The notes under the pieces were generated by a model. That model did not search any database. It saw only the letters and a list, made by a program, of their open reading frames with translations, and had not been told where the DNA came from. Below, piece by piece: positions 1-64,000 of a stretch of 64,000 nucleotides of DNA. Source of the stretch: Symbiodinium sp. CCMP2592. Taxonomy: Eukaryota; Sar; Dinophyceae; Suessiales; Symbiodiniaceae. The stretch lies in assembly GCA_905221615.1 (NCBI GenBank), contig CAJNDT010001890.1, positions 1,728,602 to 1,792,601 of the forward strand, in the 5' to 3' direction. A program made the translations under genes and the position numbers. Positions within the stretch are counted from its first letter, which is position 1. Each line of letters begins with the position of its first letter.

Positions 1-50
1 TCTCCTAAACCCTAAACCCTGAACCGTTAACCCTCAACCTTAATCCTTAA

Positions 51-96
51 CCCTTTGCGCCGAACCAGAACCACAGGGTTTAGATCAACAAGGCTT
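51..96 (+). repeat. Left copy of a 46-bp inverted repeat, candidate terminal repeat
   Basis: The reverse complement of this stretch matches 44,261-44,306 at 42 of 46 positions with no gap. I see no other copy in the window. Outside it, positions 1-50 are degenerate CCCTAAA telomere-like sequence. Inside it, a T-rich tract begins. The motif GGCAGAGTGCC occurs only between the two copies. It could be the terminal inverted repeat of a 44-kb element, or a dispersed subtelomeric repeat that happens to be inverted here. Only 50 bp of left flank is visible, so no target-site duplication can be judged. Confidence 0.6.
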
Positions 97-448
97 ATAT
101 GAAAGGAACCCAAAATCTCATTTTTGTATGTGGTTGGCTTTATTTGTGTTTAAAAGTGTTTTTTTGTATTTAAAAGTATTGTTTTGTATTTAAAAGTTTT
201 TTAAATAGGTTTTTTTGTGTTTTACAGTTGTTAAAATTCTTTTATTTTATTTTTGGTGTAAAAAATACATGTTTGTGAATTTTGTTTCTGAGTGAGTCAA
301 TTGGCTTCCTGTTGTTCTACCTGGTTTCCTGCTGCTGTATGTCTACAAAATTGTTGTTTATTTGTTGTTGAAGTTAATAATTTTTAAAATTTAATCTTTT
401 TAAATAGTTTTGGGTTGTGATTGAACAAAGAAGGGAGGCCGTAGTGAC
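97..448. other. T-rich non-coding tract
   Basis: The plus strand is strongly T-rich, with recurrent TTTAAAAGT words between about 145 and 210. No gene or exact motif copy is seen. A comparable T-rich tract with the same words and orientation lies at 43,870-44,250, just inside the other 46-bp inverted repeat. Confidence 0.6.
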
Positions 449-474
449 ATGTTGACTTGCCTTGAGACCTTGCC

Positions 475-1009
475 CTTACCCACACGGATCGACTGCCCAT
501 CTCGGTTCGTGGACACCGTTGGCCGGGTGTCAGGTGCTGAGTCGATGGTACCTGGACCGCCTTGGGGCCAACGTGCCAGGGCAGTGGCATATGACACCCG
601 GGCACATGGGCTAAAGTGCCGGGTGGGGTGGTCCAGTGGTTGTGGCTTGATTTGTTCTCCCAACCAGGAGGGGAGGCCATCCATGCTTGTCACGTTAGTT
701 AGGGAGCCTTGCGACTTGGATCGACAGAGGCAGAGTGCCACCTTACCCACACGGATCGACTGCCCATCTCGGTTCGTGGACACCGTTGGCCGGGTGTCAG
801 GTGTTGTCGATGGTACCTGGACCGCCTTGGGGCCAACGTGCCAGGGCAGTGGCATATGACACCCGGGCACATGGGCTAAAGTGCCGGGTGGGGTGGTCCA
901 GTGGTTGTGGCTTTTTTATTTTTCTCCCAACCAGGAGGGGAGGCCATCCATGCTTGTCACGTTAGTTAGGGAGCCTTGCGACTTGGATCGACAGAGGCAG
1001 AGTGCCAGT
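475..1009 (+). repeat. Two tandem 267-bp repeat units, each ending in the motif
   Basis: Units 475-741 and 742-1,009 are nearly identical and each ends in GGCAGAGTGCC (729 and 996). Both contain the words TTGGCCGGGTGTCAGGTG and CACCCGGGCACATGGGCT. Related sequence reappears after the assembly gap at 36,600-37,790 in the same orientation. The unit is open on both strands for more than 100 codons, which reflects composition rather than a gene. Confidence 0.85.
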
Positions 1010-1398
1010 CGAGCCTCTCGAGGTTGCCTTACTTAAGTCCCTGCCCCATCGGGGTTGCTCCCCACACCGTTGGCCAGGTCTAAGTGTTCGGTTTGAATCC
1101 AAGCCTAGTGAACGCCTTCTCTTCCATTTCCTTCTCTCCCATCGGTCTTCATCGGCTTCCAGCCCATCGAGAAGTGGATGCCAACTGCTGGGATCTCAGC
1201 ATCAGCTTGCTTCAGCTACTTCCATTATTATGGTACAGTCCTGGCACCGAGGCTCATGACGAGGATCCTGAGGACATGCTGCCATCGCAGAGGACAAGCT
1301 GCCTTGCATAGTCAGTGAGCGTGTCATGTATCGCAACTTGCCGCTGCAGCAGTTGTGCTCGCTGTTGCCCTGCGTAATCTACTATAGTCGTGTTACAG
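1010..1398. other. Non-coding spacer related to the region after the gap
   Basis: Positions 1,005-1,090 match 36,638-36,735 well, including GGGGTTGCTCCCCACACC, in the same orientation. The rest shows no recognisable feature. It leads into the first copy of the tandem duplication. Confidence 0.5.
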
Positions 1399-1448
1399 CT
1401 GCTCTGTCTCTAGTCTAAGTCGTAGTAGGCCCCCCTGCAAGCCGGCAG

Positions 1449-1787
1449 ATGTCGTCGATGTCGTGGAGTGACAGTGAGTCTGTGGGCTCGGACTGGGTTC
1501 TGGTTGACGATGAGGGTGCAAGTACTGCGGGCTCGGTCGCGGACAGTGCTGACGACGATGATTATGTGATTCCGTTCGACGAGATGCTAGAGGAGTCCTT
1601 TTCGACATTGTGGATGTTTCTGGATTCTAAAGAGCGTGGGCAAGTCTTTCGAGCAGCCTTCCATATCAATGAACAGATCATGTTCGTACTGTTTCCGAGA
1701 CTTTTGCGGGATTTTAGGCAAGGCAGAGTGCCAGGAATTTTATATTTCAATGTGACAGACGAATGGCTGTCGTCACTGAATCAATGA
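1449..1787 (+). CDS. Small acidic orphan protein, copy A (112 aa)
   Basis: This 112-aa ORF opens with an ATG just after the duplicated leader. The N-terminus is Ser/Asp-rich (residues 1-45), followed by a more hydrophobic core with ESFSTLW and the motif-encoded GRVPGILY near residue 95. Its paralogue at 2,300-2,641 aligns over the full length at roughly 60-65% identity. By eye the differences are almost all amino-acid changing, while adjacent non-coding DNA is about 96% identical. Reading-frame retention with heavy amino-acid change suggests it is translated and under diversifying pressure. I do not recognise the family; no membrane segment or signal peptide is evident. Confidence 0.6.
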   Translation: MSSMSWSDSESVGSDWVLVDDEGASTAGSVADSADDDDYVIPFDEMLEESFSTLWMFLDSKERGQVFRAAFHINEQIMFVLFPRLLRDFRQGRVPGILYFNVTDEWLSSLNQ

Positions 1788-2299
1788 TTTGTCGTGTTTG
1801 TACAGCCTCCGCGACAGTATCACGGATCTTGGGGAAGGCAGAGTGCCGGGTTTGCGTGTGTTTAGGGGATTTTGAATTCGACGATCTAGCCAGCAGAGCT
1901 AGACTGTCCGATTTGAGACCTCAGCGGTAGTGTGCGCAACTTGGATTCAAAACGGTTACCCAGCATGACATGCTGACTACACAGTGCCGGGTGGCAGTGA
2001 TGTCCTCAGGACCCTGCTGTCTCCGAGGCTGGCTGCCTGCCTGCATAGTCTGTCAGTGAGTTGACTTGCACCATACATGATCGACATCTGCCGGCCAGAG
2101 AATCAAGCGATTCATGCATACTGATGTAACAGTAGTAACAAAATGTTACATATCATTGATTAATGTACTATATAGTGATGCATTAGTCACTGTTAATGTT
2201 TTAATCGTTGGACAATTGTGTGCTCGATGAAAGCAGTGATGCCGACGACCTGCTCTGTCTCTAGTCTAAGTCGTAGTAGGCCCCCCTGCAAGCCGGCAG
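1788..2299. other. Spacer of duplication unit A
   Basis: Non-coding. It holds one motif copy (1,837) shortly after the stop of copy A and is repeated at 2,642-3,088 with about 4% difference. An AT-rich stretch lies at 2,130-2,220. I see no further feature. Confidence 0.6.
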
Positions 2300-2641
2300 A
2301 TGTCGTCGATGTCGTGCAGTGACAGTGAGTCTCTGGACTCGGACTGGATTCTGGTTGCCGATGAGCGTGCAAGCACTGTGGCCTCGATCATGGACAGTGA
2401 CTACGATGATTATGTGATTTATTTCGACGCGCTGCTAGAGGAGTCCTTTTCGACATTGTGGTTCTTTCTGAATTCTGAAGAGCGTGGGCATGTCTTGCAA
2501 GTAGACTGGCATATCAATGATATGATCCTGCACGTACTCTTTCCGAGATTTATGCAGGATTACAGTGAAGGCAGAGTGCCAGGAATTTTATATTACAATG
2601 ACGTGCGAGACGAAGCTCTGTCGTCAATGATGAATCAGTGA
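2300..2641 (+). CDS. Small acidic orphan protein, copy B (113 aa)
   Basis: Paralogue of the gene at 1,449, with the same start context. It has an in-frame 2-residue shortening in the Asp run near residue 34 and small in-frame length changes near the C-terminus. Conserved landmarks are MSSMS, SDSES, EESFSTLW and the motif-encoded EGRVPGILY. Most other positions have changed. I counted more than 30 replacements against about three synonymous changes. That is the opposite of a decaying pseudogene, because no stop or frameshift has arisen. Function unknown. Confidence 0.6.
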   Translation: MSSMSCSDSESLDSDWILVADERASTVASIMDSDYDDYVIYFDALLEESFSTLWFFLNSEERGHVLQVDWHINDMILHVLFPRFMQDYSEGRVPGILYYNDVRDEALSSMMNQ

Positions 2642-3088
2642 TTCATCGTGTTTGTACAGCCTCCGAGACCGCATTACGGATGTTGGGGAAGGCAGAGTGC
2701 CGGGTTTGCGTGTGCTTAGAGGATTTTGAATTCGACGATCTAGCCAGCAGAGCTAGACTGTCCGATTGGAGACCTCAGCGGTAGTGTGCGCAACTTGGAT
2801 TCCAAAAGGTTACCCAGCATGACATGCTGACTACACAGTGCCGGGTGGCAGTGACGTCCTCAGGACCCTGCTGTCTCCGAGGCTGGCTGCCTGCCTGCCT
2901 GCCTGCATAGTCTGTCAGTGAGTTGCCTTGCACCATACATGATCGACATCTGCCGGCCAGATAATCAAGTGATTCATTCATACTGATGTAACAGTAGTAA
3001 CACAATGTTACATATCATTGGTTAATGTACTGTATAGTGATGCATTAGTCACTGTTAATGTTTTAATCGTTGGACAATTGGGTGCTCG
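2642..3088. other. Spacer of duplication unit B
   Basis: Non-coding copy of 1,788-2,249. It has a motif copy at 2,691 and a GCCT microsatellite near 2,890. It runs directly into the start of the phosphatase-like gene. Confidence 0.6.
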
Positions 3089-4387
3089 ATGAAAGCAGTG
3101 ATGCCGACGACCGTTTCAAGGTGCTCAGGGAGTTCCGAGGCAGAGTGCCAGACTTCTGCTGCTGACCATCAGAATCAGGCCAATCACATTGACCTTGGCA
3201 GTGATTACTGGAACGAAGCCGTGCAACAACTTCGGTGGAATTGTTTACACTGTGGCAGATCAGCTGCCGACTATACCACCGGGCTCCGAAAGATCCAAAG
3301 GGCTGCACAATTGGATCAACGAATCAAATTGGCAGTTGAGGCCATCTCAGATTTCGGAGATATGGATATGAAGTTGTACAAAGCATGGACCGGCCAGACA
3401 GATGTGCTGCCTGGGTCGATCCCGCCACCTCGGCCATGCCAGCATGATGTCGAGACGTGGCCCATGGATGATGTTTTGATTTACGACCATCCCCAGTGGC
3501 AACTGTTTGTTGGCAGTATTGGTTGCCCGATCCGATATGACCAGCTCCGGGTCAAGCCTGACATTGTCATCTCTATGAATGCAGATGACAGACCTCGGAA
3601 TTTTGAGCCATGGGACTGGTATCAGTATTTGGCGAATTGTGGACCGTTTGGCACTGCACATCTTCGGTATGGTGGCTGGGATCAAACACATGCCAATGAC
3701 TTTGATGCTGAACAAAGAAGTCATGAGTTCAAGACCATTTGGCGCCGCCTCATTTCAGATTTCAGAAAGATTATGATGTGCTGGCAGCGCTCAGCAGAGG
3801 AGTTCAGCCAGAGTCAAAGGCAGAGTGCCATCAAGGGCAAAATGATGGGCAAGGCCAATGGCGGCAGGGGCAAGGGCAAGACAATCAGCAAGGGCTACAG
3901 CGGCCCCTGTCAGGTTTCCAATCACATGCAAAGCCAGAAGGCATCGACGAAGGGCTCATTTGGCTATGGCTGCTCCTATGACAAGGGCTTCAGCAAGGGA
4001 AGTGACATGGGCAGCCTGTTCGGAAGAGCCGCTGAAGGAAGGCAGAGTGCCGATGGAAGGCAGAGTGCCTTGAAGGTGGCCGATGAGACATTCCCTGGTG
4101 AGCTCGGTAATGCTCTTGCTTTGTTGGAGGCGATGAAGCTTCAGGGAGGTGGTCGGAAGCGTGGAGGCAAGAAGAGGCCAATTCGTGTGCTTGTCCATTG
4201 CTACGGTGGCATTAACAGGACCTGTGCTGCTTATTGTGTCCTAGTCATGGCCTTTGCCTCGATGACCATGGAACAAGCCATTGTCAGGTGGATCAACCAC
4301 CGAGCCTACTATGCTCCATTCCGGGATCGTGAGTACATGATTGAAGCACTGCTGGAAATGCAGGATGAGCTGCACACGTACAGTTGA
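3089..4387 (+). CDS. Dual-specificity-phosphatase-like protein, domain split by a motif-bearing insert
   Basis: 432 aa. The catalytic signature VHCYGGINRT fits the cysteine-phosphatase P-loop H-C-x5-R-[ST], with Cys371 as nucleophile and Arg377. A likely general acid is Asp332 (VADET), followed by a helix ALALLEAM, as in the DSP fold. The earlier strand FVGSIGCPI (about residues 135-143) looks like the N-terminal part of the same domain. Between them, residues about 240-330 form a Gly/Lys/Gln-rich low-complexity insert that carries three R-Q-S-A motif copies. Family role: removal of phosphate from Ser/Thr/Tyr or other substrates; the actual substrate is unknown. The first codons lie in the end of the tandem duplication. 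A partial mirrored copy is at 35,484-36,271. Confidence 0.75.
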   Translation: MKAVMPTTVSRCSGSSEAECQTSAADHQNQANHIDLGSDYWNEAVQQLRWNCLHCGRSAADYTTGLRKIQRAAQLDQRIKLAVEAISDFGDMDMKLYKAWTGQTDVLPGSIPPPRPCQHDVETWPMDDVLIYDHPQWQLFVGSIGCPIRYDQLRVKPDIVISMNADDRPRNFEPWDWYQYLANCGPFGTAHLRYGGWDQTHANDFDAEQRSHEFKTIWRRLISDFRKIMMCWQRSAEEFSQSQRQSAIKGKMMGKANGGRGKGKTISKGYSGPCQVSNHMQSQKASTKGSFGYGCSYDKGFSKGSDMGSLFGRAAEGRQSADGRQSALKVADETFPGELGNALALLEAMKLQGGGRKRGGKKRPIRVLVHCYGGINRTCAAYCVLVMAFASMTMEQAIVRWINHRAYYAPFRDREYMIEALLEMQDELHTYS

Positions 4388-4731
4388 TCATCGACACTGA
4401 ACCCGAAGTCCATGGTCAAACAGTTCTGCTCCAATGAATGATTCTGAGCCGTCGAAATTTGTGTCCCGACACTGGCCCAGCCAGAGAGTCCTGGACCCGA
4501 CACTGGACTGCTGGCTGGAAGTGAAACACAGTCCTTACCTTGAAAAGGCTAATAGTTACATTCCCACTTTCAGCTGGCAGTCACAGCTTAATTCGTGCGT
4601 TTAAACCTGGCTGCCGGTGTTACTGACTGAGCTTAAAAAGAAAGTGAGATCATGCCCGTCTCGGTTGTGGAAACTGTCAGTTCCTTTGTCGGTTGTGCCG
4701 ACATGGTGATCAGGGCCGCTGGGGCGATTGG
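4388..4731. other. Spacer, possibly containing an intron of the next gene
   Basis: No motif copy and no recognisable element. A candidate acceptor (TGTTGCAG, about 4,831-4,838) lies a little downstream. That means the first coding exon of the next gene may begin near 4,839 rather than at the first ATG. Confidence 0.35.
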
Positions 4732-5493
4732 ATGAGTGAATCCAGCCGGCGACTCAGTGGGTGCAAATGTGACTTTAACAGTCAGTCTCCGGTGATTGTA
4801 ATGAGTGCTCATTTTTGCCTACTTGTGCTGTTGCAGCAGTCTGGTTCAGGTAAGGCAGAGTGCCCTTGTCCCAATTGTGCAGTGGGCAAGTCATTATCCG
4901 CCATGGAAAACACAGGGGCAGGCCGCCACCGCACTCAGCTGCAAGAGTTTTCAAATTGGCAGCTGACCAACTCATTGAACAACGCTCAAGCCCAAAGAAC
5001 AAGTCAGGTCGGGAAGGGAGCAGGAAAGCCAGGGCAGACTGCCACAGGGCAGAGTGCCACAGGGCAGAGTGCCAGCGCGAGCAAGGGCGATCTTGGCAAG
5101 GGCAAGGGAAAGAAGGGCAAGACCCCGATGCAAGACCCCAACCAGACCCTTCACACATACTTCATGTGCGTGGAGGACGTTTGGCAGGCAGTGGGCAGTG
5201 TGTTTGATGATAATCATAGCATGTGTTGATTGTGACTGTTTCTTACTGCTTGACTGGATGTCTCCCTGCAGATTCGCTGGGACTTCTTGAAAGGGAACGG
5301 CATCAGCGCTTGGGCGCAACCCGGTTCCTCGGAGACCAAAAACCATCCGCACTGGTCCTTGCGCCCCACGGCCCAGTTGGCCCTTGAACGCTACCAATGG
5401 TGGCCAGACAGCATTAGATGGCCACTCAGATGCAAGCCATGCTTCGACGCTACATTTATTTATTATCTTATATCTACGGATCTTAATAATTAA
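4732..5493 (+). CDS. Lys/Gly-rich two-exon gene of unknown function
   Basis: Proposed exons are about 4,732-5,187 and 5,272-5,493. Exon 1 is hydrophilic, with motif-derived KAEC (4,854) and tandem GQSATGQSA (5,048 and 5,063, spacing 15), then a GKGKGKKGK tract and the folded-looking HTYFMCVEDVWQ. An 84-bp intron with a GC donor (CAG|GCAG) and TGCAG acceptor would join VEDVWQ in frame to IRWDFLKGNG. A GT donor a few bases later is an alternative. Exon 2 is Trp/Arg-rich (HWSLRP, RYQWWP). The true start is uncertain and may lie in an upstream exon. No known domain recognised. Confidence 0.45.
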
Positions 5494-5593
5494 AACTGAC
5501 TAGAATCAAGTAGCAACTTCAACATGATCTCAGTTCAGGATCGATAAACAGGCACCGCCACTTTACCTGAAGCTGGAGCTCACCGGTGCAGGC

Positions 5594-5854
5594 ATGCAAG
5601 TGATGACGGAGAGAAGATGGCTCTATGCCTGTCATCAGGGCTGGGCGCGGGGGGCTGAGAATTTGACGCTGTGGGAAGGGGAAGTCCGCGAAGGTGAGCA
5701 ACTCTTGTGGACCACGACCATGGTGAGATTCGGTTACGACGAAGATGATCCGGAGGCCTGGAATGAAGAGCGTGTGGACGATGAGGAGGATTACAACGAG
5801 TTCGAGCCTGCTATTGTGCAAGAAAACATCCTGATGATGGACGGCGAATCGTGA
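5594..5854 (+). CDS. Small acidic protein (86 aa)
   Basis: Starts at ATG in GGCATGCAAGTGATG and ends just before a cluster of three motif copies. The N-terminal half is Trp/Arg-containing (ERRWLYACHQGW). The C-terminal half is very acidic (YDEDDPEAW, DDEEDY). The mirrored copy at 34,017-34,277 keeps the frame with one visible amino-acid change. It may be an exon of a larger gene, because an acceptor-like GGTGCAG lies immediately upstream. Function unknown. Confidence 0.45.
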   Translation: MQVMTERRWLYACHQGWARGAENLTLWEGEVREGEQLLWTTTMVRFGYDEDDPEAWNEERVDDEEDYNEFEPAIVQENILMMDGES

Positions 5855-6980
5855 GAAAAAAGAAGGGCAGAGTGCCTTAAAAGGCAGAGTGCCAAAGGCA
5901 GAGTGCCCAGAATTGGACCATTCAGTGAGTGGCAAATTCCAACATCAATTTAATTTACAGGCCAGGACAGTGACGAAGGCAGAGTGCCAGGTGGGTCAGG
6001 CTTCGTCGACTGACTCTTCTCAAGTTTTTCAGTGCCGATGTCTGCTCATGTGGACTTCTGCCTGCCTTTCGCACAGCAACAGGTTATTTGTTTGTGGTGC
6101 AGGCAAACCAACAAGTCATGATCAAAGTTGTGAGTGTTTTGGAGAAGGCCTCGTCGCTGTCAGAGTAGTGCCTCCAGAAGAGCATTGCTTGCTGCAGAAG
6201 CAAAACTGTGAGTGCTGAGACTTCTGAAGACCGAGCACTTCTGAGTTCTGTTGGATGTGTTGGGTTTGCGACTGTGCTGAGAGAGTCTGAGTATGAATGA
6301 AAGTGACCATGCAAGGTTTGGCCGTCAGCTGGCGTCTCCAGACCCCAGGATTGCTGGTCATCGGTGCTGTTCTTAGCTTCCGATCATGCTGCTTCTGCGT
6401 TGCCAAATTCAACTTAGCATTCTCGGGCTTCTGAAGTGTCATGTCATGATTGTTTTGCCTATGGCTTATGATGGTTGCTCAGGTTTCAAATGTTGCTGCA
6501 GTGGTCCTTGAATCATGGCATATGGCAGATTTGAATATCAACACAGCCCTTGAATTAGGTTTCATTCGTGTGCTAAGCTCCCGATCATGCTGAGTCTGTC
6601 TGGCCCCTCAATTAAGTTAAACTCCGTGTAGCTGCTGCTTCAATAAAAGTGTCATGTCATGATTATTCTGTCGATGGAGTTGCTCAAAGTGAAGTGAGTC
6701 GTGGTCCTTGAATGATGGCATATGCATGATATTTAATGTCAATGTGAGCATAATATCAAAATATAGTTGATATAATTTAAATTGTGTCAAATACTAGTAA
6801 CTATAATCTAACAACACATTGACGTCAGAGGTAGTATATCATTTCGACATTATAAGGCAGAGTGCCGCCTCGCCATTCTTTGCAGAGTGCCTTGAGCTGG
6901 ACTGAGAAGGCTGAGTGCCTGCATCTGGCTGGACAAGGCAGAGTGCCGCAATCTGGCTGGACAAGGCAGAGTGCCGCAGG
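5855..6980. other. Long spacer or 5' leader with motif clusters and a diverged 200-bp duplication
   Basis: Three motif copies at 5,866, 5,883 and 5,897 are spaced 17 and 14 bp, not multiples of three, so this is not coding. Another is at 5,978. Positions about 6,372-6,540 and 6,572-6,740 form a diverged direct repeat sharing GATCATGCTG, GTGTCATGTCATGATT and GTGGTCCTTGAAT. AT-rich sequence follows at 6,740-6,850. At 6,920-6,975 two 28-bp units containing the motif precede the start codon of the next gene. The 28-bp spacing also argues that translation begins after them. Confidence 0.6.
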
Positions 6981-9900
6981 ATGACAGCGCCTGTGCATAC
7001 GAGTCCGCTTGGTCAGACGTTTTGGGCCAATGTGCGAGCCGGCAACATCACCTGTGAGTTTTACGAACAACAGCTGGATGGATCCTTGCAGATGGGTCCG
7101 AATTATCCCTGGCCGATCAAAAAACCTCTAGACTACTATGTCACAGCCTTCGGTGAGGTCCGCCTGCAATTCCGCGTGAGAGGCGGGAAAGGATTCAAAC
7201 AGTGCAAGTGTGAATGGAAATACGTCGGTCATGGAATGAATCGGGACTCAATGATTGCGAGGATCCCACAGCCGTGGGTCATCGACATTCTGAAGCTTCT
7301 GCGCGAGCTCAGGATTCCTCGGTCTGAAAGGCAGAGTGCCGAAGTCCTCAAAGCCTCGGAAGTCGCAGCAGAGGCCCTGAGACTGGTGGATTCTATTCCT
7401 GAAGATGCTCTGGACTTCAATAATCGGACAGATCAGGTGCACCTCTGTGTCAAGCTGCACAGGCCACTCGCAAAGGATGAAAAAGAGTGTGGAAACCAAT
7501 TTGACTGGCGTTTTCTGCAATCTCGAATGTTCACAACCCACTGGCAATCGTTTCCTGTCCCGCTCGCTTTCGACTTGAAAACCTTGGTCACCCATGCCTC
7601 GGGCGTAGTGGCACCGCGGATGAGAAAATCGGTGATCGTCACAGAAGCCAAAGGCAACGGGACGACTGTGGGAGCCTTCCTCAACCAGAGGTTTTCCGAC
7701 CCAAGCAAGTTCCCAGAGAAAGAGACCATGCTGATCCTCTTCAAGCTGTTCAAGTTTGTCTTGAAGCTACAAATGCATACCCTTAGGCTGGAAGGGAGTC
7801 TTCTGGGGGACCTCCATGAGAATAACATTACTGTCATGGGAGGCAGAGTGCCGGACCACAAAGGCAGAGTGCCAGTGGGGGCGGAGAATTTGACGTTTGC
7901 CTTGGTGGACTGCTCCGGTTGCCTACCAATTAGTGAGGTTCCCGCAAAAAAGATGAAGGGTCACCTCAACTGCTTTCTGAGCTTCTGGCAAATTCCCTCA
8001 AACCACAGCGCCACCGTCTCCGAGTACGCGTCACAGGTCTGGAAGAAGATGCTTGCTGCTGGCGAAAAATTCAAAACGGACTATGGACCGAATAAGTGGA
8101 GAGTTGGTGAAATGGTGTCCGATCTGTACAAGTTGTGCAAGAATCTGGAAGCAAAGTTCCAGCAGGGTCTGGACTTGATGCAACAATGCCAGCAAATGAG
8201 GGTCGAGGCAACAAGGGCAGTAATGAGCAGAATGCAGCCGCAGGCACTTGCGCCGCCGAATCCTCCGCCAACACCTCAGTGTTGGGATTCGACACCTCCC
8301 TGGGATCCCCCTGGATCTGCGACTGCAAAAGCCAAAGGGATGAAAGGAGGAGTGCCAGTAGAAGGCAGAGTGCCAGGCAAAGGCAAAGCAATACATCATC
8401 CTGATGGGACTCCTCCCAGGGGGGCCCGCCCGCCTTTGCATAAACCGCCTCAGCAAAAGGCGAGGCCTCCTGCTCCGTGGCAGGTGCCAGTAAGACCGCT
8501 GCGAAATGCTGGGCCTCTGCCTGATCACCCTTGGCAGCAGGAGTGGGAACCACTTCCTCCTGGCAGGGTGCAACCAGATCATCCTCCTCCTGGCAGGGGG
8601 CCGGTGCAACCAGATCATCCTCCTCCTGGCAAGGGCCCGGTGCAACCAGCTCATCCTCCTCCTGGCCACCAGCAGCAGCAACATCGCTGGGGCAGAACGG
8701 CCAGAATGCCCGTCATCCAGGACGAATACGATGCCTGGCATGACGATGAGCCGAATCCCGAGCCGAATTCCCGGCCAAGAGTGCCAGAGCCGATGGGTCC
8801 CCCGCCGGCAAAGCAAGGCAGAGTGCCAGAGCCGATGGGTCCCCCGCCGGCAAAGCAAGGCAGAGTGCCAGATCCCGAGCCGAATCCCCCGCCAAGAGTG
8901 CCAGAGCCGATGGGTCCCCCGCCGGCAAAGCAAGGCAGAGTGCCAGAGCCGATGGGTCCCCCGCCGGCAAAGCAGCCTCCTGCCAAAAGGAAATTCGGCG
9001 ACGGACAGCCTGTGCCTGTTGGTTCCAAGCCACAGTTTATGTCGGCAAGTGCTCCTGCTGAAATGACGGAAAAGCAAAGGATGGACGAGCAGGATTTCGC
9101 CAAGGAACTTGCCGAGTATGCTGACGATACGGCAAGAGGCTCCAATTTCGTTCCGCAGGGCCGACGCGCTGAGCCGGCCTGGGTGGCAAAGGCCCAGGGC
9201 TTGAAAAGCAAGGGCGACGCCGTCCCGATCGGGAAAGCAGCTTACTTCGCCCAAAAGGGCAAGCCTGCCGGAAAGGGCCACAAAGGCAGAGTGCCAGTGG
9301 AGGACAATATCCCTACTGACCTTGTTGGAAAGGGCCGTCCAGCCCTAGTGCCACTTGTTGGAAAGGGCCGTCCCAATATCCCTACTCACCTTGTTGGAAA
9401 GGGCCGTCCAGGCGAAGCTCATCCTGCTTTTTTGCGGCATATGAAGACGGAGAAGGGAGGAATATGGTTGGACCCCAAGGAGGAGGTGGAAGCCGAGGAG
9501 GAGGACACTTTGGTTGATGTTGTGGTGGAAGAGGAGGAGCCTGTGCAAGATCCGTCGGACGATGAAATGGAATTTGTCGAGGTTATGGTGCAGGATGAGC
9601 AACCGCCGCTTGAGATGGAGGCGGAGCCCGACCCGGATCGCTTGGACGAGGATGAGGGTGACAGCCAAGCAACAATGGTACTAGGGGACCATCTCCGAGA
9701 GGAGCAAGATGAGCCGATGCCTTCTGTACCGGAGACCCGGGTGACTGAGAGCGAGCACGATGCCGTCGTCGCCAAGGTCATGAACGAGCTGGAGGCTATG
9801 AATGTGGACCCGAGCCCGAAGGCTGCCGCAAACCCCAAGAGTGCGACTGCGCCAGTGCCTGGAGAGGTGAAGCCTTTCTTGGAAGCGGAGGAGGACCTCG

Positions 9901-10796
9901 GAATTACGGACCCCCAAGGCAGAGTGCCAAGGGGTCAAAACAAGATCAAGGTTCCAGCCGAGCTTTTGCAGCCAGAGACTGAGGAGGAGAAAACTCTCAG
10001 AGCGTTGCGGGGAATGCTGCCATGCAGTCACAGGGCGGTGACGACTTCGAAGGTGGGCCGCCTCGCCAATCGGGCACGTATGGCGAGACCGGTGCCACAA
10101 GATCAGCCGTTCAACCCCCAGCACAACGATCGGAAGTTCAACAGCAAGACTACGACTGTCATGACCCAGCTGCTCATGGCTGTCCATGAGATCACAGTCC
10201 GAGAATGCGAGAAGAATAACGTGCCAGTGGATAGAAAGGACATGGCGTGGAATCACTTTCGGTCGAAGGGCTCGAAAACTGCGGTTGTCTGGGATCTGTT
10301 GTGTGACCAGAACGTGAAGGAGATTCCAAACAATTCTGAGCCTGGGGACTGGCACCTGTGGCTTCAGAGGGAAACTGGGGTGGCGGTCATTGAGCAGATT
10401 CTCCAGTGCATGTTCAATGTCACTCCGCCAAAACATGGCCGTGATAAAGTCAAGGGAAAAAATCTGACATACTGGCACTGGTTTGAGGCCTCCAGGACAC
10501 TCGTTGAGGTTTATACGACGGAAGATGTCATCTCAAAGGAAAAATTCAAGCCCAAAGACCTGCAGAGCTGGATTGTGCCTTTGTCCTGCAAGATTTGGGA
10601 TGCTTACAATTACACCATGCTTGTGTATTGTCAGAAGAAGCTGGAACAGAAGGCAAGGGGGGAAGACCTAGACGCGGTGAGCCAGATGGGTGATGATGTC
10701 CCGCCATCGGAAGATGAAGAGTATGTGGATGTTTACCAGACCACTGCGAACTTCGTTCCTGATTGGGGAGTAACTGCAGATGGCTTTCAGGATTGA
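6981..10796 (+). CDS. 1,271-aa protein with kinase-like catalytic loop and Pro-rich repeats
   Basis: The chosen start is the ATG just after the 28-bp motif repeats. Residues about 1-330 look globular. GDLHENN (276-282) followed by DCSG (310-313) matches the catalytic loop and metal-binding DFG position of kinase-fold enzymes of the APH/choline-kinase/ABC1 type. Two motif copies (GGRVP, KGRVP) sit exactly between them. Residues about 440-700 are Pro/Gly/Gln-rich with several tandem repeats, including units carrying GRVP. Then come LVGKGRP repeats, an acidic tract (about 850-960) and a globular C-terminus (about 1,040-1,240). Kinase activity is inferred only from motifs; the N-lobe is not clear. 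The mirrored copy at 29,072-32,894 is frameshifted. Confidence 0.7.
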   Translation: MTAPVHTSPLGQTFWANVRAGNITCEFYEQQLDGSLQMGPNYPWPIKKPLDYYVTAFGEVRLQFRVRGGKGFKQCKCEWKYVGHGMNRDSMIARIPQPWVIDILKLLRELRIPRSERQSAEVLKASEVAAEALRLVDSIPEDALDFNNRTDQVHLCVKLHRPLAKDEKECGNQFDWRFLQSRMFTTHWQSFPVPLAFDLKTLVTHASGVVAPRMRKSVIVTEAKGNGTTVGAFLNQRFSDPSKFPEKETMLILFKLFKFVLKLQMHTLRLEGSLLGDLHENNITVMGGRVPDHKGRVPVGAENLTFALVDCSGCLPISEVPAKKMKGHLNCFLSFWQIPSNHSATVSEYASQVWKKMLAAGEKFKTDYGPNKWRVGEMVSDLYKLCKNLEAKFQQGLDLMQQCQQMRVEATRAVMSRMQPQALAPPNPPPTPQCWDSTPPWDPPGSATAKAKGMKGGVPVEGRVPGKGKAIHHPDGTPPRGARPPLHKPPQQKARPPAPWQVPVRPLRNAGPLPDHPWQQEWEPLPPGRVQPDHPPPGRGPVQPDHPPPGKGPVQPAHPPPGHQQQQHRWGRTARMPVIQDEYDAWHDDEPNPEPNSRPRVPEPMGPPPAKQGRVPEPMGPPPAKQGRVPDPEPNPPPRVPEPMGPPPAKQGRVPEPMGPPPAKQPPAKRKFGDGQPVPVGSKPQFMSASAPAEMTEKQRMDEQDFAKELAEYADDTARGSNFVPQGRRAEPAWVAKAQGLKSKGDAVPIGKAAYFAQKGKPAGKGHKGRVPVEDNIPTDLVGKGRPALVPLVGKGRPNIPTHLVGKGRPGEAHPAFLRHMKTEKGGIWLDPKEEVEAEEEDTLVDVVVEEEEPVQDPSDDEMEFVEVMVQDEQPPLEMEAEPDPDRLDEDEGDSQATMVLGDHLREEQDEPMPSVPETRVTESEHDAVVAKVMNELEAMNVDPSPKAAANPKSATAPVPGEVKPFLEAEEDLGITDPQGRVPRGQNKIKVPAELLQPETEEEKTLRALRGMLPCSHRAVTTSKVGRLANRARMARPVPQDQPFNPQHNDRKFNSKTTTVMTQLLMAVHEITVRECEKNNVPVDRKDMAWNHFRSKGSKTAVVWDLLCDQNVKEIPNNSEPGDWHLWLQRETGVAVIEQILQCMFNVTPPKHGRDKVKGKNLTYWHWFEASRTLVEVYTTEDVISKEKFKPKDLQSWIVPLSCKIWDAYNYTMLVYCQKKLEQKARGEDLDAVSQMGDDVPPSEDEEYVDVYQTTANFVPDWGVTADGFQD
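8560..8672 (+). repeat. In-gene tandem repeat encoding Pro/Gly/Gln/His units
   Basis: Units of about 27-33 bp built around CATCCTCCTCCTGGCA encode repeated QPDHPPPG-type peptides. It lies in the low-complexity middle of the kinase-like protein. The right arm carries the same units with a few substitutions. Confidence 0.75.
8776..8976 (+). repeat. In-gene tandem repeat of about 42 bp fused to the motif
   Basis: Four units encode PEPMGPPPAKQ, three of them followed by the motif read as GRVP (8,817, 8,859, 8,934; spacings 42 and 75, both multiples of three). Degenerate motif copies AAGAGTGCC mark other unit borders (8,776, 8,893). The motif appears to have been amplified together with its host unit. 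In the right arm a G-run here has lost two bases, breaking the frame. Confidence 0.85.
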
Positions 10797-11506
10797 TCAG
10801 TGTCAATGATTGAGCTGAACGAGTAGGTTTATTAATTGTGTTGCCAAAACAAAGCCATCTAGTGGACCTCCTCTTCTTCATCCCATTCGTCCTTGGGCAC
10901 TGGGGACTTTCACAAGGCAGAGTGCCAGAGAGTTCTCGGTGTGACTAAGGCAGAGTGCCACCAAACAGTGTGGCCTGTTCAGATTCATTTTTGTGTCGCT
11001 GTCACTAGGCAGAGTGCCGGAAAGGCAGAGTGCCAATGTGAAATCGCATTTCTTGGGGCGTTTGAATGTTGTCACTTTTGCGGTCCGTCTGATCTGGCAC
11101 ATTTCAGCTTGCCGTTTTGGAAAACAAAGACGATGCCTATGCATACAGTCATGTCGGCAGTAACTCGATGGATTAATTACTGTGCCTGTGAATTGATTGG
11201 TTCAACCTTGGTTTCCTGTGACAGCCCCATAAAACCTTTCAGGTGCTGGCGTCCAAGGTGGTTGGCTACTATGGCAAGGCTGGAATGCATGATGCAAGTG
11301 ATTGTGAGTTGTGGAAGCTGAAACGCTTGCTATCTGGCCGTTGATGGGACCATGCCACGTAGTGTGTACGGACTCTAGTGACTAGTGAGTGGATGCGCAA
11401 GAATTTCTTGACCTGGCCGCAATCAACATATGTGTGTTCAAGATCGAGTCCCTTAGTGCTGCAGTGGTGCTTCCAGGCAGAGTGCCAGAGACAGTCGCCG
11501 AGAGCA
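10797..11506. other. Spacer with four motif copies and one possible terminal exon
   Basis: Motif copies at 10,916, 10,949, 11,008 and 11,024. The last pair is 16 bp apart, which argues against a continuous reading frame here. A possible exon lies at 11,243-11,344. It follows an acceptor-like CCTTTCAG, reads VLASKVVGYYGK and ends in TGA; no partner exon was found. Another motif copy (11,476) lies 30 bp before the next ATG. Confidence 0.4.
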
Positions 11507-11941
11507 ATGGGAAAGTCGAGGAAGAGCGCTCGTGTGAGTGATCAGATGATGTTCCCAATGCCGGGGGCAATGAACCCAGCAATGGGAATGAACAACCCAC
11601 TGGCCATGATGAACCCTTTCATGTTGCAACAGCAGCAACAGATGCAGCAGCAGCAACAGATGCAGCAAATGCAGCAGATGCAGCAAATGCAGCAACAGCA
11701 GCAGATGGCTGCTGTGGGTGAATCAAGGCAGAGTGCCAACGACTCCTCCTCGTCGGAATCAGAAGACCAAGAAGTGAGGAGGATTCGTAAGGAAACCAAG
11801 AAGAACAGAGCAAGGCAAGCAGCAACGATCGGGATTGATCGGCTGGCAACGTCCACTACCGATGCAGATGCAATCCCGAGAAGCGCCACGACATTGCGTT
11901 CGATCCCTCTGGCTGCTTGTCAATCAACAGAGTATCCCTAA
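11507..11941 (+). CDS. Met/Gln-rich low-complexity protein or first exon of the RING gene
   Basis: The ATG gives MGKSRKSARVSDQ, then a Met/Pro/Asn stretch, then a Gln/Met tract at residues about 43-70 (CAGCAR and ATG codons), a motif read as RQSA (11,727) and a Ser/Glu patch SSSSESED. After that the frame stays open to 11,941 but looks less coding-like. A GT donor at 11,774 (GAA|GTGAGG) and an acceptor at 11,999-12,001 (CTGAG|GTGAAG) would join it in phase 0 to the following reading frame. It may therefore be exon 1 of the RING gene. The Gln/Met tract resembles disordered transcription- or RNA-associated proteins, but no domain supports a specific role. Confidence 0.45.
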   Translation: MGKSRKSARVSDQMMFPMPGAMNPAMGMNNPLAMMNPFMLQQQQQMQQQQQMQQMQQMQQMQQQQQMAAVGESRQSANDSSSSESEDQEVRRIRKETKKNRARQAATIGIDRLATSTTDADAIPRSATTLRSIPLAACQSTEYP

Positions 11942-12001
11942 GGTCAGCAATGATCCCTGAACCCTCCCCCCACAAAGCCTAGATAAGCCTTACTGACTGA
12001 G

Positions 12002-13625
12002 GTGAAGGTGAAAGCTCTGCTCGAGCGAGTTCATAGTGCATGGGATGCTGCGGTCACGGCTGACCTGCCACAACAAACAGCGCTGCAACTGCTCTTCATA
12101 TTGACCAATCTGAAGCCGACCACAAAGGTCAGTGAACTCAGGGTCGATATGAAATACAGCTTGCTTGGTCAGCGATGTGAGAATGCCCATAGGCGTCAAT
12201 CCGTCTGCGATAGCAGCAGTTGGAACCGCATAGCCAAACCGGTTCTGGGACTGGGGGTGAATATGTCTGAGCATTCTGTTGACAGGGTTGCCTTGGAGTG
12301 TGGATGGCAGTCCACATGGATGACCGAGGATGTCACGACCTATGCCAGGCGTAGAGCGAGAGCAAGGCAGTCCACTGAGACGCAGGGACGTCTCAGTTTC
12401 AATCCGAGTCCTGCTCCAGCTGCCCCGCCAACGGTTCCGCCGTCGGAAGGCAGAGTGCCAGACGTGGTCCGTTCTGGTCCTTTGCCAACGACTGCTCCTA
12501 GTTCCAATCCAAGCCAGGCTGTGGGTCGCAGCCCGGCTGGGGAACAAGGCAGAGTGCCGATTCAACAGCCGCCTGCCTCCCCTCATGCCGTTCCGGGTTC
12601 CAATGCAAGCCAGGCAACCGAAGGCAGCCAGGCTGCAGGAAGTGAACAAGACAGAGTGCCGAGGGTTGTGGAAGGCAGAGTGCCAGTTGATGGGAATGCT
12701 CCTGCCATGGATGACGATGGTCTAGCGCCGGCAGAGGCAGAGATCAGGCCCGATCAGGAGATCGTCATGCCTCCTGCAGAAGTGACCACTGCACCTCAAA
12801 CAGTTGAGTTGCCAGAGCCAGACACCTCCACGAACAGTGACTCGACAGCCGGTGCTGACGTGAATGCCGTTGTGCCCTTTGCGACACCCAAGTCGAAAGC
12901 CAAAGCAAAAGCCAAGGGCAAGTCGAAAGCCAAGGCCAAGTCCAAGGCCAGGGCGACGGCACCAAACACAGAGTCGCAGGACGAGGTCGCAGTCGAGGTC
13001 GATGATGAGGTCATGGCCGAGGCCGGGGCCGAGGTCGAGGCCGGGGCCGAGGTCGAGGCCGAGGTCGAGCGCGAGGCCGACGACAGTGCCTTCTTTGAGG
13101 AGGAGGAGGAGGATGCTCCGAATGAGTCGAGCAGACCTGCGAACCGGTGGAACCAGGACCTCTGTGTCATTTGCCATTCGGAGATGCACCCGGGCCAGGC
13201 AGGCTGGTTTCGTTTGCCTTTGGTTAATGAACCATTGATAGTGGTGCCTGTCCTGTTTGTACATTCCACTAATCCTCAGAACAGTACCTCTCACATGACG
13301 TGTCTTTTTCTGTTGCTTCCCTGGAATGCAGGCATTGGAAGCGCTATCGTGTGGCCACCTCTTTCACAGCGAATGTATCAATCGATACTGTGAGTCGACC
13401 GGGCGGAACAAGGCCACCGCTTGCCCTCTCAAGTGTGCGAGCTCAGCCTCTATGGCAAGGTTCTTTTTGGGTCCGAGGGGGTCCACGGGAAGCAATGCCC
13501 CTGTTCCTGTCGAAGATGATGCTAATGATGTGGACGCAATCGTTCAGGAAATACAAGCTCAACTCGTTGACGACCGCACTCGTGAAGAGGAAGCTCCTGA
13601 GGTCAACGACCCCGTGGTGGACTGA
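12002..13625 (+). CDS. RING-H2 finger protein, putative E3 ubiquitin ligase, split by a GC-AG intron
   Basis: Exons 12,002-13,198 and 13,332-13,625 give about 496 aa; the true N-terminus may lie upstream. Residues 1-120 look folded. Residues 130-385 are disordered, Pro/Ala/Glu-rich, with motif copies read as GRVP (12,449, 12,548, 12,674), a KAKAKGKSKAKAKSKA tract and acidic repeats. The RING ligands are Cys388, Cys391, then across the intron Cys406, His408, His411, Cys414, Cys430 and Cys434. The last pair is C-x3-C rather than the usual C-x2-C. Splicing CAG|GCAGGC to TGCAG|GCATTG gives HPGQ-ALEALSCGH in frame. Family role: bringing an E2-ubiquitin conjugate to a substrate. The mirrored copy at 26,240-27,866 is intact with one extra Glu. 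Confidence 0.75.
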
Positions 13626-15101
13626 TTGCGTCGACAAGGTGGCTCGGTAACAAGGCAGAGTGCCACAATAACTGGCTCATGTGTATGTGTTGTCGGTGAT
13701 GTGGCCTCGAGTCTTATTAATTTTGGAGGTGTGGCAATGCCATTGTCACAGACATGTTTCTGAAGGCGGAGTGCCATGGGTTGTAACATGTGTTCCATGA
13801 TCATTATGTATTGACATGATTGTGTTGCCTTGTGTTGCATTATGCCATCAGGAATGTATGTCTCTTTGTAATCCCAGGCGGTCTGTCGATTTCACAAGGA
13901 TACTGCAGATGCCTGTGGACAAATCCGCGCCAAAGGCAGGATCCAACCTGTCCTAGAACACCAGTTGGGAGGGACCCAACAAAGGACCACGGAAGTCTGC
14001 AATGGGGTGCATCCGTGTTTAAAAAAACATATGGCCTTTGAAGGGACACCATCCCCATACCGCCCCACAGGCCCTGCAAAATCTTAGAAGACATTTGTGA
14101 CACTTGTGGCATGCCCCGGAAAAATCTTATTGAATCTTATTGAATCTTATTGAATCTTATTGAATCTTATTGAATCTTATTGAATCTTATTGAATCTTAT
14201 TGGTCCATCATTTTTAAAAGGGACACGACTCCAGATCGCCCCAAAAAATCTTATTGAATCTTATTGAATCTTAGAAGACATTTGTACAATTGTGGCCTAC
14301 CCCGAAAAAATCTTATTGAATCTTATTGAATCTTATTGAATCTTATTGAATCTTATTGAATCTTATTGAATCTTATCGGTTTTACAAGGGACACAGCCTC
14401 CAGCTCGCCCAAAAAATCTTATTGAATCTTAGAAGACATTTGCAGGATTGTGGACTACCCGAAAAAATCTTATTGAATCTTAGTGTTCGGGCCATCACGT
14501 TTTGAAGGCACACCGACCCTGTACCAGACAATTGCACACATGTAGCATCCCCTCCCAAAAGTCTTGTTGGAGCTTATTGAATCTTGGGAGCTAGTTATAC
14601 AATATCGAATCCCATTGAATCGGCACAGTCCAGCTAACCCAACCAAATCCCTACGAGTAGTAACACATCTTATGATTAAGCATAAACTAGGTGGCACTCT
14701 GCCTTGAAGTACCTTTAAACCATGGACCTCCTTAAAACCTAAAACCCTGAAGCTCTTTTAAACCCTAAACCGTTACTGTGTGTGGTAAGTTTACACATAG
14801 ACCTAGGTATATGTATAACATACATACATACATATAGATATATGTATGGATTATATGCATACACTTATTATTGGGCATACTGCTTTCGAACATTAAACTA
14901 CATCATCTATTAATAGCACTCTGTCTTCAAATATGTGTTAATCTAATGATCATGTGCATAAATGCTTGTGTCGTCCAGTGGAACCTATTGCATGTGGTAT
15001 TGAAACGGACATGACAATCAACTTCTAGTACCTGTTCGTACTATCCAACACATATAGTTGCTTGCAGCTTGTTGGATCAAAGATATTTAAAGTTAAGCAC
15101 C
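13626..15101. other. Long spacer with 10-bp tandem repeats and one reverse-oriented motif copy
   Basis: A motif copy at 13,654 is followed by a degenerate one at 13,762. A large 10-bp tandem repeat zone occupies 14,124-14,480. At 14,693 the motif appears as GGCACTCTGCC, the only minus-oriented copy in the left arm. Next to it are CCTAAACCC-like telomeric words and, at 14,915, a degenerate copy of the same orientation. A TA-rich stretch lies at 14,805-14,870. No gene is seen. Confidence 0.6.
14124..14480 (+). repeat. Three blocks of a 10-bp tandem repeat (TTGAATCTTA)
   Basis: Blocks of about seven, two and six copies, plus shorter ones, are separated by similar spacers containing AGAAGACATTTG and CCCGAAAAAATC. 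Copy numbers differ between the palindrome arms: the first long block has seven units here and six in the mirror; the second has six here and seven in the mirror. This is a length-variable marker for testing whether the arms are real and distinct. Confidence 0.9.
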
Positions 15102-16112
15102 ATGGCACCGAAACCGAAGGCCAAACCGGCAGCAGCGGGGAGGATCGGCGGGGTGAGGACTCCGAAGCGACGGCCTCGTAGAGTGCCGCCAACCGGTGTG
15201 AATGGCATTGGTGAAGAAGGTGGTGGGGCGGAAGGCAGAGTGCCAGGGCCACAAATGGGTCCGCCGCCACCAACGCCTGTGAATCGGCCACCTTACCCAC
15301 CTGGCCCAAGACCTCCCGCCCCTGCGCGACATGAGTTTGAGATTGCCCAAGCTGTGGCAGAAGCGTTGGACATTATGGAGACCCCGATCATGATCAACTT
15401 CGAGCCGGATGTGGTTACTGTTAGGGAGGGCCGCATTGTTCTGGTCACCCTTGAGAACTTGACCCCTGAAGAGATGCAACGTCGGCAGTTGGGACGGCGA
15501 ATTTGTGCCATGTGTTTCAATGCTCCAGACAACCCGCCGCCACCAATAGTGCCGCCAAGGCCGATGCCTGAAAATGGCTATCCTGGCCCTAACAATAATG
15601 CCAACAGTGGAGCTACTGAAGGCAGAGTGCCAGAAGGCAGAGTGCCGGAAGGCAGAGTGCCAGATGAGTTCGAAAGTGGAGTTCGTGGTCAAATGTTTTT
15701 TCGTTTGGAATCTCGCCCGGATGCCTGGTTGACTGGGCCAGCTCGTGCCGAAGGTGAGATTCACGCCTCAGACTCAGATGTGATTGAGGAAGGTGTTCGA
15801 GATGTTCGTCTTGGTGAGCTTGGAGGGCGGGGTCGTTTGGGTATTGATTATGGGCACATCTCAGAAGAAGACCCGGACTGGAGTCAGCGCGGCTCAGCGG
15901 ATGATGGAGCCCCCTCAGATGTGGAGGAAGGTGAGGAGTCAGACAATGAGGAGATGGACGCACTGGACGAAGCTCAGTCGTCCCCAGACTCAAATCAGTA
16001 TGATTCTGCAGGTGAAGGCAGAGGATTTCGCATTCGTGGTCGTCGATCGGGGTATATCTCCTCAGAACCACCCTCCGACTGTGAGCCACCTGAAGATTTC
16101 TGGTGGCCCTAA
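15102..16112 (+). CDS. Acidic Pro-rich orphan protein with triple E-G-R-V-P (336 aa)
   Basis: The ATG gives MAPKPKAKPAAAG, a basic Lys/Ala/Pro start followed by RRPRRVPP and a Pro-rich linker. Residues about 85-150 look folded (EIAQAVAEALDIMETP, VREGRIVLVTLENL, CAMCF). Three tandem 15-bp motif copies (15,621, 15,636, 15,651) encode EGRVP three times. The C-terminal 130 residues are Asp/Glu/Ser-rich. No known family is recognised. The mirrored copy at 23,753-24,763 stays open with eight amino-acid changes, six of them explained by C-to-A or G-to-T substitutions. One changes a motif copy from RVP to RGP. Confidence 0.6.
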   Translation: MAPKPKAKPAAAGRIGGVRTPKRRPRRVPPTGVNGIGEEGGGAEGRVPGPQMGPPPPTPVNRPPYPPGPRPPAPARHEFEIAQAVAEALDIMETPIMINFEPDVVTVREGRIVLVTLENLTPEEMQRRQLGRRICAMCFNAPDNPPPPIVPPRPMPENGYPGPNNNANSGATEGRVPEGRVPEGRVPDEFESGVRGQMFFRLESRPDAWLTGPARAEGEIHASDSDVIEEGVRDVRLGELGGRGRLGIDYGHISEEDPDWSQRGSADDGAPSDVEEGEESDNEEMDALDEAQSSPDSNQYDSAGEGRGFRIRGRRSGYISSEPPSDCEPPEDFWWP

Positions 16113-16519
16113 GGTTGATGTCTTTCAATGACAGCTTGGAAACTTTACAGAAGGCAGAGTGCCAAGAATGCTTGTGTCTGCCACCTCGGTGGCCTCGGAA
16201 TCGTCGAGGACGATGGATGGACTGCTGTGTGCGGTACCAGAAAAACGAGAATCGAGTGAGGGTCTGGCAGTGCTGTATTTGATTACTTGAGCATGAAGTC
16301 ATGGTCTGCAACAACTATGCCACATGTGAATTTCAACGAGTGATTGCATCATGTCTGTCTCATCCTTGTGTTGTGATGGATCAATCGACTCACAAGTGTG
16401 TCAACTGCTGAATGTGCTGGTTCACAATTACGTTGTTAATTCGAACACCCTTGAGGTTAAGGTGTTACACTTTCTTGCGGATAGGACAGAGTGCCATGCA
16501 GAGTGCAATTCGGAGTGCC
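16113..16519. other. Spacer with degenerate motif copies before the methyltransferase-like gene
   Basis: One exact motif copy (16,153). Three decayed copies (ACAGAGTGCC, GCAGAGTGCA, CGGAGTGCC) lie between 16,485 and 16,520, directly before the ATG chosen for the next gene. No other feature is seen. Confidence 0.55.
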
Positions 16520-17569
16520 ATGTCTGCAGCAGCAGATGACCCGGCTGAAACAAGAAGAAGACTGTTAGCAGACATTCGGCGGCAGTTTGATGCAAACATC
16601 GCACTGGAGAAGAGATTCTTGGCCATTTCGAGAGGACAGGATGTTCTGCGCCTTTGCGAAGTTGACCCGTCGCTTCTGGAGTTCCATAATGAAGGTCCTT
16701 ATGAAGTTCTGCCTGAGTGCAACTATGATGTGATTCTTGAAGCCAGTGGGTTTTCCTGGATGATATCAATCTGGCAACAAATGTTATCAGAAACTTTTCC
16801 CATCATGACTTCGTGGCCATGGAAGAAACAGATGAGATTCCTCATCAACTTTTGTCATTGGAAGCGGAACATAAGGCAGAGTGCCAGGTTCCACTTCCTG
16901 GAGATCTTTGCAGGGCAGGGCAACCTCAGTCGGGAGATGCTCCGTGCTGGCTGGCAGGGGCTAGCCTTGGACATCAGGTACGGCACAGATCATGATATTC
17001 TTTCTGTGAGAGGACTTCGCCTGGCTGTCAATGCTGTGTGTCAAACACACAAACACGGCCTGTTGTGGTTTGGAACTCCATGCTCTTCCTTCGTCCAACT
17101 CTGTAAATACAGTACTGGAAGGTCCATTGCCAATGACTGGATGGGAGAACCTGAGCGATCGCTGGCATGCCAAGAAGGCAATCGTTTCATGTATGTGACG
17201 CTGCTGTTGACTTTGCTCGCGGCTTTGAATGACAACCGGTTTGTGATCGAGCAGCCTTGCTCCAGCATGCTGTTCGACATTCCACTCGTCGATCGTGTCA
17301 TGGGAATGATCCAGGCTATGAAGGTCAAAACCTATGGTGGTGCCTTCGGCCAGCCCATCCTGAAACCGCTTCAACTGTGGAGCAACTGTCAGCACATCAA
17401 TGGTATGCGGCGCAGCTATCCTTCCCATGTCAGAGGAAGTGCTGGTTGCGTTGATCGAGATGGTGAGAAGTTCACCGGTCGTCCTGAAGATCTTCAGGTG
17501 TCAGAGGAGTACACCCCGGAGTTCGGCAAGGCTGTGGCCTTTCATATGATGAGGGATGTCCCAACATGA
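16520..17569 (+). CDS. Cytosine-5-DNA-methyltransferase-like protein (349 aa)
   Basis: The start chosen is the ATG in GCCATGTCTGCAGC, after three decayed motif copies; the frame is open 36 codons further upstream. HFLEIFAGQGNLS (125-137) fits the SAM-binding motif I of class I methyltransferases. LALDIRYG supplies the acidic residue after strand 2. FGTPCSSF with Cys188 fits the catalytic Pro-Cys of C5 methyltransferases. IEQPCSS (Cys247) sits where motif VI would be, but lacks the usual Glu-Asn-Val. A motif copy (RQSA) ends three residues before motif I. It is short, with no clear target-recognition domain, so activity is uncertain. The mirrored copy at 22,297-23,345 is frameshifted. Confidence 0.6.
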   Translation: MSAAADDPAETRRRLLADIRRQFDANIALEKRFLAISRGQDVLRLCEVDPSLLEFHNEGPYEVLPECNYDVILEASGFSWMISIWQQMLSETFPIMTSWPWKKQMRFLINFCHWKRNIRQSARFHFLEIFAGQGNLSREMLRAGWQGLALDIRYGTDHDILSVRGLRLAVNAVCQTHKHGLLWFGTPCSSFVQLCKYSTGRSIANDWMGEPERSLACQEGNRFMYVTLLLTLLAALNDNRFVIEQPCSSMLFDIPLVDRVMGMIQAMKVKTYGGAFGQPILKPLQLWSNCQHINGMRRSYPSHVRGSAGCVDRDGEKFTGRPEDLQVSEEYTPEFGKAVAFHMMRDVPT

Positions 17570-18149
17570 ATTGTAGCTGAAGGCAGAGTGCCAATAAGGC
17601 AGAGTGCCATAATTCTCTAGAGTTAAATGAGCTTGCTTCATCTTTCGACATTCTGTCTTGTTGGTATTCTGCTTTCCAATGTTGGGACTGGGTTGAGCCC
17701 TGGACCCCGTCCGTTCCCTCCACGAGGTGCCGAGGAAAATCCTCGCCGCCTCGTGGAAGGATCTGAGTGATCCGAGCTGGTGCAGCTGTGCAATGAAAAT
17801 GTAGAGAGCTTCAGTCACTCCGTGATCAGATGTGTTTGTCGGTATTGTCTCAGTTCGTATGCTGCTGTCGTGCAGGTGGCAATGACCTGGCTGGTGTCTC
17901 GACCTCCAGTTGCAGGCATCGGTGGCCTGTGTTAATCATTCCATGTGGTTGTCAGTTCAGTGCCATCTGCGATAGTTTCCTGTCTCAAGTTCGAGTGACA
18001 TGATGTGGCTGCTGACATGTCATCGTGAGTCTTTGGGTTGATTTCTTAAGAATTCAATGTGTTGTGAACTGGGGCTTGTTACACAAGTGCAGGTGTGTGT
18101 CAGTATTTAGTAAGATTCAAGTACAGTGTTGCTTTGGAGGATTTCGGTG
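17570..18149. other. Spacer with two motif copies and a possible small hairpin
   Basis: Motif copies at 17,582 and 17,598 are 16 bp apart, which fits non-coding DNA. Near 17,722-17,756 CCACGAGGTGCCGAGG and CCGCCTCGTGG form an imperfect inverted repeat, possibly a hairpin or terminator-like structure. A splice-acceptor-like TACAG ends at 18,126. The final 280 bp may hold an intron. Confidence 0.4.
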
Positions 18150-19178
18150 ATGCTTCTGAAACTGTGGGTCATGCTATTGCTCCGTGATGGGCAATTGCTT
18201 AACTTGGAAAATGATGCAAAACTGCCAGCGAGAGCAGCTTGGCTCTCACAGGGCGAACTGTGGTGGCGTCTGGACTTGTTTTTCGATGAGAGCAACAGGA
18301 ACGGCTCAGAACGTCGACAGTACCACAAATGGTACAACTTCTTCAGTGATCTTCTCAGGAAGACCCCCTTGGCTGCGAACTGGGGGTCACATGTGCAAAG
18401 TCAAAAAGGCAGAGTGCCAAACCCTGATGCTGTGCAGGAGGATGTGGCATCTTCCACAGCCTTGGCCCGATTCATGTTGCAAGCATCCTTCGACACAAGG
18501 ACAGACGCCCACAGGGAATGGTACAAGAGAAAACTGAATGATGCTATGGTACGTGTGTGTGAAACTATCAGTGATGAGCCTCTGGTCATGCAGTTGGATG
18601 AAGGCAGAGTGTCATGGTTTCTTCAATCAGCTGGGTTGGTGTCAGGCTTTGCCGCTTGGATGATGAAGTCGCTGGCAGGCAACACGTCCCGATCTTTGCG
18701 GCAGCTTTGGGAATCTATGTTCAATGCAAGGACGCTGTCTTCATCTCTCCGAGATGAATCTGAAGGCAGAGTGCCACGAGATTGGGAGGAGGTTGAAACT
18801 AGCATCTACGACATCATCGCCTTTGCAACCATGGCAAAAAAACACAGAGCGCTTCAACCGTCGGGGCAGGCTCATGGATTTGCCAAGACAGTCTTGAATG
18901 CCTTCATGCACATACATGAGTGTCTGTCCGAGACATTGTCAGCCGGCCTCCAGGTGTATGTCATTGGGCACTACTTGAGTGTACATGATGCTGGTGTGCC
19001 TGTGACGTCTCGCAGGGCACTTCTGGGCAAGCGTGTTCCATTGAAAAAGACTGTGGACATCAAAAGCATCTGGAAGTTGCTAGAGGGCGCTGCAAAACGT
19101 GGGACCTCTTTGCGACAAGCCCTCATTCTCAAGAACCAGGACGAACGCAGCGACCTGCATGGTTCCTTGGTGATTTGA
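18150..19178 (+). CDS. Orphan protein (about 342 aa) with three motif-derived peptides
   Basis: The first in-frame ATG is at 18,150, but the frame is open upstream to an acceptor-like TACAG, so the real N-terminus may be in another exon. The protein is rich in Leu, Trp and Arg and looks helical: GELWWRLDLFFDES, HKWYNFFSDLLRK, WLQ-type segments, then KTVDIKSIWKLLEG at the end. Motif copies are read as KGRVP (18,408), the decayed EGRVS (18,603) and EGRVP (18,765), each at a likely loop. No known domain recognised. The mirrored copy at 20,688-21,716 is intact with six amino-acid changes. Confidence 0.55.
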   Translation: MLLKLWVMLLLRDGQLLNLENDAKLPARAAWLSQGELWWRLDLFFDESNRNGSERRQYHKWYNFFSDLLRKTPLAANWGSHVQSQKGRVPNPDAVQEDVASSTALARFMLQASFDTRTDAHREWYKRKLNDAMVRVCETISDEPLVMQLDEGRVSWFLQSAGLVSGFAAWMMKSLAGNTSRSLRQLWESMFNARTLSSSLRDESEGRVPRDWEEVETSIYDIIAFATMAKKHRALQPSGQAHGFAKTVLNAFMHIHECLSETLSAGLQVYVIGHYLSVHDAGVPVTSRRALLGKRVPLKKTVDIKSIWKLLEGAAKRGTSLRQALILKNQDERSDLHGSLVI

Positions 19179-20687
19179 TATGGAGTAGAATGTTGTTTTG
19201 TTAACCAGTTGGTTAAGATTAGTGAATTCTTTGTCACACATTCATTTGATGCCACGTACCCGCGCCACAGTCGAACTAAATTCGACTACCGCTCTTGCCA
19301 TGGCCGACCCGACGTTCGGCTCTTGCGCCAAGCTGTTGGCCAAGTCCAGCAGAAGGTAATGTCTGGGGCAGAAGTATCCGCTGCGAACTCTGGGATGGCA
19401 CCACGACGACCACGACGTCCTGCTTCTTTGCGAGCAGAGGGCGACATAAGCATAGCGCGGGCAAATGCTTGCAGCTGCTAGTGGTCGTTGAGAGCCTCAT
19501 ATCCCCATGTCAGAGCGGGGTGACCCCATATCTCGGCCGAATGGGGGTGGCCTAAGTCTCCGGTCCGCATGACTGTCAGAGCACGTTCGTCTTTGCAAAG
19601 ACGCCGGGGGGGCCGTTACAGAAAGGGATGCTTAAGTCAGGTTGTGCATTTAATATTTATGAAAGGCAGAGTGCCAGTAAAACTTCTAAGGGTTCAGGGT
19701 TTAGTGGTTTGCTGTGCTTGCTGTTGATCAGAAAATCCTTGTCGATTCGCTTGCCGGCATGTGGAGGCATGTGTGTGGCCGCTACCCAGGACTCGCTGTG
19801 TCTCGCACAGGGCTCTGAGGGAAGAACGTAGTGCAGGGGGCAAGCTTAACAAGTTACTCCTGCCCTACCACACAGCGGTTGCACTTCCAGCCGAACGCTG
19901 TCTTCGAGATTTTCAGTTCGACGGGTGTGCTGCAGCACGCTGGCCGGGTGCTGCAGCACACAACTCGAACTGAATCTCGAAAGAAGCGTCCGGCGGAAGT
20001 GCACCGTGGGTAAGGGCAGGAGACTTGTAAGCTGCCCTGCACTACGTTCTTCCCTCAGAGCCCTGTGCGAGACACAGCGAGTCCTGGGTAGCGGCCACAC
20101 TCCACATGCCGGCAAGCGAATCGACAAGGATTTTCTGATCAACAGCAAGCGCAGCAAACCACTAAACCCTGAACCCTTAGAAGTTTTACTGGCACTCTGC
20201 CTTTCATAAATATTAAATGCACAACCTGACTTAAGCATCCCTTTCTGTAACAGCCTCCCCGGCGTCTTTGCAAAGACGAACGTGCTCTGACAGTCATGCG
20301 GACCGGAGACTTAGGCCACCCCCATTCGGCCGAGATATGGGGTCACCCCGCTCTGCCATGGGGATATGAGGCTCTCAACGACCACTAGCAGCTGCAAGCA
20401 TTTGCCCGCGCTATGCTTATGTCGCCCTCTGCTCGCAAAGAATCAGGACGTCGTGGTCGTCGTGGTGCCATCCCAGAGTTCGCAGCGGATACTTCTGCCC
20501 CCGACATTACCTTCTGCTGGACTTGGCCAACAGCTTGGCGCAAGAGCCGAACGTCGGGTCGGCCATGGCAAGAGCGGTAGTCGAATTTAGTTCGACTGTG
20601 GCGCGGGTACGTGGCATCAAATGAATGTGTGACAAAGAATTCACTAATCTGAAACAACTGGTTAACAAAACAACATTCTACTCCATA
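19179..20687. other. Central region of the palindrome, non-coding
   Basis: Between the two innermost convergent genes. Positions 19,188-19,244 (AGTAGAATGTTGTTTTGTTA and onward) recur at 36,946-37,000 and, inverted, near 20,630-20,690. A motif copy at 19,665 lies next to telomere-like GGGTTCAGGGTTTAG, and both are mirrored near 20,190. Short frames here are open on both strands and look like chance. Confidence 0.65.
19821..20052. repeat. Diverged palindrome core with 9-nt loop
   Basis: The outer edges GAAGAACGTAGTGCAG pair with their complement at 20,037-20,052. Between about 19,840 and 20,030 the two halves match only roughly 75-80% with small gaps, unlike the 99% arms. The innermost stem is TGTGCTGCAGCAC (19,926-19,938) with its exact complement at 19,948-19,960, separated by GCTGGCCGG. 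This looks like an older short inverted repeat at which the large duplication folded back. Confidence 0.75.
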
Positions 20688-21716
20688 TCAAATCACCAAG
20701 GAACCATGCAGGTCGCTGCGTTCGTCCTGGTTCTTGAGAATGAGGGCTTGTCGCAAAGAGGTCCCACTTTTTGCCGCGCCCTCTAGCAACTTCCAGATGC
20801 TTTTGATGTCCACAGTCTTTTTCAATGGAACACGCTTGCCCAGAAGTGCCCTGCGAGACGTCACAGGCACACCAGCATCATGTACACTCAAGTAGTGCCC
20901 AATGACATACACCTGGAGCCCGGCTGACAATGTCTCGGACAGACACTCATGTATGTGCATGAAGGCATTCACGACTGTCTTGGCAAATCCATGAGCCTGC
21001 CCCGACGGTTGAAGCGCTCTGTGTTTTTTTGCCATGGTTGCAAAGGCGATGATGTCGTAGATGCTAGTTTCAACCTCCTCCCAATCTCGTGGCACTCTGC
21101 CTTCAGACTCATCTCGGAGAGATGAAGACAGCGTCCTTGCATTGAACATAGATTCCCAAAGCTGCCGCAAAGATCGGGACGTGTTGCCTGCCAGCGACTT
21201 CATCATACAAGCGGCAAAGCCTGACACCAACCCAGCTGATTGAAGAAACCATGACACTCTGCCTTCATCCAACTGCATGACCAGAGGCTCATCACTGATA
21301 GTTTCACACACACGTACCATAGCATCATTCAGTTTTCTCTTGTACCATTCCCTGTTGGCGTCTGTCCTTGTGTCGAAGGATGCTTGCAACATGAATCGGG
21401 CCAAGGCTGTGGAAGATGCCACATCCTCCTGCACAGCATCAGGGTTTGGCACTCTGCCTTTTTGACTTTGCACATGTGACTCCCAGTTCGCAGCCAAGGG
21501 GGTCTTCCTGAGAAGATCACTGAAGAAGTTGTACCATTTGTGGTACTGTCGACGTTCTGAGCCTTTCCTGTTGCTCTCATCGAAAAACAAGTCCAGACGC
21601 CACCACAGTTCGCCCTGTGAGAGCCAAGCTGCTCTCGCTGGCAGTTTTGCATCATTTTCCAAGTTAAGCAATTGCCCATCACGAAGCAATAGCATGACCC
21701 ACAGTTTCAGAAGCAT
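20688..21716 (-). CDS. Right-arm copy of the orphan protein at 18,150
   Basis: Full-length mirrored copy, no frameshift. Visible changes are Asn to Lys, Gly to Glu, His to Asn, Trp to Cys, Leu to Val and Arg to Ser. Four are C-to-A or G-to-T changes relative to the left copy. The exact motif copies and the decayed EGRVS copy are kept. If the palindrome is real, the gene is present twice in this genome. Confidence 0.5.
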   Translation of the reverse strand: MLLKLWVMLLLRDGQLLNLENDAKLPARAAWLSQGELWWRLDLFFDESNRKGSERRQYHKWYNFFSDLLRKTPLAANWESHVQSQKGRVPNPDAVQEDVASSTALARFMLQASFDTRTDANREWYKRKLNDAMVRVCETISDEPLVMQLDEGRVSWFLQSAGLVSGFAACMMKSLAGNTSRSLRQLWESMFNARTLSSSLRDESEGRVPRDWEEVETSIYDIIAFATMAKKHRALQPSGQAHGFAKTVVNAFMHIHECLSETLSAGLQVYVIGHYLSVHDAGVPVTSRRALLGKRVPLKKTVDIKSIWKLLEGAAKSGTSLRQALILKNQDERSDLHGSLVI

Positions 21717-22296
21717 CACCGAAATCCTCCAAAGCAACACTGTACTTGAATCTTACTAAATACTGACACACACCTGCACTTGTGTAACAAGCCCCAGTTC
21801 ACAACACATTGAATTCTTAAAAAATCAACCCAAAGACTCACGATGACATGTCAGCAGCCACATCATGTCACTCGAACTTGAGACAGGAAACTATCGCAGA
21901 TGGCACTGAACTGACAACCACATGGAATGATTAACACAGGCCACCGATGCCTGCAACTGGAGGTCGAGACACCAGCCATGTCATTGCCACCTGCACGACA
22001 GCAGCATACGAACTGAGACAATACCGACAAACACATCTGATCACGGAGTGACTGAAGCTCTCTACATTTTCATTGCACAGCTGCACCAGCTCGGATCACT
22101 CAGATCCTTCCACGAGGCGGCGAGGATTTTCCTCCGCACCTCGTGGAGGGAACGGACGGGGTCCAGGGCTCAACCCAGTCCCAACATTGGAAAGCAGAAT
22201 ACCAACAAGACAGAATGTCGAAAGATGAAGCAAGCTCATGTAACTCTAGAGAATTATGGCACTCTGCCTTATTGGCACTCTGCCTTCAGCTACAAT
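21717..22296. other. Mirror of spacer 17,570-18,149
   Basis: Same content as its partner with four substitutions (A-C, C-G, C-A and C-T type) in about 560 bp. Both motif copies are kept. No gene. Confidence 0.6.
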
Positions 22297-23345
22297 TCAT
22301 GTTGGGACATCCCTCATCATATGAAAGGCCACAGCCTTGCCGAACTCCGGGGTGTACTCCTCTGACACCTGAAGATCTTCAGGACGACCGGTGAACTTCT
22401 CACCATCTCGATCAACGCAACCAGCACTTCCTCTGCCATGGGAAGGATAGCTGCGCCGCATACCATTGATGTGCTGACAGTTGCTCCACAGTTGAAGCGG
22501 TTTCAGGATGGGCTGGCCGAAGGCACCACCATAGGTTTTGACCTTCATAGCCTGGATCATTCCCATGACACGATCGACGATTGGAATGTCGAACAGCATG
22601 CTGGAGCAAGGCTGCTCGATCACAAACCGGTTGTCATTCAAAGCCGCGAGCAAAGTCAACATCAGCGTCACATACATGAACGATTGCCTTCTTGGCATGA
22701 CAGCGATCGCTCAGGTTCTCCCATCCAGTCATTGGCAATGGACCTTCCAGTACTGTATTTACAGAGTTGGACGAAGGAAGAGCATGGAGTTCCAAACCAC
22801 ACCAGGCCGTGTTTGTGTGTTTGACACACAGCATTGACAGCCAGGCGAATTCCTCTCACAGAAAGAATATCATGATCTGTGCCGTACCTGATGTCCAAGG
22901 CTAGCCCCTGCCAGCCAGCACGGAGCATCTCCCGACTGAGGTTGCCCTGCCCTGCAAATATCTCCAGGAAGTGGAACCTGGCACTCTGCCTTATGTTCCG
23001 CTTCCAATGACAAAAGTTGATGAGGAATCTCATCTGTTTCTTCCATGGCCACGAAGTCATGATGGGAAAAGTTTCTGATAACATTTGTTGCCAGATTGAT
23101 ATCATCCAGGAAAACCCACTGGCTTCAAGAATCACATCATAGTTGCACTCAGGCAGAACTTCATAAGGACCTTCATTATGGGACTCCAGAAGCGACGGGT
23201 CAACTTCGCAAAGGCGCAGAACATCCTGTCCTCTCGAAATGGCCAAGAATCTCTTCTCCAGTGCGATGTTTGCATCAAACTGCCGCCGAATGTCTGCTAA
23301 CAGTCTTCTGCTTGTTTCAGCCGGGTCATCTGCTGCTGCAGACAT
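22297..23345 (-). pseudogene. Right-arm copy of the methyltransferase-like gene, frameshifted
   Basis: Mirrored copy of 16,520-17,569. A TTT run in the left copy is TT here (near 22,678-22,680), shifting the frame between the Pro-Cys motif and the motif VI-like segment. Upstream and downstream parts remain otherwise open. There are also several amino-acid changes (Leu to Ile, Ala to Ser, Leu to Met, Val to Gly). The loss of one base in a homopolymer may be a consensus error rather than a mutation. Confidence 0.7.
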
Positions 23346-23752
23346 GGCACTCCGAATTGCACTGTGCATGGCACTCTGTCCTATCCGCAAGAAAGTGTAA
23401 CACCTTAACCTCAAAGGTGTTCGAATTAACAACGTAATTGTGAACCAGCACATTCAGCAGTTGACACACTTGTGAGTCGATTGATCCATCACAACACAAG
23501 GATGAGACAGACATGATGCAATCACTCGTTGAAATTCACATGTGGCATAGTTGTTGCAGCCCATGACTTCATGCTCAAGCAATCAAATACAGCACTGCCA
23601 GACCCTCACTCGATTCTCGTTTTTCTGGTACCGCACACAGCAGTCCATCCATCGTCCTCGACGCTTCCGAGGCCACCGAGGTGGCAGACACAAGCATTCT
23701 TGGCACTCTGCCTTCTGTAAAGTTTCCAAGCTGTCATTGAAAGACATCAACC
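23346..23752. other. Mirror of spacer 16,113-16,519
   Basis: One minus-oriented exact motif copy near 23,702 and decayed copies near 23,345-23,385. No gene. Confidence 0.55.
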
Positions 23753-24763
23753 TTAGGGCCACCAGAAATCTTCAGGTGGCTCACAGTCGGAGGGTGGTTC
23801 TGAGGAGATATACCCCGATCGACGACCACGAATGCGAAATCCTCTGCCTTCACCTGCATAATCATACTGATTTGAGTCTGGGGACGACTGAGCTTCGTCC
23901 AGTGCGTCCATCTCCTCATTGTCTGACTCCTCACCTTCCTCCACATCTGAGGGGGCTCCATCATCCGCTGAGCCGCGCTGACTCCAGTCCGGGTCTTCTT
24001 CTGAGATGTGCCCATAATCAATACCCAAACGACCCCGCCCTCCAAGCTCACCAAGACGAACATCTAGAACACCTTCCTCAATCACATCTGAGTCTGAGGC
24101 GTGAATCTCACCTCCGGCACGAGCTGGCCCAGTCAACCAGGCATCCGGGCGAGATTCCAAACGAAAAAACATTTGACCACGAACTCCACTTTCGAACTCA
24201 TCTGGCCCTCTGCCTTCCGGCACTCTGCCTTCTGGCACTCTGCCTTCAGTAGCTCCACTGTTGGCATTATTGTTAGGGCCAGGATAGCCATTTTCAGGCA
24301 TCGGCCTTGGCGTCACTATTGGTGGCGGCGGGTTGTCTGGAGCATTGAAACACATGGCACAAATTCGCCGTCCCAACTGCCGACGTTGCATCTCTTCAGG
24401 GGTCAAGTTCTCAAGGGTGACCAGAACAATGCGGCCCTCCCTAACAGTAACCACATCCGGCTCGAAGTTGATCATGATCGGGGTCTCCATAATTTCCAAC
24501 GCTTCTGCCACAGCTTGGGCAATCTCAAACTCATGTCGCGCAGGGGCGGGAGGTCTTGGGCCAGGTGGGTAAGGTGGCCGATTCACAGGCGTTGGTGGCG
24601 TCGGACCCATTTGTGGCCCTGGCACTCTGCCTTCCGCCCCACCACCTTCTTCACCAATGCCATTCACACCGGTTGGCGGCACTCTACGAGGCCGTCGCTT
24701 CGGAGTCCTCACCCCGCCGATCCTCCCCGCTGCTGCCGGTTTGGCCTTCGGTTTCGGTTCCAT
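23753..24763 (-). CDS. Right-arm copy of the acidic Pro-rich orphan protein
   Basis: The start is ATG followed by GAA (Glu) instead of GCA (Ala). The frame is intact with eight amino-acid changes from the left copy, including two Pro to Thr, Asp to Glu, Arg to Leu and Ser to Tyr. The third tandem motif copy has changed to read RGP, making GGCCCTCTGCC at about 24,205 on the plus strand. Confidence 0.5.
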   Translation of the reverse strand: MEPKPKAKPAAAGRIGGVRTPKRRPRRVPPTGVNGIGEEGGGAEGRVPGPQMGPTPPTPVNRPPYPPGPRPPAPARHEFEIAQAVAEALEIMETPIMINFEPDVVTVREGRIVLVTLENLTPEEMQRRQLGRRICAMCFNAPDNPPPPIVTPRPMPENGYPGPNNNANSGATEGRVPEGRVPEGRGPDEFESGVRGQMFFRLESRPDAWLTGPARAGGEIHASDSDVIEEGVLDVRLGELGGRGRLGIDYGHISEEDPDWSQRGSADDGAPSDVEEGEESDNEEMDALDEAQSSPDSNQYDYAGEGRGFRIRGRRSGYISSEPPSDCEPPEDFWWP

Positions 24764-26239
24764 GGTGCTTAACTTTAAATATCTTTGATCCAACAAGCTG
24801 CAAGCAACTATATGTGTTGGATAGTACGAACAGGTACTAGAAGTTGATTGTCATGTCCGTTTCAATACCACATGCAATAGGTTCCACTGGACGACACAAG
24901 CATTTATGCACATTATCATTAGATTAACACATATTTGAAGACAGAGTGCTATTAATAGATGATGTAGTTTAATGTTCGAAAGCAGTATGCCCAATAATAA
25001 GTGTATGCATATAATCCATACATATATCTATATGTATGTATGTATGTTATACATATACCTAGGTCTATGTGTAAACTTACCACACACAGTAACGGTTTAG
25101 GGTTTAAAAGAGCTTCAGGGTTTTAGGTTTTAAGGAGGTCCATGTTTTAAAGGTACTTCAAGGCAGAGTGCCACCTAGTTTATGCTTAATCATAAGATGT
25201 GTTACTACTCGTAGGGATTTGGTTGGGTTAGCTGGACTGTGCCGATTCAATGGGATTCGATATTGTATAACTAGCTCCCAAGATTCAATAAGCTCCAACA
25301 AGACTTTTGGGAGGGGATGCTACATGTGTGCAATTGTCTGGTACAGGGTCGGTGTGCCTTCAAAACGTGATGGCCCGAACACTAAGATTCAATAAGATTT
25401 TTTCGGGTAGTCCACAATCCTGCAAATGTCTTCTAAGATTCAATAAGATTTTTTGGGCGAGCTGGAGGCTGTGTCCCTTGTAAAACCGATAAGATTCAAT
25501 AAGATTCAATAAGATTCAATAAGATTCAATAAGATTCAATAAGATTCAATAAGATTCAATAAGATTTTTTCGGGGTAGGCCACAATTGTACAAATGTCTT
25601 CTAAGATTCAATAAGATTCAATAAGATTTTTTGGGGCGATCTGGAGTCGTGTCCCTTTTAAAAATGATGGACCAATAAGATTCAATAAGATTCAATAAGA
25701 TTCAATAAGATTCAATAAGATTCAATAAGATTCAATAAGATTTTTCCGGGGCATGCCACAAGTGTCACAAATGTCTTCTAAGATTTTGCAGGGCCTGTGG
25801 GGCGGTATGGGGATGGTGTCCCTTCAAAGGCCATATGTTTTTTTAAACACGGATGCACCCCATTGCAGACTTCCGTGGTCCTTTGTTGGGTCCCTCCCAA
25901 CTGGTGTTCTAGGACAGGTTGGATCCTGCCTTTGGCGCGGATTTGTCCACAGGCATCTGCAGTATCCTTGTGAAATCGACAGACCGCCTGGGATTACAAA
26001 GAGACATACATTCCTGATGGCATAATGCAACACAAGGCAACACAATCATGTCAATACATAATGATCATGGAACACATGTTACAACCCATGGCACTCCGCC
26101 TTCAGAAACATGTCTGTGACAATGGCATTGCCACACCTCCAAAATTAATAAGACTCGAGGCCACATCACCGACAACACATACACATGAGCCAGTTATTGT
26201 GGCACTCTGCCTTGTTACCGAGCCACCTTGTCGACGCAA
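24764..26239. other. Mirror of spacer 13,626-15,101
   Basis: Contains the mirrored 10-bp tandem repeat zone (about 25,385-25,745). A plus-oriented motif copy at about 25,160 is the partner of the exceptional copy at 14,693. Telomere-like and TA-rich words are also mirrored. I saw two substitutions in the part compared directly, both C to A. No gene. Confidence 0.6.
25385..25745 (-). repeat. Mirrored 10-bp tandem repeat blocks, different copy number
   Basis: Unit TAAGATTCAA on the plus strand. The block near 25,490 has seven units against six in the left arm. The block near 25,680 has six against seven. The spacers are otherwise the same. Confidence 0.9.
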
Positions 26240-27866
26240 TCAGTCCACCACGGGGTCGTTGACCTCAGGAGCTTCCTCTTCACGAGTGCGGTCGTCAACG
26301 AGTTGAGCTTGTATTTCCTGAACGATTGCGTCCACATCATTAGCATCATCTTCGACAGGAACAGGGGCATTGCTTCCCGTGGACCCCCTCGGACCCAAAA
26401 AGAACCTTGCCATAGAGGCTGAGCTCGCACACTTGAGAGGGCAAGCGGTGGCCTTGTTCCGCCCGGTCGACTCACAGTATCGATTGATACATTCGCTGTG
26501 AAAGAGGTGGCCACACGATAGCGCTTCCAATGCCTGCATTCCAGGGAAGCAACAGAAAAAGACACGTCATGTGAGAGGTACTGTTCTGAGGATTAGTGGA
26601 ATGTACAAACAGGACAGGCACCACTATCAATGGTTCATTAACCAAAGGCAAACGAAACCAGCCTGCCTGGCCCGGGTGCATCTCCGAATGGCAAATGACA
26701 CAGAGGTCCTGGTTCCACCGGTTCGCAGGTCTGCTCGACTCATTCGGAGCATCCTCCTCCTCCTCCTCCTCAAAGAAGGCACTGTCGTCGGCCTCGCGCT
26801 CGACCTCGGCCTCGACCTCGGCCCCGGCCTCGACCTCGGCCCCGGCCTCGGCCATGACCTCATCATCGACCTCGACTGCGACCTCGTCCTGCGACTCTGT
26901 GTTTGGTGCCGTCGCCCTGGCCTTGGACTTGGCCTTGGCTTTCGACTTGCCCTTGGCTTTTGCTTTGGCTTTCGACTTGGGTGTCGCAAAGGGCACAACG
27001 GCATTCACGTCAGCACCGGCTGTCGAGTCACTGTTCGTGGAGGTGTCTGGCTCTGGCAACTCAACTGTTTGAGGTGCAGTGGTCACTTCTGCAGGAGGCA
27101 TGACGATCTCCTGATCGGGCCTGATCTCTGCCTCTGCCGGCGCTAGACCATCGTCATCCATGGCAGGAGCATTCCCATCAACTGGCACTCTGCCTTCCAC
27201 AACCCTCGGCACTCTGTCTTGTTCACTTCCTGCAGCCTGGCTGCCTTCGGTTGCCTGGCTTGCATTGGAACCCGGAACGGCATGAGGGGAGGCAGGCGGC
27301 TGTTGAATCGGCACTCTGCCTTGTTCCCCAGCCGGGCTGCGACCCACAGCCTGGCTTGGATTGGAACTAGGAGCAGTCGTTGGCAAAGGACCAGAACGGA
27401 CCACGTCTGGCACTCTGCCTTCCGACGGCGGAACCGTTGGCGGGGCAGCTGGAGCAGGACTCGGATTGAAACTGAGACGTCCCTGCGTCTCAGTGGACTG
27501 CCTTGCTCTCGCTCTACGCCTGGCATAGGTCGTGACATCCTCGGTCATCCATGTGGACTGCCATCCACACTCCAAGGCAACCCTGTCAACAGAATGCTCA
27601 GACATATTCACCCCCAGTCCCAGAACCGGTTTGGCTATGCGGTTCCAACTGCTGCTATCGCAGACGGATTGACGCCTATGGGCATTCTCACATCGCTGAC
27701 CAAGCAAGCTGTATTTCATATCGACCCTGAGTTCACTGACCTTTGTGGTCGGCTTCAGATTGGTCAATATGAAGAGCAGTTGCAGCGCTGTTTGTTGTGG
27801 CAGGTCAGCCGTGACCGCAGCATCCCATGCACTATGAACTCGCTCGAGCAGAGCTTTCACCTTCAC
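26240..27866 (-). CDS. Right-arm copy of the RING-H2 gene
   Basis: Exons 26,667-27,866 and 26,240-26,533 on the minus strand. The intron has the same GC donor and TGCAG acceptor with the CAGGCA repeat at both ends. One extra GAG codon lengthens the Glu run before the RING. All eight RING ligand residues are kept. Frames are intact. Confidence 0.6.
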
Positions 27867-27926
27867 CTCAGTCAGTAAGGCTTATCTAGGCTTTGTGGGG
27901 GGAGGGTTCAGGGATCATTGCTGACC

Positions 27927-28361
27927 TTAGGGATACTCTGTTGATTGACAAGCAGCCAGAGGGATCGAACGCAATGTCGTGGCGCTTCTCGGGATTGCAT
28001 CTGCATCGGTAGTGGACGTTGCCAGCCGATCAATCCCGATCGTTGCTGCTTGCCTTGCTCTGTTCTTCTTGGTTTCCTTACGAATCCTCCTCACTTCTTG
28101 GTCTTCTGATTCCGACGAGGAGGAGTCGTTGGCACTCTGCCTTGATTCACCCACAGCAGCCATCTGCTGCTGTTGCTGCATTTGCTGCATCTGCTGCATT
28201 TGCTGCATCTGTTGCTGCTGCTGCATCTGTTGCTGCTGTTGCAACATGAAAGGGTTCATCATGGCCAGTGGGTTGTTCATTCCCATTGCTGGGTTCATTG
28301 CCCCCGGCATTGGGAACATCATCTGATCACTCACACGAGCGCTCTTCCTCGACTTTCCCAT
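27927..28361 (-). CDS. Right-arm copy of the Met/Gln-rich reading frame
   Basis: I see no amino-acid difference from 11,507-11,941. The candidate donor GAA|GTGAGG and the acceptor before the RING frame are also kept, so the same exon-joining question applies. Confidence 0.4.
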   Translation of the reverse strand: MGKSRKSARVSDQMMFPMPGAMNPAMGMNNPLAMMNPFMLQQQQQMQQQQQMQQMQQMQQMQQQQQMAAVGESRQSANDSSSSESEDQEVRRIRKETKKNRARQAATIGIDRLATSTTDADAIPRSATTLRSIPLAACQSTEYP

Positions 28362-29071
28362 TGCTCTCGGCGACTGTCTCTGGCACTCTGCCTGGAAGCA
28401 CCACTGCAGCACTAAGGGACTCGATCTTGAACACACATATGTTGATTGCGGCCAGGTCAAGAAATTCTTGCGCATCCACTCACTAGTCACTAGAGTCCGT
28501 ACACACTACGTGGCATGGTCCCATCAACGGCCAGATAGCAAGCGTTTCAGCTTCCACAACTCACAATCACTTGCATCATGCATTCCAGCCTTGCCATAGT
28601 AGCCAACCACCTTGGACGCCAGCACCTGAAAAGTTTTATGGGGCTGTCACAGGAAACCAAGGTTGAACCAATCAATTCACAGGCACAGTAATTAATCCAT
28701 CGAGTTACTGCCGACATGACTGTATGCATAGGCATCGTCTTTGTTTTCCAAAACGGCAAGCTGAAATGTGCCAGATCATACGGACCGCAAAAGTGACAAC
28801 ATTCAAACGCCCCAAGAAATGCGATTTCACATTGGCACTCTGCCTTTCCGGCACTCTGCCTAGTGACAGCGACACAAAAATGAATCTGAACAGGCCACAC
28901 TGTTTGGTGGCACTCTGCCTTAGTCACACCGAGAACTCTCTGGCACTCTGCCTTGTGAAAGTCCCCAGTGCCCACGGACGAATGGGATGAAGAAGAGGAG
29001 GTCCACTAGATGGCTTTGTTTTGGCAACACAATTAATAAACCTACTCGTTCAGCTCAATCATTGACACTGA
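28362..29071. other. Mirror of spacer 10,797-11,506
   Basis: Minus-oriented motif copies mirror those at 10,916-11,024 and 11,476. The possible terminal exon is mirrored at about 28,524-28,625. No other feature. Confidence 0.5.
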
Positions 29072-32000
29072 TCAATCCTGAAAGCCATCTGCATTTACTC
29101 CCCAATCAGGAACGAAGTTCGCAGTGGTCTGGTAAACATCCACATACTCTTCATCTTCCGATGGCGGGACATCATCACCCATCTGGCTCACCGCGTCTAG
29201 GTCTTCCCCCCTTGCCTTCTGTTCCAGCTTCTTCTGACAATACACAAGCATGGTGTAATTAGTGTAATTGTAAGCATCCCAAATCTTGCAGGACAAAGGC
29301 ACAATCCAGCTCTGCAGGTCTTTGGGCTTGAATTTTTCCTTTGAGATGACATCTTCCGTCGTATAAACCTCAACGAGTGTCCTGGATGCCTCAAACCAGT
29401 GCCAGTATGTCAGATTTTTTCCCTTGACTTTATCACGGCCATGTTTTGGCGGAGTGACATTGAACATGCACTGGAGAATCTGCTCAATGACCGCCACCCC
29501 AGTTTCCCTCTGAAGCCACAGGTGCCAGTCCCCAGGCTCAGAATTGTTTGGAATCTCCTTCACGTTCTGGTCACACAAAAACTCCCAGACAACCGCAGTT
29601 TTCGAGCCCTTCGACCGAAAGTCATTCCACGCCATGTCCTTTCTATCCACTGGCACGTTATTCTTCTCGCATTCTCGGACTGTGATCTCATGGACAGCCA
29701 TGAGCAGCGGGGTCATGACAGTCGTAGTCTTGCTGTTGAACTTCCGATCGTTGTGCTGGGGGTTGAACGGCTGATCTTGTGGCACCGGTCTCGCCATACG
29801 TGCCCGAGTGGCGAGGCGGCCCACCTTCGAAGTCGTCACCGCCCTGTGACTGCATGGCAGCATTCCCCGCAACGCTCTGAGAGTTTTCTCCTCCTCAGTC
29901 TCTGGCTGCAAAAGCTCGGCTGGAACCTTGATCTTGTTTTGACCCCTTGGCACTCTGCCTTGGGGGTCCGTAATTCCGAGGTCATCCTCCGCTTCCAAGA
30001 AAGGCTTCACCTCTCCAGGCACTGGCGCAGTCGCACTCTTGGGGTTTGCGGCAGCCTTCGGGCTCGGGTCCACATTCATAGCCTCCAGCTCGTTCATGAC
30101 CTTGGCGACGACGGCAGCGTGCTCGCTCTCAGTCACCCGGGTCTCCGGTACAGAAGGCATCGGCTCATCTTGCTCCTCTCGGAGATGGTCCCCTAGTACC
30201 ATTGTTGCTTGGCTGTCACCCTCATCCTCGTCCAAGCGATCCGGGTCGGGCTCCGCCTCCATCTCAAGCGGCGGTTGCTCATCCTGCACCATAACCTCGA
30301 CAAATTCCATTTCATCGTCCGACGGATCTTGCACAGGCTCCTCCTCTTCCACCACAACAGCAACCAAAGTGTCCTCCTCCTCGGCTTCCACCTCCTCCTT
30401 GGGGTCCAACCATATTCCTCCCTTCTCCGTCTTCATATGCCGCAAAAAAGCAGGATGATCTTCGCCTGGACGGCCCTTTCCAACAAGGTGAGTAGGGATA
30501 TTGGGACGGCCCTTTCCAACAAGTGGCACTAGGGCTGGACGGCCCTTTCCAACAAGGTCAGTAGGGATATTGTCCTCCACTGGCACTCTGCCTTTGTGGC
30601 CCTTTCCGGCAGGCTTGCCCTTTTGGGCGAAGTAAGCTGCTTTCCCGATCGGGACGGCGTCGCCCCTGCTTTTCAAGCCCTGGGCCTTTGCCACCCAGGC
30701 CGGCTCAGCGCGTCGGCCCTGCGGAACGAAATTGGAGCCTCTTGCCGTATCGTCAGCATACTCGGCAAGTTCCTTGGCGAAATCCTGCTCGTCCATCCTT
30801 TGCTTTTTCGTCATTTCAGCAGGAGCACTTGCCGACATAAACTGTGGCTTGGAACCAACAGGCACAGGCTGTCCGTCGCCGAATTTCCTTTTGGCAGGAG
30901 GCTGCTTTGCCGGCGGGGGACCCATCGGCGCTGGCACTCTGCCTTGCTTTGCCGGCGGGGGACCCATCGGCTCTGGCACTCTTGGCGGGGGATTCGGCTC
31001 GGGATCTGGCACTCTGCCTTGCTTTGCCGGCGGGGGGCCCATCGGCTCTGGCACTCTGCCTTGCTTTGCCGGCGGGACCCATCGGCTCTGGCACTCTTGG
31101 CCGGGAATTCGGCTCGGGATTCGGCTCATCGTCATGCCAGGCATCGTATTCGTCCTGGATGACGGGCATTCTGGCCGTTCTGCCCCAGCGATGTTGCTGC
31201 TGCTGGTGGCCAGGAGGAGGATGAGCTGGTTGCACCAGGCCCCTGCCAGGAGGAGGATGATCTGGTTGCACCGGCCCCCTGCCAGGAGGAGGATGATCTG
31301 GTTGCACCCTGCCAGGAGGAAGTGGTTCCCACTCCTGCTGCCAAGGGTGATCAGGCAGAGGCCCAGCATTTCGCAGCGGTCTTACTGACACCTGCCACGG
31401 AGCAGGAGGCCTCGCCTTTTGCTGAGGCGGTTTATGCAAAGGCGGGCGGGCCCCCCTGGGAGGAGTCCCATCAGGATGATGTATTGCTTTGCCTTTGCCT
31501 GGCACTCTGCCTTCTACTGGCACTCCTCCTTTCATCCCTTTGGCTTTTGCAGTCGCAGATCCAGGGGGATCCCAGGGAGGTGTCGAATCCCAACACTGAG
31601 TTGTTGGCGGAGGATTCGGCGGCGCAAGTGCCTGCGGCTGCATTCTGCTCATTACTGCCCTTGTTGCCTCGACCCTCATTTGCTGGCATTGTTGCATCAA
31701 GTCCAGACCCTGCTGGAACTTTGCTTCCAGATTCTTGCACAACTTGTACAGATCGGACACCATTTCACCAACTCTCCACTTAGTCGGTCCATAGTCCGTT
31801 TTGAATTTTTCGCCAGCAGCAAGCATCTTCTTCCAGACCTGTGACGCGTACTCGGAGACGGTGGCGCTGTGGTTTGAGGGAATTTGCCACAAGCTCAGAA
31901 AGCAGTTGAGGTGACCCTTCATCTTTTTTGCGGGAACATCATTAATTGGTAGGCAACCGGAGCAGTCCACCAAGGCAAACGTCAAATTCTCCGCCCCCAC

Positions 32001-32894
32001 TGGCACTCTGCCTTTGTGGTCCGGCACTCTGCCTCCCATGACAGTACTGTTATTCTCATGGAGGTCCCCCAGAAGACTCCCTTCCTGCCTAAGGGTATGC
32101 ATTTGTAGCTTCAAGACAAACTTGAACAGCTTGAAGAGGATCAGCATGGTCTCTTTCTCTGGGAACTTGCTTGGGTCGGAAAACCTCTGGTTGAGGAAGG
32201 CGCCCACAGTCGTCCCGTTGCCTTTGGCTTCTGTGACGATCACCGATTTTCTCATCCGCGGTGCCACTACGCCCGAGGCATGGGTGACCAAGGTTTTCAA
32301 GTCGAAAGCGAGCGGGACAGGAAACGAGTGCCAGTGGGTTGTGAACATTCGAGATTGCAGAAAACGCCAGTCAAATTGGTTTCCACACTCTTTTTCATCC
32401 TTTGCGAGTGGCCTGTGCAGCTTGACACAGAGGTGCACCTGATCTGTCCGATTATTGAAGTCCAGAGCATCTTCAGGAATAGAATCCACCAGTCTCAGGG
32501 CCTCTGCTGCGACTTCCGGGGCTTTGAGGACTTCGGCACTCTGCCTTTCAGACCGAGGAATCCTGAGCTCGCGCAGAAGCTTCAGAATGTCGATGACCCA
32601 CGGCGGTGGGATCCTCGCAATCATTGAGTCCCGATTCATTCCATGACCGACGTATTTCCATTCACACTTGCACTGTTTGAATCCTTTCCCGCCTCTCACG
32701 CGGAATTGCAGGCGGACCTCACCGAAGGCTGTGACATAGTAGTCTAGAGGTTTTTTGATTGGCCAGGGATAATTCGGACCCATCTGCAAGGATCCATCCA
32801 GCTGTTGTTCGTAAAACTCACAGGTGATGTTGCCGGCTCGCACATTGGCCCAAAACGTCTGACCAAGCGGACTCGTATGCACAGGCGCTGTCAT
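29072..32894 (-). pseudogene. Right-arm copy of the kinase-like Pro-rich gene, frameshifted
   Basis: Mirrored copy of 6,981-10,796, open in two overlapping frames. In the PPPAKQ repeat region near 31,075 a GGGGG run is reduced to GGG, shifting the frame. Near 29,260 a 6-bp insertion duplicates Asn-Tyr-Thr in frame. The N-terminal kinase-like part, including GDLHENN, is intact but with changes around it (Ile to Ser after ENN, Ser-Glu to Asn-Asp). A homopolymer loss may again be a sequencing error. Confidence 0.7.
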
Positions 32895-34016
32895 CCTGCG
32901 GCACTCTGCCTTGTCCAGCCAGATTGCGGCACTCGGCCTTGTCCAGCCAGATGCAGGCACTCAGCCTTCTCAGTCCAGCTCAAGGCACTCTGCAAAGAAT
33001 GGCGAGGCGGCACTCTGCCTTATAATGTCGAAATGATATACTACCTCTGACGTCAATGTGTTGTTAGATTATACTAGTATTTGACACAATTTAAATTATA
33101 TCAACTATATTTTGATATTATGCTCACATTGACATTAAATATCATGCATATGCCATCATTCAAGGACCACGACTCACTTCACGTTGAGCAACTCCATCGA
33201 CAGAATAATCATGACATGACACTTTTATTGAAGCAGCAGCTACACGGAGTTTAACTTAATTGAGGGGCCAGACAGACTCAGCATGATCGGGAGCTTAGCA
33301 CACGAATGAAACCTAATTCAAGGGCTGTGTTGATATTCAAATCTGCCATATGCCATGATTCAAGGACCACTGCAGCAACATTTGAAAACTGAGCAACCAT
33401 CATAAGCCATAGGCAAAACAATCATGACATGACACTTCAGAAGCCCGAGAATGCTAAGTTGAATTTGGCAACGCAGAAGCAGCATGATCGGAAGCTAAGA
33501 ACAGCACCGATGACCAGCAATCCTGGGGTCTGGAGACGCCAGCTGACGGCCAAACCTTGCATGGTCACTTTCATTCATACTCAGACTCTCTCAGCACAGT
33601 CGCAAACCCAACACATCCAACAGACCTCAGAAGTGCTCGGTCTTCAGAAGTCTCAGCACTCACAGTTTTGCTTCTGCAGCAAGCAATGCTCTTCTGGAGG
33701 CACTACTCTGACAGCGACGAGGCCTTCTCCAAAACACTCACAACTTTGATCATGACTTGTTGGTTTGCCTGCACTACAAACAAATAACCTGTTGCTGTGC
33801 GAAAGGCAGGCAGAAGTCCACATGAGCAGACATCGGCACTGAAAAACTTGAGAAGAGTCAGTCGACGAAGCCTGACCCACCTGGCACTCTGCCTTCGTCA
33901 CTGTCCTGGCCTGTAAATTAAATTGATGTTTGAATTTGCCACTCACTGAATGGTCCAATTCTGGGCACTCTGCCTTTGGCACTCTGCCTTTTAAGGCACT
34001 CTGCCCTTCTTTTTTC
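32895..34016. other. Mirror of leader and spacer 5,855-6,980
   Basis: Motif clusters are mirrored; one upstream copy has decayed to GGCACTCGGCC near 32,930. A 4-bp deletion relative to the left arm lies near 33,073. Three substitutions in about 600 bp compared, all of the G/T or A/C type. No gene. Confidence 0.6.
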
Positions 34017-34277
34017 TCACGATTCGCCGTCGATCATCAGGATGTTTTCTTGCACAATAGCAGGCTCGAACTCGTTGTAATCCTCCTCATCGTCCACACG
34101 CTCTTCATTCCAGGCCTCCGGATCATCTTCGTCGTAACCGAATCTCACCATGGTCGTGGTCCACAATAGTTGCTCACCTTCGCGGACTTCCCCTTCCCAC
34201 AGCGTCAAATTCTCAGCCCCCCGCGCCCAGCCCTGATGACAGGCATAGAGCCATCTTCTCTCCGTCATCACTTGCAT
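34017..34277 (-). CDS. Right-arm copy of the small acidic protein
   Basis: 86 aa, intact, with one visible change (Met to Ile near the C-terminus). Mirrors 5,594-5,854. Confidence 0.4.
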   Translation of the reverse strand: MQVMTERRWLYACHQGWARGAENLTLWEGEVREGEQLLWTTTMVRFGYDEDDPEAWNEERVDDEEDYNEFEPAIVQENILMIDGES

Positions 34278-34377
34278 GCCTGCACCGGTGAGCTCCAGCT
34301 TCAGGTAAGCTGGCGGTGCATGTTTATCGATCCTGAACTGAGATCATGTTGAAGTTGCTACTTGATTCTAGTCAGTT

Positions 34378-35139
34378 TTAATTATTAAGATCCGTAGATA
34401 TAAGATAATAAATAAATGTAGCGTCGAAGCATGGCTTGCATCTGAGTGGCCATCTAATGCTGTCTGGCCACCATTGGTAGCGTTCAAGGGCCAACTGGGC
34501 CGTGGGGCGCAAGGACCAGTGCGGATGGTTTTTGGTCTCCGAGGAACCGGGTTGCGCCCAAGCGCTGATGCCGTTCCCTTTAAAGAAGTCCCAGCGAATC
34601 TGCAGGGAGACATCCAGTCAAGCAGTAAGAAACAGTCACAATCAACACATGCTATGATTATCATCAAACACACTGCCCACTGCCTGCCAAACGCCCTCCA
34701 CGCACATGAAGTATGTGTGAAGGGTCTGGTTGGGGTCTTGCATCGGGGTCTTGCCCTTCTTTCCCTTGCCCTTGCCAAGATCGCCCTTGCTCGCGCTGGC
34801 ACTCTGCCCTGTGGCACTCTGCCCTGTGGCAGTCTGCCCTGGCTTTCCTGCTCCCTTCCCGACCTGACTTGTTCTTTGGGCTTGAGCGTTGTGCAATGAG
34901 TTGGTCAGCTGCCAATTTGAAAACTCTTGCAGCTGAGTGCGGTGGCGGCCTGCCCCTGTGTTTTCCATGGCGGATAATGACTTGCCCACTGCACAATTGG
35001 GACAAGGTCACTCTGCCTTACCTGAACCAGACTGCTGCAACAGCACAAGTAGGCAAAAATGAGCACTCATTACAATCACCGGAGACTGACTGTTAAAGTC
35101 ACATTTGCACCCACTGAGTCGCCTGCTGGATTCACTCAT
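34378..35139 (-). pseudogene. Right-arm copy of the Lys/Gly-rich two-exon gene, stop in a motif copy
   Basis: Mirrors 4,732-5,493. The motif read as KAEC in the left copy has a C-to-A change turning TGC into TGA, visible as GGTCACTCTGCC at about 35,007 on the plus strand. That places a stop upstream of most of exon 1. If the real start lies downstream, or the upstream part is intronic, the gene could still work. The exon 2 frame and the GC-AG intron borders are kept. Confidence 0.45.
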
Positions 35140-35483
35140 CCAATCGCCCCAGCGGCCCTGATCACCATGTCGGCACAACCGACAAAGGAACTGACAGTTT
35201 CCACAACCGAGACGGGCATGATCTCACTTTCTTTTTAAGCTCAGTCAGTAACACCGGCAGCCAGGTTTAAACGCCCGAATTAAGCTGTGACTGCCAGCTG
35301 AAAGTGGGAATGTAACTATTAGCCTTTTCAAGGTAAGGACTGTGTTTCACTTCCAGCCAGCAGTCCAGTGTCGGGTCCAGGACTCTCTGGCTGGGCCAGT
35401 GTCGTGACACAAATTTCGACGGCTCAGAATCATTCATTGGAGCAGAACTGTTTGACCATGGACTTCGGGTTCAGTGTCGATGA
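35140..35483. other. Mirror of spacer 4,388-4,731
   Basis: No feature beyond the mirrored sequence. Three substitutions seen (two C to A, one T to G relative to the left arm). Confidence 0.5.
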
Positions 35484-36271
35484 TCAACTGTACGTGTGCA
35501 GCTCATCCTGCATTTCCAGCAGTGCTTCAATCATGTACTCACGATCCCGGAATGGAGCATAGTAGGCTCGGTGGTTGATCCACCTGACAATGGCTTGTTC
35601 CAGGGTCATCGAGGCAAAGGCCATGACTAGGACACAATAAGCAGCACAGGTCCTGTTAATGCCACCGTAGCAATGGACAAGCACACGAATTGGCCTCTTC
35701 TTGCCTCCACGCTTCCGACCACCTCCCTGAAGCTTAATCGCCTCCAACAAAGCAAGAGCATTACCGAGCTCACCAGGGAATGTCTCATCGGCCACCTTCA
35801 AGGCACTCTGCCTTCCATCGGCACTCTGCCTTCCATCAGCGGCTCTTCCGAACAGGCTTCCCATGTCACTTCCCTTGCTGAAGCCCTTGTCATAGGAGCA
35901 GCCATAGCCAAATGAGCCCTTCGTCGATGCCTTCTGGCTTTGCATGTGATTGGAAACCCGACAGGGGCCGCTGTAGCCCTTGCTGATTGTCTTGCCCTTG
36001 CCCCTGCCGCCATTGGCCTTGCCCATCATTTTGCCCTTGATGGCACTCTGCCTTTGACTCTGGCTGAACTCCTCTGCTGAGCGCTGCCAGCACATCATAA
36101 TCTTTCTGGAATCTGAAATGAGGCGGCGCCAAATGGTCTTGAACTCATGACTTCTTTGTTCAGCATCAAAGTCATTGGCATGTGTTTGATCCCAGCCACC
36201 ATACCGAAGATGTGCAGTGCCAAACGGTCCACAATTCGCCAAATACTGATACCAGTCCCATGGCTCAAAAT
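35484..36271 (-). CDS. Right-arm copy of the phosphatase-like gene, cut by the assembly gap
   Basis: C-terminal part only (about 262 residues). The catalytic VHCYGGINRT and the acidic residue before it are kept. Its 5' part would lie in or beyond the 100-N gap. The sequence on the far side of the gap does not encode it. Changes from the left copy include Gln to Arg, Met to Ile and Met to Leu. Confidence 0.7.
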
Positions 36272-36371
36272 NNNNNNNNNNNNNNNNNNNNNNNNNNNNN
36301 NNNNNNNNNNNNNNNNNNNNNNNNNNNNNNNNNNNNNNNNNNNNNNNNNNNNNNNNNNNNNNNNNNNNNNN
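36272..36371. other. Assembly gap of exactly 100 N
   Basis: A run of 100 N, the size commonly used for a gap of unknown length. It coincides with the end of the right palindrome arm and interrupts the phosphatase-like copy. Confidence 0.99.
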
Positions 36372-37903
36372 CGCCGAAGCAAACCAAGTCTCCGGGATCT
36401 GTTACATCGCAGGTGTGCCAAATGGCCTGCTGAGCATCAGCTGCGACGGGATCCGGCACAGCGCTGTCATCTTAATTCATTCCCTGTGAGCATGGCGACC
36501 CACCTTGGCCGAGTGGGGTGGATTTCAGCAAATGGGGGAGGCCGCTAACCCATGATTAGTCTATATCTCTTTCTGCTGAGCACATGCTTTCTGTTCTCTT
36601 GGATCGACGACAGAGGCAGAGTGCCGAGGCAGAGTGCCAGTCGAACCTCTTCGGTGTTGCCTTACCTAAGGAGTAAACCCCTGCCCCACCAGGGTTGCTC
36701 CCCACACCATTGGCCATGTGTGAGGCGTTCGGTTTGCCTGTGTCACAGCCTTGAGGCCAACCTATCCCAGGGGCAGGGGGTAGATGACAGCCGGGCACAT
36801 GGGCTAATGCGCCGGCTGGGGCTGTGACCTGGTGACATCGAAGCAGTCATGCAAGTCACCGGAAGCAATACCGGACAAAGAAGGGAGGCCGTTCTTGGGA
36901 CATGGCTGTGTTGTTGAGCTGGTGTGTTCCTCCGTCTCATTCATAGTAGAATGTTGTTTTGTTAGCCAGTTGTTTAAGATTATAGTGAATTCTTTGTCAC
37001 ACCAACCTTACCAACAAGTCGCGGTGTGTCCAGTTTTGATTCACCAGCCGCGCTTGCATGCCGATGGCCGGGCATGGGTTGTCACACGGACCTTACCAAC
37101 AAGTCGCGGTGTGTCCAGTTTTGATTCACCAGCCGCGCTTGCATGCCGATGGCCGGGCATGGGGTCGCTTTGGGGGACCGTGGAAGACGGAACCGAACGA
37201 GGACTTGGGGCCAACCACCAGAGCGGACACCTGGTGATGACAGCCAGACACATGGGCTAACGTGCTGGCTGGGTCCGAGCTCGGCACCCGAGTGTCCCCC
37301 TTTGCAACATGGGAGGCCAAATATCGAGCAGAAGTACAGTAATTAGAGTGTCAGTCGACCCTCCTCAAGGTTGCCTTACCTAGCTGGATTTTCTGCGACC
37401 TCGGATCGTGTTGTCCGGGCCAGACTTCCAGGTTCCGAACAAAGAAGGGACGCCGTCCGTTCTTGGGACATGGTTGTGTTATTGAGCAGAGAACCTTGCT
37501 TGGCTTGCTGTTCGGTTGTGTTTGTCGAAGGCAGAGTGCCAACATGTTCAGAATGGGGTTTGGTGTGTGTTGCTCTACCAAGCGGCAGCTGCATGCCCGC
37601 CAATTTGGCAGCTACCGACACACTGTTGGCCGGGTGTGGAGCCAGGGAAAGGGCCCCAGGGTCGTGCAGTCTAGGGGGGGGTTGGGGCCAACGGTCGGCG
37701 GGCATCCGACCATGACATCTGGACACATGCGCTAACGTGCCAGGTGGCCCCTCCCGAAAATGACGAAGCCCGGGTGACCCGGACTCTTCCATGGGAGGCC
37801 GAAGAATGGTGTTGCTTGCGCATGGTGTTGAAGTCCAAGTTGTACTTGTATCTCAACTATTTATTGAAGTGAACGAATCGCTCTTTGACTTGCCAGCTCA
37901 GGT
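36372..37903 (+). repeat. Repeat-rich spacer related to both the left edge and the palindrome centre
   Basis: Positions 36,600-36,840 resemble 990-1,090 and 560-620, with two motif copies 13 bp apart (36,615 and 36,628) where the left edge has one. Positions 36,946-37,000 match 19,188-19,244. Positions 37,006-37,090 and 37,091-37,165 are an 85-bp direct repeat containing AACAAGTCGCGGTGTGTCC. A third, more diverged unit runs to about 37,790 with a motif copy at 37,530. Positions 37,790-37,903 may hold an upstream exon or intron of the next gene, since an acceptor-like GCTCAG precedes it. Confidence 0.65.
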
Positions 37904-40777
37904 GTGCCTGAGTCCAGCTGTGACGAGTGGCAGCTTCGAACCAATCGGTTGTACCAGGAGAGAGCTATCACTGCTATGCAGCACTGTCGACAAATCAACT
38001 TCATCGCCGATGGGTCTACTCACAGCACCAGCGATTGTCTTGTGACAGTGGCTTGGGCGAATGAGATTTCTGCTGCAGTGTTTGCACCCATGCAAGTGAT
38101 GAAGACTGGACAAGTTTCTCCACAAGACCGGTTTGACGACGACCTGCTTCTTCACATATCAAAGCGAAAGAAGCTGGAAAGGATTGCTGCATTCAGGCAG
38201 CTTCAAGCGATCAGTCACCAAATCTGGATTTTGCACAGAGGGCGAATGGATTTGGGCTCTTTCAAGATCGCCCCCTCTCTTGGGCAGAGGCCTGTGAAAA
38301 GATATGAAAGCAGGGTGGTTTTCCAAGTTGGAAAAGAAGACAATGACATTGACCGCTGTTTTCAGTGGTTGAGGGACAATCCGGATCCGGCTGAAGGCAG
38401 AGTGCCAGAAGGCAGAGTGCCAGAAGGCAGAGTGCCACCAGCTTTTCCTCATGTCTCCTTTCTGAAGACAATGTCTGAGGATGGAGAGATCACAAATGTG
38501 CTCCCCGTCTTGCCAGAGTCAGAGAAGTGGTGGCTGAACATTCCACTGCTGGTCTTGGGCCTTGACCAGGGCAGCATCGGACTTGCTGGCATGGCCTATG
38601 CTATGCGTGAAAACATGATTCATGTGAAATGTGACAAGATTCACAGGGCCATTCGAGATTTCAAAAACAGCATGTCGAGATGCCTCAAAGGACTCTTCCT
38701 GAAAGCACAACTTCACTCCTCTTACATCTTTGCCCTGAATTATAAACCCTTTGGAAGTGGTGGTTTCTACCAGCAGAAGAAGGAAATGCTGGCGAGTTTT
38801 GTTTCCTGCACATCACCGAGCAGAAGCTTGTTGTGGGACGCTTTTCGAGATAAGATTGCCTATGACTTAGACAGGCAGCGATCCGGTGACGAGCATGAGA
38901 TTGAACATATGCTTGCAAATGTCGAATCCTTCATGAAGAAGGGCAGCTTGGTGAAATCCTCCAGATGGTTCAGCTGGAACCAGCTATGTTGTGAGCAACT
39001 TCATGAGTTTCATGTCCTCAAAATGCTGCTGGCTGATCATTTCGGTGAAGATCAATCTTTCAGCCCTTGCTCAAGGGAAAGACTCAGACTGTATTCCAAC
39101 TCGGCGAATACACAATCGGGCAAGGAGCTCTTCGAAGGCAGAGTGCCAGAGTCCGAAGGCAGAGTGCCGGACTCTGACAATGGTGAGAGGCAGGAAGATG
39201 CACTGGGTGATTTGCAAAAGCTGTCACAGGCTGGTCGTGCCACTGATCCACGGAAAGAACTCAGCTTGTTGAAAGCCAGCATGGGGGGCTTCAAGTTGGC
39301 ATACTATCTCATGACAGAAGACCTTTTCGATCACTCCAAGATATTGTACAAAGTGACCGAACCGTTGTGGACATGGTATGGGAAACAAGTAAAAAACGTT
39401 AAATCGCCGCAGGATGGTCGAGGTTATGCCGAGTTGATGACAGTGAATGATGCCTGGAAAGCAGACAAACATTTGTTGCAGATTGTCTCCAACCTGCAGA
39501 AGACCGAGTTGTGGAAGGAGCATCTGGATACTGATTTACACGAGCCCGCAGAAAAAATCATGATGTTGAGCTTGCATTTGCTGATGAACAGGGTCTGGAC
39601 TTGCAGTCTTTTTTCACTTCCACCAGATGCCTATGCGGGATTGCTGTCACCTGATGCAGAAATTCGGACGATCACGGCTTTGAAGGCAAAGGGCCATCAC
39701 ACATCACTCTTGAGGTTGGAGTCGACATTGGCACGGTCCACTCCAAGTGTTCATGCCCGGCAACTCTTCACAGACCTGCAAGTTGGAATCAGCCATCCTT
39801 CGAGACTTTTTCTGGACACATTGGAGGCACAGGGATATGAAGTGGCGCCTCCGGGGTCAGAAGACATTGTCGTGGATGATGTTGACACAGAGCAGGACGG
39901 GGAGATGGAGGATTCTGTGCCTGAAGAAGCAGATGACGGTGCCGGAGTTGGTGACATTTTGTTAGACGGGCAAGAGGGCAGAGTGCCAGCTCAAAGGACT
40001 GTAACAATATCGGTACCAGCATGCCCTGCAACCCACCTGCTGAGTGTTCTGGTGCAGACGCTGCCAGACAACAAGATTGTGGAAGATGTGCACAACAAGA
40101 TTCGTAATGATTCTTTGTTGAACAAAACCCGCAAGCAAACATACTCCACGATTCAAACTGTGATCGAGAATTCAAACGTCTTTGAAAGCCGTTCAATCAG
40201 GCATCCGGCAAAAGTCAAACGGGAATATTTTGAAAGGGAGTTTTGGAATGTGGACAGGAAGCGCCAAAAGTTGTGCTTCAGAGGATGTGTCCACAAGCTG
40301 CCGTCACAGTATACCGAGATTGTCGGCGACAAGACATGGAACACCCTGTCAGAAGAGACACTCGAACGAGCATCAGCTGCGTGGTCATGGCTAATTCACT
40401 ACAATGATGCAAGACTGGCATCTCAGCATGTTCCCTTGCGTGCTGGGAAGTTTAGCAGCCTTGCAGCCCCTTTGAAGATCTTGAACCATGTCTTGGATTT
40501 GACATGCTATCTCTCTCTTGGGGCAAAAACCTGGGCTGCTCTCATGTGGCCAGTGGTCCAGCATGAGGACCAGTCGACAGGAGAGATATATTTTGTTTTG
40601 AAGGCAGAGTGCCCGGATGGTTCCAGCGTCAAGGCCTGCTGGATTCATTTGTATGAGCCCCAGTATTGGGAAGTCATCGAAACAGAGGCAGTCTTCTGGA
40701 ATGGCTTCATTTGCCTCCGTCGTTGTGCTACAAGCTCAGTGTCACTTCTATCCTATATGTTGCAGCATCCCAAGTGA
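37904..40777 (+). CDS. 957-aa protein with faint hAT-transposase-like motifs
   Basis: Long uninterrupted frame. The first codon is GTG after an acceptor-like CAG, so the N-terminus is probably spliced. Features in order: FIADGSTHSTSD (Asp36), LGLDQGSIGLAGMAYA (Asp221), C-x3-H at Cys243/His247, and SSRWFSW (Trp355). That order resembles hAT transposases (first Asp, second Asp followed by small residues, C-x2-H, then a T-R-W motif), but spacings differ and the C-terminal dimerisation block is not seen. Motif copies are read as triple EGRVP (38,396-38,436), EGRVP twice (39,137, 39,158), EGRVP (39,977) and KAEC (40,603). An acidic patch lies near residue 660. It may be the mobilising enzyme of the block, or an unrelated orphan. 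Confidence 0.6.
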   Translation: MPESSCDEWQLRTNRLYQERAITAMQHCRQINFIADGSTHSTSDCLVTVAWANEISAAVFAPMQVMKTGQVSPQDRFDDDLLLHISKRKKLERIAAFRQLQAISHQIWILHRGRMDLGSFKIAPSLGQRPVKRYESRVVFQVGKEDNDIDRCFQWLRDNPDPAEGRVPEGRVPEGRVPPAFPHVSFLKTMSEDGEITNVLPVLPESEKWWLNIPLLVLGLDQGSIGLAGMAYAMRENMIHVKCDKIHRAIRDFKNSMSRCLKGLFLKAQLHSSYIFALNYKPFGSGGFYQQKKEMLASFVSCTSPSRSLLWDAFRDKIAYDLDRQRSGDEHEIEHMLANVESFMKKGSLVKSSRWFSWNQLCCEQLHEFHVLKMLLADHFGEDQSFSPCSRERLRLYSNSANTQSGKELFEGRVPESEGRVPDSDNGERQEDALGDLQKLSQAGRATDPRKELSLLKASMGGFKLAYYLMTEDLFDHSKILYKVTEPLWTWYGKQVKNVKSPQDGRGYAELMTVNDAWKADKHLLQIVSNLQKTELWKEHLDTDLHEPAEKIMMLSLHLLMNRVWTCSLFSLPPDAYAGLLSPDAEIRTITALKAKGHHTSLLRLESTLARSTPSVHARQLFTDLQVGISHPSRLFLDTLEAQGYEVAPPGSEDIVVDDVDTEQDGEMEDSVPEEADDGAGVGDILLDGQEGRVPAQRTVTISVPACPATHLLSVLVQTLPDNKIVEDVHNKIRNDSLLNKTRKQTYSTIQTVIENSNVFESRSIRHPAKVKREYFEREFWNVDRKRQKLCFRGCVHKLPSQYTEIVGDKTWNTLSEETLERASAAWSWLIHYNDARLASQHVPLRAGKFSSLAAPLKILNHVLDLTCYLSLGAKTWAALMWPVVQHEDQSTGEIYFVLKAECPDGSSVKACWIHLYEPQYWEVIETEAVFWNGFICLRRCATSSVSLLSYMLQHPK

Positions 40778-40883
40778 CATGTTTTCATTTAGGATTCTGT
40801 CAACTGTCGACCCATACAGTAAATAGTACAATAAACTTATATAAGTTTTGCTGTGCTTGTTTTTGCTGACTCGACTGAGGGAA

Positions 40884-42071
40884 ATGTCACAAGCATGTCG
40901 GACTCTCGCAGACTGCCAGAATCTCGCCGAGCATGTGATCTCCCAGACTGGAAACGTAGACGAAAAAAAGCGAAAGGAGCTGCAACGAATGCGCCGTCCA
41001 AAGCTCATGAGCCTGATCGCTTCTCATCACCTTCCGGAAGATGAGGATTTCATGCGCAAAATTGAGGCTATGTATTCGACAGCCAAAGATTCAACAGAGG
41101 ATGAGGATGAGGATGACATTATCATGGGGGACTTTGTTGATGAGCTGGTTCTTGACGACCTGCTTGCTGAGGACAAACAGGAATTTAAAATGGTCTCAGA
41201 CGCAGTCAGAAAACGCAGAATCAAAAGGGTGCATCAAACCTGGCAGGCCATCAAGACGCAGCAAGCAAAGGCCAAGGCAAAGGGCAAGGCCAAAGCAAAG
41301 ACCAAAGCAAAGGCCAAGCCACAGGCCAAACGGAAAGCCAAGAGAAAGATTTGTCGCCCACGTATGTTGCCCAGGAAGCAACCCGCGCCTCCTGATGAAA
41401 GTGGTCAAGAGGGAGCAGAAGGCAGAGTGCCAGCACCTCCTGCTGAGGTGCCGGTGGAGCCGGAGCCTGATAATCACGTGGAGGCCGCGGAAGGCAGAGT
41501 GCCAGCCCCTCCTGCTGAGATGCCGGAGGTGCCTGCTGCAATCCCTGTCCCAGAGCCTGATGATCACGTGGAGCCCGAGGAAGGCAGAGTGCCAGCCCCT
41601 CCTGCTGAGATGCCGGAGGTGCCTGCAGTGCCTATCCCAGCACTCGAGCCACGGGAGGTTGCAGTCCGTGGCCCCCAACATCAGCGGCGGCCGAACCGTG
41701 TTGACTACCAAGGGGTATGGACACCTGTTCAATGCCCGGAGTGTCCCAAGATCGCTGGTGAGATGAAGTACGACCCGAATCCTGGTGGCCCTGACAAAGC
41801 AAAATGGTTTCTCCGAGTTCGTGTGACAGACGGCGGTCTCTTGGAAAGATTCGGAACATTTGTTATAGCTTCGATGTGGTTGCCTGATCTGCTGTGTGTT
41901 GTGTCACATTACATGAACCCATGTGTGTCTGGCATTGAAGGCGAGTGGAGCCACCTCGTACCCTATCACTGGGGACGTGTGGCTTCCAAGATGACAGAAG
42001 CGCAGGCCAGACAACACGTCATTGACCATAGGCCCTGTTGTGGCCCGACCAGGAGGCCTGGCAACAACTAG
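40884..42071 (+). CDS. Lys/Ala-rich and Pro-repeat protein (395 aa)
   Basis: The first good ATG is at 40,884; the frame is open 12 codons upstream. The N-terminal 100 residues are helical and charged, ending in an acidic stretch (EDEDEDD). A tract of Lys/Ala/Gly (about residues 130-165, KAKAKGKAKAKTKAKAK) resembles those in the RING gene and could be a nuclear or nucleic-acid-binding tail. Three repeats follow, each EGRVPAPPAE plus a Pro/Glu linker (motif at 41,421, 41,493, 41,583; spacings 72 and 90). The C-terminal 130 residues look folded, with paired cysteines (QCPECP) and Trp/His. No family recognised. Confidence 0.6.
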   Translation: MSQACRTLADCQNLAEHVISQTGNVDEKKRKELQRMRRPKLMSLIASHHLPEDEDFMRKIEAMYSTAKDSTEDEDEDDIIMGDFVDELVLDDLLAEDKQEFKMVSDAVRKRRIKRVHQTWQAIKTQQAKAKAKGKAKAKTKAKAKPQAKRKAKRKICRPRMLPRKQPAPPDESGQEGAEGRVPAPPAEVPVEPEPDNHVEAAEGRVPAPPAEMPEVPAAIPVPEPDDHVEPEEGRVPAPPAEMPEVPAVPIPALEPREVAVRGPQHQRRPNRVDYQGVWTPVQCPECPKIAGEMKYDPNPGGPDKAKWFLRVRVTDGGLLERFGTFVIASMWLPDLLCVVSHYMNPCVSGIEGEWSHLVPYHWGRVASKMTEAQARQHVIDHRPCCGPTRRPGNN

Positions 42072-42351
42072 AGGATTCATCCTGCGCTGCAAAGAAAAGT
42101 TGTGTGTCTGTCTGTGTGCTTGCATTGATGGCAGCGGGTCCTGCTAGATTGGAATGCGTCCGAGAGACTGTGTGTTTCTGCTTGGGGAAGACGGATTGCG
42201 AAAGCATGTTCGCATTTTCACACATGTGGAATTTGTCACGTGCAAGCACATGGACAATCATTTCGAGTGCCACAACCCGGAAGCCGCACAAACTAGCACA
42301 TGTGGTTTGAAGCCGTGCGTGCTTGTGACTGAACAGTAGCCGTCCAGAGCA
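42072..42351. other. Short spacer
   Basis: No motif copy. Nothing recognisable; it may contain an intron joining the flanking reading frames. Confidence 0.3.
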
Positions 42352-42837
42352 ATGCATTTCGCCCCGATCGAACGAGGAGAGTGTTTCTTCAGAGGCGAGC
42401 TCTCCCCAATCTTGATCAAAACCGCTTGCGAAAAATTGGCCAAAGCGCCTGACCAGTGGAAACCAGCTGAGAGATGGAATGAAGTTTATGACGACGTGCC
42501 TTGGGAAATCATGGTTCGCTACCTGCGTTACTGGCCACGTATTGGCTCCCGCATTACAGGAGGCCTCAGGCTTCTTCGACGGTACCAAGGCCCCTTCCCG
42601 AAGTGTTATCAGGTGGGTGAAGGAGAAGAACCGCTGGAGTTGCCGCGCGTTTCTCTCGTTTGTGATTTTGTTTATGTTTGGAACGACGAAGATGAACAAC
42701 AACGGCAGTTTGTCCTTCAGATGAAACACCTCTCACTTGTTGCCATCCGTCTCGGTGGTCCGGGGGAACTTCCTGACCTTGATGCTGGAGCAATACCTTT
42801 GACCGACCAGCTGAGTGCAAAGTTGGGGTGGCAATAA
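42352..42837 (+). CDS. Orphan protein (161 aa)
   Basis: ATG start in GCAATGCATTTC. Composition is that of a globular protein, with no low-complexity tract and no motif copy, unlike its neighbours. Segments include WEIMVRYLRYWPRIGSR and LVCDFVYVWNDEDEQQRQF. It ends in TAA 23 bp before two closely spaced motif copies (42,860 and 42,883, 23 bp apart, so non-coding). Family not recognised. It is the last credible gene before the gene-free right compartment. Confidence 0.55.
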   Translation: MHFAPIERGECFFRGELSPILIKTACEKLAKAPDQWKPAERWNEVYDDVPWEIMVRYLRYWPRIGSRITGGLRLLRRYQGPFPKCYQVGEGEEPLELPRVSLVCDFVYVWNDEDEQQRQFVLQMKHLSLVAIRLGGPGELPDLDAGAIPLTDQLSAKLGWQ

Positions 42838-43023
42838 TTAATGGATCTTGAGGCGGGAAGGCAGAGTGCCAGCAGCTGGGAAGGCAGAGTGCCAGACGTT
42901 GTCGCGTCACCCAGCTGTACCCTGCTTCGCCTGCACGTGATTCGCTTGACAGTGTGGTCAACGCAGAAAAGCGCAACATCCAGCAGTTCGTAGCCACTTC
43001 ACGCGATTTGTGCATCCCTAATA

Positions 43024-43825
43024 CTATCAAACCCTAAAACTATGGCACTCTGCCTTCTAGCCCCAAACCCTAAATACTAAAGACCCTGAAACTCTAACCC
43101 TAACCCTTTCATTACCCTCAAACCCTAACACTATGGCACTCTGCCTCCTAACCCCAAACCCTAAATATACTAAAGACCCTGAAACTCTAACCCTAACCCT
43201 TTCATTACCCTCAAACCCCTAATACTATGGCACTCTGCCTTCTAACCCCAAACCCTAAATATACTAAAGACCCTGAAACTCTAACCCTAACCCTTTCATT
43301 ACCCTCAAACCCTAACACTATGGCACTCTGCCTGCTAACCCCAAACCCTAAATACTAAAGACCCTGAAACTCTAACCCTAACCCTTTCATTACCCTCAAA
43401 CCCCTAATACTATGGCACTCTGCCTTCTAACCCCAAACCCTAAATATACTAAAGACCCTGAAACTCTAACCCTAACCCTTTCATTACCCTCAAACCCCTA
43501 ATACTATGGCACTCTGCCTTCTAACCCCAAACCCTAAATACTAAAGACCCTGAAACTCTAACCCTAACCCTTTCATTACCCTCAAACCCCTAATACTATG
43601 GCACTCTGCCTTCTAACCCCAAACCCTAAATATAATAAAGACCCTGAAACTCTAACCCTAACCCTTTCATTACCCTCAAACCCCTAATACTATGGCACTC
43701 TGCCTTCTAACCCCAAACCCTAAATATAATAAAGACCCTGAAACTCTAACCCTAACCCTTTCATTACCCTCAAACCCCTAATACTATGGCACTCTGCCTT
43801 CTAACCCCAAACCCTAAAGACCCTG
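43024..43825 (-). repeat. Satellite of nine 91-94-bp units, telomere-like, each with one reverse motif
   Basis: Each unit combines CCCTAAA-like words, ACCCTTTCATTACCCTC and ACTATGGCACTCTGCC. The motif starts at 43,044, 43,135, 43,229, 43,322, 43,414, 43,508, 43,600, 43,694 and 43,788. It is oriented opposite to the neighbouring genes. Small indels (ATATAC, ATATAA or none after CCCTAA) distinguish units. This is the last place in the window where the motif occurs. Confidence 0.95.
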
Positions 43826-43859
43826 AAACTGTAAACCCTGTGCCAGGTCTTCTTCATCC

Positions 43860-44250
43860 TCGTCTTCTCGGAAAAAACCTTAAAAAATGTAGTTTTTTTT
43901 GTGTTTTAAAGTTTTTAAAAAATTTTAAAAGTTGTTTAAAGTCTTTAAAAGTCTTTCAAATTCTTTTTAAAGTTTGTAAAAGCTTTTAAAAGCGTTTAAA
44001 AGTCTTTTAAAGTCTTTTTAAAGCTTTTAAATGTATTTTAATTTAAAAGTCTTTTAAAGTATTTTAAAGCTGTTTTTAAAAGTCTTTTAAATATTTTAAA
44101 AGCCTTTTAAAGTTTTGAAAAGTCTTTTAAAGTTTGCAAAAGTCTTCTAAAAGTTTCTAAAAGTCTTTTAAAGTCTTCTAAAAGTTTTTAGAATGTTTTT
44201 TCTTGCATTTGAAAGTTTTTAAAAGTCTGTAAACGTCTTTAAAAGCCAAC
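43860..44250. repeat. T/A-rich degenerate repeat tract
   Basis: Irregular repetition of words such as AAAAGTCTTTTAAAGT over almost 400 bp. Similar words occur at 145-260. It lies between the satellite and the right 46-bp inverted repeat. No gene. Confidence 0.8.
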
Positions 44251-44260
44251 TCTGTCGAAA

Positions 44261-44306
44261 AAGCCCTGTGGATCTAAACCTTGTGGTTCTGGTTCGGTGC
44301 AAAGGG
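44261..44306 (-). repeat. Right copy of the 46-bp inverted repeat, candidate terminal repeat
   Basis: Pairs with 51-96 at 42 of 46 positions. The four mismatches are at AAGCC(C/T)TG, TG(G/T)GAT, AACC(T/C)TG and CGG(T/C)GC. It is immediately preceded by the T/A-rich tract and followed by sequence with no motif copies and no genes. No convincing target-site duplication was found next to it. Confidence 0.6.
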
Positions 44307-44506
44307 GCAATGACTTAAAGCCTAACCGAACCGTGGCGAATGAGGGTAGCTCAAGCCTGGGGACCCCTCAAAGGGCATGCAGGCAAATTGGGCATTTTGC
44401 TAGAAAAAAGGTTCGGCGATGACTCACTAGCGTATAGGGTCCTGACCGAAGTATCCGGCTTGCAATCTCATTTCATTGGCACAACCATCTACCCAGGAGC
44501 CCGCAG

Positions 44507-44620
44507 TACTTGGAGGTTCATGGGTAGTTATGTCGGGTCATAAGTAAGGTAACTATATAGTTATAACCCATTTTAGGGGACTTATAACCCCACCTATAAC
44601 TACCCATGAACCTCCAAGTA
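44507..44620. repeat. Fold-back element, family 1 copy 1
   Basis: Terminal inverted repeats TACTTGGAGGTTCATGGGTA and their complement, about 24 bp perfect. The interior is also largely self-complementary (TTATAACC words), so almost the whole 114 bp can fold into one hairpin. MITE-like; no coding capacity. Confidence 0.85.
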
Positions 44621-45600
44621 TTCCCTGCTTTCAGCAGATGCCTCAGGACACAACTGTGAAGCCCTGATCTGCCAAGCGATGGGAGAGCTGATGCGCAAGA
44701 TTCCATGACAGGGCAGACTGGACTTGGCATATACATATATAGACAGAAAAAATATAGAACTATCTGCTTGAGACAATCCTACGCAGCTTGAGGTCTGTGA
44801 GATTGGGGCGAGCGCCTGAACCCCATGCAGGCAAGCTCCCCCAACATTCCAAGCTCAACCGAAGGTTTCAGCTTCGCAGCTTAAGACGAGGGACCTGAAA
44901 CACTCTGCAATCCAACCCCCGAAACCCTAAAGCCTCCTATCATCCTGGAACCATCTTTACGTCTTGAGTTTCTCAGAACCCTTCACATCCGTCCTGGTAA
45001 GTGTATCCACGTGCTGCAAGTTCACGCCCTTGTTCCTTGGTCTATAGGGCCTAGGGCTTGATGCTTTCTTCTCTGCTGTGTTTCGAAGGGAAGGTTTGGC
45101 ACTCAATGTTTGAAGCATGGCCCCACCATGATGACAGACATGATCTTTGGCGGTAGCAGTTTGCAGGACGGAACCTGTTGATTGTGTAATTGTGCCGACG
45201 CTATTCTTAGACATCACGCCCAGCTCCGACACAGGCTCAAGCGGGAACAACACAATTCTCCACCCAAGAGGCAGCCGACAGCATTGCCTAAGAGCCCCGC
45301 CCCCAACGAAAAGCAAATAAGCACACCCCAGACCAAGTTAGCTGCTGGGCTCCCTGGCCCAAACCGGCTAACCTTGTGACGTAAAAATGCACAGAGTAGA
45401 AACCCTAGAAGCCTCAAGGAAGAGGGATTAAGCATGACTCTACAAACTCTACAGAAGAAGACTCAGGCAATGAAACAGTTATAGCTTTTGCTACTCGATA
45501 TCCCCTGTACGCCCCATCACCTCACCGGATCCTCGCGACAGAGTGTAATCGGGATCCAAGTATTCAGATGTGAGAGCCCTGAAAGTCTGAAAGAACGAGG

Positions 45601-45634
45601 GGTGCGGGGGCGGGGGGCACCGGGGGGGGGGAAC
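45601..45634 (+). repeat. G-rich run
   Basis: Runs of 5, 6 and 10 G separated by one to four bases; could form a G-quadruplex. No gene context. Confidence 0.8.
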
Positions 45635-46888
45635 TAACTAACCCTACAACCCTCACCAAATCCTATAAATCCCTTTACCTACAAAAGTCCTGGAAAACCC
45701 AGACTGGCACGATCTACGGCTATTTCAGCTCCGCGTCTCCCATGTGTGTAGCAGTCTTGCAACGTCGAACGTCCGAAAACTGCGAAGTCCCAGTCTCACC
45801 CACTCTTGTAGATTGTACAGTAAGGCTCTAAGCACTTAGAGATGAAAGCAAACTCCGGAAGCACATGAGGCAGCCGAACCTTTGAAAACGATAGCCTGCA
45901 GGAGTGTCCAGACCGGGCATGCCAAAAGCCGGCAACCTTCATGTCAAAACGCGATAACTCTGTCATTTTCGACCGTATTTGACAAACTCGTCGAAAATTT
46001 AGACCCTGGAGCCCTGAACCAAAAGCTCACAAACCGATGCCCGCTGACTCTGGGCCCAGGCTCCTGGCGATTTTCTTGCAGAGCTGTCCTTACTCGCAAT
46101 GCTGTTACGGCAGCCACTACGTTTCTAGAGCCGGTGAGCAGCCACATACTTCAATGTCCTACTAACAAGCCTGCTGCAAAGCCATGAACTAAGCCCAGAG
46201 AGCCCTAAGACTCTCACGATGGCTTTGGCCAGCCAGGCAAAGGAATCCCACTGTATCGCGAACCCACGGGGATCATAGGGATTGAACACAGAACTTGGGT
46301 TCACCTCGGTGAGGTACGGGATAAATACCAAGCACCCCTGGTGTCCCGACAGTACAACGAGAATCCGATTCGTAACATGGTCAGAACTGCTACCAGCACA
46401 ATATGGCCTAATTGAGTGGCAGCCTTTGTGCTAATCATTGTTCGGGCGGCTCTTGCAGAAAGCAAGAAGGACACTCTTGGTTCGCAGTTTGCATTCTGGG
46501 TTTAGACCTGCGGTACTTTTGACAGAGCTGAATTAAGCCCTGGCAAGGCATACTTTCGTCACGACACGAGGACACGAAGATGCACACTCACTCGGCACAC
46601 CGTTCCAGTGAAGCTGCGATTGGCCCATTCCTCGTTGCGTACGGCATCGGAGCTCTCCTCATCGTTGTCGGTTCCCTCGGAGATTATGCCTCCATCACCT
46701 CCAGTGGTCAAGAGACAAAGGTTCAACTTGTGGATTAAATTAAGGGTTTGTACTCAGGGCAAGTCAAAGGCAAGGCGCTGCTATCGGCATCGCTCACTTC
46801 CTGAGCACAAGTGCATCTGATTCATAGACGTCGCATGGAGCTGACAATTCTGCAGCAACGTTTAGCCAAACTCCAGCGCATGTAGACG

Positions 46889-46896
46889 TACTGCTG

Positions 46897-46941
<45 letters not shown>

Positions 46942-46946
46942 TTACT
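46889..46946 (+). repeat. CTA trinucleotide microsatellite
   Basis: About 17 near-perfect CTA units, preceded by two CTG-type units. Confidence 0.95.
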
Positions 46947-48711
46947 AAACCCTATACTCTAATGATCAACCACACGGGGCCCGAAAACTGCAAAGCTCCA
47001 AACGACCGCCAACCAAATATCCACACCGTAAACCCTAGCACCCCAAGCACCCGGAAGGATCGACAACTCCAATCGACCCTCAGAGCCTCTTTAGGAGTGA
47101 CTGCGCTTACGGCGTATAACCTAAAACCTTTAATCAGCTGCTATGGTTGGCCTTACTATTTCAAACTTTGATGAGACTCCACAAAAGCATTAGGACAGCT
47201 TGAGCATTTGTAAACCCCAACACAACAATCCTATATATGAAGCCATTCAACATCCCTACCAAGCTTTTACCAGTGCAACAGGACTTGTGCAATCGCCTGA
47301 ACGTCCGAGCACCCGGACTCCCTTAACCCAAAACCCTGAATCCCAAACCCACTGACAAAAAAAACTTCAAAACCCCAAACCCAAAACTCAGAACCCCGTA
47401 AGCCTTCATAAAAGCACAACACCCCCAAGACCCTTTTACACCTGGACTACGCATATGCCAGGAACCTAATCCCTAAACCAAAAGACGACAGCAAGGAGCT
47501 GCTTGCTCCCGTTTCTGCCGCACATGCGGCGCTTCGGCAGGCGCACGATCTCGAACCACCGTTTCTTCGCCTTACCAGTCAGAAACCGTTTGGGGTTAGG
47601 GTTTGTAATTAGGGTTTTGGGATACCAGTCAAAAATCAGCTGCAGTTTGGGGTTAGGATTTATAGGGTTTAGTTAGGGGTTTAGGGTTTGCGGACTCGGA
47701 AATGACAGCTGCGGCTTGGGGTTTCGACTCGCGCACTCGCGCTGGGCAGGTTTGGGGTTTAGGGTTGCTAGGTTTTTGGAATATGTGGTTTAGGGTAGGA
47801 GTTTAGGGACTCTGAAATCACTAGACTCACCAGGTTCATCTGAAGGGACCAGCGTTAGGGTCTTGGGATTGGGGGTGTCTGGGGATATCGAAAACGAAGT
47901 TGGAAGATGGTATGTTTGAGTTTTAATTAGTTGAAAAGCCAGAAAAACTACCTACAGTAGGACTCCTACACCTTAAACCCCCACAAAATCGTTCACGTCG
48001 ATTCCTCTTTTGCTGCGGTATGAGTACCTTTTGCCTTTGGGAAGTATATCACGGAGTGATAGGATTATGGCATCAATGTTCCTGTCAGGTTGTATAGCTT
48101 GTAGGTGTATAAGTGGGTTTCAATAGGGCTGTTGTAGGTCTGTAAGGGATAGTGGAAACCCCTGATTCATCACGCCCACCCTTTTCCCCTGTATTCTAGC
48201 CTTCATACTAGGATCTTTACAAACGACAGGTAGTACGGTATCAAGGTAATTTCCGCTCGAACTTAGGATCAGATGAGGCTTACCGTCAGGTGATTTGGCT
48301 GGTCTGGCTTCTTGGGTCGTTGCGTGATTCATGCTTCCGCATCGTTGAAAGATTTTTGGGTATCTGGGCATCTCATCGAACAAGTGGGAACCTTTGCTGA
48401 AGGTTTCATTAAACTTTGTGAGGCCCTTACGATGGGAATAGGGTTTGTGATGCATCTGCTTGGAGTATGATGTAGGGACTATATGTATATATATATATAT
48501 ACATATGGCGGGGATGTTATAATTTATATCTGATATTCCGACCCCGAAAAATGGAAACAAACCAAAATCGTCCAGCTGAGGTCTGAGCTTTGGTTCACTT
48601 GTTTCGCATTCAGGTTTATGAATGCAGCTCGGGAGAAAAGCGCCATCTTCATGTCATCACTGTGGAGGGCTCGGCGCATGTTGAAAGACTTGAAGGAACT
48701 ACAGCCAGATT

Positions 48712-48815
48712 TGGGGATGTCCGATAATAAGGGACCCTAAAATAATACCCTAAATAATGGGATCCTTAGTATAAGGACCCCTAGATAAGGTACTCCTAGT
48801 TTTCGCAAACTCCCA
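48712..48815. repeat. Fold-back element, family 2 copy A
   Basis: Aligns along its length with 54,633-54,743: shared words are AGGGACC, ACCCT, GGATCCT near the middle, AAGGACCCC and GGTAC. Ends are imperfectly inverted. Non-coding. Confidence 0.65.
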
Positions 48816-48972
48816 TTTGTCCTCCGGATGCTTCTGCGAAGTCGCCTGGGGTGTGCACTGGATATCTGGCTTCCCAGTCCAGAAACCATTCTGTGATGCC
48901 CGTAAACTTCGCCAGCCACCTTTCTTTGTCGATTGGGCTTTGCGGTTTGGGTTCAGGGGGCGCAGACTCTCT

Positions 48973-49083
48973 AGACCTAAGAGTAACCTAGGAATAAAAA
49001 GGGTGCCCGTTTTGATGTTGAAGGGGGTTATAAGGGTGCCTAAACCCTGAAAACAAGGAATAAGGGCCTACTCTGGGTCCTAG
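48973..49083. repeat. Dispersed repeat family 3, copy A
   Basis: About 85% identical in the same orientation to 63,608-63,725. It starts AGACCTAAGAGTAACCTAGG and ends CTACTCTGGGTCCTAG. The ends are imperfect inverted repeats of each other, suggesting a small transposon remnant. Confidence 0.8.
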
Positions 49084-50224
49084 CTCTATAGGCAGCAGCA
49101 TAGGCTCTGCGAAAGCAAGCAGGCATCACAGCGCCCAGGTGGCCATATGTGGGCGACGACTGTCATAATCACGGGGTTCCATGAACAAGCTTGAAGCAGG
49201 TATGATAGCAGCGTAGGTGTAGGTTGAATAATGGAACACGCATAAACCTGTTGACATTGCTGGTAATCCACGCCTGAGCAGAGCATAATGCAGACTTCGA
49301 TAATCGGTTCCACTCGAGAAAGAAAGCTTACATCAATTAAGGCAAACCTGTCAGGCAATCCCGTGCCTGAGGACGGCAGTCCGTTCGGCGCTTTGCCGAG
49401 CCACAGTGATCCTTGCGGAAACATACTATGAAGATCAGGTTTGAGGAAACCCTGATCCCGAAATCCTATAAACATTAAACCTAAACCCACCCCTCAACCC
49501 TAAAGCCATACATCATAAACCTGTATAGGGCACAAGCAATCCTAGTGGGCTTGATTTCTGGCATGCATGCCTCATTCGTTGCGGCTACGAACTCATACTT
49601 TTGTCGGGATATTCAACCTCTTAGACTCGAGGGCTTAAAGACCTTGGCTTCAGGGTTTAGGTTTTTGGGGTTTAGGGTCGGGCCAAGGGCCGTGGAGTCT
49701 CTGTAGCTCAAAGAATGACAGGGCAGAACACAGCTATCTAATATAGGGGCCTTACGTAATAATTAGAACGGTGTTTCTTGGCGCATTGCAAGAGCCACGA
49801 GCATTAAAGTCTTAAAGCGCAAATCCAACAGCCAAGCCTTAATTCTTGCTGGGAAAGCTTCTTAAGTCTTAGTCCAAGCATCATGTTGCTCCGGGGCAAG
49901 CCCATGTGCAAGTAGGGCTTCACGAGAGCTGGGACGATGACTTCACGAAACCTGCCACGAGGCAGTGTTTTTGGAGATGGAGGCGTTCTGGGTTGAGGGT
50001 TTTGGTCCTTTAGCCGGGGCCGAAACTATAAAACGCGATTAGCCGATATAATTACCTATATTATTTTCGGGGTTCCTTAGTATAATCGTAGTATAGTGGC
50101 CCCCCAAGCCCTATTCTAAGCATAACAGCCGCAATAGTAATTAGCCTTCGGCCGCTTGGGAACAGAGCTCTGTTTCGCTTCTCATGCCCTCAGTGTAACC
50201 ACTGAGCTGAAGAAACGGGTCCTT

Positions 50225-50340
50225 CTTGGAGGTTGTCATGGGTAGTTAGAAGTAGGGTTATAAGTAAGGTAACTAATTAAAGTTATAACCCATGTTAGGG
50301 GACTTAAAACCCACTTATAACTACCCATGAACCTCCAAGT
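50225..50340. repeat. Fold-back element, family 1 copy 2
   Basis: Ends CTTGGAGGTTGTCATGGGTA and TACCCATGAACCTCCAAG. The interior contains the same TAAGGTAACT and TTATAACCCAT words as copy 1. The left end has a 1-2 base insertion relative to copy 1. Confidence 0.85.
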
Positions 50341-53027
50341 TGTAGTTAATGAAGAAGTGTCTTAATCTTTATGGTTGTGTAAAATGGGCTCCCTTCCCTG
50401 ACGAAGCTTTCATTCATATGGGTTGATAGGTACCTGTGTATGAATACTTTTTGGGGGTTTGAAAGGAAACAGAAACCCGCTATGTAGGTAACTGCGCCCG
50501 TAGGGCCAGCTTACCGTCCATGTATAACCAGAGTACGAATATTAGCTAATGTTTTCGCTTATTTGCTTCTAGGTTGAAAAAAGCATCTGTGCTTGCTTTT
50601 TGGGCTTTGGCATCTCTACAAAATCTCCAGTTCCGAAACCCTCTACCTCGACCTCCAGCACGGCTTTTCACAAGCAGACAAACAAACAGGATTGCTTTTA
50701 AGGCGGCGATCTGACCTATGTAACCCTTGGAAAGTACTACACCTGGACTTTGAAGTAACCAGGGAGAAAAAGTATAGACTGTAATTTCATAATGGTTGTT
50801 TTAAGGGACAGGTACCCGAAGGAAGTATTCAAGTATGGTACTCCAAACCCAGGACACTCAACCTCGCCCAGTATAACCTCCCCGTGTAGGTAATTCGGCT
50901 TCTAAGGTGAGGCAGAAGCGAATTTGGCCTCTTCGCCTATAGCTCATTCCATGGCCAATGCGTTGCTTCGGGCATGGCAAACACGGGTATTGGGGCATTG
51001 TAGGTGGATTAGTACACTTATCCAGGGACTGCCAGGGTAAAACATTACGTACTGCTAAATGTGGCCGTTCGTGTTCAGCAGTTAGGTGAAGCCCATAAAC
51101 CTCCACATTGCCTCTGGAATTCCTTAACATGCAAAACACGGCACCGAAACTGCAGCTCGGGAACTCTACAGAGCACTGAGATTGGAAACTGATGCAACGT
51201 ATGTCCGATCAGTTCTAGTGCCTGTGAGGTTACCTTGTTGGCTTGATCAACTACCCCAAGCCAAAACAATGCTAGCCCAAATTCGAACCGCAATGGACGG
51301 TTTAGCATGAAGTTTTTTCAGCGGCTGCAAACTGGCCCACGTCACTCCGTAGGCAGCGCTGCCAGGGCTTCAAGTACAAAGGTCTCCCGCATGCCGGTGG
51401 CAGTCATCTGCCTGCGTGTTCACAGGAAGGGTGGAGGAAGGCTCAAACTTGTGAGCGCTGGTGGGTCGCACACAGCTAGTTCCGATCGAGATACTACATG
51501 GCATTTCAGTATTCTGGGATGGCCGCTGGGGGCCACGTGATATTACGCAAATTCCACGGCAGTGTACTGCCGAAGTTGAAGCCCCGGCAGAAGGGAAACA
51601 GAACTGCCAAGGCCGAATGTCGAATGCTCGCAAAACATGAATACCGGTTCATGCTTCAGTGCAGGTCCCGTGGGGTCATGACCTCGACAAGCAGACTTCC
51701 CTACTCTCCTCCTTACTGGTAGTCCGATCCTGCAGACGAGGCTGGAGGCTTCGACGGTAGGGGTTCAGGGTTTTGTGTGAAAGCTCAAACTCAAGTAGTT
51801 GGTGTATACTTTGACTCCTCTATGTTTTTTTGCTGCATCTTTCATTCTCGCTTCCGTGCAGCTAGGGAGTCGATGTATCCTAGGTGGGGCTTTTAGAGCC
51901 TTTGAAAAAAAAGTAAATAAGATCCTCTTAAGCCCAACAAGGGAAAATATAAAATGTCCCAAAGCCCTACCTAGTATCCCTTTCAGAGGCACCTGAAGCC
52001 ATCCTCTGCGGCGCTGGCAAACTGGTCAGCCTTGGCTGCCACTGCTAAGGCTCCCCATATCCGATTGTGACAAACATTAATACAAGGGCTGGAAGAACTA
52101 GAATAGGGCTTCGGGGTCCATTATAATCAGGAAAAGAACCCCCGAAATAGCACAGGTTACTATAGCCTCTATATTACACTCTTTCCGCAGCAGTACTTTC
52201 TAAAACCTACAGCCGAAACCCTTCCGAAAGAAGTGTAGCTCAGGTTACTGCTAGCGACAGGCGCCCATGAAGGTAGTGGGGGAAGGAGCGATAGCAGCAG
52301 CAGTCGTCGTGATGGTGGTGGTGGTGGTGGTGGTGACTCGCTGGAGCAGGCGCGGGAGTGGGAGAAGGAGTAGCAAGAACACGCAAGAACACTGGCAGTC
52401 ACTAGCAGTAGCATCTGTGCCGTCACAACACTAGCACTAGCAGCTGCAGTAGAAGTAGCAGGAGTTGCTGCTGCTACCTTGGTTTGCCTCTTGCTCTCAC
52501 AGGTCAAGACTACCTTTTAGGTCTTGAGGGTCACATGGCTTGTGGTTCAATCCGTGCGGCTTTGGCATGGTTCAAGGCCGGCATCGGAATAAACGGATGT
52601 CAAGACCTCTATCTTACTTTGAGCTTCAGGATTGAAGTGCCATAGATTCGAGGCTGCAAGGACTACTACGCACGGCCAGTGTCGGAGTGCATAGCACTGA
52701 CGGTGAACACTCATGGCCTAACCCAAATTCACAAGTCTACAAAATGCAGCTATGGGATCGTGTCCAATCACAAAGTCTTGCCCTGAATATGGCTTACAAG
52801 AAAACCCATCAGCCGTCGCGCTTGACAGTCGCTGACACTAAAGCTTTGCCTCGTGAGACCTACCCTTCAGAGCATATGACCAAAAAGCAGATGCGAGATG
52901 GATCATGCGAACCCTAAACACGTAGCCCTGGGCCAGCATCTCGGCTGAGTGCTGACAGGCTGCTGGAAAGGTCGGACCATCCCGGAGCCATCTGTGAGGC
53001 AGGCACAACCCTACACTGCTAAATCCT

Positions 53028-53183
53028 ACTTGGAGGTTTATGGCATGGGTAGTCAAGAGTGGGCATACAAGTCCTTTGATATAGGTTATAAGTATGGGTA
53101 GTTTACTAGTAGTCCTACGTATAACTACCCTAAACCCTAATCCCTTATGGCCCCTATTCATAACTACCCACGAACCTGCAAGT
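53028..53183. repeat. Fold-back element, family 1 copy 3, longer and diverged
   Basis: Ends ACTTGGAGGTTTATGG and CCACGAACCTGCAAGT. The 156-bp length results from an expanded middle that includes CCCTAAACCCTAA telomere-like sequence. Confidence 0.75.
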
Positions 53184-54632
53184 AAACCACGCTCGCATCT
53201 CGGACGAGCTATGCTCGGATTTGTCTCGGTGGGTGGTGACAAAGTAGGGTTACAGTAAACCCCAGAAAGTTGGAAACCGGACTAAGGCCAAATAGTGCTG
53301 AGATTCCCTATACATCGCTCTTAAGGATTGAAGCTTTTGGGTTTCCAACTTTTCGGCTTCTACTAGGTAGGGGTTTGGGGGTTTACGGATTTGGGATTTC
53401 ATACTCAGGACCGAAATAATTTCAACAAAACCTTTGGGGGTCTAGTATGTTGTAACCCCGAGAAGAAAGCCCAAGGATGGTGATAATTCAGGCTTCCACA
53501 ATACATGCGAGCTCAACCGTCAATAATTGGGTGCCCTTATTCCCTCATGAAACGTGTGTGGACCTCTCTGTGAACATAGACGACCCTGATTAGCCACATA
53601 AAAATCGCAGAAGGCATCGTTTCTGACTGATGTGCTTGCGCTTTCCCCTCGCGATCTGGACCAACCTCCTCAGGGCGGCGCCGGCTGCGCCGAGGGCATC
53701 ACGTGCTTCGACGCAGGCAAAGAAGTCGTTGACACTGCCTGGATTCTGCACGGGGCTTCAATCGGGCGTTGTATCGGTTCCGAAAGGGGCTTTAACGTTG
53801 TTTTGAACGGGGGGTTTAGCAGCAATTAGAATGTGGGGTAGGGCACTTTCTCTATACTAGAATCTTCATAGGGAGCCCTGGAAAATGGTATCTATTGCTT
53901 AGTTCGGCTTCTATGTTCTCGTCAGCACCTCGACCCTGGATGAGGATGCCGTTTTTCAATTGTTCTATTTCCAGTTATAATAAAACTCTAGGACCCTATA
54001 ACCCGGATACAAGCTCTCATCGACAAAGGTACTGCAATTCCAGGATCTAGACCCTCTTTATTCAGCTTTTATTGTTCCGGCCGCGCATCATGCACGTACT
54101 CCCATGACAGAAGGACCAACACCGCCGTTTCAGCCCAAAGCGGCCCACAAAAGCACCTTCACAACACCATAAGGCTGGGATATCTCAGAATGCCTTCCAA
54201 TCTCTGCACCCCTGACTGTCCGCAAAAGTCCGAAATCCGAACTTTGAAGCCGCATGCCATGACAAATCTTATGAAAATCGGAACCACAGAAAAACTAAGT
54301 CAGGGTTTAGGGTTCCGGAACCACAGAAAAAATCTCAGCTACTGCTGGTGTGCTATGTGGCTCAGTAACCTACGAATAGGTCAATGTTGAGGCCATAACA
54401 ATTACTTAGAATAGGGTTTTGGGCTCCTTCAGAGTACAAGCAAGTAAAACAACGACCTAAGGATAGTACTAGTAGTTATTTCGGGTTTCGGCCCCTGAAG
54501 TGAACCCTGCATGGGCCACGTCAAGCTGCATGAAGGCAGGCGGACAAACTCTTCCCAACGAAGTTCGACGATCAAACTCCCACAAGCGTGCTGTCCCCAG
54601 GCATCTCGGAAGCTGCTGGAGTGCCTCAAGCA

Positions 54633-54743
54633 CATGGGAGTTTCCGAAAATAGGGGACCGTTAAAAAAGAACCCTGAATAGTAGGATCCTCATTACAAGG
54701 ACCCCAAAATGAGGTACCCCTAAGTTTCGGAAACGCCCACATG
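54633..54743. repeat. Fold-back element, family 2 copy B
   Basis: Ends CATGGGAGTTTCCGAAAATA and the near complement TTTCGGAAACGCCCACATG. The middle contains GGATCCT. It pairs with copy A at 48,712. Confidence 0.75.
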
Positions 54744-56094
54744 ACGAAGGAAGGCTCAGTTGCAGAAGGCTCGCGGTTGAGGGCAAACTGTCCCTACACC
54801 TTCCATCGTAGTTCACAAGCAACTGCAATGGAGGGCCGAGGCAGGACATCTTGTCAAGAGTAGCTGATGACTGGCGGTCCAAAAACCAAACCTGAACCGG
54901 AAAGCAACCAAAATTTCCGGCTTGTAGAATGACTGCATGGGAATGACTTCAAAGTCAGGGATACTACTTCTTTTCTTTTGAGCGGGGGCACAAACAAAGG
55001 GGATCCTACTTTCTTAAGGGTCTATCTTGGGGTCAATCGTCCCTGGTTATCTGCAACTCCCTTTTTCCGGTACGTCACCTGTTCGAGATGGGTCTACCGC
55101 TTGGTGTGCTCTCCGGGGGACGAAGCCTCTTGACATGAGACACACCAAGCCCGTCTGCACCTCACAGTGTGAAGCGTCAACAGCCGCAAGCCGGAATGTC
55201 GATGTCTGCTTACATACCTTTGCTTATATACATACATGTACGAAAGGTTTATAGGGTTTAGGGCAGCTTAAGCATGCCGCAACATCTTGCAACACTGGAT
55301 TCCTGCAGCCGGGGAACAGGAAGCTGGAGAAGTCGCCCAACACCTCGGGCCCACGTGCAATGAACTAGAGCGAACTTCCCAAAGCTTTTAGGGCCGTCTG
55401 GTGTCTCGGATTCAGGGTTGAAGGCTCCAAGTCCAAGGAACAACACAGGGGCCTTAAAGATTTGAACAGGATTTTGGCGTATCTTAAGTCTTATGCTGTA
55501 TTTATGTGGGACTATAAAGTCTAGCCCGACTTTGCACGCACCGCGGCCGGTTGGAAGTTGCCCGCCCAGTCTGGCAAGACGTCGCGCAGGTTCATCAGCA
55601 CCTGAGTGAAGGGGCCATGACATCTACCTAGAGGCACCATAGTAGTTCCTTTTTTGGGGGTTCGTATTTTGAATCTTATGAGGTAATCCAACTGCTATGG
55701 AGCCTCTAGATAGAGTAGGATGCTGGTGGTATGCTAAGCACGATCGATAAGGGGGTGTCGTCGCTCATGATTCCGACCTCTAGGGTAGTTGCTGAGTTTC
55801 CCAATTCTGGGGAAAGAAGCTTAAGCTTTTAGATTCAATAGCGTTCGCAGTGACCAGATGCTACATTTTCACATAACTACGGCAATGGTTATAAATGGAT
55901 TTTCTAAACTCTTAAACCCTGAGCTACCTAAATAGAGTATTCTGAGCCCAAGCCTTACCAGCAAAAACTCAACCATAAAGCCTACTCGCGAGCCCAATGA
56001 CCTCTCTGGTGGGCTATTGCGCCTTGAACCCTATGCAGGCTTTGTGCTACCGACAACTGAAGCCCAGTAAGCTGCTTCTAGGTAATTGGGCTCT

Positions 56095-56206
56095 ACTTGG
56101 AGGTTCATGGCTAGTTATAAGTGGGGTTATAAGTACACTAATATGGGTTATAAGTATAGTTACCCTACTTGTAACCCTACTTATAACTACCCATGAACCT
56201 CCAAGT
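56095..56206. repeat. Fold-back element, family 1 copy 4
   Basis: Ends ACTTGGAGGTTCATGGCTAG and ACCCATGAACCTCCAAGT. Internal arms TATAAGTGGGGTTATAAGTA and complement. Almost fully self-complementary. Confidence 0.85.
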
Positions 56207-56275
56207 AGGGGTTGCACCGCCAGCCTGAACCGACTCAGATGAAGCCCCTGCGAACCGACCCTAGTACTTAACTTC

Positions 56276-56348
56276 GGTTAGTAGGGAATGGAAGAATGGC
56301 AGTAATAGTAGTTACAATTGTACCCCATTCCTCCATTCCCTACTAACC
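56276..56348. repeat. Fold-back element, family 4
   Basis: GGTTAGTAGGGAATGGAAGA and the near-exact complement ending in CCATTCCCTACTAACC, with a 25-bp loop. Single copy in this window. Confidence 0.8.
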
Positions 56349-56669
56349 AAGGGTAAGCGTACGGACCATGCAGGGGCCCGTTGAGATCAAAGTCGCTCAT
56401 TTAGGGATGCATTGAAGAACCCTCGTAGAATCCGTAAAACCTACTTGTCGGGTATCATGGGGAACTAAAGGTTAACCTTTTTGGTTATATAGGGATTATA
56501 TAGGGACTATACTACCCAAAAAAGGCTAAAGGTTGCCTACTCTTCTACTAGGAAAAAGAGACCTTACGGACAATTTTAAACGAAGCCGCAAAGGAACCGC
56601 GGACCGACTTAGGATCCCAGGCACCGGTGCTCCGGAGAGGTTTTCCGCAACATGCTGCACCATCTCCTT

Positions 56670-56845
56670 CTTGGAGGTTCACGGGTAGTTATAAGTAGGG
56701 TTCCTTTAAAGGGATCTATAGGGTTACAGTTGTTGTTTAAGGGTTTAGGGTAGTTATAAGTAGGGTTACAAGTAGGGTAACTTTAGTCATAACCCATATT
56801 AGGGGACTTATAACCCCACTTATAACTACCCATGAACCTCCAAGT
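56670..56845. repeat. Fold-back element, family 1 copy 5, with internal expansion
   Basis: Ends CTTGGAGGTTCACGGGTAGT and CATGAACCTCCAAG. Inside, a second TAGTTATAAGTAGGGTTA arm follows a TTTAGGGTA word. This suggests one element inserted into, or a duplication within, another. Confidence 0.75.
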
Positions 56846-58925
56846 GGACATCGAATCGGGTTTAAGCAAAGGGCCTCTATGTAGAGCTCGAGTATAGGGA
56901 ACTGACAATTGAAATGAGCTTTGGGGGTAGATTAACATAGCAAGCATACACGGGGGACTGTACGGGGATATGTTTAAACTTCGAAAAACCCCTAAATGCG
57001 GGCGTCTGTCTACTAAGAAAGAGGCGTAATGAAGATGGCCTGATTTGTTTTGAAAGGCTTGTCAACAAAACTGGGGTCTACCATTTAGGAGCAGCGTTAA
57101 ATACAGCACAAGTAGAAATATTCCTTAGGGTGCCCAGGGCCCTGAGAGGATTATGGGATTACCCCTCCCCCCCACCTGCCCAAAAGTAAATGCTGTCAAA
57201 TTACATTGAACCCTTCTAATGAGATACTGTCCCTGCCCTAAGCCCTAAACCCCTAAACACGCAACCCCTTCGTGCCTGGACTTCATGCCAGCAAGACACC
57301 CTAAACCCTAAACCCCGACGCAAGACCAGTACTCAGTAGTCGTTAAGGTCCTTCTCAATAATATTTCGTCCGCCAGGACCCTATTCTACTTCTCTTGAGA
57401 ACCCTGTATGATGAGCGTCCTCCTTCCCCATGACTCGCGTAGCGGCCCTCTTCTGACGCCAGAGGCCACTTGTCTGAGCCGCGAGGGCATGCGCGGACTC
57501 CACCTGCATTCATTCAGGTTGAGGGCTTAGGCTGAAGGGGTCCCCGACCCGAGATGTAGGGTTTTGGGCAGTTACGGGTTTTTTCCCTCCTTTGGGTTTG
57601 CGGCCTTTTTTGGCTTTGGGCTTTAGGGTAGGGTCCTCTTGAAACGGCCTGATGTTTCTACACAGGGCAGTTCCGAGGGCAGTTCTCTTTCCCAGAACCC
57701 AAACCATGACTAGTCTTGCCTAGGTCTGCGGTCGGCTCACACGGCATGGGGCTTAAAGTCCTGCTCGGAGGCTTGGGGTTTTGGGGGGTTTTGGTGGTTT
57801 GGGGGCTATATAGAGGGCTTAGAGTAGAACCGGGGTTGAAGATAAACTTTTCTGTGACCCAGAAGTCCAGGCCACGACGACCCCGAACGAGGCATCGACA
57901 AAAACTGCCAAGCTTTCACCCCAAACTATGGTTGTAAAAGGGCCTGGGGCTATGGTCTACTATCGCTCCTGATTCAGACCCACATAAAAGCCCGAAAACT
58001 TCCATATGTTCTGCGCGAGACGCTGCTGTCACCACATCTTCCAGAGGGCTCACAGGAGCTGCTTGGTCGAAGGCGACCCGCACTTCCTTCAGCAGGATTC
58101 TTGCCGGGTGCTTTAAGGGAGGACGCTCACACTCGGCAATACCAGGCGAGGTCTGTAGAGAGATTCACGACTCAAACTGTTGGACGGGCTTTCATGCTAC
58201 ATTGTGTACAGGCCCGGTGTGCGCACAAGAGCTCGGCTTTGCTAGCTCAGTGTTGTCACTTCAAATCCATTGGGGTTTAAGGTTTAGGGTGTTGCCTTCC
58301 GACTTAGCAATGACGAGCCCGCATTACCTTGCAACAGGGTTTTGGGCGCAGGGTAAGGACTCGTAGCCACCTGCTTTGTCATGCACTGCCTCATCAATGT
58401 TTGTGTCCTGGCTCGGACGACCATGTCGGCAGCAAGCCATGCACCCAGAACCCTCAAGATTTAGCCTGCGTTCATGGATAAATCACGTTCCAAGAATCCG
58501 CAGGAACCTGCGCAAAGACGATCCTAGTTAACTTGCTGTAGTTAACTTTAGGAATGGCGGGCACGTGCCAACCCTAAGGAAGCAGATTCTACTGAAAATC
58601 TCAACCCTCAACGGTCTATCAAAGCCCTGAGCTCTAAACTCTGAAGGTTTGGGTGTCGGGGCGTCCTTGGCAGTCACTGCTGGTCCGAAGTGGTCCTGGA
58701 TGGCCTGCCTCAGAGTGGGGAAGTCTTCAGAACCCTGACGGATCTCTTGCTATCCTGCATTACCCATAATAAGGAATATACCATAATTCCCATAGGTTCG
58801 GGTCCCTAATTTAATGCAGAATCTATATCATCATCCGGATCTCTTAGTGTCCTTCAGTGTTTCCCGAAAACTCCAAGCCTGCAGACAGTACGTACTTTGG
58901 GGGGCGTAAAGTCCATAAATCGAAC

Positions 58926-59000
58926 TTGCTTGGAGGATCATGGGTAGGGTATCTACACTTATAACCCCTACAGTGCATTATTATGGGACTTATAAGTCAT
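58926..59000. repeat. Truncated fold-back element, family 1
   Basis: Left-end-like CTTGGAGGATCATGGGTA with an interior GGGACTTATAAG. The right end is missing. Confidence 0.5.
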
Positions 59001-62000
59001 AATTAGAAGAAGGGTTCTTTCAAGGGTCCGCTAAAGGAGTACATAAAGGTGTTTCTCTCTAGATTCCCCTGCTTAAAGCCTTGAACACCCGCAAAGAGAG
59101 AAGGTGACCTACATAGCAGAGGTGAACGTATTTGTGGAGGCACTTTAAGGGTCTAGGGACGAGCCAATAGCAGGGCTGATGGGCGTTTATGTCCTAGCCT
59201 CGGGTTTATTTGGACTCCGAGGCCAGGGATGGCACTTCGTATTGACATCCCAAAATCCCTGTCACATGAGTTCTACAATAAGAAAGGCCGAAACCCTCTT
59301 CAAATTACTGGGGCCTGTCTTTTACCACATAAAATCCCGAGGTAAGGATCAACACCCTGCACGTAAACCCACACAAACCAGGTTCTAATTGCTCCCCATG
59401 TAAAACCCAGTCGGGCGCTTGGAAATCCTGCCAACATCCGGCTTCAAATTCCTCAACTCACTAAGCCTTAATAACTACAATAGAGTTTTGGGGTTCCTTT
59501 ATAGTAGACTTAGAACAAGGAACAATACTGGTACCTAATTATTTAGGCTTCTATATGATGATGATGATGATGATGATGATGATTAATTATGAGTGTTAAC
59601 ATTGTTATCATTATGTATTGTTATTACTGTTGCCATTATGTTAGTACAGAGGGAGCCCAACCCAGCGCCGCCGAGCAACAGAGCTTCGGGTGCCGGCAGC
59701 TGCGCTGCTCGAAGCTCGGAGCAGATTTGGCTCAAGTCCTAAGCTCTTTCTTTCAGTGCTTTCATAGAAGGCTGCTAAAAGGTACAATATACGGTTGGCC
59801 ATAATATTGCCAGACGATGTCGTATAAGAGTTCCTATACAAGGGTGGGGTGTATCAATATCAGGGCTTTAGCGGGTTAATGCTTCTTGGTAAGGAGCTCA
59901 ACAAGCGCCAATTAAAGAGATCGACATCGTACTTTCCAGGCTTTTTGGAAGTGTCGGGTTCCTGCGAAGGCCTTTCACAGCTTCCTTCTCTTCCTTCGAT
60001 GGCTTTATCGGGTTTAGAGTTCTTGTTGTGGAGCTTAGTCAAGGTGGATGCTATCATTTTTCGGGCTGCATAGCGAGTATATAGGATGTACAAAGGGTTT
60101 AGGATTCATACATGGGTAGTTGTCAAAACTAGAGTCCCTTATCGGGTACCCGAAAATAATTGGTGCCGTATTACAGAAAGGACCCCAAATTGTACCAAAA
60201 TACTGACAACTTCTCACATGTAACTTATCATCACAGGGAGTCCGAGACTCCGGGAGTGCATCTTCCCTACTTACTTACAATGTCATATGCTTAGTATGGC
60301 CACAAAGCATCATATTCACGATGTATCCTAAGTGTCACCAAAACCCTAAACACCTAAACCCTAGAAGCCCTGAACCGTAAGCCCGGGTTGAACCCCTTCC
60401 CCCTGTTACCAAAGACACCCTGATTAGCCCTAAATATCAAGACACGTTTCGGAACACCCCCCCCCCCCCGTGAAATCACCCCAGCTTCTTCAGGAGCAAG
60501 AGAAGGAGCAACAACAAGATCAGGAGTAAGAGCAGGAGCAGGAGTAAAAGCCAGTAAGGCGCAAGAGCCAGGGCGGGAGCAAGATCCGGGAAAAGTTACT
60601 GTTAGAGATGCAAGCATCACCTCTTAACACAAACACTTTTCGAGTTGCTACTTGGGGCCCCCGCCCCGTCATGTTAGGGGGATGGGATTCGGGTTTAGGG
60701 TTTAAGTTGCTCAAGAAGAGCCCAGAGTCTGCATGCAGCTTTCCACTGCCGGCCTGCCATGCATATCCGGCTTGGTAGACGACCCCAGTACTCCGGCCAA
60801 TATAGGTAAACTTGCGCTGAAAAGCCGTGATGTTTGTGCCTGCAAACTTTGCTGGTGGACCAATTCGTTCAAAACCAAACCCACCCCTCCAGACCGCAAG
60901 AGGGGCTCTTTAAGTTCAAAGCCTTAACCCCAGTAGACCCCAGATGAGACCCTCCTAACCCTACAGGACCCATTAAATCCACTCCTAAGCCTAAACCTTA
61001 TGAAACGCTGAAGCCCCACCCTAAAACCGTAAACCTTAAAGCACCAACCCGCCTTTTGCACGAAGCGCTCCATTCGCTTTGAGAGCTCCCCGCTATGACG
61101 GGCCATGAGCTCCCCGAAAGAGGCCTCAAAGGCGGAGCTCGTTCGGCAAGTAGCGTAAGCAAAACCCGGATTGCCATGTCCGTATGTAATCTTACAACAG
61201 AAGACTAGAGAACCGCTTGGTTGGGCAGCACTTGCGAGGTTAAGGGCCTTGCAGCCTGAGACTGCACTTCACAAACCACACCCTCATTCTTTAATTCCAA
61301 GGTCCTACACTTCAAGCCCTAATCGATCAACCTAAACCCAAGCTTAACAACAACTTCATGGAACCTGCGCCCCTTCTACACCCCCCCCCCCCCGCCCCCC
61401 CGTATTGCTTTGCTTCTAGAACCACCATATTACCAACCCCAAACACTGCTTCGTAGCCCTGGACCCTCGCATTTTGTAAGGGCCCTAAACCCCCGAAACC
61501 CCTTGGACCTCTCCAAGGACCCAAAGCTACGCCTCCAGCTGCAGATCTGCGAAGCAGGCGACGCCACACTGCTGACAAATCGCGGCCTCACTCCTCGCAG
61601 CTTAGGGCTTAAGATTGTAGGGGTTCGTCCCAAGACAACCTGAAGGCCAAACCGAGTAAAGCCCTAAAGCCCTAAACCGTATTCAGCCGTTATAAAACGA
61701 TTGAAGCTAACCCCTAAAGCTCCAAGGAAACCCTCAATGCACCTAAATTCTGAGACGGTCTTTGCCACCACACTCAAGTCTAGCCTTCAAGAACCCTAGA
61801 TTCAAAACCTTACCTATTAACCGGCTCTTGTAGGTGCTAATTGCTACAAAAAATGAGTTTCTGCAGTTTAAGGTACAGCCTAACCGCACCACCGCGCTCC
61901 GGCCCAAAGCCGTCAGCAAGTCTGCCAGCCCCACGTCGCTTTCCACGAGAGAGAGGAGCCTCAGCGAGGTTCCTTTAAAGGTTACCGTAAGAGTTGTGTA

Positions 62001-62008
62001 GGCCTTAA

Positions 62009-62097
62009 CCCTGGGGCTCCAAGTATACACATAGTACCTACTTGGGGCTCTAAAGTCTATAAATGGGACCTACTTTGGGCTATTTGGAGCCCCAGGG
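62009..62097. repeat. Fold-back element, family 5
   Basis: CCCTGGGGCTCCAA and its exact complement TTGGAGCCCCAGGG, flanked by TTAA and TAA. Internally CTACTTGGGGCTC and CTACTTTGGGCT look like a duplicated arm. Confidence 0.75.
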
Positions 62098-63607
62098 TAA
62101 TTACTGTAAGCGTTTCAAGGTTTAGCGTTCAGGCAGGCTGTAAGATTTCATGGTTTAGCAGTTTGGCTGTTTAGGGTTCGCACAGTGTTTCCTAGGGCCG
62201 CTACGGTCACTTCGCCTTGATTACGGGAAATACAGGGGCCTCAATAATCGGAATTGTGTTTGGGGATCTGTTGTCGCACAGCTATACTAAGGATCCCGAA
62301 GGATTACTCACATTACGAACTGCTCGTACACTACCAAATGTTTGGGGGAGGTTGTTTTCGCAGGTTCCCTCCAGAAAGCTGTGCTCTGAGGTTGTCAGTC
62401 CTTTTAAGCATTGCGTGGAGTCCGGAATGTTTCTTCGCCAAGTACTTGCAAAATCCAGTGCCCAGATCGCGATCAGCAACCTCCAGTGCTTGCAGAGACA
62501 AAGTCGAATCTTGTCTGAATGGGTTGACAGAATAGCCTTCGGCTGGTGCTACTGGGAACCACAGCCCCTTATCACGAAGGCTGGGGCCCACATCCTCGGA
62601 GGAGGCGGGAGCCTGAATGTAATGTGAACATAAACCTCGGCCCCAGCCTTCCTCAAATCAAACTGGCCCCGATTGGAAAACGCTCTGTTGTAACAGCACG
62701 ACATTGGGAGCATATATGGCATGTGAATAAGCTATCCCTGTAAAAGCACTGCTTAATTCCAGGTGCACTTGCAAACCCGAAACTTCTCGAAAGGTAAATC
62801 CTAACCCATAAACTATCCCTAACCCCTAAACCCTCAAGGTGCTCCCAAGGAACGAGACGTTCAGCTGCTCTATGAGATGCTGTACCACAGTGAGCTCACT
62901 TTCGCCTTTGGCTTTGCTCAGGAAACTGAGTTTGAGGGCTTATCGGATTTGTGCAGCTTTTGTAGTGGCTAGACTTGGGGAGGAAACTGTGTCTGAGACG
63001 TATGGGATTGGCATGGATGTTGTGGTGGTACTGGTTTGGGAGCTTAAGGGTTCGAGCGAGCGTTTGAGGGCCTATATGGGATTTATGCAGCTTTTGTGGT
63101 GGCATAGATTTGGGGAGCTTAGGGCTTTCAGCTGTGTAGAAATTGAGGGTCCGGGTTTGGGGTTTAGAAAGCCCAGCAGCCTGGCCGCCTGGCCTAGCCA
63201 TGAGGTTTCCGTTGGGCTCTCTCCTAGAAGGGATTTTCAAAGCACCCCCGCAAGTTTGCTATACACAATTCATACTTGCTCTCGAAAAAGTAGATGTGGA
63301 CGGCGCTCCAGTGGCAGCGACAAGATCGGTCATGCATGCTGTCCGTCTCTCACAAGCTGGGCTCTAATGCAGCAAAAACGGCCCAGTTCCAACCGCGGTG
63401 CGCTGCATGACGATAGAAGCATTGAAAATGGTGGTAAATGGAACCCTAAACCCTTTTTGCATCAGGACTTGTGCAATCGCCTGAATACATGGAAGCTAAA
63501 CCCTAAACCGACCTAACCTCTGCTTTCTGGCCCATCTTGAAAGCTAGTGGAGCCCTTGGCCCATGTGAGCCGCAGCCCTCCCAAGCTAGCATAGCAGGAC
63601 TATTATT

Positions 63608-63725
63608 AGACCTAAGAGTAACCTAGGAATAAAAGGGTGCCCTTTTCGGTTTAAAGGGGGTTACAAGGGAGCCCAAACCCTAACAAAATAATGAAGAAGG
63701 AATAAGGGCCTACTCTGGGTCCTAG
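63608..63725. repeat. Dispersed repeat family 3, copy B
   Basis: Second copy of 48,973-49,083 with the same start and end words. The middle differs (GTTTAAAGGGGGTTACAAGG). A few small insertions. Confidence 0.8.
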
Positions 63726-64000
63726 ACTAGAATCATGTACTCCTCACCCAGGCCCTAGACTCTAGCCGAAGATGCCGCACAGCCCCGCCGATGCGCCGCC
63801 GCCACGGCCAAAGTCCTCCGGTTTCGGCAGCGCCTGCTAGACGATGACATGCACATGTGTATCTGTATGTATATACATATATGTACATGTATATATATAT
63901 ATACACATGTATATACATATATGCAGATATTTATGTGTGTGTATATATATATATATATATACATGTACAGACATAAACATCGATGTCTGTATCTGCAGGG

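Follow-up and report, generated by a model that had tools for sequence, protein, structure and literature searches.

A giant transposon and its copies

The window, by which we mean the whole 64-kb stretch of dinoflagellate DNA analysed, contains a giant DNA transposon with terminal inverted repeats (TIRs) of ~52 bp, which as assembled occupies positions 44–44313 of the plus strand. Its pieces match a second insertion, C1:1146665-1190172, at 98.7–99.4% identity, and both ends coincide. The left TIR (TCCTTAACCCTTTGCGCCGAACCAG..., 44–97, plus strand) pairs with the right TIR (44262–44313, TCATTGCCCCTTTGCACCGAACCAG... on the minus strand), and target-site duplications of CTTAA, identified by eye, lie immediately outside at 39–43 and 44314–44318. 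Duplications of 5 bp fit all six insertions read at both ends (window, C1, C458, C462, C305 and C358), the C1 insertion, which lies inside a TA repeat, being counted among the six. With its TIRs, a fixed-length target duplication and dispersed near-identical copies, the element is a TIR (class II) DNA transposon.

A genome-wide search gave 644 first-look candidates for the left TIR and 656 for the right; 40 of each were scored, and all matched at 100%. An internal 24-mer has 237 exact genomic copies, and the 350-aa ORF at 18126–19178 (plus strand), used as the query for counting the family, was found at 98–100% identity and without internal stops in 116 of the 116 scored among 374 candidates. 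These results document a multi-gene transposon family of ~29 kb with roughly 240–270 near-identical copies, in a host that is possibly a coral-reef symbiont; the near-identity of the copies suggests that the family has been active recently.

Positions 3600–36271 form a single large inverted repeat with 98.9% identity between its arms. The right arm (20028–36271, minus strand) abuts a 100-N gap at 36272–36371; C1 carries a tandem copy, not an inverted one, at its own N gap, and the inverted duplicate is probably an assembly artefact. About 1 kb of the element is missing from the window and was found at C1:1154565-1155570. The non-duplicated content (44–19838, this ~1 kb and 36372–44313) thus comes by addition to ~28.7 kb.

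An 11-bp word and the features that carry it

The word GGCAGAGTGCC, in its fuller form AAGGCAGAGTGCCA, is a private directional word of this one dinoflagellate transposon family. It occurs exactly 116 times in the window, where 100 dinucleotide-preserving shuffles gave a mean of 0.06 and 1 at most, and it ranks first among all 11-mers of the window. The sequence-only reading had reported about 115 exact copies, far above chance, and the excess is real; the total is inflated, since 41 of the 116 lie in the inverted duplicate. Outside it, the exact copies number about 75 per ~29-kb element (65 plus and 10 minus). That reading had also named what would speak against it, an equal density of arbitrary 11-mers. 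Apart from the word and its flanks, the commonest 11-mers reach at most 36 copies and belong to a local AATCTTATTG array, so that arbitrary 11-mers behave otherwise; by the shuffles and this ranking, chance is ruled out.

The genome-wide count that it proposed gave 20,442 words in 1.1 Gb, against 244 for a reversed-word control, and sampled host DNA had no copy in 167 kb. This total stems mostly from amplification of the ~29-kb transposon, not from ~20,000 separate word insertions. That the whole word set sits within one transposon was overlooked in the first reading.

From left to right, the first exact match lies at 729–739 (plus). Three copies with spacers TTAAAA and AAA (5866–5907, plus) begin 12 bp past the stop of the open stretch 5519–5854, a guessed gene that is absent from the ORF list and is overlapped by a 138-aa minus-strand ORF. 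Three exact and two one-mismatch copies (6856–6975, plus) precede the large ORF at 6981–10796 (plus), whose ATG was chosen by hand in a frame open from GTG 6915. This ORF holds nine exact words in frame, eight of them translating as GRVP, and two lie between its GDLHENNI and VDCSG motifs, which we read tentatively as kinase-like. The plus strand was taken as coding by ORF length; the minus strand also has ORFs, the longest of 416 aa (8031–9281, overlapping the large gene). A putative gene with a RING-like C-terminal end at 12002–13625 (plus), read with a GC-AG intron placed by hand, has three exact words in frame and another 29 bp past its stop. No ORF of at least 100 aa lies in 13651–15068, where the longest stop-free run within 13901–15060 is 95 codons, on the minus strand; this gene-free stretch holds the sole exact minus-strand word outside the satellite (14693–14703).

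The ORF at 15069–16112 (plus) carries four in-frame words, three of them at 15-bp spacing as EGRVP repeats, and a further word stands 41 bp past its stop. Two copies at 17582–17608 (plus) follow ORF 16412–17569, the first 13 bp past the stop, and the 350-aa ORF has two exact words and one one-mismatch word in frame. Two more, at 13-bp spacing (36615–36638, plus), lie beside a structured-RNA-like unit. Seven words are in frame in a 957-aa ORF at 37904–40777 (plus), whose position and size alone make it a candidate transposase; it has no match in Pfam, PHROGs or PDB, single-sequence structure prediction of residues 1–450 was unusable (pLDDT 33), and a search of viral contigs for relatives gave one pattern match and none confirmed. 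The 407-aa ORF at 40848–42071 (plus) contains three EGRVPAPPAE copies. ORF 42352–42837 itself is without the word, and two copies follow it (42860–42893, plus), the first 23 bp past the stop. A satellite of 8.5 units of 94 bp with nine exact minus-strand words (43027–43818, minus) adjoins the right terminus.

Insofar as ORFs mark genes, the word does stand in genes, leaders, spacers, in-gene repeats and a satellite, as had been described, and the tandem spacings hold, the full set being 13, 14, 15, 16, 17 and 18 bp. The PDB search with element proteins gave no usable match (one at E 0.46), and PHROGs gave one weak match (E 0.03, function unknown) among nine element ORFs. Twelve weak Rfam matches at E ≤1 came nowhere near a gathering score. 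A paired-word pattern found 1 stretch in viral and 51 in prokaryote contigs, judged unrelated by their flanks and low word counts (2–10 each).

Orientation, placement and variation

Among exact words, 65 of 75 face in the gene direction, as do all seven one-mismatch words outside the inverted duplicate, which are all plus. Two-mismatch matches there number 13 (8 plus and 5 minus), with ~6.5 expected by simple arithmetic. All ten minus words lie in gene-free DNA, nine in the satellite and one at 14693. Since the ORFs regarded as genes all point in a single direction, only these two reverse-facing loci can tell sense orientation from plain element polarity. Coding and noncoding DNA carry the word at equal density (2.50 versus 2.39 per kb).

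The spacer in GGCA-NNN-TGCC matches is GAG in 65 cases, GAC in 1 and CTC in 1, the last being the minus-strand word itself. With its spacer fixed, the word is read directionally and not as two symmetric half-sites, which rules out a symmetric dimer site with free spacer. Of the 65 plus copies, 47 are followed by A and 2 by T, so the 6-bp stem (AAGG..CCTT) proposed earlier applies to very few copies. An RNA hairpin is not favoured by the flanks (mean pair probability 0.32 versus 0.35 with shuffled flanks) and is ruled out as the function. No copy in the element is preceded by C or T (0/75); genome-wide, 439 such words were found against 127 for the reversed control, a 3.5-fold excess that is only partly accounted for. 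Among the first 100 genomic places listed they are mostly single, and some fall in element copies.

All 14 genes hold the word inside or within 60 bp past the stop. Random placement of the 47 clusters marked 10.9 genes on average and all 14 in 1.5% of cases; when the genes are limited to the listed plus-strand ORFs, all 13 are marked (p = 0.03). Noncoding clusters start within 60 bp past a stop in 7 of 17 cases versus 1.38 expected (p = 0.0001), a test picked after seeing the data and with gene limits set by hand; with the strict ORF list the figure is 5 of 15 versus 1.14 (p = 0.005). Clusters 1837 and 2691 form a duplicate pair; counting the pair once and dropping the doubtful gene 5519–5854 leaves 5 of 16 versus 1.24 (p = 0.006). 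Clusters are spaced more evenly than by chance by coefficient of variation (0.62 versus 0.85, p = 0.007), largest-gap tests of even spacing being non-significant (p = 0.32 for raw words, 0.09 for clusters), and close pairs outnumber expectation (18 gaps of ≤60 bp versus 8.7, p = 0.001). By hand count, the GRVP frame applies to 28 of the 40 words in long ORFs (p = 2 × 10−6, treating copies as independent) and other frames to 12; 25 words are noncoding. By reading, all six frames of the 11 bases are free of stop codons.

The unit changes number in tandem, as had been suspected. At 19665–19675 (plus), two 14-bp units AAAGGCAGAGTGCC are present in 5 of 21 readable element copies and one in 16; one of the five two-unit copies (L113) is short of one base. 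A 75-bp in-frame unit with the word occurs in 6 of 11 sequences, namely the window and ten others picked because their ORF length was unusual. In five diverged intra-element duplications, word positions differ at 2 of 77 and others at 112 of 1,170 (one-sided p = 0.02), some of these alignments starting at the word and so biasing toward agreement there. Among 21 recent copies the word mutated no more slowly than expected (5 changes versus 5.3), and three longer comparisons of recent copies gave 1, 0 and 3 word changes versus 2.2, 1.7 and 3.3 expected. A search of the same genome for element relatives, in which the best candidates were scored, reached no diverged ones. The family member L123 is more divergent, but its ~4% leaves too little difference for a test of constraint (changes at 1 of 55 positions in the word versus 42 of 1,075).

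Possible roles of the word and related systems

The sequence-only reading had taken the word for an unknown gene-penetrating element. The word is real and sharply bounded; its mobility as an independent mini-element is doubtful, because blind insertion of a near-palindrome predicts both orientations, whereas 65 of 75 copies are plus and the minus copies are confined. The orientation and the post-stop enrichment fit a sense-strand transcript word better than an orientation-blind mini-transposon. Our preferred reading, to which we give a probability a little under 0.4 from the sequence patterns, is that the word may be a sense-strand recognition label on element transcripts, its copies gained by tandem duplication and retained where useful. 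Such a word would act on the RNA sense strand, every definable gene being tagged in its coding sequence or just past its stop. Read by a small RNA complementary to it or by an RNA-binding protein that the element encodes, the word would set element transcripts apart from those of the host, for separate handling in export, stability, 3'-end processing or translation. Additional copies would come at least partly from tandem duplication of short units and would be kept where they help and leave the reading frame unbroken. In an elaboration that we hold improbable, the ~65 sense words would tag all transcripts and the ten reverse copies (at 14.7 kb and in the right-end satellite) would be loci for a short antisense guide RNA, whose ~14-nt pairing with the tags would give element RNAs a shared fate, for example escape from silencing by the host or licensed expression.

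Alternatively, the word could act in DNA, an element-encoded DNA-binding protein covering the whole element for end synapsis, organisation or silencing, or as a self-mark; we consider this somewhat unlikely. The GGCA/TGCC dyad is of a type typical of protein sites. Copies near both ends point inward (plus from 729, minus in the nine-copy satellite at the right terminus), clusters are fairly even over coding and noncoding DNA, and CACTA elements offer a precedent in the binding proposed for TnpA-like proteins at their subterminal motifs (PMC2613891). Polarity, however, switches at 43.0 kb, the end of the last gene, and not in mid-element, the other gene-free stretch has a reverse copy of its own, the fixed spacer is asymmetric, and noncoding clusters concentrate just past stops.

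That the word is a functionless micro-repeat, a 13–18-bp unit multiplied by slippage and templated insertion, tolerated and frozen at amplification, strikes us as rather unlikely, although it would suit the variable tandem number at 19665 (two units in 5/21, one in 16/21), the surplus of close pairs (18 versus 8.7), the 75-bp unit in 6/11 sequences and the recent constraint not seen among element copies. It sits badly with 65 of 75 copies facing one way and the other ten in two gene-free stretches, even though the word is stop-free in six frames, with the fairly even spacing and the clusters past stops, and with one-mismatch copies being few (7 versus 75), where a repeat of mixed age would be expected to have more. 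Selection on the EGRVP peptide is very improbable: the 28 of 40 long-ORF copies in the GRVP frame speak for it, but the noncoding copies, 25 in number and at equal density, largely rule it out, and 12 of 40 are in other frames. We give next to no credence to a large duplicated unit or misassembly as the source of the count. A single duplicated unit, as the earlier reading had allowed, does account for the 41 of 116 copies in the inverted duplicate at the N gap, and most genomic copies are due to transposon amplification; the remaining ~75 per element have unrelated flanks, except in the satellite and a small number of internal duplications, which excludes their descent from one unit. With the same content in the window and C1 insertions, at different target sites, artefact is refuted for the within-element copies.

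To our knowledge, no transposon writes one exact word through its genes, gene flanks and spacers, mostly one way. Literature searches turned up no account of the word, and the letters GGCAGAGTGCC occurred only in unrelated contexts, as judged from titles and abstract openings. As an RNA or DNA self-label, the word would show a selfish element separating its own molecules from the host's in a dinoflagellate nucleus, and a 14-nt bait would be a ready probe for the reader molecule.

DNA uptake sequences of Neisseria and Haemophilus are words of ~10–12 bp with many exact copies in and between genes, marking self DNA. The present word resembles them in length, exact copy number and presence in genes and spacers; they are genome-wide, whereas it belongs to one eukaryotic transposon family, at ~2.5 per kb and with strong strand polarity. 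Rickettsia palindromic elements are inserts of about 100–150 bp with a long hairpin, found both outside genes and, in frame, within many of them, and scattered genome-wide. The parallel drawn with them earlier holds for the palindrome and in-frame insertion into genes, with copies outside genes as well, and fits in nothing else: those elements are ~10 times longer, bacterial and genome-scattered, whereas here an 11-bp word in tandem units of 13–18 bp, with a hairpin unfavoured by its flanks, is confined to one transposon in nearly fixed orientation.

A CACTA (En/Spm) example is a 20.5-kb TIR transposon with a repeated short subterminal word for which binding of an element protein was proposed (PMC2613891). 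The likeness lies in a large TIR transposon with a repeated short word and arrays near its ends, here the subterminal satellite. The CACTA word is subterminal, in direct and inverted copies forming stem-loops, whereas ours runs throughout the element and its genes, mostly one way; in place of CACTA termini and a 3-bp target duplication, the element has termini TCCTTAACCC and TCATTGCCCC and a 5-bp duplication. Polintons and polinton-like viruses are likewise multi-gene, tens of kb long and multicopy in protist genomes, and none of their hallmarks (capsid, packaging ATPase and PolB) was found with Pfam and PHROGs in nine element ORFs, intron-containing genes and several small ORFs being left out. 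Dinoflagellate introners are also short sequences spreading within genes; they are introns spread over the genome, whereas the word stays as readable codons in one element family, its coding copies being read through in frame.

A transposon with a private word

The near-palindromic 11-mer GGCAGAGTGCC (the word) occurs as 116 exact copies in the window, in agreement with the approximately 115 of the sequence-only reading; 0.06 are expected, and at most one was found in any of 100 shuffles. The whole genome (1,098,105,373 bases, 5,383 contigs) contains 20,442 exact copies (9,890 + 10,552), a count which that reading had left to be made, versus 244 for the word read backwards. The genome is that of a dinoflagellate, as indicated by 429 exact genome-wide matches to the 21-nt sequence that we take to be the dinoflagellate spliced leader and none to its reversed control.

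The word is carried by an element assembled at window 44–44313, which matches contig C1 piecewise (98.7–99.4%), the flanks outside being different. Its ends are inverted repeats of ∼52 bp, and a 5-bp direct target duplication, read by eye, fits six of the six insertions read at both ends: CTTAA in the window, TATAT in C1 (inside a TA repeat, its length therefore being uncertain) and TCAGA, TTAAA, TAGAA and CTAAA in C458, C462, C305 and C358, respectively. By these inverted ends and duplications, the element is a TIR DNA transposon. CACTA identity was ruled out by the termini and by the length of the duplication (5 bp, not 3). A limited literature search, covering few subscription papers, found no published description; in the portion of a 2024 review of dinoflagellate genomics that was available, ‘palindrom' is not used and ‘DNA transposon' appears once (PMC11453091).

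Window 20028–36271 is an inverted copy of 3600–19838 that terminates at an N gap; C1 has, at an N gap of its own, a tandem copy instead. Both are taken here as assembly errors, and the element would then be about 28.7 kb long, a length put together from pieces rather than from one gap-free copy. End-to-end distances elsewhere are 17.4 (C458), 32.2 (C358), 33.9 (C462) and 35.3 kb (C305). The inverted duplication runs into a 100-N gap (window 20028–36371), and the gene of the 350-aa ORF (18126–19178, plus strand) is found again in several further contigs, where its spacing varies, so that the scaffolding of this repeat seems unreliable.

An internal 24-mer has 237 exact copies genome-wide. A 53-aa piece gave 265 first-look candidates (150 of them scored) and the 350-aa ORF 374, with all 116 of those scored showing 98–100% identity and no internal stops. 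If each of 237 elements carries 75 words, they account for 17,775 copies, 87% of the genomic total, leaving out elements with an altered 24-mer. Sampled host DNA, 167 kb in all from the flanks of two insertions and from six 10-kb stretches of other contigs, contained no copy. Words preceded by C or T, a context that none of the 75 copies in the element has, number 439 genome-wide versus 127 for the control; most of the first 100 listed stand alone and give no sign of a second population resembling that of the element. The word is thus private to the element, over a background of ∼3.5 times the control that is not fully explained.

Anatomy and history of the word

Without the inverted duplicate, the element contains 75 exact copies (65 plus, 10 minus), 7 one-mismatch copies, all plus, and 13 two-mismatch copies (8 plus, 5 minus; ∼6.5 expected by simple arithmetic). 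As the sequence-only reading had claimed, they lie in coding DNA, noncoding DNA and a 94-bp satellite (43027–43818). AA precedes the word (57 and 61 of the 65 plus copies) and A mostly follows it (47/65); beyond these bases the flanks are unrelated, which argues against a single duplicated unit as the source of all copies. The spacer is fixed, GGCA-NNN-TGCC being filled by GAG 65 times, GAC once and CTC once, the last being the minus-strand word itself.

Copies lie close together more often than expected (18 gaps of ≤60 bp versus 8.7, P=0.001). Once close copies are collapsed, the spacing of the resulting 47 clusters is more regular than chance when judged by CV (0.62 versus 0.85, P=0.007), but not when judged by the largest gap (P=0.09). 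By hand count, 40 copies in long ORFs are read as GRVP (28), QSA (8) or AEC (4), the preference for GRVP having P=2 × 10−6 if copies are independent, which tandem ones are not.

The proposal that the unit multiplies in tandem was borne out at window 19665, where a 14-bp unit is single in 16 of 21 readable family copies and double in 5 (a 22nd aligned copy was unreadable there). Of 11 sequences of the large ORF (6981–10796, plus), ten of which were chosen for unusual ORF length, 6 contain a 25-codon unit that includes the word.

Orientation, genes and possible function

Orientation is the strongest clue to mechanism. All ORFs taken as genes lie on the plus strand, as do the 65 exact copies; this strand was chosen by ORF length, and the chosen ORFs are overlapped by others on the minus strand that reach 416 aa. 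Of the minus copies, nine belong to the satellite adjoining the right end; the tenth, at 14693, lies where there is no ORF of ≥100 aa. Being nearly its own reverse complement and, on our reading, free of stop codons in any frame, the word should appear in both orientations if inserted blindly; with 65 of 75 copies in one orientation and reversal confined to gene-free DNA, the earlier idea of an independently inserting mini-element finds little support.

Seven of 17 noncoding clusters begin no more than 60 bp downstream of a stop codon (1.38 expected, P=0.0001), in a test devised after the sequence had been looked at; within 30, 100 and 150 bp there are 4, 7 and 9 (P=0.004, 0.003 and 0.001). 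Gene limits were set by us from the sequence (ORFs, a pair of genes whose intron was placed by hand and a doubtful gene at 5519–5854), and some starts are off by a few bases; noncoding copies number 25 or 26, depending on these limits. Stricter gene lists weaken the result: 6/17 without 5519–5854 (1.31 expected, P=0.0009), 5/16 without it and duplicate cluster 2691 (1.24, P=0.006) and 5/15 with 13 listed plus-strand ORFs alone (1.14, P=0.005). Upstream of start codons there is no enrichment: the nearest 60 bp include 2 clusters (1.13 expected) and the nearest 150 bp include 3 (2.69 expected). Each of the 14 genes carries a word inside or within 60 bp past the stop, as random placement achieves in 1.5% of cases; under stricter lists it is 13/13 (3%).

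The best fit, with a probability of about 0.38, would be recognition of the word on sense RNA, because it is sense in each definable gene, often near stops, and reversed only where genes are absent. That it is instead read on DNA seems somewhat less likely. Word density is similar in coding and noncoding DNA (2.50 and 2.39 per kb). CACTA elements have repeated words, subterminal there and proposed to be binding sites of an element protein (PMC2613891), but the present element lacks CACTA termini and the 3-bp target duplication.

A micro-repeat that is simply tolerated is less probable still. Recent constraint on the word is absent, since changes are close to expectation both in the 350-aa region of 21 family copies (5 in 1,155 positions, 5.3 expected) and in three longer comparisons (1, 0 and 3 versus 2.2, 1.7 and 3.3). 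Five diverged intra-element duplications differ at 2 of 77 positions within the word and at 112 of 1,170 outside it (one-sided P=0.02); the evidence that they give of older constraint is weak because some alignments begin at the word.

Other features of the element and its surroundings

None of nine element ORFs reaches the Pfam cut-off, a 432-aa ORF having weak phosphatase matches below it. Cargo-like genes, also without a Pfam match above cut-off, contain what we take to be phosphatase-like (HCYGGINRT; 3089–4387), kinase-like (GDLHENNI..VDCSG; 6981–10796) and methyltransferase-like (FLEIFAGQGNL; 16412–17569) motifs and, presumably, a RING-like end spanning a GC-AG intron (12002–13625).

A structured-RNA-like unit was found seven times per element, two being near-duplicates (window 478–650, 743–915, 36695–36845, 37085–37290 and 37570–37775; minus strand of L010, a stretch with a further element copy, 7356–7530 and 6840–7040). 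At least one compensatory change occurs in 23 of its 33 consensus pairs (seven sequences); CTTGGGGCCAAC, ATGACA and ATG-GCTAA are conserved, and hairpin loop GTTGGCC is complementary to GGCCAAC, a possible pseudoknot. The window copies have no Rfam match at E up to 1, and the unit may represent a new RNA class.

In Clostridia-type contigs (Oscillospiraceae and Clostridia MAGs; L039, L043, L045, L047, L048, L055, L062, L064–L066, L072, L073 and L080), the word is only the core of a longer dispersed palindrome, GGACGGCAGAGTGCCGTCC, which appears REP-like to us. Telomere-like CCCTAAA words are very frequent in host DNA (window 44400–64000 and fetched host stretches), with AGGGTTTAGGG occurring 157 times in 167 kb, and are also found next to the left end of the element and within the satellite. 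A part of the element without genes (14123–14585) contains arrays of the decamer AATCTTATTG, which adjoin the sole exact minus-strand word outside the satellite and differ in length among element copies.
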